Below are positions 1 through 64,000 of a stretch of DNA of 64,000 nt, piece after piece; within the stretch, counting starts at the first letter, position 1, and the number at the start of each line of letters is the position of its first letter. Location of the stretch: positions 1-64,000 of the forward strand of contig BDIU01000309.1 in NCBI GenBank assembly GCA_002118135.1, given 5' to 3'. This DNA is from Trebouxia sp. TZW2008 (lineage: Eukaryota; Chlorophyta; Trebouxiophyceae; Trebouxiales; Trebouxiaceae). The translations under genes were made by a program, and so were the position numbers. The notes under the pieces were generated by a model. It did no database searches. It saw nothing but the letters and a program-made list of their open reading frames with translations, and was not told the origin of the DNA.

Positions 1-1764
1 CAGGATGCACTGCAGGACAAGCATGCACTGAAGAGATTGCCAGGGGAAATGTGACATACAGCCACAAATCTTAGATACTGTTTGTTGGAGAAACATGAGT
101 TTGGGATGATGATCACATTCACAGCTTGAAGTTGCATCACAAAGCAGTCATCAATATGCTTGGTATGGCCAATCTGTCTTCTGCTGTACTCAAGTGCCTG
201 AGGCGGATGTCATCGCGCTCGTAGGTGAATTTTCCCTGCATGTACGCCGCAGATTCAGGCTGTTGCACGCATGATGCTGAAAGTAGCCATGCATCACAAT
301 GAAATCATTATGACAATGCCTGGTGGCTGATGTAATGCATGTTGATAGCTCTAGCACAGTTGACATAGCTTTTGTACTGCAATTGCATCAGGAGCCTGTC
401 AAGATTGTGCCCAATGACGGCAGCACCAGAAATCAGTGTGCATTGTCAGTGAACAGGACAGGAGGTTCTGTACCTCTTCTGCTTCAAGGGGCAAAGCAAA
501 GTAGCTGCCCTGGTCTGCAGTTTTGCCGTTGTGACAGATGCCCGCCAGCAGCTCGTACTGTGCGGGGCCATCATCTAGACTGTCCATGTAAGGGATAAGG
601 TCCAGTGTCCTAGAGAACTTGAACTGCAGATGGACAAGCACACACAAAATAAGAGCCTGTACGGCTAGCACGCCCTACAAAGAAGAGCTTTGCTTCATGC
701 TGAAGACTTTGCAAACCAATTCTGTCAAATGAATCTGCAGGCAGGTGTCAGCACATGGCACACTCACGCTTTCGACAGCTTGTGCTTGAAACGCAGAGGA
801 CAGCTCCTTACAAAGGCACACCAAGCCCTCTCACATTGTATATGCTTACCTTCTTCACGATTGCTTGCTTATCCTTGAATCGACCAATGGAGAACAGCAC
901 AACATTGGGGGCAGTCTGGGTGCGTGCTTTGATGCGCAACTCCTGCTTGCAGCTGCAGGGCTGACGTCCTGGGCAGCATCCCCTTGCCTGCCTGAAGCCA
1001 GTTGAGTGATGTAGTGCTTGCTTCAAGTTGACAATTCTGCGGTGGTTGAATGCTACAGGGAGCACATAGAACGTTTCTGATTCGACTGTCATCCGCTGGC
1101 AGGACGTACATTGTACCTGCGCACTCACGTGAATTAGACTTGGCTCATCAGCTCTGCATGCGAAACGCATTCTGCATATGCATATGTGGCCCTTGTCTTG
1201 CCAAAAGCATGCAGCTGCAATGTGTCAGCACAGCAGTGGACTTGCCTGTCGCCTCAGCTGTCCTTGAAACACCAGCTGGGGTAATGTCATCAAATTGATG
1301 CCTCCAACTATGGAACCAAAGGCAGACCTTCGGTGCTGCTCATTCAACAAATTCAGCACATCTACCAGCAAGTTCACAAAGTCCTGTTGTCGCTGCATGT
1401 CTAGCCTGCCCGAGACAAAGCCTCGTCTCAAGCAGCCAACAGGCTTGGAGTGTATGACACTTAAAATGCTGCAGTTAATGAGTGAGGAAATTGGTGACTT
1501 GCAATTGTCTCACTGTGGAAGATTTGCATGTAGGCTCGCCACCATCACTTTGAGATCAACAGTATATTCTGACTCGTCGCTGCTCTCTCTGCCATACAGG
1601 CAAGTTTGCAGTGCTCTCAAGGGCTCATCAGTGCTTGAGGTCAACAGCGCCTTGCCCTGCACTAGGAGCTCAGACAGGGGCGTGATGCTGCACAGCAGCT
1701 CACAAGCGGCTATTGCCGCACGACCTTCGCCTTCTGTCGATCTGTATACAATACGATCACCCTG
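1..1764 (-). CDS. USP-family ubiquitin hydrolase-like gene, ends unresolved
   Basis: Several minus-strand exons resemble the ubiquitin-specific protease (C19) fold. About 1764-1515 reads through LRALQTCLYG, which matches the region after the Cys box. About 1431-1225 reads QQDFVNLLVDVLNLL, like the QQDAxEFL helix. About 1170-808 carries zinc-ribbon cysteines (CTSCQRM) and NVVLFSIGRF, like the family NVLxxHLKRF. About 671-465 carries YELLAGICHNG and then GSYFALP. The family has GHY at that last position, so the catalytic His is Ser here. No NLGNTC Cys box was found upstream. The exon at 1764 starts after an acceptor (gttgcag), so an upstream exon is missing from my model. The 3' end near the window edge is also unresolved. 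It may be a divergent or inactive deubiquitinase, or a decaying copy. Confidence 0.6.
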
Positions 1765-2322
1765 CAACGGCAGCCAAGACTTTCAGAAAAGTGCTGGCCG
1801 ACAGACAAGTGGCAAGAGCTTTGATATACAAGATTTGAGCAGCACTAGCGTTGTTCTCGGCGCAACGAGCATACCGGGGCGCTAGGCTTGAACAGCGTTC
1901 CATGTTTGAGTGCGAATGCCCTAGGATTGGTGTCGGTTCGCGTCACATACGTGGCCCTGTTTATACTGATGACCTTGGCATGCAGGCTACTAAGCCCGTT
2001 GATCAGGGAACGACATGCCTGACATTGCCACGGGGACACGCAACGGCGCTATCCCTGTTGTTGCTCATCTACAAGGCGGAGAGCTCACCAGATGCGCATG
2101 GCATGTGGCTACTTCGCTTTGCACAGTTTGCCCTGTTCAAATTTAGCTTCGAGGAATTCTGACATTAATTATGTTTTACGTAAACCTTTGGCAAAAGACC
2201 TCTCAGGCGTTGAGTCTGAGCTTACACGACCCGACAGAGCCAAGCACACAAGAATCCGTGTGTGCATTGTTCGGCGAAGCTTTTGGTCGCTCTGGGTCAG
2301 CAGTGTGACAGCCTCGGCCAAC
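1765..2322. promoter_or_regulatory. spacer between divergent USP-like and kelch-BTB genes
   Basis: This stretch separates a minus-strand and a plus-strand gene and so probably holds both promoters and the unplaced 5' exon(s) of the USP-like gene. A small ORF starts at an ATG near 1903 on the minus strand and meets a possible GTATGC donor, but its phase does not fit the next exon. I see no clear TATA box. Confidence 0.35.
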
Positions 2323-5300
2323 ATGTGGGACCAACGATTGCCGGCGAAGCCGTCTCTCACGTTGACACAGCTGGATACTGCACATATCCGCGCCTTGGCC
2401 TCTCTGACAGACGTTGATGCGGAGGCTTCAAGCCGCTCGGAGCTACTCACAGCCATCGAACGTCACGCTGAGGATGACAAGCCCTTGAAATGGTGTATGC
2501 AAGATGTCAGGGTATGTGGCTTGAACGCCCGCAATGGCCAGCGCCCAACAACGACAAGCTTTTCACGCTGGAATGTGTATACAGGGATACATTCCACCAC
2601 GCGCGTATGGACTGCTTGTTGCACATAAGGGTGTCCCGTACATCATTGGCGGTCTGCCAGTAGCTCCGTTTCTCTACCACAATCAGACTCGTGGCTGCGC
2701 TGCTCCTCGTGCTTTAGAGCACCCTCTGTGTGAGTCGGTGGCATTGATGAATGACGGAGGAATGTGGAGAAACGCTGAGCACTGCCAAGATGAGGCCAGC
2801 TGGGCTGCCATGGTCTGGGGTCATGCTGGTGAGAAACTTGGCAGTCTGCCGCAAGATGCTCTGTGGTCGCGCATGCTGGTGTTGCTGACAATCACATCAT
2901 AGCGCCAAAGATTGATTGTCTGCACTGCATTTTGTGCGGTGAAAGACTTGCTTCATTAGTCTTGAATGACTATGTTCTGGTATGAGCGTGCCCTTTTTGC
3001 TGTAAAATTGTTTGTCTTCTCACATTGCACTATCAGGTGTTCGCTAGAATGCACAGGCTTTGAGCCAGACTTCCAGCCAACCCTTCAGCAGTAATACTTC
3101 TGGCTGGACACAAGCCTCTGCACTTGCACTGGACAATTGGTTGTTCTGCACAGGCAGGAGCAAAGTCTGGATGCAAGTTGCCTGCTGCAGAAATTGTTCC
3201 CCAGGACAAGCTGTATGTTGTGGACAGGCTAGCTAATCAAGGCTCAGGCATGTCAAATATATGCGTGTCTGACTGTGTGCCTGCTGCTGGACTTCTTCAC
3301 CAGGACAAGCTGTATGTTGTGGGTAGGCTAGCTAATCAAGGCTCAAGCATGTCAGATATACGATTGCCTGACTTTGTGCCTGCTGCAGGAGGTGTCCACC
3401 AGGACAAGCTGTATGTTGTGGGCAGGCTAGCTAAGCTCATACATGTCAGTTTTGCACATGTTGACATGCTGCCTGCTGCAGGAGTTGTTCAATAGGACAA
3501 GCTGTATGTTGTGGGCAGGCTAGCTAAGCAGAGCTCAGGCGTACTAGATATGCGCATCTTTGACCTTGTGTGGCGGCAATGGTCATCATTGGAGCGCTAC
3601 TACGCTCCTGAGGCCTGTTTCAATCCCCACCTTGCTCTTCACGGGGAGACTCTTGTGCTATTTGGAGGTATGTTCTGCGCTAGACAGATTGTATGCCTCT
3701 GAGATCTGCCTCTGAGATCTGATTACGCTATCGTTATGATATTCCGTTTTATCAAGACGCTTTGGCAGTGACATTGTGCTCTTTATCTGGTTGATTTTGT
3801 GTCGCATATTGTAGGATTTGTGCTTTTCTGCTCACAGAACAGCTCACTGCTTGATGTGCAGTCCATAATTTCTATCTGATCAATGCTGCACCTGCCTGCC
3901 TCTATAGTCAGTTTGTCTGTTCATACAAAAAGGTGCCGTCAGCTCAGTATTCATCTACCGGCAATGACACCAGCAGCTGTATCTCAGATATATACACAGG
4001 GACAGTTTTCTGTCCCGTGCACTTGCTTTGATTGCTGCAGTCCTCAGCAACAGACGATTTGCAAACGACATAATCTGCACGCTGTCGTTCATTGCTGACT
4101 GTCACACATGACATAGATGCATACTTGCTCCATTCCCCATAGTTTGCAGGCTTTTCGGCAGCATGGACCTAAAAGCAGTTCTATGATCTGCTTGCTTCAT
4201 GGACATTGCCAGCTGCCGCTTGCTCTTTGTTTTCAGGGTCGCCTCTGTGCTGCAAATGCTTATTTGGGAACAGCTGTACGAATTGTTTGCTTTGCTTGTG
4301 CAGGACAGGACGATACGCTGAACCACGTCCAGCCTCACAGAGCGCTATGGACCTTTGACATCGCAACCTATACCTGGCAGTTGCGTCACGCCACAGGAGA
4401 ACTCCCAGACCCTTCCCTTGCTCTCGCCTTTACCATATGGAACAACAAGGCCTATCTGCTGACCACCACCCATGACACGGGGCTGACTTTGGAGGTGTAT
4501 CAGCTGGATTTGGACACCTGGCGTTGGTCTTTTGTCCTGACACGGGGCACATCACCCACTATGATGCGGGATACTGTTGTGGCAAAAACCAAGTGGCTTG
4601 ACATGTCAGCAGTGCAGATGAAGGTAATTGTTTGCCTGTGTTCCTGTCAAGTTTGCTTGTTCCAAGATGTCGCTAGCAAATGGCTCAATATGTCAGCAGT
4701 GCAGATGAAACTGAGATCCTGCCTGTGTTCCCGTCATGTTTGCTTGTTCAATGTGCCAGTAGCAAATGGCTTGACATGTCAGCAGTGCAACCCTAAAAAG
4801 ACAGTCTCTGGGAAGACAAAATGGAGAGTTGTACCCCGCATTGAAAGTCTTTTTGATTTCTTTCTGTCCTTTACCCCTTCTCTGTCCTTCCAATTTTACG
4901 CCCAGACGAGAGTCTGATCTTGTTCATGTCGCATTTTGGTATCATGCAGATGACTTGTACTGTAGCATTTCCGGTTTTGTGCTGTCACAAAGAGTCAACC
5001 TGAGTTCCTGTTGCATGCGCATGTGATTCAGATGGCTTGAGCTGTGACACTATATCTGTACTGTGGTATGTGTGTGACCAGTCCTATGTTGGCAATTTCT
5101 CTGCCATTCTTGCCCATTGGACAATCACCATTACACAGTCACCCTGAATAATGAAGGGTCACACGTTCTAGCATTGTTGCTAGGTGTGTATAGCTCAACT
5201 CCTGTCTTGCTGGGCCGGCTTGCTGTGACTATCATCTGTACGTGATCCCTGACAATCCACTTTTTGCATCTCTCTCACAGACAGATACGTCTGGGATGAT

Positions 5301-8300
5301 CACAGTCAGACTGCATATTAGATGAGCATATCTGAATTTGTGTTTCATTGCTCACACTTCCGTGCAGGGGCAGTGCATCTTTTTGGTGGTGTGCATGGGC
5401 AGGGATTTGAGAAGCCCTGTCCTTGGAAAGTTGATGTAGACTATCGTACTAGCTACAGAATCAAGTAATGCCATCGAGCATCTCCCCTGTCTTGTTGTAG
5501 GGGCAATAATTTTTTCGGTGTGGCCAGAGATTTGAGTTGCCATGCCCTTGCAAAGCGTTTTGCAGACTATCGCACCAGCTACAGAGACAAGTGTTGCCAT
5601 GGAACATCTCCCATGTTTCGTTGCAGGCAATGGATCAGTTTTGGTGGTGTGCATGGGCAGAGGTTTGAGAGGCCCTGTCCTTGGAACGTTGATGCAGACT
5701 ATTGTACCAGCTATAGAAACAAGTATCGCCATTGAACATCTCCCATGTTTTGTTGTAGGGGCAATGGATCCTTTTCGGTGTGGCCAGAGATCTGAGAAGC
5801 CATGCCCTTGCAAGATTGATGCAGACTGGCGTACCAGCGACAGAGGATAAAGTGTCCATGGCCCATCTCTCATGTGCTGTTGCAGGGGCTATGGATCTTT
5901 TTGGTGGTGTGGATGGGCAGGGATTGGGAACCTATGCCCTTAGAAGGTTGTATAGGGATATCACAGTAACTACAGAGAATGACATGTCCATGGACCATTT
6001 CTCATGTGCTGTTGCAGGGGCAATGGATCATGTTTGGTGGTGTGCATGCGCAGACCTTTGAGAAGCCATGCCCTTGGAAGATTGACGCAGATCCTCGCAC
6101 AAGCTGCCAGGATAGATATGTCTTGGAGCTGGAAACGCTCACCTGGAAAGAGTGGAGGATTTATGGGACAACCTCATTCAAGTCACGCTTTGGTGCCATG
6201 GCAACATGTATTGATGATCGCATTCTGTACCTTGGAGGTGAATGCTTTATTTATGAATAAGTCTAACCTCTTTACTTTCTAGCATATGTGCTAGGTGCAT
6301 ATGGCACGAAGATCATGTTTCCTCACTGTGCGCCTATGTCACAGTGACTCCTGAATATGCTGTTTGTCATGAAGCCTTACATTTGGCTGTCATGCTGGCC
6401 ATGATCTACGCTCTTCACATAGCAGTTGGAAGAGGTTTGTGGGTCGACAACTTAGGTGGTTGCACAGCCACAGTGCGTGCAAGGTGTTTTGCGTGAGATA
6501 CTGGTCTATCGCCGCGCAAACTTGTTCAAAGCGTTTATGAGAGCTCTTGTTTGATGTCTGTGTCTGCCTGCATGTAGGTATAGCAACCTCATGGGAGGAT
6601 TCCAAGAAAAAGCTGGTGGCAGCAGAGCCTGTGCAGCACATGTATCAGCAGGCAGAACCAAAGTGCGACAGGGACTGGGCAGACTACGACGTTGTACCAA
6701 CACACCTGCCTGCCAGCATGACTCAAATGTATCAGAAGCAGCTGTACATAGATGCCAGCATTGTGGTTCAGGGTCAGACACTGCATGTACACAGGGCTGT
6801 GCTTGCAGCATCCAGTGCAGTGTTTGACTGCTGGCTCAGCCCAACATGGCAGACAGGTGGGCAGTGATCTTGAGACCACTTCAGCAACTTCATATATGTG
6901 ATGTTGCTCTACAGTGCCAATGCATGTGCTTGGGACTGCGCCTTGGCTTGCACAATAAATGGCGTCATTAGTGTCTGTGCTAAACAGGCTAACCTGACAG
7001 CATCAGAGGCAACCACATTATGGCAAGCCTGCCACCAATTGCTGCATGCTAGGCTTCTTGTGACAGTCCTGACAGCTTTTACACAATCCTCAGCCATGCA
7101 AAACAATCAGCCTAATACGCTGTAAAGCAAAGTCAACGTGGCGCACATATTTTGGGATCTCTGTTTTGTCAGTGTCTGTAGCTCAAACTTATATCAATCT
7201 GCAGGCGGACACCCTGTGATTGAATTACATGAGAGCTCAGTTGACACAGTGCAGCTAATGTTGGACTACATCTATGGCAAGGGCATCCTTAGGCTCAGCC
7301 TTTCCGAAGCAGTGGCTCTGTTCAGAACGAGCGACAAGTATGGCGTAGTCCAGCTTCGCAAGCAGTGTGCACGCATCCTCGTGATCATGCTGAACACTAG
7401 CATCTTGGCCCCTATGCAAGAGTTGGCTGAGCGCCACAGCTGCTTAGAGCTTCTGCAGGTATGTCACAGCACTCACAGCTGCCTCTCTGGCACGGTTGCA
7501 GTAACAGGCGTTGCAGTAACAGGCAACACATTCTAGGCAGTTGGTTCATGTGCCAGCACTAGCTAGCATTACCACTAGCATCTTGGCCTCAGAAAACGGT
7601 TGCAGTAACAGGCAGCATGCTTTCTATTGAAGTTGATAGACTTCTGTTTGCAAAATGGAAAGGCACAACTCAGCAGCAAAGCAGCTTGTGTTGCATTGGC
7701 AGATGTTACGTGTTGCTCCGCTTTTATGGTGTTCCTGGTGTGTACATTTAGTCAATGCAAGAGCAGCTGTTTTTGTTCCTGTACTGCTTGTCACGGATGG
7801 CATACAAAAGAATGCGACTTGACCAGATGCTCAAAAGTATGCATGGTCCTGAGTGCATGTCTGTGATCAGCTGTGTGCGCGCGCAGGCCTGTGCAAACCT
7901 GCGTGAAGAGGAGGAAAAGAAGTCCTCTGGGGTCCCAGTGCCATATCCAACTTGGGATGACCTTGACAGACAAAGAGAGAAGGACAAGGTGCCCCAGTTC
8001 AGGAAACGTTCTGTCGTGCTGTTGCCATTACTGCTGAATGAAATGCAAAGGAAAATAACATTGTCAGACATCATAATCAAAGCCTCTGTGAGCAGAAGCA
8101 GCCTGGGGTTGCTGCTGCCGTGACCTATCAATTTGATGCATGAGATATGTGGATCATGATGCTTCAAGCAGCACATTGTCAGCGTCTATGGCATCAGTGG
8201 GAGTGGTGCAACAGCATGTTATACTAGCTCGCAAGTGTCAACTCAAAGAATCTTGATGACACAACTTGCCACAATCAGAATCACCTGTTGCAGTTCAGCA

Positions 8301-9776
8301 AAACTTGACCAGCTAAGCTAAGTTCCTACAGCATCTTGCCCTGCACACTGGAAGATCAAGAGACGTGCACATTGTTTAAGATGGTTGAGCTGTGTCATCA
8401 ACAAACAAATCATCTGTTGCAGTCCCCTCAGCAGCCAGCTAATCTTGTGTGATAGTCTGCTGTTCATGCCTGACATTTTTTGGACTATGCGTACAGGTGG
8501 ATGATGAGGGTGTGGACTGGCTTGGTGATGAAGGCTACAGTGACTGTGATGCCTGCAGTCACTTTCAGGTAGGTACAGAGGTTGATTGTGCTGACATGAT
8601 GCAATTGTCCATTTGCTATTGTCTCTAACAACAAGTCATGCACAAACTCCAGCTTTGTCAAACTATCAGATTTTGCTTCAAAAGATGTAACCATGCTGCC
8701 TCAACCTGGTATGAAGCATTTGTACCCGATACATTGCTGGCATTGTAAGGATCATGTTTGTCCTGTTTTCTGCAGAGTTCAACCGTCCAGCTGCAATAGA
8801 GATGTAACTGTCTTTGCAGGAACAGAGTACTGGGTCATCCGCTGACTTCAAGAGTCACATCAGCTGCAGTGTGAATGAGCTCAGCGCTGATGACTGCAAC
8901 CATGCAGAGCCTTCTGATGAAGCAACAAGCAGTCAGAGCAGCTGTGGTGCAGATCAGCTCAGTGTTTCTGGCTGCAGCCATTCAGAGTCCTGTCCCACAG
9001 CAACTCTGACTTCCTCAGGCTCAGAGTCTGATTCAGAGTCTGACTCAGAGTCACATCTATCCTGCTTGTCTCCCAGATCTGTCTTGTCATGCCTGAAGTA
9101 CAGCCCCAGCCACAAGGCTGGCCTTGATGCTGAGAGCAGCGCACCCTCATCATCCTCATCCTCCACAGCAGGATCATCTGACGCAGCAAACAGCAAGCAG
9201 GCTCAGAAAGTGGTTACAAAGCACGCCAGCCATAGTTTGCAGACACCAGAGGCTGCCACATCAAGAGCGGCTTCAGCACTGACGCAGGGAAGAGCTGCTG
9301 TGAGGCAGTCAGGAAGTGCTTTGCAGCCAAGCACAAGCCAGTCAGCAAATGGGCTGCAGTCAAGTGCGAAGCATTTTGTGCACAGTGTGCAGCCAAAGGT
9401 CAGGCATTCAGCAAACAGGCTACAGCCAAGCATAACGCAGTCAGCAGGCAAGTTGCAGCCGCCTGCATGGCAGTCAGTGAGTGGGCTGCAGCTGAATGTG
9501 AGGCAGTCAGTCCCTTCTTCACAGCCAAGTGCAAGGCAGTCAGTAAGCGGGATGCAGCCAGGTGCAAGGCAGTCAGTGAGCGGCTTGCAGCCAAGCTCAG
9601 GGCAGTCAGGAAGCCGTTTGCAGCCAAGGATGCGGCAGTCAGCGTCTTTGCTGCAGCCAATCTTGGAGTCTCCATCAGCTGCATCAGGAGGCAACTGTAG
9701 TGTTGGGCCTGCACCACTGCCCAGCTATGCAACAGCTGCAAAGCAGCAGATGCGGGCCATGCGCAAGGACCAGTAA
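2323..9776 (+). CDS. Kelch-repeat protein with C-terminal BTB domain and 11-residue repeat tail
   Basis: This multi-exon gene starts at MWDQRLPAKP (2323) and ends with TAA at 9774-9776. Kelch blades are spread over exons at about 2588 (GYIPPRAYGLL...YIIGG), 3495-3667 (...LALHGETLVLFGG), 4304-4581 and 6018-6236 (...DDRILYLGG). The BTB/POZ domain lies in exons at about 6588-6856 (DASIVVQGQTLHVHRAVL) and 7206-7458 (VDTVQLMLDYIYG). The junction between them, 6856|7206, joins in frame. A charged exon (7888-), a short exon (8496-) and a long Ser/Gln-rich exon (8820-9776) follow. Kelch before BTB resembles LZTR1-type proteins, which act as cullin-3 adaptors; an E3 substrate-receptor role is inferred. 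Three exon edges are tandemly duplicated (separate entries), so the exact mature protein is uncertain. Confidence 0.72.
3201..3590 (+). repeat. Tandem copies of a kelch exon 5' end (4 copies, 99/99/93 bp)
   Basis: Copies begin at 3201, 3300, 3399 and 3492, each with an acceptor-like (c)cag or tag followed by gacaagctgtatgttgtgg. The spacings are 99, 99 and 93 bp. Only the last copy continues into the full kelch exon (…VLDMRIFDLVWRQW). The first three lie in one open frame of 33-residue units containing DKLYVVGRLA, so they could be read either as extra protein repeats or as decoy acceptors. Confidence 0.85.
4591..4800 (+). repeat. Tandem copies of a kelch exon 3' end (3 copies, about 87 bp)
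   Basis: Copies of the exon end encoding KWLDMSAVQMK start at 4591, 4678 and 4764. The first is followed by a GT donor (gtaattg); the other two have lost it. The intervening intron sequence (tgcctgtgttcc) is copied as well. Confidence 0.8.
5363..6130 (+). repeat. Tandem copies of an intron end plus kelch exon 5' end (6 copies, about 130 bp)
   Basis: Acceptor-like tgcagggg or tgtagggg sequences start at 5363, 5496, 5622, 5754, 5881 and 6013, giving spacings of 133, 126, 132, 127 and 132 bp. Each is followed by a variant of the stretch encoding FGGVHGQGFEKPCPWKID. Only the sixth copy runs on into the complete kelch exon (RYVLELETLTWKEW...YLGG). The first five carry frame changes but keep the AG acceptor. 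Upstream intron sequence (catctcccatgttt) is part of the unit. Confidence 0.88.
9303..9665 (+). repeat. Exact 33-bp coding repeat, 11 units of 11 residues
   Basis: Eleven consecutive 11-residue units of the type RQSVSGLQPSA fill 363 bp with no length change. Gln, Ser, Leu and Pro are the most conserved positions. The array lies in the last exon of the kelch-BTB gene, downstream of an acidic Ser-rich stretch (SESDSESDSES). It is probably a disordered tail expanded by unequal exchange. Confidence 0.9.
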
Positions 9777-10979
9777 GCCTTCACACTCAAATGTAACAAC
9801 TTTTTAAGGTGCAAGAGCTTGACTCTACAGCAGTTGGTGTTGTATCCTTTTGCTTGATGATCAGACCACCTCAAGCTCCAAGCGAACATGCTTGATGTTG
9901 AGACTGGCACAGCAGCAGGATTTGTTGCAGAGAGTTGCTGATACAGTCCAGCATGCATCGGAGACAATGAGTTGAAAATCATGCTTTATGCGTTATTGTG
10001 GGTTGCAGGGCCAAGGCTAGCTGGACAGCCAAGTTGGGAAGCTGGGTAATCAACAAGCTGTCCAGCTGTTGAGAGGCGTGCCGTGACTGGTCAGGTATGT
10101 CGTCACGCCAGGTCTGAACTGCATTGCTTTGTTTGAGAGTGTCATGCATGGGTGGGAGGCAAATGTTGGCAATTGACTGGCCTGCAACTCAAGATTTAAG
10201 GAGCGGACCCCGTTTTTGTGTCGGGTCCTGCAAGCTTTATGAGTACAGGCATGTCACCAGTAGAGCTTGACAGGGCAGACTGTGACATTGGCTCCTGTTC
10301 TTGGCCTCATAATGGCTTTGGTCATGACAACATCACACGGTCCTTCCAGGTGTCAGTTTGCCAGCTACACATGAACCCCTTGCATGTCCGATACACCCTG
10401 GGCAACAGATGACTATAGTACACAACTTTTGTGTGCAATCAATGCTTGAGTGAATCTTGCAGATTTCAGTGCTTTTGCTTCTCTGCAGGCAAGTATGCTT
10501 GGAGGGGTCTACTAGGGGGGTTCCTGCGCCACCCCAAGGCCCATAAGGGATCCGGTCCATGGCAGCTTGTACCTTGTCCTGCCCACAGTTGATCTTGACC
10601 ACACTCTGAGCTGTCTGAGGCTCTACTTCATGGGCTTGAGATATGAAGGCAGCTCAAATCATTTCCTCCATCCAGAAGCAAATGGTGCAGCATCAGCAGG
10701 GGTCCAGGCCAAGCTCAAGGCAGGTATAGCAGTCATGGATCTGTGCGGTTGTCGTCAGCTGAAGCTCATGCCCCAAGACCCAGCTTTTGCAGTCACTGGT
10801 CCACCACAATTTGGCTTGGGCGCTGCTTGTTTGGTATTGCCATGCACAGCAGCCAAGCCGCGCATCAAAACAGACACTCAGCATTGCAGAGCCCAGGATG
10901 CAGCTGCTTGGGAGGCAAGAGATGGTTACTGACGGCACAGCCAAGCAGTTGTGGCAGTTTATTGCAAGCATTGATTGTA

Positions 10980-11020
10980 TTATCATCATCATCATCACCA
11001 TCAGCAGCAGCAGCAGCCAT
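10980..11020. repeat. ATC/CAG microsatellite
   Basis: A run of atc triplets is followed by cag/cagc triplets. It overlaps no supported coding exon. Confidence 0.8.
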
Positions 11021-11199
11021 GATCAGCAGTGCTTTGTGAGCTTTCTTAGCTTAGTGCTAGTGCTGTCTGGTGTGCCACACACCAAGTTGCCATGGCTTAG
11101 CTGGGTCGCCACTGCAGCATTAAGGCCCACCTGTTGATGCAGCCATAGCAAAGGCTTGAGATTGTGTGCCTACGTCAGAGAGCACAATGACGCCGGCTT

Positions 11200-12656
11200 T
11201 CAGGCTTGCTGATCACTGCATTGATGAGCCAGACTAGTGAGCTCATGCAGCAGCACATCTGTCAACGCATTCAAGAAGCCAGCGAAGTCAGTCCTGTCTG
11301 GCAGTGCTATTGCAGCAACAGAAGCTTCAAGGTGCATCAGCCTTGGCTTCCCATGTGCAAGCTGTGGTGGTGGCCATGGAATTGACAGCAGCAATGATGG
11401 CAATCATGTTCAGATCTAGCTGGCCGACGTCTTAATGCAGGTATGTCTATTGTGTGCATTTGGATTGATCAGTTCAACTGACCAGTCAATGGAGTGCAGT
11501 TGATGCACCCTTCAATCACTTAAATTGATGACTTGCTGTATTCAGTGGAGTGACTTTACGCTTGCCCGCTCTTTGTCTATCAGTCTGCATGCCCTGTGTG
11601 ATGTGATTGGCTACACTAGATCATTGCTGGTAATCTGGATGCAGATTTGTCTGCATGGACACCACTATACGACAAAAGTTTTTGCTTGGCGCAGGCATTA
11701 CCAGAGCTTGCAGCTTGGCCTCTCGTATGGTACCCCTTGAAGCAGTTCCATAGTCAGCTTCCTTAGCTTCCACAGTCAGCTTTTTTGGCAGCTAGCAGGG
11801 CGTTCATCTGTCCATGTCGGTGTCAGAGTGGCGCTCTGTCCTGCTGGCTTCAAGTGACGTGGAAGCTTGCAGCTGTAGGTAAGAAACCGACAAGACGTCA
11901 TGCTTTTCTTGACGTTTCAAAATTTGTGATCAATGCCACAGCACTTCAGTTTCCTGCCTGGCTTGCATGCTCACTATTCAAATGTACGAGTTGCCATGAC
12001 AGAGATACACCTGTACTTGACTGGCAGAAAGGCAATGCATTGCAAACTGAAGCATCGAGGTGAACACATTTCAATTTCATGGCCTTACTTACGCACCATC
12101 ACCAAAACAGCATACTGCAAGGATATACTGTGCGCTTCGCAACTTCTGAGCAGACCCTTTTTCCAAAGGTCTGTTTGCAGTGCTCATCTGGCATTTTGTG
12201 CTGCCCATGGCTGCATATGCAAAACAAGTGTTGTGCAAGAGCAAGCGGCAACTTAGGCATCAAATGACCTTCGTTTTTCCTTGCAGGCCTAGGTGGTGGT
12301 AAACGCCACTGCAGACACGGGTTCTGATCCAAAACTGCTGTGACTAGCAGATAGGACATTAGCCTTCTGGGCAGATTGATGCCTCTTGTCAATGCAATTG
12401 GAGCCTTCTCTTTCATCTGTTAGGCATTCCTCATCATGTTCCCACATCCGTCAACTGCAATCTGGACACACCACCTTCCCAGCCAGAATGCTATGTCTGC
12501 TGTTGATGACATGGTCTTTGTCACCACCTCCTGGTCTTTCACAATTTGCTGCAGGTCGTCATCAGCTCTGCTGCGTGGGTCTGACTTACTGCAAGGTTGC
12601 TTATGCAAACTGGCTATTGGCGCATGGCAATTGACGGTGGCTTTGGCACGATGCAA
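11200..12656 (-). CDS. Possible unrecognised minus-strand gene
   Basis: Three minus-strand open segments look more protein-like than their surroundings. About 12560-12430 contains ADDDLQQIVKDQEVVTKTMS. About 12400-12300 contains IALTRGINLPRRLMSYLLV. About 11340-11203 contains RTDFAGFLNALTDVLLHEL and ends at a stop. All are predicted to be helical. I could not join them with phase-compatible splice sites, find a start or recognise a family, so this is only a candidate; it could also be chance open frame. Confidence 0.25.
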
Positions 12657-12898
12657 TTTTGATTGTTACATGAAGGCTAGACAATAAACGATTCCTCGAT
12701 GTGCTAATACCACTGTGATCAAACTTGGCTCATTCAATGCAACTGATCACCCACAGCAATTCTTAATCAATCAACCAATACAATTTCACGCATCCCCTCA
12801 CGCAAGACTCGCTTTCATGAACAGCAGCAGCGCTAGCTTGAACATGACATTGCTGCCAAACCAGCATTACGCCTGCGAGCAGCGGGAAATACTATAGC

Positions 12899-14887
12899 AT
12901 GACAGAGCGCGTCGAGGGCTCAACCCTCGGCGATACGCAGCAGGTGGGAAGTGCGAGACTTAGAGATCACCATATTCTTTGGCTCTTTTGGCCTGGCTTT
13001 CTCACGATCTGAATACAGCTTGTGAACTTTTTCGTGGTCTACAGGCTGGACGTGCTGATTCTGATGCCGAGGAAGCTGCTCCTGGCACTGATAGTCAAGT
13101 CCCAACCGAAACGGATGCACCCCAGGCGCCTGGCAACGAGCTGGCAGAGCGCGAAGGTGAAGCTGAGGGACACACAGACCCAGATGCTCACTACTGGCAC
13201 CCAGGTCAATACTATATGACCCCTACATACGCTCCTGGCTGGTACTACCAAGACATCCAAGGCCAAACGCAGGGCCCCTTTGTCAAGCAACAACTTCAGC
13301 TTTGGCGGCAACATCTGCCCATGAACTTACTAGTCTGGTTCATTGATCAGAATGGTGGCAGCAGCCACAGTCTTGAGCTTGCCAAGGTCTTGGGGGACGG
13401 CAGACTGCTGGAAAGCTGGCGCAAGGCTCAGCCAGAGGTATTGCTGTATATTCTAATCTGTAGGCTGGACGCTGTCAGCTTCTGCCATAGTCAATTCCTG
13501 CCTTTTGCCAAGTGTTGCAGGGCTGATCAAATAATCACATTGAGCGTATCTGGCGGTTTTGGTCAACAGCATGCTGCATCTGACCACAGCATCAAAGGCA
13601 TGGTGCAGCTATGGACATTCTTACAAAAGTTCCTCTTGCCTGCTCAGGAATCAGCTGCAAGCAAAACCACAGCACCTTCTGCAACAGCGTATGAGCTTGA
13701 GGTGTCCAAGGCAGCCTCAACCTCTTCTTCATGGGCTGATGCTGCACTAGCGGGGCTGCCACCTGATGATGAAGCTGTGCAGATGGCAGAACTGGCAGCA
13801 ACTGCAGGCAGATCATTGCAGGTAATGTACAGCAATCTCTTCATGACATTCTCAATGTGAGGACAATTTTGTCGGGCGCAATCACTGCATTCTGACTGTA
13901 GTGTTGCCTGGGAATACAGATAGTTTGGTGTAAAACCAATATCCTTGGTGGCCAAAGCAGTTGTTATGAAGACAAATCACCGTGTCTGCATTGTTCATTT
14001 GCTTCTCATTGAGGATGCCAGGCAGCTTGATCTTTCCTGATCAAGTTGTATGGTTCCGAGCTACAACAGAGAATGCAGGCTTTCTGGCTGCCGTGCAACA
14101 AATGTGATGTTAGTTGGCATGATGCACTACTGTGACACCCTGTGTGCTCTAAGAATTGTGATTATTGCCTGCAGGACGTCTTGCAGTTTTCCTTTGGCGC
14201 TGAAGCATCTCTCAAAAAGCGGAAGCGTCAGGATGGGTCCACAGAGTACACTGTGGTGGCCAGGCATAATCCTCTCACAGGTCGCATAGAAGCTGAAACA
14301 GGCGATGACGATGCTGAGCGTGATGCCTTGTACAGGGAGTGCATCTCTTGGTGTAATCCTGTAGAGTATGAGAAGTATCTGCAGCAGGTGGGCTACATCT
14401 ATCCATGCTTCTGTTGTGATTCAGAATATGTCTGCACGTCTCGCTGTTCTCCTTCTGTACTTTTGTGGGAGATCTGCATGAGCTGCATTGTTGACAAATG
14501 TTGTAGCTGGGCATGCATGCTTACATGCTTGCTTGGCTTGAGCATTTTGGATTACCACCAGCAGTGCTGAATCAGACAGACTTGCTTTTGCTGCTGGACT
14601 CTTCACTGCTGCTGCCTGAAAGCTCCGAGCATCAAAGGGACCAAAACTGTGTGCCAGTCAATTGACTGCACTGCATTTGCTGATTGTAGCGGGGCGCATG
14701 AAAAGGGTATGCTAGCTACGTGTCAGAGAGCCAATTAAGTTTGCCCTGTAACACTGATGTGGTTGCTTTTTTGCAGAAGGAGAAAGGTAAAGGTCATCCG
14801 CCTAAAAACTGGAAAGTGCTGAAGGAGCGCAGGCAGCAGGTCAAGCAGAAGCTCAAGAAGCAGGCAGATGACTGGATGCGCAATTGA
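12899..14887 (+). CDS. GYF-domain nuclear protein
   Basis: Five exons, all separated by phase-0 introns, give 311 residues: 12899-12943, 13045-13437, 13648-13821, 14175-14387 and 14777-14887 (TGA). The start is MTERVEGSTL. Residues about 60-115 hold a GYF-type signature (GWYYQDIQGQTQGPF), which in known families binds proline-rich peptides, often in spliceosomal proteins. An acidic N-terminal region precedes it. The C-terminal half has a basic patch (LKKRKR), then VEYEKYLQQ and a Lys-rich end (KNWKVLKERR...DDWMRN). I do not recognise the orthologue; a nuclear RNA-processing role is an inference from the GYF domain and basic tail. All exon lengths are multiples of three, so exon skipping would keep frame. 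Confidence 0.8.
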
Positions 14888-15169
14888 AATCTTTTTGAGC
14901 GGACAGCGCAGGACACTGATTCATAATGTCATAGAAAATGTTGTGTTTAAACAGATTACTGATCACTTTACAGTGTATACAGACAGGCATCCACACACTT
15001 AGCACACACCTTGCTCAATTCAGTATGTCACAAGTTCAGCAGGACAATCTTGTTGGTCGCCTTTTCACTCACAGCTTACTGACAGTCAAAACTTCGAGTC
15101 CATGCTGAGAAGGCAAGACGAGAGTTGCAAGCAAACATGACACAATGAATGGCGTTTGTGCGCATGTCA

Positions 15170-17409
15170 TCACTGCTGAAGCTGAGGTTTCCATCTTTGC
15201 ATTGCTGCAACCTTCTTATCGCATGAGGGGCATGTGAAGTGAATATCTGCTTCGCAATTTGTGCGAAGACAGTAGTAGCAGAACGTATGGCCGCATGGAA
15301 TAGCGTTGAAAGGGACGACAATGTCCTGAGCACCACAAATAGGGCATGGACCAGGAAGTGTCTTGCCGGATGCATCTGATGGCTGGCTCTCAACTCCTGA
15401 GGCTCGCTGCAGATGCTTTGCTGCAACAGAGGCACAGGGTTGGTGATGTGCAACCGAATTGCTTGCACAGAAATGCTACATATCAAACATCTGATCATTG
15501 CTGCCACACTGAGTACATACCGGATGGTTTGCATGCCAACTGACAAATGCAGAGTTGTCATCCAACTTTTGAGCAATTTAGAGCACTGTCTGCCATGGTC
15601 TGAAGTACTCAGAGTATGACTTAACAGCGCATCAGTGTTTCATGGCCTGCTTCTGGCTTGCCAATGGGCATACCATTGATGAACTGGGTCTTGCAGACGT
15701 TTTCTCAGCAAACTTCGCACGCTACAGCATGTGATGTGCAATGAATGCGCAAGGCAAGCATGTGGTGCTGCTCACCTGTGGCAGCTCTCAGGCTTGGCCA
15801 TTTGCTCAGGACCATCCTCTTGAGCCTAGTCACATTGATCAGCGGCAGCACAAACAGTAGCAGCTCTGATAGCTCATGCCAGATGAGCTGCCTGTTGAGA
15901 TACTCAAAACTAATAGCACGCGCCATGTTTGCCCTTTGGTACACCAACCTTGTTCTCAACACTCTCTCAAGCAGGCTCCTGCAAGTCCCAGGTGCCAGTT
16001 TCAGTACCTACAGACTTTTGTGGACCAAACTGGGCTGCATTGTTGTGAGTCAAGCTGTGTTGCATCAGTGTCACTCAAACTGGCTGCATTGTTGTGGCTC
16101 AAAGTACCTGGACTGCTTTGTGCATCAGATGAGCGGCAAGCACCTGCCTGTATTTGCCTTGTCTCAAGAAGACCAGGAAGTTCAGCAAAGACGCCATATG
16201 AAGGGCTGTTTCACAAGAGCGCATCACCGTCCAGGCTCGCTGCACCCTGGGGGAGCTGTCAGCGTCACCCCAGTGCTGTGCTGCTGCAATCTGGTCTAGG
16301 CGAGACCAGGCATACTGCAGGAAGACAGTGCCCAGGCCCCACAATCCACGCTGCCACTTTGACAGCCCTGCGCCTTCAACACCTGTTCTACCACCTGTCT
16401 ACAAGACACAAAGTACTGAGAGCCCATGCATCAATCTATAGGGAGCTTTTGGCAATTGGAAAATTGGTTCACACCGATTCAGCACACGTTGTGTGCACGG
16501 TGTGCAGTCTGTAGTGATTGTGACCTGCAACTTCAAGAAGCTGTGATTCCCTTTGGCAGTACAATGGTACGTTCTGCTGCAGTAGTACAGCTCAGTATAC
16601 TATCTCAGGTCACCTAAAAACTTAGTGAACTCAGCTTGATGATCACAATGCAAATGGTTTGCTGCTCAACACCAGCACAGGTGGAAAGGAAGTTGATGCG
16701 CTACTTGTGCTCACCGTGTGCGCAACTCTGGTCTGATGTCCTGCCTGTCCAGTATCAAGGGCATTTGAGCCAAGCGATGATTTTGACTGTGTCTGTATCA
16801 GGCTCTCATTTCTATATCGCAAGTTCATTAGAGCACTGCCAGGAGTTGGCTTGCCAGCCCATACTGAAAATCTGAATATCTGCAGGCAACAAAGCATCAG
16901 CCCTGCAACTGCAAGGTGCGGATGCACATGCAAGTCGCCATGAGCAGTAGTCAAAGCAATGTGCACAATATGCACCTCACCAACAGCTCCAGAATGAGAG
17001 TCAGCTCTGGCTGAAAGGCTGAAATCAGTCGTGGCTGGAAAAAGCTGAAGATTTTCATGAATTGCTCTTTCAGCATGGCCGTCAATTCTGTATCTAGCCT
17101 TGCAGCGTCCAGCTGACTGGCGCGCATGATGACTGTGTCTGCAAGCTTGTGCCTTTTCCTGAAACGGTACAGCACCTCTCCAGTATTGTGGCACCTGTGA
17201 CTGCAAGTAAGGTGACCGTAAGTGTGGGATGAGAGCACATGCCTGGCAAGCTCTTCGAGTTCTGGAAGGACGCTGTGCCATTGTGACTGCCACTCTGCAG
17301 CTGGAGGGGTGGAGGGAGTCCACGAGCTAGCATTCTGCGTGCTTGCAGCAGAAGTGCTTGCAGTCCCGCCGCTCGTGACGCGTTGATCAAGTGCAGATTG
17401 CTGAGACAT
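15170..17409 (-). CDS. PEX2: Peroxin 2, RING E3 subunit of the peroxisomal import machinery
   Basis: The start is MSQQSALDQR (17409) and TGA is at 15170-15172. The N-terminal exon (17409-16981) carries RASQLDAARLDTELTAMLK, characteristic of PEX2. The next exon (16879 to about 16705) has AGKPTPGSALMNLRYRNE. Then come TGVEGAGLSKWQRGL and LGTVFLQYAWSRLDQI (about 16396-16150) and LVYQRANMARAISFEYLNRQ (about 15960-15760). The last exon (about 15413-15170) encodes the C-terminal RING finger: CPICGAQ...PCGHTFCYYCL...CPSC. PEX2, with PEX10 and PEX12, forms the membrane ubiquitin ligase that monoubiquitinates PEX5 for recycling. The gene looks complete and intact. It is head to head with the DDX42 gene, 345 bp apart. 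Confidence 0.92.
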
Positions 17410-17754
17410 GTTTAGATCGGACCTGTTCGCGCGCAGGCTGCGTCGCGAGGTCGACTATAGCAAAGTCCACACATCTAGATGCTCTACACGGTGGTTAAAT
17501 TGAGTTCCTGGCAGCACTGTGAGCAATTCTGCTGTTTAAAGCAGGGGTAGCTGGGCCAGAAGCAGCAAGGGCAGGAGTGTGACACCGCCCTGTCGCTCGC
17601 AAGCGCGACATGCAGCATCGGAGCGTCTCAGCACGCAGGCATCTATGCTGTCCGACTCTGCTGAATTGCGCCTTGGATTCGTGTCACCCATGCGCAGCAT
17701 AGATACAAAGTGAGCCGACAGCGCCGGCTAAGCCCGACAGTGCAGCTTGGAAAC
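17410..17754. promoter_or_regulatory. 345-bp divergent promoter region, PEX2 / DDX42
   Basis: Both flanking genes are well supported and point away from this interval, so it should contain both transcription starts. It is richer in CpG (gcgcgcag, gtcgcgaggtcg) than the introns nearby. No obvious TATA box is seen. Confidence 0.6.
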
Positions 17755-20700
17755 ATGTCTGGACAAAAGCGACACTTTCCATATTACTCGACCGTGCCCG
17801 AGATTGAACTACAGAAGCGCAGCTTCGGCGGAGTAAATCCTGGCAGAGAATCCGCCCAACCAAGGACGTTTATCCCTGGCAACCTGCAACCGACCACAGC
17901 AGGTGCCGGTCGCGGCGAGGTACAGCAGCTTGGCAAGAGCAATGTCCGCTAGAAAAGATGTTTGATTTGACAATTGAAGTTGCTTTGCGCAGTCCTCAAT
18001 GACAGATTTTGCCAGTTGGACGGAAGCAGAGATCAAGGTAAAGCTGCAAGCCCTCCCTGGGTCCAGTTGTGTGCCTGCTGGCAGCACGCATGTGGGTTCT
18101 GTTGTCATCACAGGCCTTTCTGGATCAACGTGGGGAGGACTACGACGACTGCTCAAACTTTGCGCTCCTGGTCAGTCCCCCAACACCCCTGCTTCACACC
18201 TGCAATACCTACAGCGCTGCAATCGGACATATAACACCTTGTTTGTCAATATGCAGGTCAGACGCGCTGCTACATGTGAGCGCGACAGTGGTCAGGCAGC
18301 CACAAAACCTTCTCTTCAGGGTCAAGCAGCTGAAGAGGTAAAGCACGCCTCCAGCCATTTCCTGTGAAGCATGCAAAATGGTTTCTCTCTGTTTTGGCAA
18401 CTTGTCCAGTGCTGAATGCAGGATGATCCTTTGGATGCCTTCATGGCAGAGTTGAATGACATTGACAAACAGCCTGCACCCCCTGAGCAGCCTAAGAAAA
18501 AGCAGCGCAAGACAGATGTTGGCTTAGATGAGGAAGCAGACAATGTGGCTGATTTTATGGAGGTGTACACACACTTATGCTGCATGTCCTGTGGTTGAAT
18601 ATGTTGCTGCACAACCGGCATTTTGCGCTGATGCCTGCGTGATGGACAGGATACTCTGTCCACTTTTGCATACAAGCAGCATGGGATATTGTTGAAAACC
18701 TGCTGGCTGTCACATGTACTGCTTCAAGTACAATATATTTGGTCATTCCTTAGCGTGACTGAATATCTGAGATGCCGCCAAGGTTCAGTTTGAATGTTGT
18801 GTTTGACAAGTGCTGCTCATCTGCAGGCAAGGCGGATCAATGGCACTGCAGCAGCAGTGCAAACTGTGAATGGAGCTGACTACGGCTCAGATGATGAAGT
18901 GTATGCGCTGGCCAGTGCTGTCGATGCGGCAGACCCTCAGTATGAGGAGGAGCGGTCTGCTGACAAGAAGAGCATTGACCCTCTGCCGCCTGTGGACCAC
19001 AGCAACATTGAGTACGATGAATTCAACAAGGACTTCTATGAGGAGTCAAAGGAGATTGCAGCTTTGACTCCAGCTGAGGTACAGCAGCCTAGCAGTTGCA
19101 TCAATACTGCAGCTTGTGGCATCAACAACCCTTGTGAGCATAGCCTTTGATTGTGATACTGCATCAAACTGTGTCAACGCCTCTGCGAAGGACGAAAGTG
19201 GCACTGGCACTGCAGTATTTGGCATCAATGCGCATTGCATCAGGCTCAATCCCTCGGGTTATCTGCTGTTGGCCTCCAGTGCTTGTCCACTGCTATGCAT
19301 CATGCCTCACCTGCAGCTTTTGTGGTTGTTGCTTGCTACTCACCTGTTGTTGTGCAGGCTCTTACTTGCAGCTTGTTTGCTGTTTGCCACCCATAGTATC
19401 GACTGCTATGCATCATGCCTAAGCTGCAAAATTGTTTACCTTGCTTGCTGCTCACCTGTTGCTGTGCAAGCACGCTCATAGTTTGCGTCACTTGGTATAT
19501 ACAAACTATGCTTGTGGACTGGTTTGCATTATGCCAAACCCTTCAAGTCTGTCCATGCTGCTTCCACACCTGTTGCTGTGCAATGCAGGTCAATACCACC
19601 AGGCGCCAACTGGGCATGAGGGTGTTCGGCTTTGACACCCCAAAGCCAGTGCAGAGCTTTGCTCAATGCAACTTTGATGCTCTTACCATGGCAGCAATCA
19701 AGAAAGCAGGGTAAGTATGCTGCTCAAGTGATATGTATGTATGTATGTCAATGCTTGACGTGTACTGGTTGCTGCTCAAGTGATATGTATGTATGTCAAT
19801 GCTTGATGTATACTGATTGCTGCATCCTCACCGAGAAACAAACAGAGCCATCATCCATCAGGTGCAGACGTCGTTTGATACTTCACTGCTTCAGATTTGC
19901 AGCATTCTGTCAGCCATGATGTAAACAGGGCACCCTGTGTTGTGCAGGTATGAGAAGCCCACAGCCATACAAGCTCAAGCCCTCCCTGCTGCTCTTTCTG
20001 GCCGTGATGTGTTGGTAAGGCATCACCACAGCTTGTAACTAAAAACGCCATCGTGGCATTCTGCTTTTGCTCTGTGCTGTGTCCACTGCAAGGCAGTAGT
20101 TTCCTGCTGCTTTGACTTTGCCTCTGCCATTGTGGGCTGCAGTCTAACGCCTAATGAGGGTGAACAGAAGCTGTGCTGGTTGGCATCAGAAAGTTTTGTT
20201 GCTGACTGTTCACATTTTACCTCTTTGCTACTTCAAAGGTGCTTTGCTGATAATGCAAGTTCTTGAACATTGCAGGGCATTGCCAAAACAGGCTCAGGCA
20301 AAACAGCGGCTTTTGTGCTTCCCATGATTGTGCACATCATGGATCAGCCTGAAGTAGAAAAGGGAGCCGGCCCTATTGGAGTAGTTGTGGTACCCACTAG
20401 GGAGCTTGCTGAACAGATTCACAAGGAAACCCGCAAGTTCAGCAAACCTTATCAGCTGCGTGTTGCAGCAGCATTTGGCGGACTTAGCAAGTTTGAGCAG
20501 TTCAAAGATCTCAAGAATGGCTCAGAGGTATGTTCTCAATCAGGAGCAGCTTTTGGCAGCTTGCATTGTCCTGTCACAGCACAGATTGGGTTCACACAGG
20601 CACATTCTATGTTCCATAACAAGCTTTCCTTGAGCACAACAGCCACAGCTGCCACCATTTGCCCAGAAGCAAAGTGCTCCCATGCTGAATACAGCTGCTA

Positions 20701-23700
20701 AAAGTGCATCATGTTGGAGCACATGTCTCAAGTGTGACGTGTCATGTGCAGATCGCTGTTTGTACGCCTGGACGGATGATTGATCTGATCAAGATGAAGG
20801 CATGCACCATGTCCAGGGTCACCTACCTTGTCTTTGACGAGGCAGACCGCATGTTTGACATGGGCTTTGAACCTCAGGTGAGACATTCCTGTGCGTAAAG
20901 GTGAATGCTGCCATAGTGTTGCAGCAAGACACATGCATTGCCTCATGCCCATTGCAAGCCCTTCATGCCATTTGCTGCTGCTATATCTCCACACGTCTCT
21001 GTGCAGCAGGACAGCTGCTGTCGTGCCGCCAGGTTGTACACGTTTGCAGTGCTTGATTGCAATGCACATGCCATGTGCTTCTCCCTTCATTCTTCTACTC
21101 CCTCATACAGAAGTTTACTGCTACTTCATGCAGACGTATGAGCAGATGTAAACCTGCCATCCACATAAGTCAGGCTTTTGCAACTTTGCGCAGGCAACTC
21201 AACTCGTTCATTGAGACAGCTGAACAATATAATCACCCGTCATGTGCATGAGTCACCTTTGCAAGTGAGCATCGACTGCATCTAAATGTCAGTGTGCAGG
21301 TTGGGCTGCTTCTACTCATAGACACTCCCCGTTCTGTTGCCTATTGGCATGGACCTGTGCTATGGTCTCCACTCTCATCATTTTCTTGCTCATTTGAACA
21401 ACTCTGTTTATCACTCTCATTACTTCCTTTGCTTTCAGGTGCGCAGCATCATGGGTCAGGTGCGGCCAGACAGGCAAACCCTGCTGTTCACAGCCACCAT
21501 GCCCAACAAGGTCAACAACCTGGTCAGTGACTGCTTGACCACGCCAGTCAGAGTGACTGTGGGAGAGATTGGAGCAGCCAATCAGGACATCCAACAGGCA
21601 AGCTTCCTATGCTGTCTGTATCACAGCTTGTCTGTATCAAAGCTTGTCTGCTTCCACAAGGATGACTCTGCTGTCAGACTGCCTTGCTGCAAATACAACT
21701 GCTTGTGTCAGCATCGCTTGCACTGCGCCAAGGAGTGCTCATTACCTCGGTCAGAGCCACTGTGGGAGAGATTGCAGCAGCCAGTCAGTACATTCAGCAG
21801 GCATGTTTTCTGTGCTGTGCAACACAGCTTGTCTATTGTTGCAAGCACAGATCTGCAGTCATGACTTCTTGCTGAAGTTACAACTGCTTGCTTCAGCATT
21901 GTTGCCACTGTATGTCCCAAGGTGTGTTGACCAACACAATACAGTTCCTGTGCGGAGATTAAGGCAGCCAATCAGGACATTCAGCAGGCAAACTTTTTGT
22001 GCTGTGCAACACAGCTTGTCTACTCCTACAAGCACAGATCTGCAGTCATAACTTCTTGCTGAAGGTACAACTGCTTGCTTCAGCATTGTTGCCACTGCCC
22101 CAAGGTGTGTTGACCAACACAATACAGTTCCTGTGGGGAGATTAAGGCAGCCAATCAGGACATTCAGCAGGCAAATTTTCTGTGCCGTGCAACACAGCTT
22201 ACCTACTCCTACAAGCACAGATCTGCAGTCACGAGTTCTTGCTGAAGTTACAACTGCTTGCTTCAGCATTCTTACCACTGCCCCAAGGTGTGCTGCCCAG
22301 CTTGATCAGAATAAGCGTTGGTGAGATTGAAGCAGCCAAGCAGGACATTCAGCAGGTAATCTTTCTGTGCTGTCTGTATCACAGCTTGTCTGCTGCCATA
22401 AGCGCAGATCTGCAGTCATGATTTCTAGCTGAACTCGCAACTGGTTGCTTCAACACGGCTTCCACTAGCGCAAGGTATGTTGACCAGACCTGTACCTCTG
22501 GGGGAGATCGGAGCAGCCAAACAGGGCATTTGACACTTATTTCTTCTGTGCTGTCTATAGCAGCAGACAAGCTGGTTATGCTTGTCTGCTGCTACAAGCA
22601 TGACTCTGCAGTCAGACTTCCTCCTCAAAAGCTCAAATTGCCACTGCTTGCTTCTGCATTGCCTGCGTTACTTCAAGGTGTTCTGAACAATGCTGCTTGG
22701 CAGCCTACTCAGTGAAGCTGCTAGACTACAGCTTTTTATATAAATCAGCATAACTAGCTACAGCAGGATTTCTTTCCATGACAGTAGCCAATTCAGTTGC
22801 CAATGGTCAATTCATGTTATGTGCAGCCTTGTTGTTGCACCACAGCTGCTGCAGCCTCGACATTGCCACCCTGATTGGACTGTAGTGCTGAAACACCTTA
22901 AGCATCAGTGTTTGCTGCTAGCATGACTTGCCATATGATGGAGTGCTTGTTAGGTTTCTGGCACGAGGCCAGGCAGGCTACAAGTGACCGTGAAGTGTAC
23001 AGCCTCATGGTATTTCTGCAGCACTGTTTATGTAAGGCAGCAAATTAAGGGCCATAAAACCACCAATCAAAAGCTGAGTTCTGCAGCTGATCTCAGCTGC
23101 CTTAGCTCCAGAGTAAGCGTTTCCGTCAGGCACAGTCACACTTCAGTCTCTTCAGATTGACTGCTAAGATTGTCTGCAATCTGAGAGAATGGATTGTTGC
23201 TGTGCCTGACAGAAACAAAGTGCTGGAAGTCAAGGCAGCTGAGAACAACTTGACAAAAGCAGGTGCAGCATTGGACGCACTGATTGTCTTGTCATCCTGT
23301 TCAAGCTGCTCAAGCAGATCTGTCACTTTGAGACTCAAAGGTCACTAGGGCGTGAGAGTGTCTGCGACACCACTCACACCTAAGCTGATGTACATGCAGC
23401 ACAATTCCGCAGAGAGTACAGTCATAACAGATCTGTCACTTGCTTGTAGCCAATAGCAACTAGATTGTTCACGGAACTGTCGACCGAGCGCTGCACTTGG
23501 CAACTGTGTTGGCCCTAAATAGCAACTAGCTTTCACACCCTGCCCAGGCCTTCAGGGCAAATACAATGGCTGAGAGCAAGCAGAGTTACACCCAACAACA
23601 ACGTTACGACGTGTCATGTGCCCACACAGGTTGTTGAGGTTGTTGCTGGAGATGTTCTCAAAGACCAGTGGCTGATGGGACACATCCACGAGTTCATAGA

Positions 23701-26593
23701 CAGGGGAGATGTTTTGGTGTTCGCCAATCAGAAGACGCGAGTGGACATGCTGTGTGACAAGCTCAAAATTGCAGGCGTCAGGTGTGCTCATTGCATTTGT
23801 GTTTGTGTCACTGCAGTTGTTTGCAGCACTGCCAGGATTGTTCGAGTCACGATCTGATGGTAACCCACACAGAGTCCAAAAACTTTGTGTTGCAATGCTC
23901 ACATCTTGCAAGTACAGGTCTCGGGGATTTGGGCACCAATTAAACCCGAAGTGTAGTGAACACAGATATATGCAGATTTTTGTGCATGCAAAAAATGGGT
24001 GCATGATCTGAAACACGTTTTGGCAGCAGCAGCTGCAGGAACGCAGATGCCTTGGCTTCTTTGTATACTCGCGCACAAGGTCTGAATGCCAGGGTCATCA
24101 ACATTGCATGACTTGCAGAGCTGCAGCCATTCATGGCGACATGGACCAGCACAGCAGGATGGCTGTCCTCAATGAATACAAAGCAGGCAAGCATCACGTT
24201 CTGGTGGCTACTGATGTGGCAGCCCGGGGTCTGGACATCAAGAGCATCAAGAGCGTGATCAACTATGATGCTGCCAAGGAGATAGACACCCATGTGCACA
24301 GGATAGGGCGCACTGGGCGAGCTGGGGACAAGGAGGGCATTGCGTACACTCTCATCACACCTTACGAGAGCCGATTTGCAGGTATGCTCAAAGTACTCCT
24401 GCTTGTGCTGATCTGTAGCCCTTGCTTGTTATGGTGTTGTGCATCATCTAAAGTGGCAAATGAGGATCCCCATTTGCTGATCGGGCGCACTGGGCGAGCT
24501 GGAGACAAGGAAGGCATTGCGTATACCCTCATCCCACCTTGTGAGACCCGCTTTGGAGGTGGCTCCTGTAGCTGCTGCTTGTGTTGTGTCACTTGCTAGC
24601 TGTGGGGATGAATCAAACCTGATGCAGCAACAGAGTATGGCCATGCATTGCCAGAAAGTAGCATGCTGTGAAGCTTCTTGCATTTTGGGAGGTTCAGTGT
24701 TGGTTTTGTCGTGTTTTGGGATCCAGTGAGCACCATATATCATCGAGGAGGTGATTTTCATGCCGAGCCAATCAGCATTGTTTCTAACTTTTCTGCTGTC
24801 CAGAGCATTCAATTGCATTGTTGGTAATGCAGGGGACCTGGTGAGCTCCATGTTTGCTGCCGGCCAGGAAGTATCTCAGCCTTTGCTAGATTTGGCCACC
24901 AAGGATCCCCGCTTCAAGAAGGGCCGCAGGGGCACAGCAGGCAGAGGAAGAGGAGGGGGGCGGGGCAGGGGTCGTAAGGGGGGTCCCCAAGTGGGTGGTG
25001 CAGGCCTCGGCTTTGGCAACACTGGCTATGCACCAGGCACATCACTGGCAGCAGCAGCAGCAACCAAGGGTGGTGCAGGCTATGCACCATCTGGTTTGGG
25101 AGCTGCGTTCAACACTGGCGGCTTTGAGTCAACGGTGGACGGCACCAATGCTGCTGTAGCGTCCAAGTATGAGCAGCCTGAGGGAGATTCTGACCCACCC
25201 CTACCTCCCGAGGCTGACCCGCCCCTTCCCCCACCCCCCTCCCTGGTCCCAAGCTACTCTTCAGAAGCCCCTCAGGCAGCTGCTGGGCAGCAGCCTGCAA
25301 CACCTCACGTCTCTCAACAGCCAGCTGTGATGCAAACACAAGCATCACCTATAGCACAGCAGTCAGTACCCGCCCAGCCGCCAAAGTTTAAGACACTGCA
25401 GGAGGCATTGCAAGAGCAGCAGGCAGCAGCAGCTGCTCAGACAGCTGCAAGCTTTACTCAAGCAGCAGCACCACAGCAGGCACAGCAGCAAGCACCGCCA
25501 ACGCAGCTTCAGGGCACCTTCTCAGGCTTCAAGAACATGTACAACAACCGATTTGGCAACTCGTTTGTGTCGTCTGGGTCCACTGGCGGAGATCAGTCCA
25601 TGAAAGCAACCATTGTGGCTCCAAAGCAGCAGGCTCAGCGGTCAGCAATGCCTGCGCCTATACCTGTGACAGAAAGGCCGCTCTTCAACAGACCAGGCGG
25701 ACTTGGAGCTGCGGCTCACAGTGCATCCACTCAGCAGGTTGATAATTATGGCTCATGGTTGGCCCAGCAGTTGTTTGCACGCAGACTTGTTTACCCTGCA
25801 TGCTTGCATGCCCTGTAGATCTGAATGCCTTCCTGCTTCTCTGGCATGTGAGCACAACACGGCCCATCAGATCAGTTGGCCTCTTAGCCTGAAGTTGCAT
25901 CAAGCATGCATACAGACAGAAACTGCAGAGGCACTGCTCATGTGTCCAACTGTAACTGAAAGACGTATTGCTTTTGGCTTGCAGGCGCTTGCTGCAGCCC
26001 AAGCAATTGCAGCTAGGCTATCATCCCAGGCTTCTGCCTCTACCCCTACCCCTACCCCAACCCCCAGCAATGACTGGGCTGGACAGCCAGACTACTACCA
26101 GCCCTCCCCAACTGCAGCTTTGGCAGCTGCACAGGCAATTGCTGACAGGCTTGCTGCCCAGGCACCCGCCGCAGCACCTGACACAGCAGCAGCACCTGCA
26201 TTACCAACTCCACCTCAGGCATCACCAGATTGGTACGAGGAGCCAGTCTCACGGCCTACGGCGGCAGCTTCTGGGTCTGCCGCCACAGCTGCTGCTCAGG
26301 CAGTTGCTGACCGGCTTGCCGCCCAGTTTTCAGGCTCTGCCGCATCTGTAGTGCCGTCAGATGCAGCATCACAGCAAAGCACTTCGTGGTCGTCAGGCTT
26401 TGCTGATGCTGCATCGCCTGCACCCATGTCATCTGCAACAGCCGCAGCACAGGCGATTGCTGACAGATTGGCTGCGCAAGCTGCGGCTGTTGGCAGCTCA
26501 ACGCCTCAGAATGGGCATGCGTATGGGCAATCTGCGAGCACAAAGAATGAACTTGACAGAGGCAGCAAAAGGCAAAAGTGGGATTCAAGATGA
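17755..26593 (+). CDS. DDX42: DEAD-box RNA helicase, DDX42/SF3b125 type
   Basis: Thirteen exons join in frame to 1089 residues: 17755-17919, 18114-18170, 18422-18562, 18827-19078, 19589-19710, 19948-20014, 20276-20527, 20752-20877, 21439-21597, 23630-23781, 24119-24381, 24833-25737 and 25985-26593. The N-terminal [13 protein letters not shown] and [10 protein letters not shown] are DDX42 hallmarks. Helicase motifs are all present: [24 protein letters not shown] ([14 protein letters not shown]), TAT, ARGLD and [10 protein letters not shown]. An RGG-rich and Gln/Ala/Pro-rich C-terminus follows. DDX42 acts with the U2 snRNP SF3b complex; Arabidopsis RH24 is the plant counterpart. The exon-9 intron uses GCAAGC as donor in the copy next to the intact exon (see 21561). 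It is head to head with PEX2. Confidence 0.93.
19290..19830 (+). repeat. Intronic tandem repeats flanking DDX42 exon 5
   Basis: Before the exon, related blocks containing tatgcatcatgcc and cacctgttg(c/t)tgtgcaag recur at about 19294, 19407 and 19526; the last leads into the true acceptor at 19588. After the exon, a 53-bp block (gctgctcaagtgatatgtatg) is repeated at about 19719 and 19771, beginning just inside the donor. Both arrays abut splice sites. Confidence 0.65.
21561..22680 (+). repeat. Six tandem copies of DDX42 exon 9 end plus donor and intron (about 184 bp)
   Basis: The stretch encoding [13 protein letters not shown] recurs at 21561, 21763, 21951, 22135, 22319 and 22501, with spacings of about 202, 188, 184, 184 and 182 bp. 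The units include copied intron (cacagcttgtct, caagcacagatctgcagtc, ccaaggtgtgttgacc). The first copy is joined to the intact exon. Copies 1-4 end in cag followed by a GC dinucleotide; copy 5 ends in cag followed by gtaatc, a normal GT donor. Copy 6 has decayed. A seventh fragment lies near 22670. Confidence 0.9.
24305..24565 (+). repeat. Duplicated DDX42 exon 11 end, helicase motif VI (2 copies, 177 bp)
   Basis: The stretch encoding [16 protein letters not shown] occurs at 24305 and again at 24482, in intron 11. The first copy has the functional donor (gcag|gtatgc); the second ends ggag|gtggct, also GT. The second copy remains open and close in sequence, so the duplication looks recent or the copy is used. 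Confidence 0.88.
25985..26505 (+). repeat. Degenerate [12 protein letters not shown] protein repeat in the DDX42 tail
   Basis: Four units of the type [13 protein letters not shown] are spaced by 40-60 residue linkers rich in Pro, Ser and Ala (for example [11 protein letters not shown]). They fill the last exon, which ends with a basic KRQKWDSR. Each unit is a predicted short amphipathic helix. The function is unknown. Confidence 0.8.
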
Positions 26594-27545
26594 TGCCAGG
26601 CTTGTCAGACGCTGCTGTGCAACCTTTACTTTGTTTGCATTAGCAATGAGAATGCAGCCTGGTGTTCACAAAATTCTGGATCCTTTTTGTATAGAGACAA
26701 GCAGCAGTTGTGAGTGCAGCAGACTGTTGGGCCTCTCAACAGTCCTTCGAGTTGAAGAGCCACATAGGCAGTGAAGCACATGTCAGAGGACATGAATCTT
26801 GCCCCTCTCTGCCTGACATGCGCCCATGACACATCCACTTGCCAAGAATTTGAAGTTGCCAAATTTGAAGCGCAATCAGAAACACATTTGCCCGCCCCAA
26901 GTAGGCGCAGTGACGCTCATCACTGAAAGGTGTGTCAGACTTTCTGAACGTGGCGATCAAGTCTCATGAGCAGCTCGAGCAATAGACAGCTCTAATTCAT
27001 GTCGGCCATCTGTCATGCATGGGGCATGTCACACATAGATAGGTAAATGATTTGCAGGTCAATATATAGCCTCAAGCTTTGAGTAGACACGTCGAAAGGG
27101 TTATTAACCCACACTCCTAGCTTAAGGGCGTCCGCATGAGCCCGCAGAGAAAGTGCCTCCTGTGCACAAGCCTAGTCATTCATTGAGTCATCAAGTGGTC
27201 AATGATCATGAAGAATGCCAACACTAAGTCTGGTGCGAGATGTATTGCTGCGGCTGGCCAAAGGCATCTGTCGATCACCCGCAGCTTACCGCAGCTGCAG
27301 GGGGGCGGGGGGATAACCATTGCCGACTGCTTCCATTGTGATAGGTGTACAGGGTGCTGCGGTCGCCCGCCTCGTTGACTAAGCAGCGATGCCCCAAAGC
27401 CATGCTGTGCTGAGCTTGAACATTTGATTTGGTTTTGGCTACACCGCAAGACTTAAAGCGGGGTCTGTGCAGCACTCACAGAAAACTATCGCTTCTTCCG
27501 AGCCGCTGCTTGCTTTGATCAAGACGTGAACCACTAGATAGCAAC
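26594..27545. other. Spacer, DDX42 to small gene
   Basis: This should hold the DDX42 3' UTR and the promoter of the small gene at 27546. Short open frames on both strands show no recognisable protein. No repeat array was noticed. Confidence 0.5.
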
Positions 27546-28379
27546 ATGGCACAGCCAAGGGGGGCATGGACTCGGTCTAGAGATCTGGCGCACAGGCAGG
27601 CAGTTGGCGGCCGGGTGAGTGTCTTCTGTCGCACTAATACCACTGTGCGCAATTCTCTCTGTCCAGCCTCCTGTGCAAACACCTCAGTAAGACGAGGACG
27701 ACCTGTTGTTGAAGTGGCCGGTCGCTCACTTGAAAATTGTGAGCCGCTGCTGAGCGGCTGGTATGCTGCATGTGCCAGGGCCGCAACTCACCACAGCCAG
27801 AGGCAACTCAGCGTCCAAACTACCTAGAGCAGGCACCCGCAATCGGGAGCAACACCAGGGCCAAGCTTGCCGCCCTTTACAAGAATTCTGACGCATTGGC
27901 CCAGGCACGACCGATTGGCAAGCAGACCACTGATGATATCGCCAAAGCCAGTGACGCAGCAGCACCCAAGCCTGACCGTGTAGGCTTCCGGCTGCGGCCA
28001 ATTCAAGAAGAATCAGACTCTGAAGTACTGAGCTATAGCAGCGTTGCAAGGCAGCCCAGTTCACAGCCTGCCAGGGCCAGCTCCAACAATTTTGGTAGGT
28101 CTATGCTGGCTGTTCGGAAGGTCTACTGATGCTGCTGTCTTTCAAACCGCGCCTTGCTCTGACATCAATTTCTTCACTGTTCTGATTGAATGTGCAGGTA
28201 CAGTCAGATCTGGCCAGCACAGCAGAAATGATAAGGAGCGCCCCAGTACCATGCCTGAAAGCACCGCTGATGAGCGCCCCAGCACCACGCCTGAGCGCCC
28301 TAGGGCTACAAAGACAGGGCCAATGTCAGGCTTTGTGCATGGCCAGCTGCTGGATGCTCAGGCTTTCATGAGGGCATGA
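27546..28379 (+). CDS. Small unknown Ser/Pro-rich protein
   Basis: Three exons (27546-27614, 27779-28094, 28198-28379) join in frame to 188 residues, starting MAQPRGAWTRSRDLAHRQAV and ending GQLLDAQAFMRA. Splice sites are good: ccgg|gtgagt, gccag|ggc, tttg|gtaggt and tgcag|gta. A short in-between segment (27667-27686) has splice-like edges but breaks the frame, so I left it out. The protein is polar and probably disordered, with a duplicated ERPSTxPE motif near the C-terminus. I do not recognise a family. Confidence 0.6.
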
Positions 28380-29432
28380 AAAAGGCTGCCAGAAGCTGAG
28401 CGAGGTGGACCTAAGGTAATTGCAGAAGTGAAATATATGCTCACAAGCTGTGGTGTGTATGCATCAATTTGAGCTTGAGGTGACAAGGCCACCAGCTGGA
28501 CAGCTTGCCAGAGGTCCAGCAAGCAGTGTCATAATCATGTTCCAATTGTGAGGCCATTAGCACCCTGTCATGGAAAGTAATCAGCACATGCAGACATACG
28601 CTTAGCATCTTGCAGTTGCATTAGTGGGACGTGCTTGACTTGATGCAAGAAGTGCCCCAGTGAAGGATTTAAACTTTGCTGCTATGTGGATCAGGGTGAG
28701 GAGTTGGTTGAGAAAAATTTTCAGAAGGCTGTGGACATTGGAAGAAGCTGCAGAAGTACTGATTTATGCGTCTTACTGTGCCCAGTCTTTAAGAAAGAAA
28801 TGTGGCATTACACAGTATAGCTGAACACCTTTGTGATATTTCCCTGCAATGCCTTGGCTACAGAGGCTGCAGTGCCCTTTTCAGATGTAATGATGTGTCC
28901 AAGCAGTTCCAGTTTGTAAATTCAGTACTCGACTGGCCAACAGATGTTTAATGCTACCATAGCGGCTGCACAAAGCTACCAGAAGTGCCTGCATTGCTGT
29001 GCAAGAGCGTTTGTGCGAGCAAGGAAATGGCAGCATACACAATCTGTGCCGCAAAGGCAGCTGCATCAACTGTGCCACAATGTCATTGCTTACATCTATT
29101 GTGATGCGAAAGTGCTTGCTGATGGCAAGCCTGTCTGCTGCGTACCTCTGCACAGTACATGCACAAAAGCTGCTGACACAGCACTGACAGTGCCAGGCAT
29201 GAAAACATGCACCTTGCTGCGCATGCATGCCGCAATGACCTTGCCACCCATGGTCATTGAGGGAGATAATGTATTGCAATAGAAGGTAAAAGGCTTGGCA
29301 ACCATGGCAGGTGCTGTGAAATGAAATGGTACTGCAGCTAGTTCTATCAAGGACAGATTGGACAATGTCTGCCGGCTATCATGCTGAGTTTGCAGATTTA
29401 AAACAAGCTTGTGATGTACAAAAGCTCTCAAG
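28380..29432. other. 1 kb intergenic interval, convergent 3' ends
   Basis: The small gene (plus) and the kinase gene (minus) converge here, so 3' UTRs are expected. I see no other coding exon with family support. Confidence 0.5.
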
Positions 29433-32400
29433 CTACTTGAAAATTGGGGCCTGCAGGACTTCCTCAACTGTTGCCCTTGCAGAAGCCTCTGGGTGCAGCA
29501 TGTGACATACAACGTCGGCCAGTGACAGAAACTCCTCTTCAGAGGTTGACCAGAGAGCCAAGTGGCACAAGATCTCATGGCTATTGCTGTCACGCTGCTT
29601 GTCCTTATGAACACTTGCCTGCAGTCACATCACAGGTGTCTTGCCATGGCATGAATTGGCCAATCAAAGGCTGCAAAAGGCTTGATGCATGCCTAGTTGC
29701 AACAACAACAAAACAACCTTTATTATGTGAGGCAGCCAGCAGTCACAGCTTTTGACATGCAGCATGGCCCTAGCAGTTTCCTACCCATGCATCATGCTTC
29801 TTGCAAACATCCTCATACTCATTGCTGTCTCCACTGAAATAAGCCTGGGCTGTCAACAACCAATGCAGCAAGTAGCCCAGCCCCCAAACGTCATGAGCCA
29901 TTGCATCGATGAGCCCAGAGGCAGGGTGTCCTTCACGGCCAGCTATGATGTAGCAGATCTCAGGCGCAGTGAAATCTGTCGAATGCTGAAAGTTGAATGG
30001 AACGTCCTTGCATGGCCCTGCATGCAGTGCAGGCTCATGTCAAGTGGCACATGTTGAGGAGCTATGACATCAGCTCTGCATCTGAGCAAAGGACTGGCCA
30101 TCTGATTCCACCAAACTGCTACATGCGTTCAGCATCCAGCTCGAAGGAAAAGAAGCCACAAAGGCTGGAAAGGCATGTGAGTAGTAAGGTCACTGTAGCT
30201 ATGAGATGCTAGAGAAGCAACACATATCACCAGTGTGATGCAAGCTATAGGCGCTGCAGTGGAGCTAGAAACTGACCAGTATATACAACGCTGCCGCCGA
30301 GGTCATGCATGGTGAGCTGTAACACATTGCCTTCGTCATCCAGCAGGACTCGGATGTTTTGGGGCTTGATGTCACAGTGGGCCCGCCCCTGTGCATGCAG
30401 CCCTTGCACTGCCTGCACCACAAAACAACACATTGAGTTTGTAACACATTACACACACGACACATTGGATTTGCAACACATTGAGACTGCATTCACAACA
30501 GTGCAGCTAAAGATTTGTGCAGTGATTGATCTGCCTGCACCACAATACACTGAAAGTCACAGCAGGGCAGGTGACTGCTGCTGCAGTGAACACACTGTAT
30601 GCACTACAACACACCAAAACTTGCATAGGCACAGCTGAGTGCTGAAATTCCAATGAGCGCATGGCTGTGTGACAATTTGGTGAATACTGTCTCTCAGCGG
30701 GGTCTGCATTGCCTGCAGCCTCAGCTGAGGCATGCTCTGAGCAGAACACAGCATGGCAAGGTTGTCAAGCGTAAGTGATGCATGGAGCTGCGTGTCTGGC
30801 GACACAGCACATCATGGTAGAGTTGGCAAGCATGAATTGCGCACAGAGCAGGGTGTCTGGCAACACAGCACAGCATGGTAAGCTTGGCAAGCATGAGTGG
30901 TGCATGCAGCAGCATGTCTGGCAGCACAACACAGCAAAGTAAGGACGGCAAGCATTGGTTGTGCACACAACAATGTGTCTGGCATGAGCACAGCACAGAG
31001 CAGCAGGAAGTGATGTGCCAAAAACTCACTATGAGTGCTTGTTTTGCCACAGCCTGCCCACAGGCAAAGCTCTTGTCTTGTCCACCACTTCCATCCTTTG
31101 CCCGTTTTGACCTCAGACGAGCCATTGCGCCATCCAAATCCTGCAGGCATTATTGCAGAGCGGGAATCAGTGAACAAATTGCAGAGCGGGAATCAGAATA
31201 CACCTGCAGGCATTAGTGCAGAGCGGGAATTAGTGAACAAATTCATGCCACTCGTATGACAATATGTCACACTTTCCAGCAAAGACACTAGGTATATACG
31301 GCACAAGTCTTGTCTTGCCAGTGGCAGGCACAAAGTTTGGCAAATGAGTGTATTAAAAGCACTCAATATCAATGCAGATAGCTGTAGTGGAAGGAGAAGC
31401 TCAAGCTATGTGACTGCTTCTGCAGCGCAGTATATCATCAACCGATTGCCACTAGGCATGTGGAATGTGATTCACGGCTCCCTTGTAATGCACTGCAAAC
31501 TGAACCAAGCATTTTGCTAGCCCAGCATAACTACATCGGTGCAACAGCAAGGCAACGGCAACAACAGTCGGCAGAAGCTGACTCAGAGATGCACTGCATG
31601 CTGAACAAGACATTTTGCAAGCCCAGCATGATCACAATGCTACAGCAGCAATCAATGGTAACAGCAGTTGCCTTGATGCTACAGCAGCAGTCAATGGCAA
31701 CAGCAGTTGTCAGAAGCTTACTCAGCGGTGATGCACAACACATAGAACAGAAAATGTACAAGCCCAGCACGACAACAATGCTGCAACAGCATATGGTTGG
31801 CAGGGGCGTACTCAGTGATGATATACACGGCATCCTGCAGAGCATCGTCCATGTGGGCACAGGCACCAAGGCACTGCACCAGGTTGGCTTTGCCCAGTGC
31901 TGCTTCCAGTGCCTCAAGCTCAGCATTTGCCTTGTACACCTCTAGTGGAGTGTTGTATGCCAATTTCTTAATGGCGCAGGGCTTCACGGTGTCATCAGCC
32001 ATCAGAAGCTCCCCACTGCAACATCAGAGATGTGTAACTATGTGGCCACTGCGACATGTAGACAAGCAGTGTGTGACACAAACACAAACACATACATGCA
32101 CGTATAAACAAGGAAGTAACTTGACATGTAACAGTAGGTTTTGAACACACTAAGCAATTGTTGTTTGCACATGTTACATGCAGTTGCTGCAGCCAAATCA
32201 GCTTGATGCCATGCTAAACAGCACCTCTGCTGAGTGGTCTGATGACAACGACAGGGTCGTGCATTGCCATGCACGCTTGTCAAATGACAGCTTCATGTAA
32301 AGTGCTCAACAGCGTGGGCAGCACCACATACTGGTACACAGCGCTGCTAGCATCACTGATGCCTGCTGCAAAAGTCTGGTGTCCATGATAGAGGTTGTGC

Positions 32401-35400
32401 AGTATAGTGCAATGCAATGGAAGCACTTCTGCCATGCATTGAGCCTACGGCATGAGTCAGACACTGACTAGTACACAGCGCCATTGATGCCTTCTCCAAG
32501 GGTCTGGTCTCCATGACAGAGATTGTGCAATGCAGTGCAATGCAATGCAAGCACTTCTGCCATGCATTGAGCCTACGGCATGAGCGAGACACTTACTAGT
32601 ACACAGCGCCATTGATGCCTTCTCCAAAGGATCTGGTCTCCATGACACAGATTATGCAATGCAGTACAATGCAGCGCCAGCACTTCTGCCATGCACTGCA
32701 GCTTACAGCATGAGCCAGACACTAATACACAGCACCATCGACGCCTGCTCCCGAAGTCTGGTCACCATGACAGAGGGTTTGCAGCGTGGTGCAATGCAAT
32801 GCAAGCACTGGTGCAATGCAAGGCAAGCACTCGCATGATGATAGAGCCATGTATCGTGTTCAACAGCATGAGCAGCATGACTTACTAGTACACAGCGCCA
32901 TTGATGCCTGCCCCCAAAGTCTGGTCTCCACCTGTGACCAGCTTGCGCACCAAGGGGCTGAAGTTGGCTGGCTCATAGGTCCACGTAACCTCCTCATTCT
33001 CAGTCAGACCAAGCTTCTTCCTCATGTATGACTCCATGAAGCTGGATGCCATCTGCATCAAAGCAAGATTCAGACCCCTGTACAGTAATTCCTTCGATAG
33101 AGACACTTGCTACATGAACAACCTTGACGCGACAACAATGCATCTGGCGATTAAGTGCTGCCATCTGACTGCAGTCACACCTCTTAGCAAGCTTGTTCTG
33201 TTGTGCGCAACACAAGTCTTGTAATAATGCTTGAGACAAAGCGCTGGTGATAAAGAACATTCACTGCATGTATGCAAGCAGCGTAAGCAGGTTTTATCAT
33301 ACGAGATAGCAAAGGCATAAGGCTCGATGTCAAATCGCTGGTCAGCAGTCCTGGACTGGGTGCAGTCCCTTCAAGCAACAAAACAGCTGCAGACAACTGC
33401 AGTCAGAGGTTGCTATGGTAACAGACAGTGTTTGCAGGCAATGTAGACAATTGCAAGCAGGGTTTCATGCAATGCAGGCAGACAATGCCTACATGTTTGG
33501 TGGTCATTGGAAATACGCTGCCCAGGTTGAAGGCATCTGGCCTCGTCATCTTGTTGCAAAAGAAGTCCAGAACAGTCTACATGAACAGGACACCTTGTGA
33601 GATCTGACCACTGGCTTGCATGCACTGTGCCATGCGCTATGGCTTCTGATCCTGATGAGAATACGTGGTAGCTGAAACCAATAGGCACAGTATGGCATTG
33701 GCAGCTTCCAATTGCTTGACAGGGCACACCATGAGATCTGACTGCTGACTTGCATGCACATGATGCGCTGTGACTCTTTATGTGTAGAAGCTGAATCAAT
33801 AGGAGCAATGTGGCCTTGACAGCTTCCTGTTGCTTGATGGGGCAAGTCACACCAAGGTACCTGCTTTATCAGCATGTGCACAAGTTATAAGCCTGCATGG
33901 CCCTCCTCTTTGTTGTTCAGCCATTCTCCTTTCTTTTTCAGAAAGAGACAAATTCTCCATGCTTTCTCAGAAAGAGGAAAGTTTCCCTTTCTTTTTCAGA
34001 ACGAATTCCACCAACTCAGTGCAGCAGGGTCAATATGACAGTTGCTCAAACGCTGCTGCTGCTGCTGTGGCTGATGTCGATGGTCACAGATGTTGATGCA
34101 CATGACAGCTTTGCTCATATGCAGTGAGCATGCAGGCTGTGTTTGATGATGTTTGGCAGCAGAGATGCACTCTCTGACTCAATCACCAGGTACTGCTTGC
34201 AACAACAGCAGTAATGCATGATGCATTGCAGTCATCTATACACAGTGCAGATGTTTGAGCAGCAACGGTGTGATACCTGTGGCTCCTCATATACCCCATA
34301 TTCGTCACCACACTCATCATCATACTCGTCATCATACACTGACTGACTCTGCCTAGATGGATACTCCACAAGCTCAGCTGCCAGCTCTTCAGGTGACAGA
34401 TCCCATCTCCTCTGCACACAGCAACACAATTGCTCATACAATCAGAAAGATCATGGCATGCTGTGCCTCTCTGAGACAACAAGCCTAGCCCCAAATTCTT
34501 CACGTAACAAACTCCCTTTCCTCTGCGTACAGCAAACACAATTGCTTGCTCAACTTTAATTGGATCATGGCCTTTGATCCAACAAGTATAGCCTCCATGC
34601 AATGAATCCCCTTTTGCGCACAAGAGGCAGATTTGCTCATACACTGCTCTACATTAAAACAAGGAACGATGGGCACGACTGCGACACATTTGCCTGTTAA
34701 GAAAACTTGTTTGAACGTACACCTGCAGGCTGGATCAGCATCAAAGTTGAAACAGCAGTCACTAGCATGAAGGCGTCAGCTACCCAATGGGTTCTTTTTA
34801 CCTCAGAGTAAGCACCAACTGGCATGTCATCAGTCTCAGAGGTGCTTGCAGGTGCCTCAGCCCAGCGGCTAGCAGCCACAGAAGCAGCATGTGAGGTACC
34901 AACAGCATCCTCCTCCTCAGACTCAGTAGCGCTGCTGTTGCTCTACAGGGCAGAAAGCGTGATCGTCAAATTGCATCAATATTGAATGAGGCACAGCGTC
35001 TGATGTAGCAGCAGCGCTCGCCTTGCCCCAGCAGGTCCACCGCAGGTCTGCAGAGCAAAAAAACTTCATGGGTAACAAACTGAGCTGCCCACAAAGTTCA
35101 AGATGACAGGTTGCAGGCATTCATGATGACAGACGCCAGCTGCCGGCAGCACAGTCCTCAGGCTCAGTATGTCCTGCAATATCTGCAGGGTACAACTGTT
35201 GAGTGTCAGAAGACTGCATTGGGTCCATGCCAATAACGCTTGAGCTACCTTGAAGAAGCAACATTTGAACTTCTAGATTTCCATCGCACCCTATCTACCG
35301 GCAGCAACAGCTATCAACAGGCACGTATATATAGAGGACCGCAGCCAAGAAACACTAGCATGTGGAGGAAAGGATACCTGGTCTGTAGTGCTTGTTGATG

Positions 35401-36230
35401 ACTCCTGTCCTGCCTGTGCCAGGAGTTCTGTGATAGAAAGGGAAAACGCTGTGGGCTGCTCTGGGAGAACACTGCTGGGTGAGTCTTGCCCTGAGAGAGG
35501 CACCTGCAATGTCCACGCCTGTTATTGATTGTACAGCGTCTTCGCACTTATGCTTTTTGTGAAGCTTCAAAGCAGCAGCAAATCATTGGCACAGCCTCTG
35601 CACACTCATGCAAGTTGTTGAGCTTCCCAGCAACAGCAAATGAACGGCTCAGCAAATTCACATCAATGCAACTTGATTAGCTTTATAACAGCAGCACGTC
35701 GTTGACTCAGCATGTTCACAGTAGTGTAATCTGGTAAGCTTGAGAGCAGCAGCAATTCAATTGGAACTGGCATGTGCAACTGGAGTTCAGATGCTTTGAT
35801 GAGCACAATGAGCAGTGACGTATGCTCAGCGCAGAGGTTGATGTTTCACCTTGACAGGAGTTAATGAGCTGCTTGATGATGAGTCAGGTACTGAAGCTGC
35901 CTCTGCAGCTGGTGAGTCATCTGGCTGCTGCTGTGCATCTGTTGAGTCATCTGACTGCTGCTGGACAGCTGCTGACCCATATGACTGCTGCTGTGCAGCA
36001 TCTCCTGCTGTGTGAAGTAAACTCAATGCCGTAGGCTGCTGTTCATGTGCTTGCAGCGTCAGGGCAAGAATCTGCTCATCTTTCTCAGCCAGCAAGTGCC
36101 TGAGCTTCTGCAGTTCATCATGCTTTGCTGCCATCCCGGTCTGAACTGCCGCTGCAATGTTCTGCAGACTGGTCATCATTTGCTGTTTTACAGACTGTGG
36201 TGGCGACTCACTTCCCTGCATGGATGCCAT
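29433..36230 (-). CDS. Coiled-coil protein kinase, non-RD, DLG variant
   Basis: The start MASMQGSESP is at 36230 and TAG at 29433-29435. A first exon with a predicted coiled coil (HDELQKLRHLLAEKDEQIL) and Gln/Ser-rich linker is followed by exons near 35500, 34930, 34405, 33575 and 33052-32886, nearly all phase 0. The kinase domain begins there: Gly loop LGAGINGAVY, then CAIKKL (31812-32015), catalytic loop HCDIKPQN (about 30390), DLG for DFG, FTAPEICYIIAG (about 29960), DVWGLGYLLHWLL, and a last exon EEEFLSLADVV...VEEVLQAPIFK. HRD is HCD (non-RD). The junction after ITEYA is unresolved because its donor is duplicated. No close family was recognised. It could be fused to the gene at 36457-38346, but the phases do not match. 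Confidence 0.75.
30792..31040. repeat. Exact 61-bp tandem repeat in a kinase intron (4 copies)
   Basis: The anchor (g/a)tgtctggc occurs at 30792, 30853, 30914 and 30975, so all spacings are exactly 61 bp. The repeat abuts the exon carrying the DLDGAMARLR segment on its 3' (minus-strand) side. Confidence 0.88.
31499..31830 (-). repeat. Repeated end of the kinase N-lobe exon with donors (3-4 copies)
   Basis: Blocks related to the exon end and following intron recur at about 31500, 31590 and 31725 and at the true junction 31811. The minus-strand donor is ctga|gtacgc at the intact exon, with ctga|gtaagc and ctga|gtcagc in copies. Shared intron text includes caagcccagca and acaatgct(a/g)ca(a/g)cag. 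Confidence 0.7.
32320..32945 (-). repeat. Five tandem copies of the kinase glycine-loop exon end and donor
   Basis: The exon end encoding TLGAGINGAVY plus its donor recurs with anchors (plus-strand tagtacacagc) at 32886, 32723, 32597, 32469 and 32332, spaced 163, 126, 128 and 137 bp. Only the 32886 copy is joined to the complete exon. All five keep a GT after the exon edge on the minus strand (gtaagt, gtgtct, gtaagt, gtcagt, gtatgt). Confidence 0.9.
33590..33860. repeat. Intronic 134-bp duplication in the kinase gene
   Basis: Two copies start gagatctgac at 33599 and 33733 and share cttgcatgcac, gctgaa(a/t)ccaatagg and gcttcc(a/t) blocks. They lie beside the exon encoding DFFCNKMTRPDAF, upstream of it on the coding strand. 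Nearby, at about 33925-34010, three ctttctttttcaga blocks recur. Confidence 0.75.
35555..35800. repeat. Exact 58-bp tandem repeat in the first kinase intron (4 copies)
   Basis: The agctt...cagcagca block starts at 35563, 35621, 35679 and 35737, so the spacing is 58 bp each time. The array lies between the coiled-coil exon and the second exon. Confidence 0.85.
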
Positions 36231-36456
36231 TGCTGTCAGTCTGTTTGCATGACACAGGTTGCAACAAAGGCTTCCTAAGGTAGTTTAGCGAGAGGAAGTA
36301 ATTGCGGAGAAAGACAAAAGGCATGAAATGAGTGGTGCACTGGCAACAGACAGGACAACTTGAATGCTGATGTGCTATGAGACCCGCATATATAGTCGTC
36401 ATCATGAAATACGCATTACGCTTGCTAGCACATGTGGTATCGGTGTGGAGCAAACA

Positions 36457-38346
36457 TCAAAAGCGGCATATAGCAAAGGTGGCTTGTACCTCAGATGGCA
36501 GAAGCAGCTGTGACACATCTTCTGACAGATTGCCGGGCTCCACTGTCGTCGCATCAGCACCGTCCTGCATTTTTCCAACAGCATGCAATTGTCAATCATC
36601 ACGCACAGTCAATACACACCTGCAGCTGGACTCAGCACTCACACTGGGTCAGTGATCAACATTTTGGAAGGCGAATATTCCAAAACTGAGTCAGCAGGCA
36701 TGCAAGCACTTTCTCTTTCCTCTTACCTGTTTTGAGAGCTCTGAGACATGCTCTGATGAAGCTTCATTGCTACATTCTGCCAAAAGCTCCAAGCAGAAAT
36801 CCATCAGCTCGTCTTGTGATAGCCATACCTGCATTATAGCATAAACTGTCAACTGACATGTCACAAAGCAGACTTTGGTCTTTCTGAACTGAGATTTAAG
36901 GAGTGTAAGCATCTGTACAGTTACATGCTTTTACCATAGAGAAGATGAGAATCATATCAGTCATCCAGCTGCTCAGGATGAACTCCATCGCTCTGTCAAC
37001 AGCCAATGTGGCAGCCAAACCAAACGTGAAGAAGACCACAGCCAGATGAGGTTGGTCTGTGTGCAGAAACAGATCCCTAGCAAAGGAGAATGCTTGAGTG
37101 CCAAACTGGAGGGTGAATTGCTGTACTGTCTGGAACCTCGATCTGGCTTTTGCCCAACACTGTGCTTTCACTGTGCGTGCTTTTGGGCTGCAGGCAAACT
37201 GCTGTAGATATGCTGCTAGTGCAATGCTGCTGCTGCGTAAGCACAACCAAGCCTGTGCTGCTCCTGAGGTCATCTTGATCAATATAGCGTGTGTTGCTGA
37301 AGTGCACAAGGTGTTTGGCATGCCAGAGGTGGCCACAGCTGCGGCAATTGCTGATGTGAAGGTGGCAGCATCTGGAAGCATGATGACTGCTGCTGTCCAA
37401 AGCATGACACACAGCACATGAGCCCAAGCTTGCATATGGAAACCAAGGATGAGGGAGAAAGCTTCGAGGCTGGGTACTGTTAGCTTCTGACAGTATTTGA
37501 TGAGTGACTCCCAGGCAAGTCCAGATTCCCATGGCAGAGTGATGAATGATGATGCTGAGAGATTGAGTGTCCATGATGTGAAGCATACGCTGATAGCTTG
37601 GCCAGCTTGGGTTGCCATGTGGAATGTTCTGAAGCCCAGAATGATCATTGCAAGCACAAACACGGAAGCTGCCTCCTTCATGCCTTTGAAGGCGCTGGTG
37701 GGCTGGGAAGGCATATCTAATATAGACCTGTAAGTTTTTGATGTACTGAACAGCTTTGCAACGTCAGTGGGAATAGAGCCTGTGATTGCTGCCTGTGCAG
37801 CTGCAGCTTCTGTTGTCATTGCGGGCACAACGTGCTCTTCAAGGGGTGTGCTGAGGGTAGAGCTTCTGTTCTGTACAGTGATGTCAACTCTGGCAGTGTT
37901 CAAGCTAGTAGCCTTTCTGTTGCTTTGAGGTGCTGCAAGCTGGTCAAGAGACAGACTTGCGGGGTGGACCACCTGTATCACAGGAGTGTTAGACATGATT
38001 CACTGAGTTGTCAAGAATTCGCGTAACATGAGGGGTGCAGGTGCAGGTTGCCGCATGTGCGAATGTGACAGATACCTGCGATCTTGCTGCCTGAGGGTTT
38101 GCAGGCAAAGATGCACTTGCAGAGACTGCATTGACCTGCAGGTGAAGTCAACTCAGAGGCACTTATCTTGCAAATATGAGTCAGCGCCAAGAATCTGTAT
38201 GCAATTACCTTTACAGCTTGTCTAGGGCGGGTTTGTTTAAGCTTTTCAGTCTTTCCAGTCTCTAGATCTTGCTGTCGAGAAAAGGCGCCACACGATAAGA
38301 AGGACCAGAAAGCCAGCCACTTCCCGCCGAAGAATTTGTTAGGCAT
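36457..38346 (-). CDS. Unknown multi-pass hydrophobic protein
   Basis: The start MPNKFFGGKW is at 38346, with a first exon ending at gtaattg. A second exon (VNAVSASASLPANPQAARSQ) and a long third exon (about 37978-36940) follow in phase 0. Then come short exons with SQDELMDFCLELL (about 36830-36727) and DGADATTVEPG (about 36567-36490). If the last donor is not used, the frame ends at TGA 36457. The long exon contains several hydrophobic stretches (ASVFVLAMIILGF, WAHVLCVMLWTAAVIML, AVVFFTFGLAATL), consistent with a membrane protein. I do not recognise a family. It is possibly continuous with the kinase gene 226 bp downstream on the same strand. Confidence 0.5.
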
Positions 38347-40657
38347 GGCGGGCTTGGTCTGATGTCCACGAGTACACGAGTCAAAGCGATCTATACTTGA
38401 GCTGATAAGGATGACCTGCAAACGCCTGTCCGTGCACGTCGCCGGCTGAAAGGAAGGTTGTTTACTTCAAGTGGCAATCTCAACTGCACATGAATCTTCA
38501 CAGGGCAACTGCGTTGGAAAACGTCACAACAGCTGCTAAAGCCTCAAGGGCTCTCAACGTCAGGGTTAAGCTGATTACGTCAGAGTGGAAGCGAGGCACC
38601 CTGAGATAAAGAGCTTGCTGAGGTGCGGCTGGGCTGCGAAGCGCAAGCTGACATCTGCGATGGGCTGCTGACAACTTGGCAGGCAAAAACAGCGGTAAAC
38701 AACTGTTGATCTGGGTCTGAGGTTTCGTCAGTTTGTATCTGGGTCAGCTGTGTTCTTCTTCTCTTGACTAAGCAGGTGGGATAAGTTTGCTGCAAACGGC
38801 ATGCATCGCAACTTGTTCAGCGACGCTGGACACCGGTCCTCATGAGCCGGACATCAGCAGCTTCAGGGTATCTTGAGCAGAGCTCACGCTCAAAAATGCG
38901 CCGCAGGTTCGCCGCTACCACCCAATTCACACTGGTTCGATTAGCGTCTGTTTTGAGCCACCAAACCGTATTCACACGACTCTAAGCGGCCGATTAGCTG
39001 CCGATTCGTTTAGGCCTAATGGATCCTCCCAATCGACAGTGCCAATCGGGCCAACCAGTGTCAGCGAGGCCGTTTAGGCCGATTCGATCAAACTCCCACC
39101 ACCCGCTGATCGAACTAGTGTGAGTTGGGTCCAAAAGGGGGACGCTGGTACGAGACTAGATGATCAAGATTCAGTGCTATGTCCATCACAAGTACCGTGT
39201 AGGTAACAGTAACGTTCTGCTTAACAAGGCAGTTGCCTGCAATAAAAGCAGCTGGAGTTGTGGTTTTGCCTCAAATGTGCTAAGTTGGTTGGCACTGGCA
39301 CTAGAGTTGCTAGTAGTTGCTAGCAGGGAGCACTTGTGCCCCTTTAGGCTTTCTGACTGCTGCTCAGACTTTGTTGATGAGGGACTGTCCGCATTGGTGT
39401 GTGAAACCTGCATGGGTCAAAGTGCGCGTTGCTGTGTCCAGTGACTTGCAAGCACTGCCACTCACAGCCAGATCAGCAATGTTGTCAAGAGCACCAGTCT
39501 GACTCAGCTGACCATACTCCTGTCAGCCTGCACATATGCACTTGGGCATGGTACTCTATAAGGACTCTAGAGGCAGCTTGGCCTCTGCAGCAACTCTGAG
39601 GAGGTCTAATTTACCATGGGACAACCCTAAAGGCGCAAGCTGAAGCCAGAACGCTTGATCTGAAAGTACCATGTTGAACTGAGTCAATGTCTGCCCTGTA
39701 CACATTATCTGCTCATTGCTGCTGCGCGCTGTCCTTCAAATAGGCCCATGCACAGCTGTTTTTCTTAGCAGCTGCTGCTTGAGCGCACAGCAGGTGCATC
39801 AGTTGCTTGTGACGTCTTGCAGTAAAGGAGCATCTTGTATGATGGTGGTGTTGCACTTGGGCTTGCAGGTCGTCTCGCAGCCTTGATTATCAAGCATAAT
39901 CTTGGTATTGCTGATGTCTGATGCAGAACAAGAGCTTGACGCAAGTGAATCAGCAAACTGAATGCAATAGCTAGACTGGAAGTTGTAGGCAATGAGATAT
40001 TCATTTGAGAGCTGCTGCATGACTGATCCTGCATACTTGGTATGTCTTGCACAACATGTCACGGGCTACATGACATGAATTGATGAGCATGGAGCACTGC
40101 CTGTGTTCTTTTCAAAGAAAGCCTTTGAAGGCTTTGTGCGTTCAAATGCACATCAGAGGATACGTCAAAGGATCTTTCCTCAGGACTTGCTTTACATGAT
40201 GACCCGCAGGGGGGGGCTGCCTGTTTGCTTTCCCCCTCCCGGAGAAGTATCATACCTCACGGGCTGGTCAGGCAAACTCTGGCAATTTCAACACGGCACT
40301 CATTTGCCTGTATGAATGTACCTTCTGATCAACACAATGACGGCGGACACATGTCAACAGAATGTTTCAGCATCGCAAAGTCAGCCTTGGCTGATGTACG
40401 TGTAATGCAGAAACTAGTGTACAGCTTCCTTGCTTGCTTGACAGTCTTCCCCTTCTTCGTTTGTCATCAGAGTCAACTGAGGGCGGTCAAGAAGCGCAAC
40501 TAACCAGCACTGCAACGACGCACGCTTAACGCATGTACAGTTTGCAGCATGTAAGCTGTCGCTAGCATGGTGATGCACTTCAATCACCTGTTGTGTACTG
40601 TTATCGTCGGCAGACCTCGCGATCTCTCTTAGCTTGTGTCTGTCTATTGTGCCCGTT
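38347..40657. other. 2.3 kb divergent intergenic region
   Basis: This lies between the minus-strand hydrophobic-protein gene and plus-strand ICME. It holds the inverted-repeat element listed next and otherwise only short open frames with no recognisable protein. Both promoters are presumably at its ends. Confidence 0.55.
38920..39130. mobile_element. MITE-like element with 27-bp inverted terminal repeats
   Basis: The left arm 38920-38946 and right arm 39104-39130 are inverted copies matching at about 24 of 27 positions (acccaa-t/c-tcacact). About 157 bp lie between them, with further motifs such as gtttaggcc (twice) and gattcg (twice). The interior is CpG-rich, unlike the surroundings. I see no clear target-site duplication. 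It could be a non-autonomous DNA transposon or a palindromic regulatory or structured-RNA element. Confidence 0.55.
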
Positions 40658-43600
40658 ATGGCAGCAAGTCCCCTTACGGAGATGCCTGTGACAAACAATA
40701 GGTTCCGAGCAGCTCCAGCGCCTCAGTCGCTCATTGACACGCCTTTCGCTGGCTCTGACGTGAGTGTGGAAATAGCCTCACCTAAAACGCCCCTTGGTAC
40801 TGTGCACGAGGAGGATACAAATGGTCACGTTCCGGCCAGCCCCGTCGGCAACGTCAAAAATATCAAGCGAAACACACGTGGTGCTGGCTTTAGTTTCAAG
40901 CAAGTCGGTAGAAATATCTCCAAGCAATTTTCCTTGGATGACTTTGACTGGGACGCTGCGAAAAGGCGAAATGAGCAGATTGAGCAGATAGCTCTGAATG
41001 ATGAGGAACAGTGGAACATGCCACCTAGGCCACAGAACAAATGGGAGAAAGCCTGGATGGGATTCATCAGAACTTTGTCAGACACGTTCCTGATAGCAAG
41101 GCTATCCCTTAATCTGATAGGATACTTGGGCGTCGGTAAGTTGCTGAACATCAACCGATGAAAGCTGATGCAAGTACTGCATCAATTGCATAAGGCAAAG
41201 TTGCAGCAACTCAAGTTGAGGCAGTGAATTGCTGCAGGTGGCACATGGGTATTCAAGTTTCTGAGGCTGTGTGTTTACACCTTGCTCCTGATGCCAGGAT
41301 TTGCACAGGTGCGTGCCTGCTGGCTGCAGCAATGCATGCCTATAGCCAGAACACAACTGCCAGCTATGATTTGCTGCCTATCAAGCTTGTGCTAGCTGGT
41401 GCTGCTATGAAGTCTCCAGAAAAGTTCTGACCACCATGCACTTTGCTGATGTACGCTTCAACATGCAGATGTTTTTCTTCTACTTCCTTTCATCTAGAGT
41501 CATCCGCAGTGTTGCCTATGGCAAGAAGCCTCGTCAGCGGTTAGACATCTTTGTACCCAAGAACCATTGGAAGCAGAATGACAGTTTGCGGCCTGTTGTC
41601 ATCTATGTGACAGGTGCTTCCACATTGCTCTCTGCTTGCAGTCTCAGCACTTTTGTTGCCAACAATACCCAGTAGTGTTGGGCCCTCTTCAGCGCCTTTG
41701 CTACCACAAATGCAACCACAATCATGCTCGACTATCTTGCGTGCAAGGTATTGCTACCTTTGCTGCAGGCTGGCAATTGCATCAGCCTGCACAGGTTTAC
41801 ATCAGTCCTTTTCTATCTGTAATAGCATGTCACACCAGCTTGCATGTGGTGACAGCACAACCCACCCTGATACGGCCTTGCATATGTTGTGCGGCAGTAG
41901 CAGAATGACATCTGCACCAGACTGTCAGCAATTTAATGCTGGGCAAAACCTGCAAGATAAGCCTTGCCTTGTAGGAGGAGCATGGACTATTGGCTACAAG
42001 GCGTGGGGCTCTCTGCTGGGTCGCCGCCTCAGCAAGCACGGCTGCCTTGTCTGCTGCCTGGACTACCGCAACTTTCCTCAGGTACTTGTCATTCATCTTT
42101 GAACAGCAGACACAAACTTCAAGTCTCGACTAAGTATTCACAGCATTGCTGCTGATTGGCTCGTTGCGCTATTGGCTTTGCAAGAGTCTCCCGTCTGTAG
42201 CGGCCTTTGGCATTCTAGTGGCAAGTCATCATCATCTGCTGACATAGCATGCAGCACTTGATCATGACAATTGCAAACAGCTATGTCGCCTGACAGTTGC
42301 TCACTTTCAGTCACACCTACATGCAAACAGCATTGCTCACTTGCAGTGGGTACAGACACAGCTGTTGCATATTTTCTGACTTATGCGGCAGGCACATGTC
42401 TGCCTTGGGACATTCAAGCACAGCTGCTCACCTGTTGCAATGGCTGCATGAGGGAGATATGCATCTTGAGCAATTATGCTGACGTCCCTTCAAACAATGC
42501 ACAGCAACTGCATGACAGCAAAATTTGCCTGCCATTTCATCAGCACAACGCACTGCAACATGCATGACAGCAGCACTTGCCTGACACGACTTGTGCTTCT
42601 ACTGCTCTCAGGGAACCATTGTGGACATGATGGAAGATGTGAACACCGGCATTGGCTGGGTTTTGCAGAAGATCTCCAACTACGGTGGAGACCCGGAGCA
42701 GGTGTATCTGGTTGGCCAGTCATGTGGAGGGCAGCTGTGCACCCTCACCACCCTCATTCAGGTCAGCTTACACTGCAGAACGGATAGAAAGCCAGACAAA
42801 AGGAAACAAAAGAAAAGGAAGCCTTTGCTTACTAAGTCTGGTAGCACTTACGCCCTGAGGCCTCAACGAAATAGTCAAGTGGTGTATCGGGTTTCTCAAT
42901 TTTGCATTGCAGGCGCAGTGGCTGTTGTGTGACACGTGTGCTTGCTTGCACCCCAGGCATGCTTGAGCTTTGGCGTGTGACACAGGTACTGCTTGCAATG
43001 CAACTGCGCAGACAACTGCTGCAGAGGTCTAATTACAGACACCTGTGCAGTGTCAAGTGATCATCTGGTCATGGAGTGCGCGCTATCTTGTCCAGCATAT
43101 ACTGACGCAGGATCTTCAGCCAGCCAAAGCTGAGATTGCTGCAGAACCTGTTCCGTAATACGCTTGACAGTTTGCGCCTGTCCAGCATGATGCCTCACAT
43201 GAAGCCGTTTGACACGGCTCAATCTGCATGGTCAGCAAATCCACCTGCATCAACGGGCATTGTGCGACGCCAGACAATACAGTTCAGCCCACAGCATTTG
43301 TCTGGTATCAACATGGCTCACTCCTGTGCCACACACCCAAAGTCAACCCTCTTGCAGTACATGCGTGATTTTGTCACAATTGGCTGCCTGGCACGCAACT
43401 GTCATGCCTGCTGGCGGTGGTATAGGCTGCATTGACTGTTGGCAGTAGCATAGGCTGTGATGACTGTTGGAAATAGCGTAGGCTGTAGTTATTGTTGGCA
43501 GTGGCATGTAGGCTGAGCAGGCCATGGGCAGGAAGCACATCTTTGGCAGCACCCCCAAGTGGGCCCCCACCAAAATCAAGGGCTTGGTTGGGGTCTCTGG

Positions 43601-44391
43601 CGTGTACAACTGTGCTGACTTGCGGCAGCACTTCAACCAGCGGGGGCTGTATTATTCCCTGTTTGACCGCATCATGAGCTTCCAGGGCAAGACTCAGCTC
43701 AAGGCGCTGTCACCCACCTATGTGGTACACGGCGCTCAGTATGCCCATCTGGTCCCTCCTGTGCTGCTGCTGCACGGCACCAAGGATACCTGTGCCCCCC
43801 TCTTGAATGCCCAGCAGTTTGACCAGGCCCTGCAGAGAGCAGGCATTCAGGTTAGGCCTCCCTTGGCTTCGGTCAATGTGCATGACCTGGAGGCTGCATG
43901 ACTGCAACAGGAGGGGGTTCGATCCTTTGTCGAAGTGTGCTTGCATTTATTCCTCAGTGTACTGACTGGCTGAAGATACGTGAAGCAAGCACGCATACAC
44001 CAGAATTGCAGGTAACGTGCAGTCTGATGCTCTGCTCGTTCTGCTATTGCTGTGACCTGCAGCATGCTGCAAATCTGGCAAAACCTGCATTAGGCGACCC
44101 ACGATTCTTTTGCTGCTACTCGTCAGTCTTACTAATAATTCGTTTACGGAAGCATATGGCCGTGACTCTGCAAGCTTTGTGAACGTTGTTGTTTGACTGC
44201 AGTCCACGTTGAAGATCTATGAGGGTGAGACGCACACAAGCCCTTTGGTGGAGAACCCCATGCGCGGTGGCACTGACAAGCTCATGGACGACATCCTCAG
44301 CATGGTGAAGGGGCAGGAAGTTGTGACTGTTCAGTACTCTTTGTGTCCTGGTTTCTTGGTCAACCTGGCCGCCAAGATTTGCCCATTCTGA
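40658..44391 (+). CDS. ICME: Isoprenylcysteine alpha-carbonyl methylesterase
   Basis: Seven exons join in frame to 489 residues: 40658-41135, 41238-41308, 41469-41613, 41975-42081, 42612-42761, 43521-43850 and 44203-44391. The alpha/beta-hydrolase features are [16 protein letters not shown] (oxyanion HGGxW-like loop), LDYRNFPQ, nucleophile elbow [17 protein letters not shown] (acid) and [18 protein letters not shown] (catalytic His). All match plant ICME, which demethylates prenylated proteins in endomembranes. Hydrophobic segments precede the catalytic domain ([23 protein letters not shown]). The N-terminal about 150 residues are polar and not conserved in my memory of the family. A 28-bp repeat sits directly before exon 6. 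Confidence 0.92.
43413..43520 (+). repeat. 28-bp tandem repeat ending at an ICME acceptor (4 copies)
   Basis: Blocks of ggcagtagcataggctg type start at 43413, 43441, 43469 and 43498. The last runs into the acceptor gctgagcag at 43520. Spacings are 28, 28 and 29 bp. Confidence 0.88.
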
Positions 44392-45297
44392 TCACCAGAA
44401 CTTGTATGTATCGTATTTCAGTGCTGCTGATGCCTTGCATTGGTTGGTTCATTATTCTGTGTCAGTCCAAATGAAGTAAGCATGACTAGCATGCGTTGCA
44501 AAAGAATGAGACCTGAATGAACCCAATTGCAAGTCAAGGTACGGCATGAGTATAGGTGTAAAGTAGAGGTCGTGTTGAGTACTCAGGACCATAGGAAGCA
44601 TGTTCATTTTGTTCTCAAGCATTGCAAGCATGCTCATCTTTTAGGTCTTAGGTTTGTGATATGCAGGGGTGCTGTTTGATTTTGCTAGTTAGTACATTTG
44701 GTACAACTGATGAACTGACACACAGCGATGTGTAACACAGATGCACACTTGCTGTTGGTTCCACAAGTCGAAGCATGTTTTACTGTTGAAGCCATCAGCC
44801 TGACTGTCATCAGTTGCAGCTTCTCAGCCCTATGCCGTGCAATCAACATGCTGCATTGTAAACTTCTCAAGAAGCCTATCCCCAGACATTTTTGTGCCAG
44901 ATCAGTCAAATGGCTTGCCAATGCAGCTGCCAACATGGTGCCTCCCACAGAAGGTTGCAGAGGAAAGCTTGAAGCGGTGCCAATTTGACATCAATGCCAT
45001 GAATCATGGGTCATGATTCAATTGGCATGTTGATCTCAGGCTTAAGCACTCAACTCCCCATATACTTGAGGGTCTGCTGCGTTGACTGGGCTATGGCAGT
45101 GTGGCCTGCTTTGCGCGTCCTCCATTCAGCGATCAGTCGGGACTCACAACTAGGAGCATCACTGCTGTAGAGTCGTTGCTTGTGAGTCTGATCAGGCGCG
45201 GCCATTCGGAGGGAGTGCATTCTCCTCAGATGTGGATCAAACAGAGCTAGCCGAGCGTTTGTAGCAAATATTATCCGTCTTTTTGCATCCTTGTACG
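44392..45297. other. Spacer, ICME to bL25
   Basis: Both neighbours are on the plus strand, so this should contain the ICME 3' UTR and the bL25 promoter. Overlapping open frames on both strands at 44685-44988 have no recognisable family. Confidence 0.45.
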
Positions 45298-47238
45298 ATG
45301 AGGAGGCTGCCGCCAGCAACTATCAGTCGTCTAGCCGCCACTGAGCCCGTACAGGCTTGCTGCTCGTTGTGTTCACGGATCGGTCTCAGCTCAGAAGCAA
45401 CTACCTCAGAAGGTATGGTGCAGAGCAGGCACTGTTTGCAGCTAACACTTGACCTTACTGCCGACCTGAACCGACAAGTTGCAGAGCCAGATGTGATTGA
45501 TGTCTTCCCACGTGATGGCAGTGGCAGGCACGCCTCTGGTCGTTACAGAAAGGTATTGCTTAGTGAGTGGCATGCACCAGCATGGCCAGACACTGACGTT
45601 ATGGTCGTGGCTGCTTGAAGGACGACCAAACACCAGCGATAATCTTTTCTCTACCAGGCAATCAACAAAAACTTATCACCCTTGAATCAAACATAGCCAA
45701 AAATATGGTAGGTACTAGGCCCTGCTACTGCGCATCAGTCCGTGCGCCGCCATACTGTGCACTTGCAACCTGAACGCCCTTTTGCAGGTCAGACACCATG
45801 GCAGGCAAGGTCTGCTTGCACAAAGATATCACCTACGACTAGAGCATGAGCAGTTTCCCGTGCTGGTATGTCCTGCACCAATCTCCCTCTGGCATCTTCA
45901 GCTCATTGCACAGCCTGTCTGACACTTGAGCAACACGTTATGCCATTGCAAAACTAGCTGCTCACAATGCTGCTTTGTAATTGCCCTTTGGGATCACAAA
46001 AGCAGATTTGCACAGCCTGCCTGGATCCTGAGCAACCCCTGAAAGCTCATCACAATCAGCTGCTAATGATGCATGCCGTGTGTGTCTGCAGCCACGCGTC
46101 GTGCACATCAACTCTGTAAGCAATCTTGTGGAGAACATCACTTTCATGCACTGTCCGCCAGGCCGCAGAGTTGTAGTACCTGTGCCAGTGAAGGTGAGCA
46201 TTCCAGTATGCGCCTGATAGAATACGCCTGTGCTACATCAAGTCTTGTGTTGCAGCAAGTGGTATGCCTGGTGCTGATTGAACATCAGTCATGTAATGTA
46301 CAAAGAGCAATCATGTGCAAAGGACTTGTTGGGCTTGGCAGTAGCATGTGAATTGTCCTGAACAACCTCAACATCAACATGTCCACAGGCAGTCAATAGC
46401 ATATGTTACATTGCACTGGCACACATATCGTCAGCAAGAATCTGCTGATGAAGAAGACTGCGTTGTGCCCAGTGCGAACAGCTAAACATGCAAGCTGCTT
46501 GCAAGCGGCTTCTTTCCAAGCCATGACAATCAAGCCTCCCACAGCCTTGAACATGTGTTGCAGCAGATTCATAATTTGCTTTGCAACAGAAGACACTCAA
46601 ATGAAGGTGGCCACTTGCTTCAGGTCATTGGTGAAGATGCCTGTCCTGGAATCAAGCAGAATGGCTTCCCATACTTGATACGACGCTACGTCGAGTGCTT
46701 GTGTCCTGGTGACAATATTCCACCATACATTGAAGTGGATATCAGCAGGCTCAAGTTAGGCCAGACTGTTCTGCCTTTGCAGCTCAAGCTTCCAGAAGGC
46801 ATCAAGCTGGTTGCACAGGTATTCTGTTTGCTATAGTTTCTACATTGATTGGTCGTTTTGGTGCTGAGGAAGATTGAGCATCAACACTCTGCATCAGGGG
46901 CCATAGGCCTTTCTGCTTATTGCTTTCAGCAGAAAGGCTTAACTAGTGGGGCTTGCAGCTTTGCAATTCTCACTCATGTGCATTGCGCTGCTGAGCAAGG
47001 CTTGCCTGCAAGCACAGGTTTGCCCATATGTGATCATGTGGTATCTGCATGCCTGCAGCTCCTCTCCCCTACGTTAGCTTTGCTGTCAAGTACTTCCTCA
47101 TTTGAAATCAGGGCAAACCTTGCCTGCCATTGGGTTCTGCTGTGCTTGTCTGCACTGCTGACCAAGTCTTCTTTTGTGCAGCACCATACGTTGCCTGTAT
47201 GCAAAATTGCTGGAAAGAGCTCCAGGAGTGAAGGATGA
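45298..47238 (+). CDS. Organellar large-subunit ribosomal protein bL25 (TL5/CTC type)
   Basis: Six exons, all with phase-0 introns, give 257 residues: 45298-45552, 45621-45707, 45788-45865, 46092-46193, 46624-46818 and 47182-47238. The Arg-containing, acid-poor N-terminus (MRRLPPATISRLAA) suggests a mitochondrial, or less likely plastid, transit peptide. The L25 domain starts with VFPRDGSGRHASGRYRK and TPAIIFSLPGNQQKL. The C-terminal TL5 domain has CPGIKQNGFPYLIRRYVEC, IEVDISRLKLGQTV and LPEGIKLVAQ, and ends LPVCKIAG. bL25 binds 5S rRNA in bacterial-type ribosomes. The first intron (45553-45620) is only 68 bp. Confidence 0.88.
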
Positions 47239-48151
47239 GGCGCACACCAGAAAAATTCGTGGGTGGTAATCATTGCCAGAAACATCTGCAATGAACCTAG
47301 CTGACTGCACTGTCGGTGTGCTGTGCGTGGTCAGCAGTGTCACACAGTTGGTTTTGCATGTCGCCAAGTCTCTGAGCCCTGATAGAACTGCTGAAGTGTG
47401 CGTTTGAAATTTAAGTCTGTTGACAGCTTGCTGTCATCATTGCCAACATTGCCTGCATTAGATAGATCTGCCAAGCCTGCTCAAGTTTGTCAACAGTCAT
47501 GCCACATTTGAGCTAGCTGCCAACATGTAGGAGCAGTCCATGCCTTCATCGCTTGCAGGCTGACACAGAGTCAACCAAGCAGTACAGTTGCCAGATGGCA
47601 CAAAGCATCATTACTTTGCGAACCAGACCTGTCATTATGTACATGAGAGCTCATGGGTGGCAGCTGCAGCAGCATGGTTTGGCTAGGCTTTTGACACAAT
47701 TTATGCACAAATGCTGCATTTCAATACTGCCATCTACACGAGTCTGGCGGACGAATTTGCACAGGGATATGATATCGATGTATTTCATTGATGCATTATA
47801 CGTCGATATAGTGGAGCAGGTCTAGACTTCCTTAATACATCATGCTGCGCACCTCAGGGCCTGCCTATAAGTGCATGTATTATAGCCAGCAAAACAAGAC
47901 TCAGTTGAAATGCCATGGTACAGATGCATGTTCACATGCCCACTCAGCTGCTTCAGTCATCCCTAGGCTTCAAATGGCAAGTTATTGCTAATCAATGAAG
48001 CTTCTGCAGCATTGCCAGTTCTTCCCTGGCTGCCTCTCTGAACAAAGGCTCACATTATGACGTCTGACGGCGTACACTTCTCTCTGTCCCTTTTTTTTCT
48101 CTTTCTGCTTCTTTTTCTTGCCAGTTATGGACCCCCCTTACAACATTGCAG
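47239..48151. other. Spacer with pyrimidine-rich tract
   Basis: This is 3' flanking sequence of bL25 (plus) and of the next gene (minus), so both 3' ends converge here. A long ct-rich tract lies at about 48078-48120. No gene was recognised. Confidence 0.5.
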
Positions 48152-48967
48152 CTACCATCTTGCACTGTCAGCTCCTGTGCCATTGCCAGGTGCACTGCTC
48201 CACCTGTTTGTTCCTGTTCTGCTTCTGGAATCGCCATTGCTGCCTGCTGAGCGACGCCAGCTGTCATTGCTGGCTGAGTTGGAACCAGATCTGTAGCTAC
48301 CCGCTGCATTGCTGCCATTGCTGTTGCCGGACAACATGCTATAGTTGGAAGCAGAGCTAAGCCAGGAACTCTCAGCTGAAAGGGGTCTCTGGTGTTGTTT
48401 CAATGGCTGCATGTACACAAGATGGTGACTGGGACTCTCATAGACTGGCTGTGTCAGTCTGGCAGCTGCTGGTACTGAAGCTGTCTGCATCACTTGAGTG
48501 TTGGAGACGTAGAAGATGTGGGAGATCTTGACTGTGCCAAGCATATCTGCAAGTTGTCCTGCCACTTGGCTTTGTCGCCTTTCATCTGAGGCTGGGATGA
48601 AGACTGTTAGGCGGCAGTCACCAAACGGTCGCCTGGATTCCTCAATGTACCAATCTGGCTTCTGCTTCCGAGCTGCAATTGCTACTGCTGCTTGAGGGCT
48701 GCCAGATAAGAACTGAGACTTCAAAATCTGCCAAGCCTGGTCCATTGAGGTGTATGCTGTCCACAAAACAAGCTGTCCATACGTTGCGCTGCCTTGCTCA
48801 TGGCTTTCTGCTGGGATTCCAGCTATCTTGATCATGATATTCTCCCCAGAACGAAGAGTGCTGATTTGCTGTGGCAGATCCTCAACAGCACAAGCATGTT
48901 TGTCGAAGCGATCGCTGATGTGTTCTTGCCTCTCGCTGAAAAACCTTGCAGCCGCGAATGCGGCCAT
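48152..48967 (-). CDS. Intronless unknown protein with Ser/Gly/Asn-rich tail
   Basis: A single open frame of 271 residues starts MAAFAAARFFSERQ and ends ADSARW. Residues 1-170 look folded (ENIMIKIAGIPAESHEQG, YGQLVLWTAYTSMDQAWQIL, CRLTVFIPASDERRQSQ, DMLGTVKISHIFYVSN). The remainder is low-complexity Ser/Gly/Asn/Arg. The frame stays open upstream to 49099, but the stretch before this ATG looks like untranslated leader. It is intron-poor in a window where almost all genes have several introns, which suggests retroposition or a young gene. No family was recognised. Confidence 0.6.
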   Translation of the reverse strand: MAAFAAARFFSERQEHISDRFDKHACAVEDLPQQISTLRSGENIMIKIAGIPAESHEQGSATYGQLVLWTAYTSMDQAWQILKSQFLSGSPQAAVAIAARKQKPDWYIEESRRPFGDCRLTVFIPASDERRQSQVAGQLADMLGTVKISHIFYVSNTQVMQTASVPAAARLTQPVYESPSHHLVYMQPLKQHQRPLSAESSWLSSASNYSMLSGNSNGSNAAGSYRSGSNSASNDSWRRSAGSNGDSRSRTGTNRWSSAPGNGTGADSARW

Positions 48968-50289
48968 GTTGCAAGACAAACTCGCTGGCCTAGAAGCGAT
49001 GTTGTGTACAAGAAAAAGGACTTCGAGAGCACCTGAAATTCGGTGTGAATTTGTTACACGATGCGCGTCTGCAGTACAGCACGACAGAAGACACTGCAAG
49101 TGACTTACAGCTTGTTGGCTGAGGAAGAGTGAGCGTCAGTCCCGAAAAGGTACCGGCCAAACAATCAAGCTGACCGATCCATCAAAGCAAGCTTCCGCCC
49201 CTCAAGACCAGGCCAATGATGTGAAAGCATGCTCAGCAATCACAGGTGTAGGACAGGGAAAAACTGACAATGCACAATGCATGCGCACTGCTGCCGCCTT
49301 TGATTGCAGTCTGCAAGCGGACAGGTCCTCACTGAAACTCCTGAATGCTGCAAATATGACGGACTTTTTTGCATGCATGCGACCTAGGTGTGATCCGAGC
49401 AGTGGTCGGCAGCACCCAAAGCTATCGCCGTGAATGACCGCTCAACTGTCCCGTAGCAGACGTTGTCAGTCGGAAGGGGGGGGGGGCTGTTTGCAATTGA
49501 CCTCCTTGGGTGCTGTGCTATGCTCTGCTGCACAACTTGTGATTTGACAGACTGCACATGACAAAGCCTGGTCTAATGCAGTTTGCCACTTTGCAAACGG
49601 CTATGTCACCAGTAGTCTGAAATATTGATATGTTGTACAGAGAGACCACCAGATTGTTTGTTGACACAATATGACAGCGAAACTGCATGTGTCAGAGCTG
49701 CAGCAATGTTGTTGACGGGCAGCATGCATGATAGGAACAGCATGGTGCACATTGGCTCACTTGTCACACTGTAATCAGTGTTGCTGATGATCATGTGTTG
49801 CTGTACACTCACAACAGCAATCTGAAGACATACGCTGTACTGTTGGAAACTCCTAGATCTGAGGACCCCGATGATTACGCAGTTGCGCACCTATAGTAGT
49901 AGCTACTACTCACATTACAAGCTCGATGAATCAGATGTTGTACAAAGCGCTGGTGTCACTGTGTCATGCCACGATGTTGCTTGAAATGTCAGGAACAGCA
50001 GCAGCATGTAAACACCGCAGGCAAACACAATTGCAGTGGCTCAGCTGCATGTGCGGCAGGCAGCGTGTGGCCTTGTAACATAAACTAGAGCCAGTCTCTG
50101 GACTGTAGCTTCTGCAGCACAAAATGTCCCGGTGCCCAGCAGAGGACAGCCATTGACGGTATCAGTCACACTGTCAGGCAAGGGAGTGAACATGAAAGAG
50201 GAAGCATAAAACAGTAGACCTGATACCACCAATGCGCTTCAAGGCTATCAGGCAGTAGGGTTGATAAGTACACAGGACTTGGTCAGCAG
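48968..50289. other. 1.3 kb spacer
   Basis: No supported gene was found. A poly-G run lies near 49478-49487. The right end passes into the 61-bp repeat array behind the SNF2 remnant. Confidence 0.5.
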
Positions 50290-50660
50290 TCTAGCCAAGC
50301 AAGGCCTGCAAGTCTGCCTCAGTCCACTGGTATACGCATTGTGACAGTCAGTGGTCTAGCTGAGCAAAGCCTGCAAGTCTGCCGTGATCCACAAGCATCC
50401 GCACTGTGACAGCAGTCTAGCCAAGCAAGGCCTGCAAGTCTGCCTTGTTTAACTGGTCTGTGCACTGTGACAGTAGTCCAGCCGAGCAAGGCCTGCAAGT
50501 TTGCCTTGTTTAAATGGTCTGTGCACTGTGACAGTAGTCCAGCCGAGCAAGGCCTGCAAGTCTGCCTTGGTCCACATGTATGATCCAAGGGTATGCGTAC
50601 TATGACAGTAGTCTAGTCAAACAAGGCCTGCAAGTCAGCCTTAGTCCATCGGATGCCGCC
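50290..50660 (-). repeat. Six tandem copies of a gene 3' end including its stop (61-bp unit)
   Basis: The plus-strand anchor aaggcctgca (minus-strand coding text for LQALFD and stop) occurs at 50301, 50366, 50427, 50488, 50549 and 50623. Spacings are 65, 61, 61, 61 and 74 bp. Only the 50623 copy is attached to the rest of the SNF2-like reading frame; the others lie in what would be its 3' UTR. Confidence 0.9.
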
Positions 50661-51830
50661 CCTCACCCCTTTCTCTCCCTGTCCAATAAATGAGTCCATC
50701 ATGCGTTGCTTGCGCTGTTGTATCTCCAGCATCTTCTCTTCTACTGTGCCTGAAATGGCAGCCACAGATATTTGGTTTTGAGAGGTTCTGTCCTTGATTC
50801 TTTTGTTTCAGTTTGCTTTTGCATTTCAAAGGGATTTTGGTGTTTGTTTTTGATTGCTCTGCTAACCAAAATCTTTGTTGAGGTCAGATGTCTGGCATGA
50901 GCCGATCAGACAAGCCTTGAAGATGTTGTCAGCAGCAGTGCAATGGTGGCGATGGTTTTGCCCAGGCCCTGGTCATCTGCTAACAATCCGCCTTGCACTG
51001 CAGGCTTGGCACCAGGACCTTCCCTGTGCAGCATCCAGGCCAGGGCTCTTGTCTGATGAGGCAGCAGGGGCACTGCCAAACCGCCCTGCATGACACAGAC
51101 CGCGTGGCGGCAGGTGACTACGCAGCAAAGCAGTGGTGGTGGTGATGACTAGGGCTTGGGCGAATCTTGCCAAAGCCCTAGTCATCTTGCAACAGCCCTC
51201 CTGCACTGCAGGCTTTGCATCACCACCCTCTTGGTGCAGCATCCAAGCCAGGGCTCTTGTTTGGTGCAGCAGCAGGGGCACTGCCAAACTGCCCTGCATA
51301 CCACAGCTACTGCCAGACCCATGATGCACTATCCTCAGCAGCCTTCCAAGTCTGCAAACCAACATAGACATAGAGATTAGTGCATCATACAGGCCAGGGT
51401 CTTTGTCTCAAGGGGCACTGTCAAGATGCCCTGCGTGCCACAGCTCAGGCTAAGATCGCATGTAAGAAGCTAACAGCAACTGATACAAGTACGAGAAACG
51501 TGGTGGAAAGAATTGACAGCACCATTCAGCTCACAAGTAGCTCCAATGTACTATTGACATCAGTCTTTGATTCTGAACTCACACGGTTGTCAGCTTTGCA
51601 AAGACAGCAGGCACTTGTACCTGTGGGGGCTCAGCATTTCCTTCAAAGTCACCACCAGCCAAAGTGCCCAACAATGCATCAACTGCCTCTTGGTGCCTGG
51701 CTGGAGACCATTTGTCTGCTTTGTCCTCACACTCATCATCCGTTTCAGAGCTTTTCTCGAAATTTGGTCCCAGACAGCCTTCGCCCATGCCTCCGACTTT
51801 CAGAGTTCCCTGAAACAGGCATCCATGCAA
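50613..51830 (-). pseudogene. SNF2/RAD5-type ATPase remnant with the core deleted
   Basis: Three SNF2-like segments lie on the minus strand. 51830 to about 51585 reads HQEAVDALLGTLAGG and VPAVFAKL. About 51087-50906 reads [19 protein letters not shown] and motif [20 protein letters not shown]. 50749-50613 reads EEKMLEIQQRKQRMMDSFIG then TKADLQALFD and TAG. The first two match the start of the ATPase core and the last matches the extreme C-terminus of plant RAD5/HLTF-like SNF2 proteins. DEAH (motif II) to motif VI and the RING finger, several hundred residues, are absent from the 150 bp between. The ATP exon is also partly duplicated. It is best read as a deleted pseudogene, though expression is not excluded. 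Confidence 0.7.
50992..51310 (-). repeat. Duplicated SNF2 motif-I exon (208-bp offset)
   Basis: The exon encoding [16 protein letters not shown] through the ATP loop occurs at about 50906-51087 and again at about 51125-51290. The second copy keeps [14 protein letters not shown] but is frameshifted across motif I. A third fragment lies near 51390-51445. Confidence 0.8.
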
Positions 51831-51966
51831 TCAGTCGTATCTGTGTGAATTTGTGTGCTGTACTCAGCAGTGGGGAGCAGTGGCGAGCAGGCGGATCACG
51901 ACTGAGCGGCAAGTAGGCGTCCATGCAAGCTCGGTGCGAGCTATGCACAATGTGATTGACCATGTC

Positions 51967-52150
51967 CCTCAACTTTTGATGCATGCAATGAATGATGCAG
52001 TTGACCATGTGCCCCAATCTCCTAATGCATGCAATGAGCATTGCAATAGGCCGTGAGCCTCAACCTTTGATGCATGCAATACATATTGTGGTTGGTCAGG
52101 TGGCTCAAATTTTTGACGCATGCAATGCATATGCTGCAGCCTTTTCTTCA
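51967..52150. repeat. Tandem repeat of about 46 bp (4 copies)
   Basis: Blocks containing tgatgcatgcaat recur at 51977, 52022, 52069 and 52114. They lie between the SNF2 remnant and the OSB-like gene, just past the OSB-like stop. Confidence 0.75.
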
Positions 52151-52240
52151 ATGCAATGTACATGCAATGTACACATGTGTGCATCAAACTAGCGTTACAA
52201 TTCATGCCTGCATCTTGCCAGTAGGCGTCCCAGCACGTAT

Positions 52241-53313
52241 TTACTGCAAGCAGCAGGTCTGCTGGCATTCAAGCTCAGCAACGACACCCACTTTGCGCCA
52301 GTACTGCTTTTTGGCTTCATCTACAGCCTTTATTCTGGCAGTAGCCCATGCTGGGGTGTCCTGAGCGATCCACATAGCAAATCCTTTTGTCTTGTGCTTG
52401 AAGTCTGGCCTGTTCTTCTCTGTTGGACGCTTGTCATACCACATTTCAGGCTAGTCCAACAGGCTGTTCCACAGCTCATGTGGGGAAGGCATGACAGTTG
52501 GCTGCAATGTCCTGACACAATGTGAGCACAACAGGGGGCAACACCGCCAGCAGCAGCAGCAGCAGCAGCAGCGGCGGCAGCAGCAACTTTGTCAAGTGCA
52601 CTTGAAGCAGCACCGCTTTCATGTGTGCAACAGAGACATTGCATACAGTCAAACATCATGTAATGATATAATGCAGACAAAACTTCCATAGCAAGCATCC
52701 TTGTCTGACTTGTGTGACACACTCCTGACATGTGTGCTAAGTAGTGTACAGATCATCATTTCTATCATTCATGTAACAGATGCATGCTTGAGTGAAAATA
52801 GGTGTGTGGCAGATGCAGAAATGAAAGCTGCCCCAAAGGGATCACCTTGGCATCATCATCAGAGGGACTGGCATCCCAAACTTTGGCCTGTTGCAACAGC
52901 TCTTGCGACGCAGCATTCAGCCACAGGCCTTGTCCTGAATATTTGTGCTTAAAGTCTGGGGACCTGTCACTGCGCTTGCAATGCCGCACATCAAAGAACT
53001 CTTGTGGGAAGTACATCAGTTGCTCTGCGATTCTTTGACGGCCTGATCCGAAGTGTGCATGGCTGGCCCTTGGGCAAAAGACCTACAAGATCCAGAAATG
53101 TATGTTACATACACTCCCAGGCATGCATGATCAGGTCTGTTGGCATAAGTCCTCTTGTCTGTCAGATACAGTTTCGCTTTGCCATAGGTCATCATTCACA
53201 GCAGCTCTGCCAGACTCACCAGGTGTGGCCTTGTCCTGTGCCCTATGGGCTGTGACCCAAAGCCAACTCGCATGCTGTACATATGGGATGACAGCATTTG
53301 CAGCTCAAGGCTG
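52241..53313 (-). pseudogene. OSB-like gene with two PDF motifs and an in-frame TAG
   Basis: Two exons each encode a PDF motif, the about 50-residue single-strand-DNA-binding motif of organellar OSB proteins. Exon 53082-52846 has QEFFDVRHCKRSDRSPDFKH then SGQGLWL. Exon 52501-52241 has HELWNSLLD, then TAG at 52453-52451, then PEMWYDKRPTEKNRPDFKHK and ends TAA. Both exons are phase 0 and join in frame. The TAG interrupts the motif at a point where homologues have a continuous LW...P.WWDNR stretch. An upstream exon (about 53313-53222, HAEQLISSLELQMLSSHMY) may belong, but I found no OB fold or clear start. Two other genes here end in TAG, so simple TAG reassignment is unlikely. An acceptor using that tag is the main alternative. 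Confidence 0.6.
52545..52590. repeat. CAG/CGG microsatellite in an OSB-like intron
   Basis: About a dozen cag/cgg triplets. On the minus strand they would read poly-Ala, but that frame does not fit the flanking exons. Confidence 0.8.
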
Positions 53314-54607
53314 CTGATCAGCTGCTCAGCATGGAGTCCATGTTGCCCCACAGATGTGCATGCTCATTTGTGTCTTTTGGGTGCAGTGCTGCTGTGCATG
53401 GGCGCAAACGCTGTTCTGTACAGCATGTGCAGCACCAAACTGCGGAGAAAGCCTTCCCCTGCATTGCTGCTTTGGCCAAAACAGCAGCAAGAAGCCCCTC
53501 TGCCAGTCCGTGGCATACAACCTAGCTGCTACTGCACTTTTTTCGCTGGACATGCTCTCTCCGCTGGATCACCTCGCACACTCTGATCACGGCAACTGCC
53601 GCTACTCACGCGGCAAGCACCATAACAACCTTCACAGAGTCTGCTCAGTGTCTAGCGACCATGTTCAACAAACGCGTTCAGTACAAAAGCTCGCGCGCAC
53701 CAGCGGATAGCGCAAGCGGCTTTCTGGGACTGATACGAGGTTCTAGCATGCAATGCAATTGTCACAGCAAAGCGACAGGAAAAATTGCACATGACGCAGC
53801 ACAGTAGAGCCTGCAGTGAAAGTTGTACAGGCTAAGATTGCGTTGGATACTGCCAGACACAAAGACACTTGCTAGCACTGGCATGCACCTCAAGACTCTT
53901 GGGTACAGCTGGGCTGTGTTGGATGATGCCATGCAAACAACAGTATGCAACATCATGCGCGCTTTTTTTGCGCAACATGATCATTTGGGGGTGTTTCACT
54001 ATGTCATAGACTGCCTGAATTTCATGGACATATAGTCATTGCCACAGTGTGGCACATGTGATGCGGCAGCCCCGAAGAGCGAGAGCCCCCAGCCCGAGTT
54101 TAGAAATATTGGCTGGCTAAAGCATGTAAAACTCCTCCCTCTCTCTCTCTGGCATCAAATTGAGCTTTGCATGGCTCAGGTGCTGGCCAGAAGCAATACA
54201 ACTTGGCTGCAGCATTTGATCAGCGCAGTATGGTGTCAGCGCATGCATGTGCATGGTGAATCCCAGCCCAAGTCCCTTTGCCTGCCCAGTTGCTGCTGGG
54301 CGCTTGGCAAAACGCCGGCCAACTTATGCAGAATCTACTTGCAATTGGTCAACCTATAGCAACATGCAAGGCACATCCAACACGCTGCGAAGCTTTGACC
54401 TCATAGAGCAACTATTGAGCCATTTGACGCACGATACTTCTGAAACTTTAGGTAAGCGATGCCTCAGCATTCTATGGGCTAGTGTTGATGCCAGAGTGCA
54501 AGACTGAAGAATTGCGTGATGGCAACATCACCGCCTGAATTACTTTTGCATGAACACTATCCATGACCAGATGTCAAAACTCAAAAAGATTTGAACAAGT
54601 AGTAGTA
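53314..54607. other. 1.3 kb spacer
   Basis: This may include unplaced 5' exons of the OSB-like gene and contains the 3' flank of the pol eta gene. A possible minus-strand start (MSSEKSAVAARLY, 53553) lacks OB-fold similarity. Nothing else is supported. Confidence 0.4.
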
Positions 54608-57600
54608 CTAGTGACCCTTTGCAAACAAAGAAGTTATAGTTCGTTGACCTGGTCCTGTGGTCTGCTCACCCTTGCTTTGTTTTGCAACCTTGTGATTTGA
54701 ACTTGAATGCGGGCGTTTTGACCCTGTATGGCTTGAGCTCTGCACTGCAAGCAGGTTGTTCCTGACCTGTATGTCCCTCAGCAGCTGACGCTGCTGTTCT
54801 ATGTCTACACAAGTGTAATCTTCTGATGCTTCCGCATTGCTCTGGTCGTTGCACTCCTTAGCAGGCTGAGCAGAAGCCCAGTCATTCAAAACACCAGCTG
54901 TCCTTTCTCCCTGAACACCATCTCTTCCAGAGGGCATTGCAACTTGCAGCTTTTGAGGCCCTCTGGCAGGTTCCCTTGTGCTTGAAACTAGAACCTGAGA
55001 GTGTCTTTGCACCTGTTCCTTTGCTGCTGCATTTGCAGTGCTTGCAATGTCTGTAGGCCTGACATCAGCGTGAGGCTCCTGATGGGTTGCAATGCCCTTG
55101 ACTGCTGCATCTGTAGTGCTTGTGATGTCTGCAGATCTAGCAGCAGCCTGAGATTGCTCTTGGATTGTGCTGCTTTTAGTAGCTTGCTGCAAGAACTTGT
55201 GAATGGATGGTGCTGCAGCTGCAGAGAAGCTGGAAAAGTTGGTGGCGGCAAACTCAACTTGGACCAGAGCCCAAGTCTCTGGCAAGCCTGCTGCTGCATT
55301 CTTGCTGAGCTTGACTGCATTTGCAATCAGTGCAGCCTCCAACTTAGACCCTGCAAAATTTACAAACTTAGCAACTGGAGTTACTCATCAAAGCTGCTGC
55401 ATGGACAAGGTACAGAAGCATCATCAAGTGCCATATGCACAATGTATTGCACATGACTGCATGCAGCTTGAGGATGTCAGATCAAGCACTGTGACGAATG
55501 CATCAGCTTGAGGGCAGTCACAAAACAAGCAAGATGATGCACACCTGCCCCAGTCTCCTCATTGAATGACTCTGGGGATTCTGCTGGCGCCAGCAAAGCG
55601 GGTGAAGGGAATGAGCAGCTGCGCACTGCTGTCTTGGACTTGCGGTCACTGTTTTTGAATGCACGCATCTGCAGCTCAAACTTCTGAGGCCACCTGTGCA
55701 GACAAATCAGCGGCTGTTGCAGCGCTGCAATCAGCATGCAATTGGAAGCTACAGTATACAGAGAGGTACAATATGACAGGCACTGCCTGACTCTATGTGT
55801 CTTGACTGACCTCAAGGCAACCATTAGATTCATTGATAGCATCGACCTCACAGCAAGCACTGAAGTCAGTGCAAGCACGTACTGAACAAGAAGGACAACC
55901 TGTCCTCCTCTGCTCTGTCACCCATAACCCTGCCAAGTATGTCAGCGCTCATGGCTGCCAGCAAGCCATCCAAGCGCTCCCTGAAATTGGCTGCACCAAT
56001 GGGCAGAGGCTCCAGCAATCCTGCACAACAAAAAGATTGAGAGCTGTCTTATATCACTTTGACATTTCAGCATCACAGGTTATTTGACCGCCAAGAATAA
56101 GCTGGTCTGGCGAAAACAGGTCTCGGGCAACATACACAAAGCCAATCATGCTGGCAATATATGCTTGAGCAAACTTGCCCACTAGCTAGGCTTTTCAGAG
56201 TTGTGTGCCAGAATCTGAGCTTCAGCAAATTATGCATACCTCATAAAGCTCTGTCACTGAAACCAGTAGTGCTGTGCAATACAAAGCTTGATACTGCTGC
56301 ATGCATACGTGATCAACTACACAAATGTCGAGTGCGATTGGCTTGCTGCGCATGAATGGCCACCTGCTCAATTAGCCAGCTCAGTTGCAACAAGTGTGCA
56401 ACATCATAGTGACATAGAACATGGATGACTCAGCATGATGAAGACACAAATGACTGCACTTGCAAGCCAAACCTCTGCTTGAGTCGATTACTCCGGCACA
56501 TACCTGCTTTGCCGCCTGCAACTGCAATGTCTCGCCCCATTGAGGGATGCATGACCAAAGGAATGGGGGTCAGGGTCATCTGTATGGAAAGGGTCTTTGG
56601 CGGTGGCCTTTCTGCTACTGGGCTTGCATCAAACCCATGACTCCATTCTGACAGCTGCTTAGCTTGGTCTGCAGCAAAGCCCAGGTCTTTCTGAAGCTGC
56701 TGTGGGCTCCATGCCTGCATGACATTGCTGTCAATGTTGGACACCATCATGCCATGTGCCTTGTAGATACTCATCCACCTTTGTGTGCAAGCTTGCAGCC
56801 AGCAATGGCTGTTGTCTGAACAGGTTATTGTGCACTGAGACTGGCATCAAGTGTTCATGGCGGGTCACAAAGTCAGTCAAGTGGGCAGACATTGCTGCAG
56901 CTGTGAGTGGACACTGCAGCACCAGGCAGTCAAGCTGCATCCTGACAAGGGCTACATGCGAGCTCAAGCGGTGGCTAGCGGTATTGGCTTGCCCATTTTC
57001 GTCAGAATCGCTGAAATGACATTGCGTGCAATATCAGGCAATCCTAATCTGCAGTTGGCAAGGGCCAGTGTGCGTTTGCGCGGTACCTGCAGATCAGCTA
57101 CAGTGTGCACTCCTGCCAGTGTCAGGGTGTCTGTGACCTTGCCGCCACAGCGAGGCAGCCGGGAAGCAGGCGTTGTGCTGAGGAGCTTCTGCAGAGCTGC
57201 ATCTCCATCTATGTTGAGAATGCCATTTGGCTTGCTGGCTTGCGAAGCTAGCTTAGCAACCATCTTATTGTTGCCAATGCCGACTGACACCACAAGGCTC
57301 AGCTCTTGCAACACTGCATAACGCGAAGAACAAGTGAATGTGTGAGCTTCATTGCAATATGTGCACTATGCACAAAAGGCCTTGCAAAGCTTTTGGGACA
57401 TACAGCTCTGCATGCTTGAGTCATGGGGGTTGAACTAGCTGTTGCTAGAAATACTCGGTGGGAAAAAAAAGGTCCATGCCATTAGGCATCATAGCGGGAG
57501 CCTCTGTCTCAAGAGGCAGCCCGGAACAATCACTGAATATGCAATGCTGCAGCTGCAATGGCAAGTACAAAGCTGGAAATGGTTTGCAATTGTCTGTCTC

Positions 57601-58467
57601 ATGCGGTTTGTACACTGAAACTGTATGAACGTCATTGCTGAGTCATCACATCAAGGCACACTGTCAAAGCTGCGTCAGCTCTACACAGTAGTCAGACAGT
57701 CAAAATCAGCACAAAGTGCCTGACAGGATCACGCATGTGCACCTGCTTGGCGAATGGTCTGCGCTAGCTGCTCAGCCTGTTGCATAATGGTCAAAGTCCC
57801 ATGCCCGCGATTCTGTGGCTCCAGCTTGTATAGAATGTAAGCTTCATCAATAGACGCTTTCTCGATGATGCCAACTCCAGCAAATTGCCTCAAACGGCTG
57901 ATGAAGACCTTGCTGACGTCACGATAGGGCTTGTAAGATACCCTGCCCCCAGCCTCCATATGTACATGATGTACGATTCCACCAACTTTGCTCAGCAATG
58001 TTCTGGCCTACACATGAGCATGATGCAATGTTGACTGCTCCCATATCACAAACACACAAGATTTTGCTTGATGACCTGTTTGATGATGTGGAGCTTTCAG
58101 CCAGAAGTGGCATTACCTCTTTTGGGTTCATATGCTTTTTGACTCCAGCCGCGCGGGCTGCGTAATTTACCTGCACACTTGCATTACATCAGAAGCATGT
58201 TGCCATGAGAGCATTTGAGTCATGGTATCTGTACTATATCGCACCGCAATGATGTCTTGGTGCTGCTGTATAGCAAAGGCTCTCCCTTTCAAGCCTGGGT
58301 GCATGTTTTGCTCCACCTGCAGCACAATTTGCACGGTCGCCTCTGTGCTCTGGCTGCAGCTTGATGTGAGATACGTTAGCCTAGCATCTTAATGCACATT
58401 CAGAAGCGCGTACCTGGCAAAAAAATGTGTCCACATCGATGTGCAGCACAGGACATGCATTGTGCAT
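54608..58467 (-). CDS. POLH: DNA polymerase eta, Y-family translesion polymerase
   Basis: The start MHNACPVLHIDVDTFFCQ is at 58467 and carries the first catalytic Asp residues (HIDVDTFF). Later exons give VEQNMHPGLKGRAFAI, VNYAARAAGVKKHMNPKE, RVSYKPYRDVSKVFISRL, the SIDEAY catalytic motif (57860), VSVGIGNNKMVAKLASQASK, LPRCGGKVTDTL, and palm/little-finger exons with PIGAANFRERLDGLLAAMS and RWPQKFELQM. The last exon (55342-54608) is disordered and ends QRTITSLFAKGH, a PCNA-interacting (PIP) box. The zinc-finger UBZ of animal pol eta is not evident. The enzyme bypasses UV photoproducts. Coding looks intact. It is divergent from the membrane-protein gene. Confidence 0.88.
55020..55150 (-). repeat. 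In-frame duplication in the pol eta tail
   Basis: Two about 25-residue units, SADITSTTDAAVKG and PTDIASTANAAAKE, repeat within the last exon in the same frame. Confidence 0.65.
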
Positions 58468-58833
58468 TCGGATGCACCACAAACGAACTCAATGCAGAGC
58501 ACGGTCAAGCTTAGCCTGCACGATCAAATTGCAAGCACCCTGCAGTCACACTTGTACGTCTCGCAGCGACGCGCGGTCTCTGTCACTTGCCGACACTGTG
58601 TTGTCGCACGTCGCACGCTAAGCACAGCACGCGCAGCAGGCTTTGGTCGCTTCACATTCTTCATCGCATGTCCTTTCCCGACTGAACCGCTTCTTGCAAA
58701 TTTCGACCAGCACACACACCTGTTCACGCCACCGTTGGACACGTCCGGACGCGTCACAAAATGTTGATGAGCAGCTAGTCAGGTCAAGTACAGCTATGCG
58801 CCAGAGAAACCTGGCTTCACGCCTCACTCATCG
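58468..58833. promoter_or_regulatory. 366-bp divergent promoter region, POLH / membrane protein
   Basis: Two well supported genes diverge from here. The interval is CpG-richer (cgacgcgcgg, cgcacgtcgcacg) than the introns, like the PEX2/DDX42 spacer. Confidence 0.55.
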
Positions 58834-61344
58834 ATGCCCACTTTGCTGGCTCTTCTGGTCTTCAGCTTAGCAGCAGGAGCGGGGGCGCAAGAAAATGTTC
58901 CTTGCGCTGTGACCAATTCATACGACTTTCAGTACGGCATCGCAAACGTGCAAGATTGCAGCGTTTTGGAGTTGCAGAATAGTGTTCAGCTGACAGCGAC
59001 AGCCTTTGCAACAGCCTTGACAATTGCTGATGAGAGCTTGACAATTCGCCCAAGCCCGACAGCAGGACCAGAAGTTGTTCTGGATTTCGGCAACTATGAG
59101 CTCAACAGCAAAATCTTGGTCACAGGCAGCTCAGTGGTCTCTTTTGACAACATCACGTTGCAGAACTATGCAGCGACGTCCGTGCAGAATGGCACAACTT
59201 CTACCTTCATGGCTCTGTTTCAGTTTGACAGCACAGCCACATTGTTTCTCAGCAATGTTCACTTCCTTGTGGATGCCGGGCGCTGTTTGCTAGATCCCAA
59301 CTACGCAAACGAGCTCGCCGCTCCCAGGCTTGCATGGTCAGCACTGCTAGCAGCCTTTGCTATGTTGCTCTTTTTCAGCATTTGCAGCCTCAACCTTGCT
59401 GTCGTGGATATTTTTTTGGCCTTTGCTGCTGGTAATGCGTCGGCAACAGGCTGCAAACAATTTTGCAGGCTGCAATCACTGCACACAGACTCTTTCCAGG
59501 GCAGTCAGGGTGCTGATGGGGTGTACAACGTAGTCCATGCAGTGGTACGTTCATCGTGCAGTGCATGATCATCACGCAACAGCACAAAGAAATCTGTCTG
59601 AATGCAATCTTGCAGCGTTAATGCACCTCAAGACAGCAATCTCACATGCCTGCAAGCAATGCTGCCATGTAGGGTTCAGGTCAGCCTAAACCCTAAACTC
59701 AAGTTCAAAGTGCTGCAGGCGCCAATCATGTTCAACCGGCAGAATCTGACAGCCATTGTGCTTACTGACGACTCTGCCACAGCCACATTCACCAACTGCA
59801 GCTTTTCCTGCCCTGATGTTTCTGAGCATCTCTCATCATACCAGATTGTGACACGTGTCTGGACTCCACTTGAGCTGCTGAGCTCCATGAGCCTGCCAAA
59901 CTCTCAACTGATATTACTTCAGCAGAGCTTGACAACGCCAAACAACACATGGGGAGCATCACCACTCCTGATTGCTGAATCCAGGTGCTCGGCTGTCATC
60001 GCATGAACTGTTGCTGTTGCACTTTTGTTCTGGCTTGCATTTCATCAAATGACAGGCATGTCAGCTTGCCATGCGGCAATGTCAGGGGCATGGTAAGGAA
60101 GCAGAAGACTGAACTGACACAAATGGACACAGGCTTACATGAACACTTGTTCGTACTATCACTCTGCAGGCTGTACCTCATAGCAATTTATGACACTATT
60201 GTTACAGTGCTCCATTGGCTCTCCACCATTCAAGAGGGTCTCAACAATTTTACTCAGAATGCATGCGCAGCTTCTATGCCAGCATCAGCTGTGACTATGG
60301 CCATGCTGCGTTCACTGGTCATAGTGATGCTAAGCTGATTTCATGTTCTGCAGGACAATACACCTGGTCGGCTTGCCAAATGCCACTTTGCAGATGCAGC
60401 AGGGCAGTGTGGCAAGCGCGCTGACAAACCCAGCTGATTCTGCCATGGTTCTGCCCAATGAACCACTGCCGCAACCAGGCAACATGCTATCATGGACAAT
60501 CAATGACAACACCGATCTGCTGCAAGTCGGCTATCTGGGCAGTCTGACCATACAAGAGTTGGCTCTGAAGCTGCCGGAGCCTTGCTGTGTGATGATTTCC
60601 CTCGTGGGTTCTTGGTATTTCAGCAACCAGCCACTGCCTTGGAGCATTTTTGGCACAATTCTGCCTGGAGCATTCAGTGTGCAGACGGTCAGAGTCCCAC
60701 AGCTCAATGCGCCTGCGTACCTGGTTCTGCGAGACGTGACAATTGAGTATGCGTCCTGTGACGCCTCCTTTGCAGCAGCAGCAGCAACGCTGATCAGCAA
60801 AGCCAGCGCACAGTATGAAGACACAAACATCAATGTCATCAGCTACAACAACTCGACTATTGTGTGCAATCCCTGCCTGTTCCAAGGATCTGAGCAAGTG
60901 CCGTCAGCGTATAGCAATGCAGTCTCACAGGTGCAGCTGTACAACACCAACATCACTTGTCTAGGGGCGGGTAACAGCAGCGCAAATGGCACAAGTAGTA
61001 ATGCTGCCACAGCCGCGCAGCATCCGCCACCAGTTGCCACAGCTGGGGCAGCCTGGGCACCGCCGGTCTGGCTGCCTGTTTTGTTAGCGATAGTGACTTG
61101 TGTGTTTGTGGTCGTGGGATTGACGGCTATGTGGCTTTATCTCAGCAGGCAAAAGGAGACTGCTCAGTTTAGCAATCTCAGAGAAATAAGGTCTCTGCCA
61201 GATCAGCTCACTAGACGAGGATCAAATGGGGGTGTGAACCTTGCACATACGCTTAGAACCAAGTCATCACTGGGACTAGGAACTCCAGGTGTTCAGAAAA
61301 GTAAGCTGTCTATTGTGTACTCTGCACAACAAGATCTAGAGTAA
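58834..61344 (+). CDS. Unknown type I membrane glycoprotein
   Basis: The start MPTLLALLVFSLAAGAGAQE is a good signal peptide. The ectodomain, in exons at 58834 to about 59544, about 59614-59982 and 60353-61344, is rich in Thr/Asn/Ser with many N-glycosylation sequons (NGT, NNS, NAT). It has short beta-like repeats such as VVSFDNITLQNY and ATATFTNCSF, recalling right-handed beta-helix (pectin-lyase-like) extracellular proteins. One transmembrane helix (WLPVLLAIVTCVFVVVGLTA) precedes a basic 60-residue tail ending SAQQDLE. The junction AES|R into 60353 is in frame; the first junction is unresolved. The function is unknown; a cell-surface or wall-associated role is inferred. Confidence 0.7.
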
Positions 61345-62192
61345 CACACAGGCTCATTTTGGTTTCTGCTCATTGCCTTCTATAGTATGATAGACTTTTT
61401 GGGGCTCAAAACTGTTTTTGCTCACTGACAGACATTGTCTGGAGATGTGTATCACGAGTGTACAATTCTTTACATGTGACCCTTCTAATCAAGCCTTGTG
61501 GTGTTCAGGCAGCTGCTTTTTGGGTTTGAGTTGAGCATCAGTATAGATCCTGCTTGTGTACTGCAGTCACAGCCAGCTTCTACAGGCTTGAGAATGAAGT
61601 TCAATATGGTGGATCGCATGACTATGAATTGCAACTATGATCCTGTTTAGACATATGTATGAGTCTCATGGTTGATTGGTTTCAGCACTAGCAACTATCA
61701 GAAGGTGAATGAAGCTTGTAGCAGTTTTGGCATAGAATCAAATGGGTTGATCCGATGACCGTGATCATGAATCGCAAACGACGACAATCTTACGCTCACG
61801 TTTGAATTCTGTCATGATCAGATATACAAATCGCCTCAGTCAGCTTCAGCCCTAGCTCAGTCAAAGCTAGCATGCACCAGATCCTGTCCATGTCATGACT
61901 CAGCGCCAGACTTTATTGGTCTTTTACAAGAATGCTACGTTCGATCCTATTGCAGCTGCAATCAGAGCACATCACACACAAGCTAACTCACAATGCAGAG
62001 GCTGCAACTCAGCTGAGCATGACAGTCTGCGCACCGGCTGGGCAACCACAACAACAAAACACCGTTGACATGGACACAGGCCTGCTTGACTTGACATTTA
62101 GGCTAAGATAATCACAACAGCCTAACATGCAACGAAATTGTAAATCTTCTCCTGCAATCTGTGCGAGTTGAGCAGCAACAGTGCTGTTGCCT
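61345..62192. other. Convergent 3' region
   Basis: The membrane-protein gene (plus) and eIF5B (minus) converge here. No coding exon was seen; this is presumably 3' UTRs. Confidence 0.55.
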
Positions 62193-64000
62193 CAGTCTAT
62201 CCGGAAAGTAGACTTCAGCTTGACAACAAGCCTCCAGTCATCCTTGGTCATGTCCTCTTTGAAATGCTGTTTCAACAGATCAATGGACTTGCGAGAGATT
62301 TTGCTGACAAGCGGATCCTGCAAGTAGCAAGCTTATGTTGACAACAGGCCTGGAACATCTCTGTTGCAGCTGAATACTACTTATTCAAGACGCAAGCGAC
62401 TGAGATTCTCTTGCCAATTGGCCCAGCTGCTGTCAGAGGCATCATCAAACAGGACAGCAGGAACACAACATGCGTGCCACTGGTGCTTTTGAGTTTGTCA
62501 CTGGGCTCAAAAGTGCTCGTGCAGTCGCTGCAGTGCAGAAAACATGTCAGCTTGAAGACAAGCCAAAACTGGTCAATGTGTACCTTAAAGTCAAAATGAC
62601 GCCCGTACAGCCTTGTGGCCTCGGTTGCGTTTCCTGGCTCAATCTTCATGGCAACAGACTCGCCCTGCTTGGCTGTGTTGACAGGCTTGTGGTTCAGCTC
62701 CATGCTGGCAATGCGCCCAATGTCAATGCCACCTTGTGATGGCACACACAGCGGTGTGCCAACCTGCAACAAGCTTTTGGCATCAGTACTGTGACATGCC
62801 TGCCTGGCCCCAAGGCTTGCTAAACTTGACGCAAGCCTTCTTGCAAGGCATGCAGTTGGTGGAACAAAGGCATTCACTGATGTCTGCCAATGTCGGTGCG
62901 ACCTTGTGACAAAACACACAGCGGTGTATCAACTTGCAACAAGCTTTGGGTACCAGAGGGGATTTTGCTAAAACTTTTTGCTTAGCGTCAAACTCTCAGT
63001 TAGGACTTGGTGCTCAGTAGTCTGTCTTCAAAGGAAACATTCAGTTGACGGAGCAAAGCAACAAGGACTTTGCATGCCTGCAGGCCAATGACTCTGCAGT
63101 CGGCGGCTCTGTGGGTGCGTAGTGCCCATGTGACCAGCGACCAGACTGGCAAAATGTAGGAGCAGGGAGAAGCAGCCAGCAGCACAGATAGAAGAGGTAT
63201 GGCACCTTTGCAATGCCTTCTTCAATGTCCACTCCGACAACAATGGGGTCCTTCTTGTTGAAGACACAGTTGGGCAGAATGCGCAGGATGCATGGGAAGA
63301 CGGCATCAAATTTGGCAGCCTCCTGCTCCTCATCCTTCACCTGTATTGCAGCATGCAGCTTGCTGATGATAATGTTGATCACGTTCAACATGTTGTGAAT
63401 GTGAGTGAACAGATTATTTGGCGCACAGACCAGCAGGGCTAGGCGTGTGTGCTCAAGCCTTGTCTTGCATACAGCTTGAGTGAGGCTCAGACCACAGCAA
63501 ACTTTTTTTCGTAATGACTGCTTTGGTTACCAAGCAGTTAATCTTACATCAATTGTCCTTACTGAGCAGGACCATTGCAGTCAGAATGCAGTGATTGGGT
63601 ACCAATGGCGTTGTCCTTACATTAAGATTGTCCTTATATTGAGTGTCCTTGCACAGAGAGTTGACTGTACACGCATCCTGACGACGGCAACTTGCACATG
63701 CAGCTTTGCTACAGCCCACCTAAATGATCAGGCCATTTGGCTTAGCATTTCCACAATGACCACAATTGGACATACTGATCGAAGTCTTGCCTAGCTGTAC
63801 AAAACATCCATTACAAGCACAACTGCAAGCACAAACAAGGTTTCGACACATCGAACATACAGATGCAGCAGTCACTTACCGTCTTCAGATAAGCCGTGAA
63901 CTGGTCAAACAGGTGGTAGATGATGTCTGCTGTGAACACTTTGACTCCCAAGCTCTCAGCCATCTCTCTGGCCTCTCTGGTGACAGGCACATCAAAGGCC
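62193..64000 (-). CDS. eIF5B: Translation initiation factor eIF5B, C-terminal part, runs off the window
   Basis: Minus-strand exons, read from the right edge, give [20 protein letters not shown] and [11 protein letters not shown] (64000-about 63890), [15 protein letters not shown] with [20 protein letters not shown] (about 63350-63215), [20 protein letters not shown] with GRHFDFK (about 62765-62585), and [19 protein letters not shown] ending STFRID, TGA (62317-62193). These match domains III-IV of eIF5B, the GTPase that joins ribosomal subunits. The GTPase domain lies beyond the window. One exon edge is duplicated in the adjoining intron. Confidence 0.93.
62700..62960 (-). repeat. Duplicated eIF5B exon 5' end with acceptor (170 bp)
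   Basis: The stretch carrying the acceptor and exon start ([16 protein letters not shown]) at about 62700-62780 is repeated at about 62880-62950. The anchors accttgtga lie at 62731 and 62901. In the copy the acceptor reads ttgcaagttg and the open text is [15 protein letters not shown]. Confidence 0.8.

Follow-up and report, generated by a model that had tools for sequence, protein, structure and literature searches.

Human segmental duplications have been described as carrying internal tandem repeats at exon–intron boundaries, with units of ~30 bp on average (PMC2812944). Proximal duplications mediated by repair have been attributed to synthesis-dependent strand annealing (PMC2671141), and intron gain by tandem duplication has been described, including a potato case in which an intron–exon border is duplicated (PMC4974935). 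Introners are described as a single element present in copies across many genes (PMC9860276). Our search of the literature, mostly outside subscription journals, found no report of junction-anchored arrays of the following kind in algae.

We analysed the first 64 kb of contig C293 of Trebouxia sp. TZW2008 (hereafter, the window), whose genome comprises 68.5 Mb in 527 contigs with a GC content of about 50%, together with 200 kb from contigs C20, C120, C170 and C220, giving a sample of 264 kb on five contigs. An original prediction, made from the window, had held that genes of unrelated function contain tandem arrays in which the repeated unit covers or abuts an exon edge. Our analysis indicates that these are probably local tandem duplications whose unit spans a splice junction, with one copy in use and the rest decaying.

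Exons and introns were modelled from the DNA sequence alone using a simple two-strand model, which was trained iteratively and without supervision on the 264 kb. The trained model contains 434 introns (median intron, 317 bp; median exon, 127 bp), with the consensus sequences TGCAG-G for acceptors and CAG-GTRAG(C/T) for donors (the hyphen marks the junction) and with 11% GC donors. It fused neighbouring genes and took some dead copies for exons. We picked 20 anchored exons by hand, with a list of the 30 longest among 51 as candidates; Pfam families are matched at E<=0.01 by 14 of the 20, and in 10 cases the match is above the curated cut-off. Self-comparison by BLAST and a tandem-repeat finder detected 75 local direct-duplication clusters, which span 34.5 of the 264 kb sampled.

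Exon-edge duplications in the window

The loci identified in the window are as follows.

3174..3577, + strand: kelch gene, acceptor-type array of four copies with a period of 99; real exon modelled at 3519-3667; dead acceptor copies at 3228, 3327 and 3426
4590..4789, + strand: kelch gene, donor-type duplication with a lag of 87; real exon modelled at 4304-4623; copy at 4711 without GT (lost)
5358..6129, + strand: kelch gene, acceptor-type array with a period of ~130; real exon modelled at 6018-6237; dead acceptor copies at 5368, 5501, 5759 and 5886
21535..22690, + strand: DDX42, donor-type array of six copies with a period of ~187 (~187-203); real exon end at 21597 with a GC donor; dead donor copies at 21801, 21988, 22171 (GC), 22356 (GT) and 22537 (lost)
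24258..24644, + strand: DDX42, donor-type duplication with a lag of 185; dead copy at 24480-24560
32227..32930, - strand: donor-type array with a period of ~128 in a gene named a kinase in the original prediction; real exon modelled at 32886-33052; dead donor copies at 32722, 32596, 32468 and 32331
43399..43515, + strand: 28-bp minisatellite adjoining a modelled exon start and including about 4 exon bases, in a gene whose name, ICME, has the same origin
50958..51306, - strand: SNF2-domain gene, duplicated exon part and acceptor with a lag of 209; modelled exon at 50912-51085; copy at 51159-51306; either of the two may be the real copy
62717..62956, - strand: eIF5B, acceptor-type duplication with a lag of 170; real exon modelled at 62584-62763; copied site at 62933 without AG (lost)
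30739-30998 and 50277-50648: 61-bp arrays, wholly within DNA modelled as non-coding

Seven of the eight positions at which arrays had been predicted (3201, 5363, 62700, 4591, 21561, 24305 and 32320) correspond to junction-anchored arrays or duplications, whereas the eighth, 31499, lies below the detection threshold, with only 71% self-similarity at 31488-31882. Among the periods that had been proposed, those of 99 and ~130 were recovered at junctions, the 61-bp arrays lie in DNA modelled as non-coding, and the 58-bp period is weak at 30472-31243, where lags of 58-66 score alike with 67-69% identity. The 28-bp array of ICME is real, but overlaps the exon by only the few bases given above. In each anchored array, one copy alone is joined to the complete exon, as had been expected.

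The identities assigned to DDX42, eIF5B (the product of which matches solved structures) and the SNF2-domain gene are consistent with our searches, as is that of the kelch gene: its exon at 4304-4623 matches kelch models under the cut-off, and the best kelch model has an E of 6e-11, likewise under its curated cut-off. The DDX42 exon end at 21597 is fixed by homology to Asterochloris and Chlorella proteins, and homology places the end of its helicase exon near 24385-24389, an end that the gene model missed by reading on. At 77% identity, the helicase's best match is labelled Astpho2, which we take to be Asterochloris.

A search of the genome found no further copy of the six-copy DDX42 array. 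For the four arrays searched in the genome, by a method that skips very common words, there were no array-length copies elsewhere, although one of the four gave two ~42-base matches on another contig; introners were rejected on this basis, in line with the original prediction. A coding repeat at 9284-9777 (cluster 3 of the window) was excluded from the codon and placement counts. Short-period arrays at 19718 and at C20 24650 are intronic and young.

Frequency and placement at splice junctions

In 51 of the 75 clusters, exactly one edge lies within an exon that runs on past the array, whereas 19 have no exonic edge, 5 are wholly or mostly coding, and none has both edges exonic; a slightly different coding cut-off gives 53 with one such edge, 18 with none and 4 coding. 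Anchored clusters and those with no exonic edge number 8 and 6 in the window, 9 and 3 in C20, 6 and 0 in C120, 25 and 10 in C170, and 3 and 0 in C220, respectively; C170, which thus holds 25 of the 51 anchored clusters, also makes up 100 of the 264 kb. Under a circular-shift null, 28.0 +/- 4.2 clusters were anchored (maximum, 42 in 1000 shifts), as against 53 observed. The predicted excess of arrays at junctions over shuffled positions is therefore present, supporting the conclusion that tandem duplications are commoner at splice junctions than by chance in the sampled 264 kb. In a 30-kb holdout, 2 of 5 clusters were anchored, close to the 1.7 of its null, which neither adds to nor takes from the excess. 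Arrays also occur beyond the window, and the single genome-wide process that had been envisaged is plausible on the basis of these five contigs.

Probes from exon edges were compared with their own introns, a test that is independent of cluster edges. Matches were obtained with 57 of the 532 exon-edge probes versus 14 of the 246 random intron probes, and with 46 and 7, respectively, at a stricter score; random pieces of other introns gave a background of 0.08-0.11% with exon probes and of 0.5% with intron probes. The looser count is only a two-fold excess over introns, and decay accounts for part of it. Furthermore, a match to the next intron but one was seen for 12 of 250 exon edges, which indicates that some duplications are larger than one junction. 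Acceptor-type anchored clusters outnumber donor-type ones (32 versus 19), but not significantly (p 0.09), and the probe version gives 35/264 versus 22/268 (p 0.07).

The units are mostly 90-260 bp, the middle half of the shortest lags being 107-174 bp, and the copies are head-to-tail direct duplications at one locus. A few pairs are separated by spacers without similarity; for the spaced duplication at C20 7540 and three more, any hidden similarity in the remainder is within the range of shuffles. One of these four, at C220 17305, was read as a degraded multi-copy array. No inverted exon-edge copies were found, the nine local inverted matches all being palindromes, and reverse-complement matches of exon edges in their own donor-side introns amounted to 0/268.

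For 45 of the 48 long-unit clusters (3 were left out as longer than the unit), we analysed how much of the unit is exonic (median share, 0.57). This share fits uniform placement given a junction (KS p 0.45), and the same 45 clusters fit a junction-centred model as well (p 0.13). A cruder test of all 51 without detection modelling rejected uniform placement (exonic median, 81 versus 58 bp; KS p 0.004). An exon-wide hot spot, in which exon bases attract duplication, was rejected by unit placement (p 0.0007-0.006). What describes the units best is that they contain a splice junction, rather than that they are exonic.

Possible causes of the excess

We propose that the arrays would begin when replication slippage or synthesis-dependent repair makes a local direct duplication, and that splicing would go on using whichever copy remains attached to the complete exon, namely the first for a donor and the last for an acceptor. 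Because this copy would stay in use, the protein would be unchanged, and duplications spanning a junction would be hidden by splicing. The spare copies, sometimes three to six, would remain in the lengthened intron as dead pseudo-edges that decay without constraint. As for the excess at junctions, its source would be either selective retention or a tendency of DNA to break or be copied there, perhaps at sites of stalled transcription or splicing. In view of this anatomy, a mutational bias at junctions could well be the cause, selective retention is a more doubtful one, and an unrecognised ascertainment effect is rather unlikely. We tentatively suggest that junctions are hot spots of tandem duplication, where breakage or copying centred on the junction, and linked to transcription or splicing, may seed the 90-260 bp units; if this is true, duplications would have lengthened a sizeable share of introns. 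These findings suggest that introns may grow when their borders are copied again and again, instead of through mobile elements, and that duplications may be attracted to splice junctions or retained there.

As a reading of the arrays in its own right, selective retention seems rather improbable. It supposes that duplications occur equally everywhere and that arrays can contract at no cost within introns, whereas at junctions contraction does harm after divergence, because a hybrid would damage the exon. The frameshifts and replacements in the extra copies would indeed harm a hybrid exon, and most arrays are not young. However, crossovers could take place without harm in the intronic portion of the unit, and selective retention predicts intronic units among the youngest, whereas only 3 of the 32 listed pairs with an identity of at least 0.82 are wholly intronic, in a list that misses the young intronic short-period arrays at 19718 and C20 24650.

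It is unlikely that chance and geometry suffice, that is, that duplications occur anywhere, that units of ~150 bp often hit a junction, and that selection removes the exon-internal ones. With random placement alone, 30-33% of units already cover exactly one junction, the unit ends look random given the junction, and the 30-kb holdout is compatible with this reading. We performed a neutral simulation in which duplications of unit length were placed at random, intronic and single-junction ones were kept, the exon copy decayed under constraint and the other copy freely, and the BLAST part of the detection was then applied. With this slower decay of the constrained copy, 1567 of 3481 duplications (45%) were anchored, versus 51 of 70 observed (p = 2e-6). 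For units of at least 90 bp, with deeper ages simulated, 839 of 1852 were predicted to be anchored, versus 48 of 60 observed (p = 4e-8), so that 73-80% are anchored in the data; decay bias alone was rejected as the cause. In addition, about 55 wholly intronic long-unit clusters are expected from the ages of 46 anchored clusters, but only 3-5 were seen: among the 12 long-unit clusters without an exon-crossing edge, 7 hold or meet a modelled exon (one of them at the end of the sample), and by our reading 3 have intronic aligned columns only and 2 nearly so. The excess of junction-spanning units is not explained by the modelled geometry and decay.

The extra copies and comparison with known systems

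The original prediction had regarded the copies as decoy or alternative exon ends, but as a group they are unconstrained, with broken frames. In arrays with at least two extra copies, changes private to one extra copy are spread evenly over the three codon positions (108/103/111), whereas those by which the real exon differs from every extra copy are biased to the third position (18/10/47, p = 3e-7), and this contrast independently supports the assignment of the real copy. Frame-shifting gaps number 149 in 91 segments of the extra copies, and of 2254 codons 20 are in-frame stops. These data show that, taken together, the extra copies are dead, with possible exceptions among individual pairs, a few of which have a strong third-position bias.

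This bias in a few pairs is one of the points in favour of copies being kept for splicing or its regulation, which we consider very unlikely. Another is that the copies mostly keep AG or GT, as had been noted: the dinucleotide is retained exactly in 64 of 84 copies (including four from the coding repeat at 9284-9777, none with GT kept), as against 54.6 expected from the flanking identity squared. However, we estimate that a fixed real site and a copy diverged by 13% would leave ~64 of 84, and we regard this as the fairer neutral figure. Extra donors also score like real ones (medians of 4.56 and 4.56, 37 copies), whereas extra acceptors are weaker (medians of 5.17 versus 6.86, 54 copies), and 11 of the 91 scored extra copies have no splice dinucleotide. 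By position, GT and AG match at 0.89, and acceptor positions -6 to +1 at 0.85, compared with 0.71 in introns and 0.78 in exons, which fits constraint on the real site alone. Donor positions +3 to +7 match at 0.53-0.75, no better than the surrounding intron (0.76), the copies being non-independent. Judging from their sequences, extra copies may occasionally be used as splice sites. For annotation, dead exon edges are a trap, as the donor scores and the exons wrongly modelled from them illustrate.

The estimated neutral divergence of the anchored clusters ranges from 0.05 to 0.18 (5th to 95th percentile). Young, near-identical copies account for 4 of 46, versus 25% under steady birth (p = 0.005, the identities coming from more than one aligner); this could reflect a slowing of the process or the collapse of near-identical copies in the assembly. 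Copies that are 10-30% diverged are unlikely to be assembly artefacts.

Intron birth of the Rogers/Hellsten type, in which tandem duplication of an exon segment makes a new intron, likewise involves both tandem duplication and splice sites, but it leaves both array edges exonic, which was seen in 0 of the 70 non-coding clusters versus 3.4 in the circular-shift null, and it is extremely improbable here.

The algal arrays share with minisatellites the head-to-tail arrangement of copies, but in the sampled 264 kb their placement is not indifferent to gene structure. Like introners as described (PMC9860276), they may reflect a genome-wide process acting in introns, but the array-length units of the four arrays searched are absent elsewhere in the genome. 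The described cases of intron gain (PMC4974935) similarly involve local tandem duplication with splice sites; those cases make new introns or exons, whereas in the alga an existing intron is lengthened by dead edge copies. The repair-mediated duplications, as reported, are also local, with lengths reaching a few hundred bp, and occasionally contain exon/intron borders (PMC2671141). In the set reported there, partial exon/intron donors account for 4/824 and one duplicated exon is inverted, whereas in the alga junction-spanning units predominate and no inverted exon-edge copy was found. The human boundary repeats (PMC2812944) likewise cross exon–intron boundaries and change or lengthen introns; they are described in recent primate paralogs, with new introns and transcript support. 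The algal units differ in being mostly 90-260 bp and in lying in various genes, with old neutral copies and no new introns seen. Local direct duplication hidden by splicing, followed by decay of the spare copy, is ordinary.

Exons with copied borders

Junction duplications, in which the copied unit spans an exon-intron border, are present on both sides of single exons in two genes, and a third gene contains several whole-exon-like copies:

L011:3913-4095 (piece of contig C120), single exon of a coproporphyrinogen oxidase gene, duplication clusters 32/33
L022:6607-6795 (piece of contig C170), single exon of a TCP-1 gene, clusters 65/66
L012:3712-6711 (C170), DEAD-box helicase gene, copies spaced by ~190 bp

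The helicase copies at 5655 and 6031 form a 92% identical pair, and the whole-exon-like copies in this gene are possibly the product of tandem exon duplication. The density of local direct-duplication clusters differs between the two contigs, with 6 per 40 kb in C120 (L008-L011) versus 37 per 100 kb in C170 (L012-L015 and L019-L024).

Palindromes and the contig start

Nine long imperfect palindromes, with self-complementary stretches of 55-249 bp, were found in the window and in pieces of C20, C170 and C220; seven lie in introns, one is intergenic and one is partly exonic. The site in the window is:

23085-23250, palindrome

Positions 1-201 of the window match the minus strand of C416:53223-53423 at 99% identity, perhaps representing a contig-end overlap or a repeat.

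GC donors

Across the 264-kb sample (the window plus 200 kb from four other contigs), GC replaces GT at ~11% of the donors predicted by our gene model, including the DDX42 helicase donor at 21598 in the window. This is a high share for spliceosomal introns.
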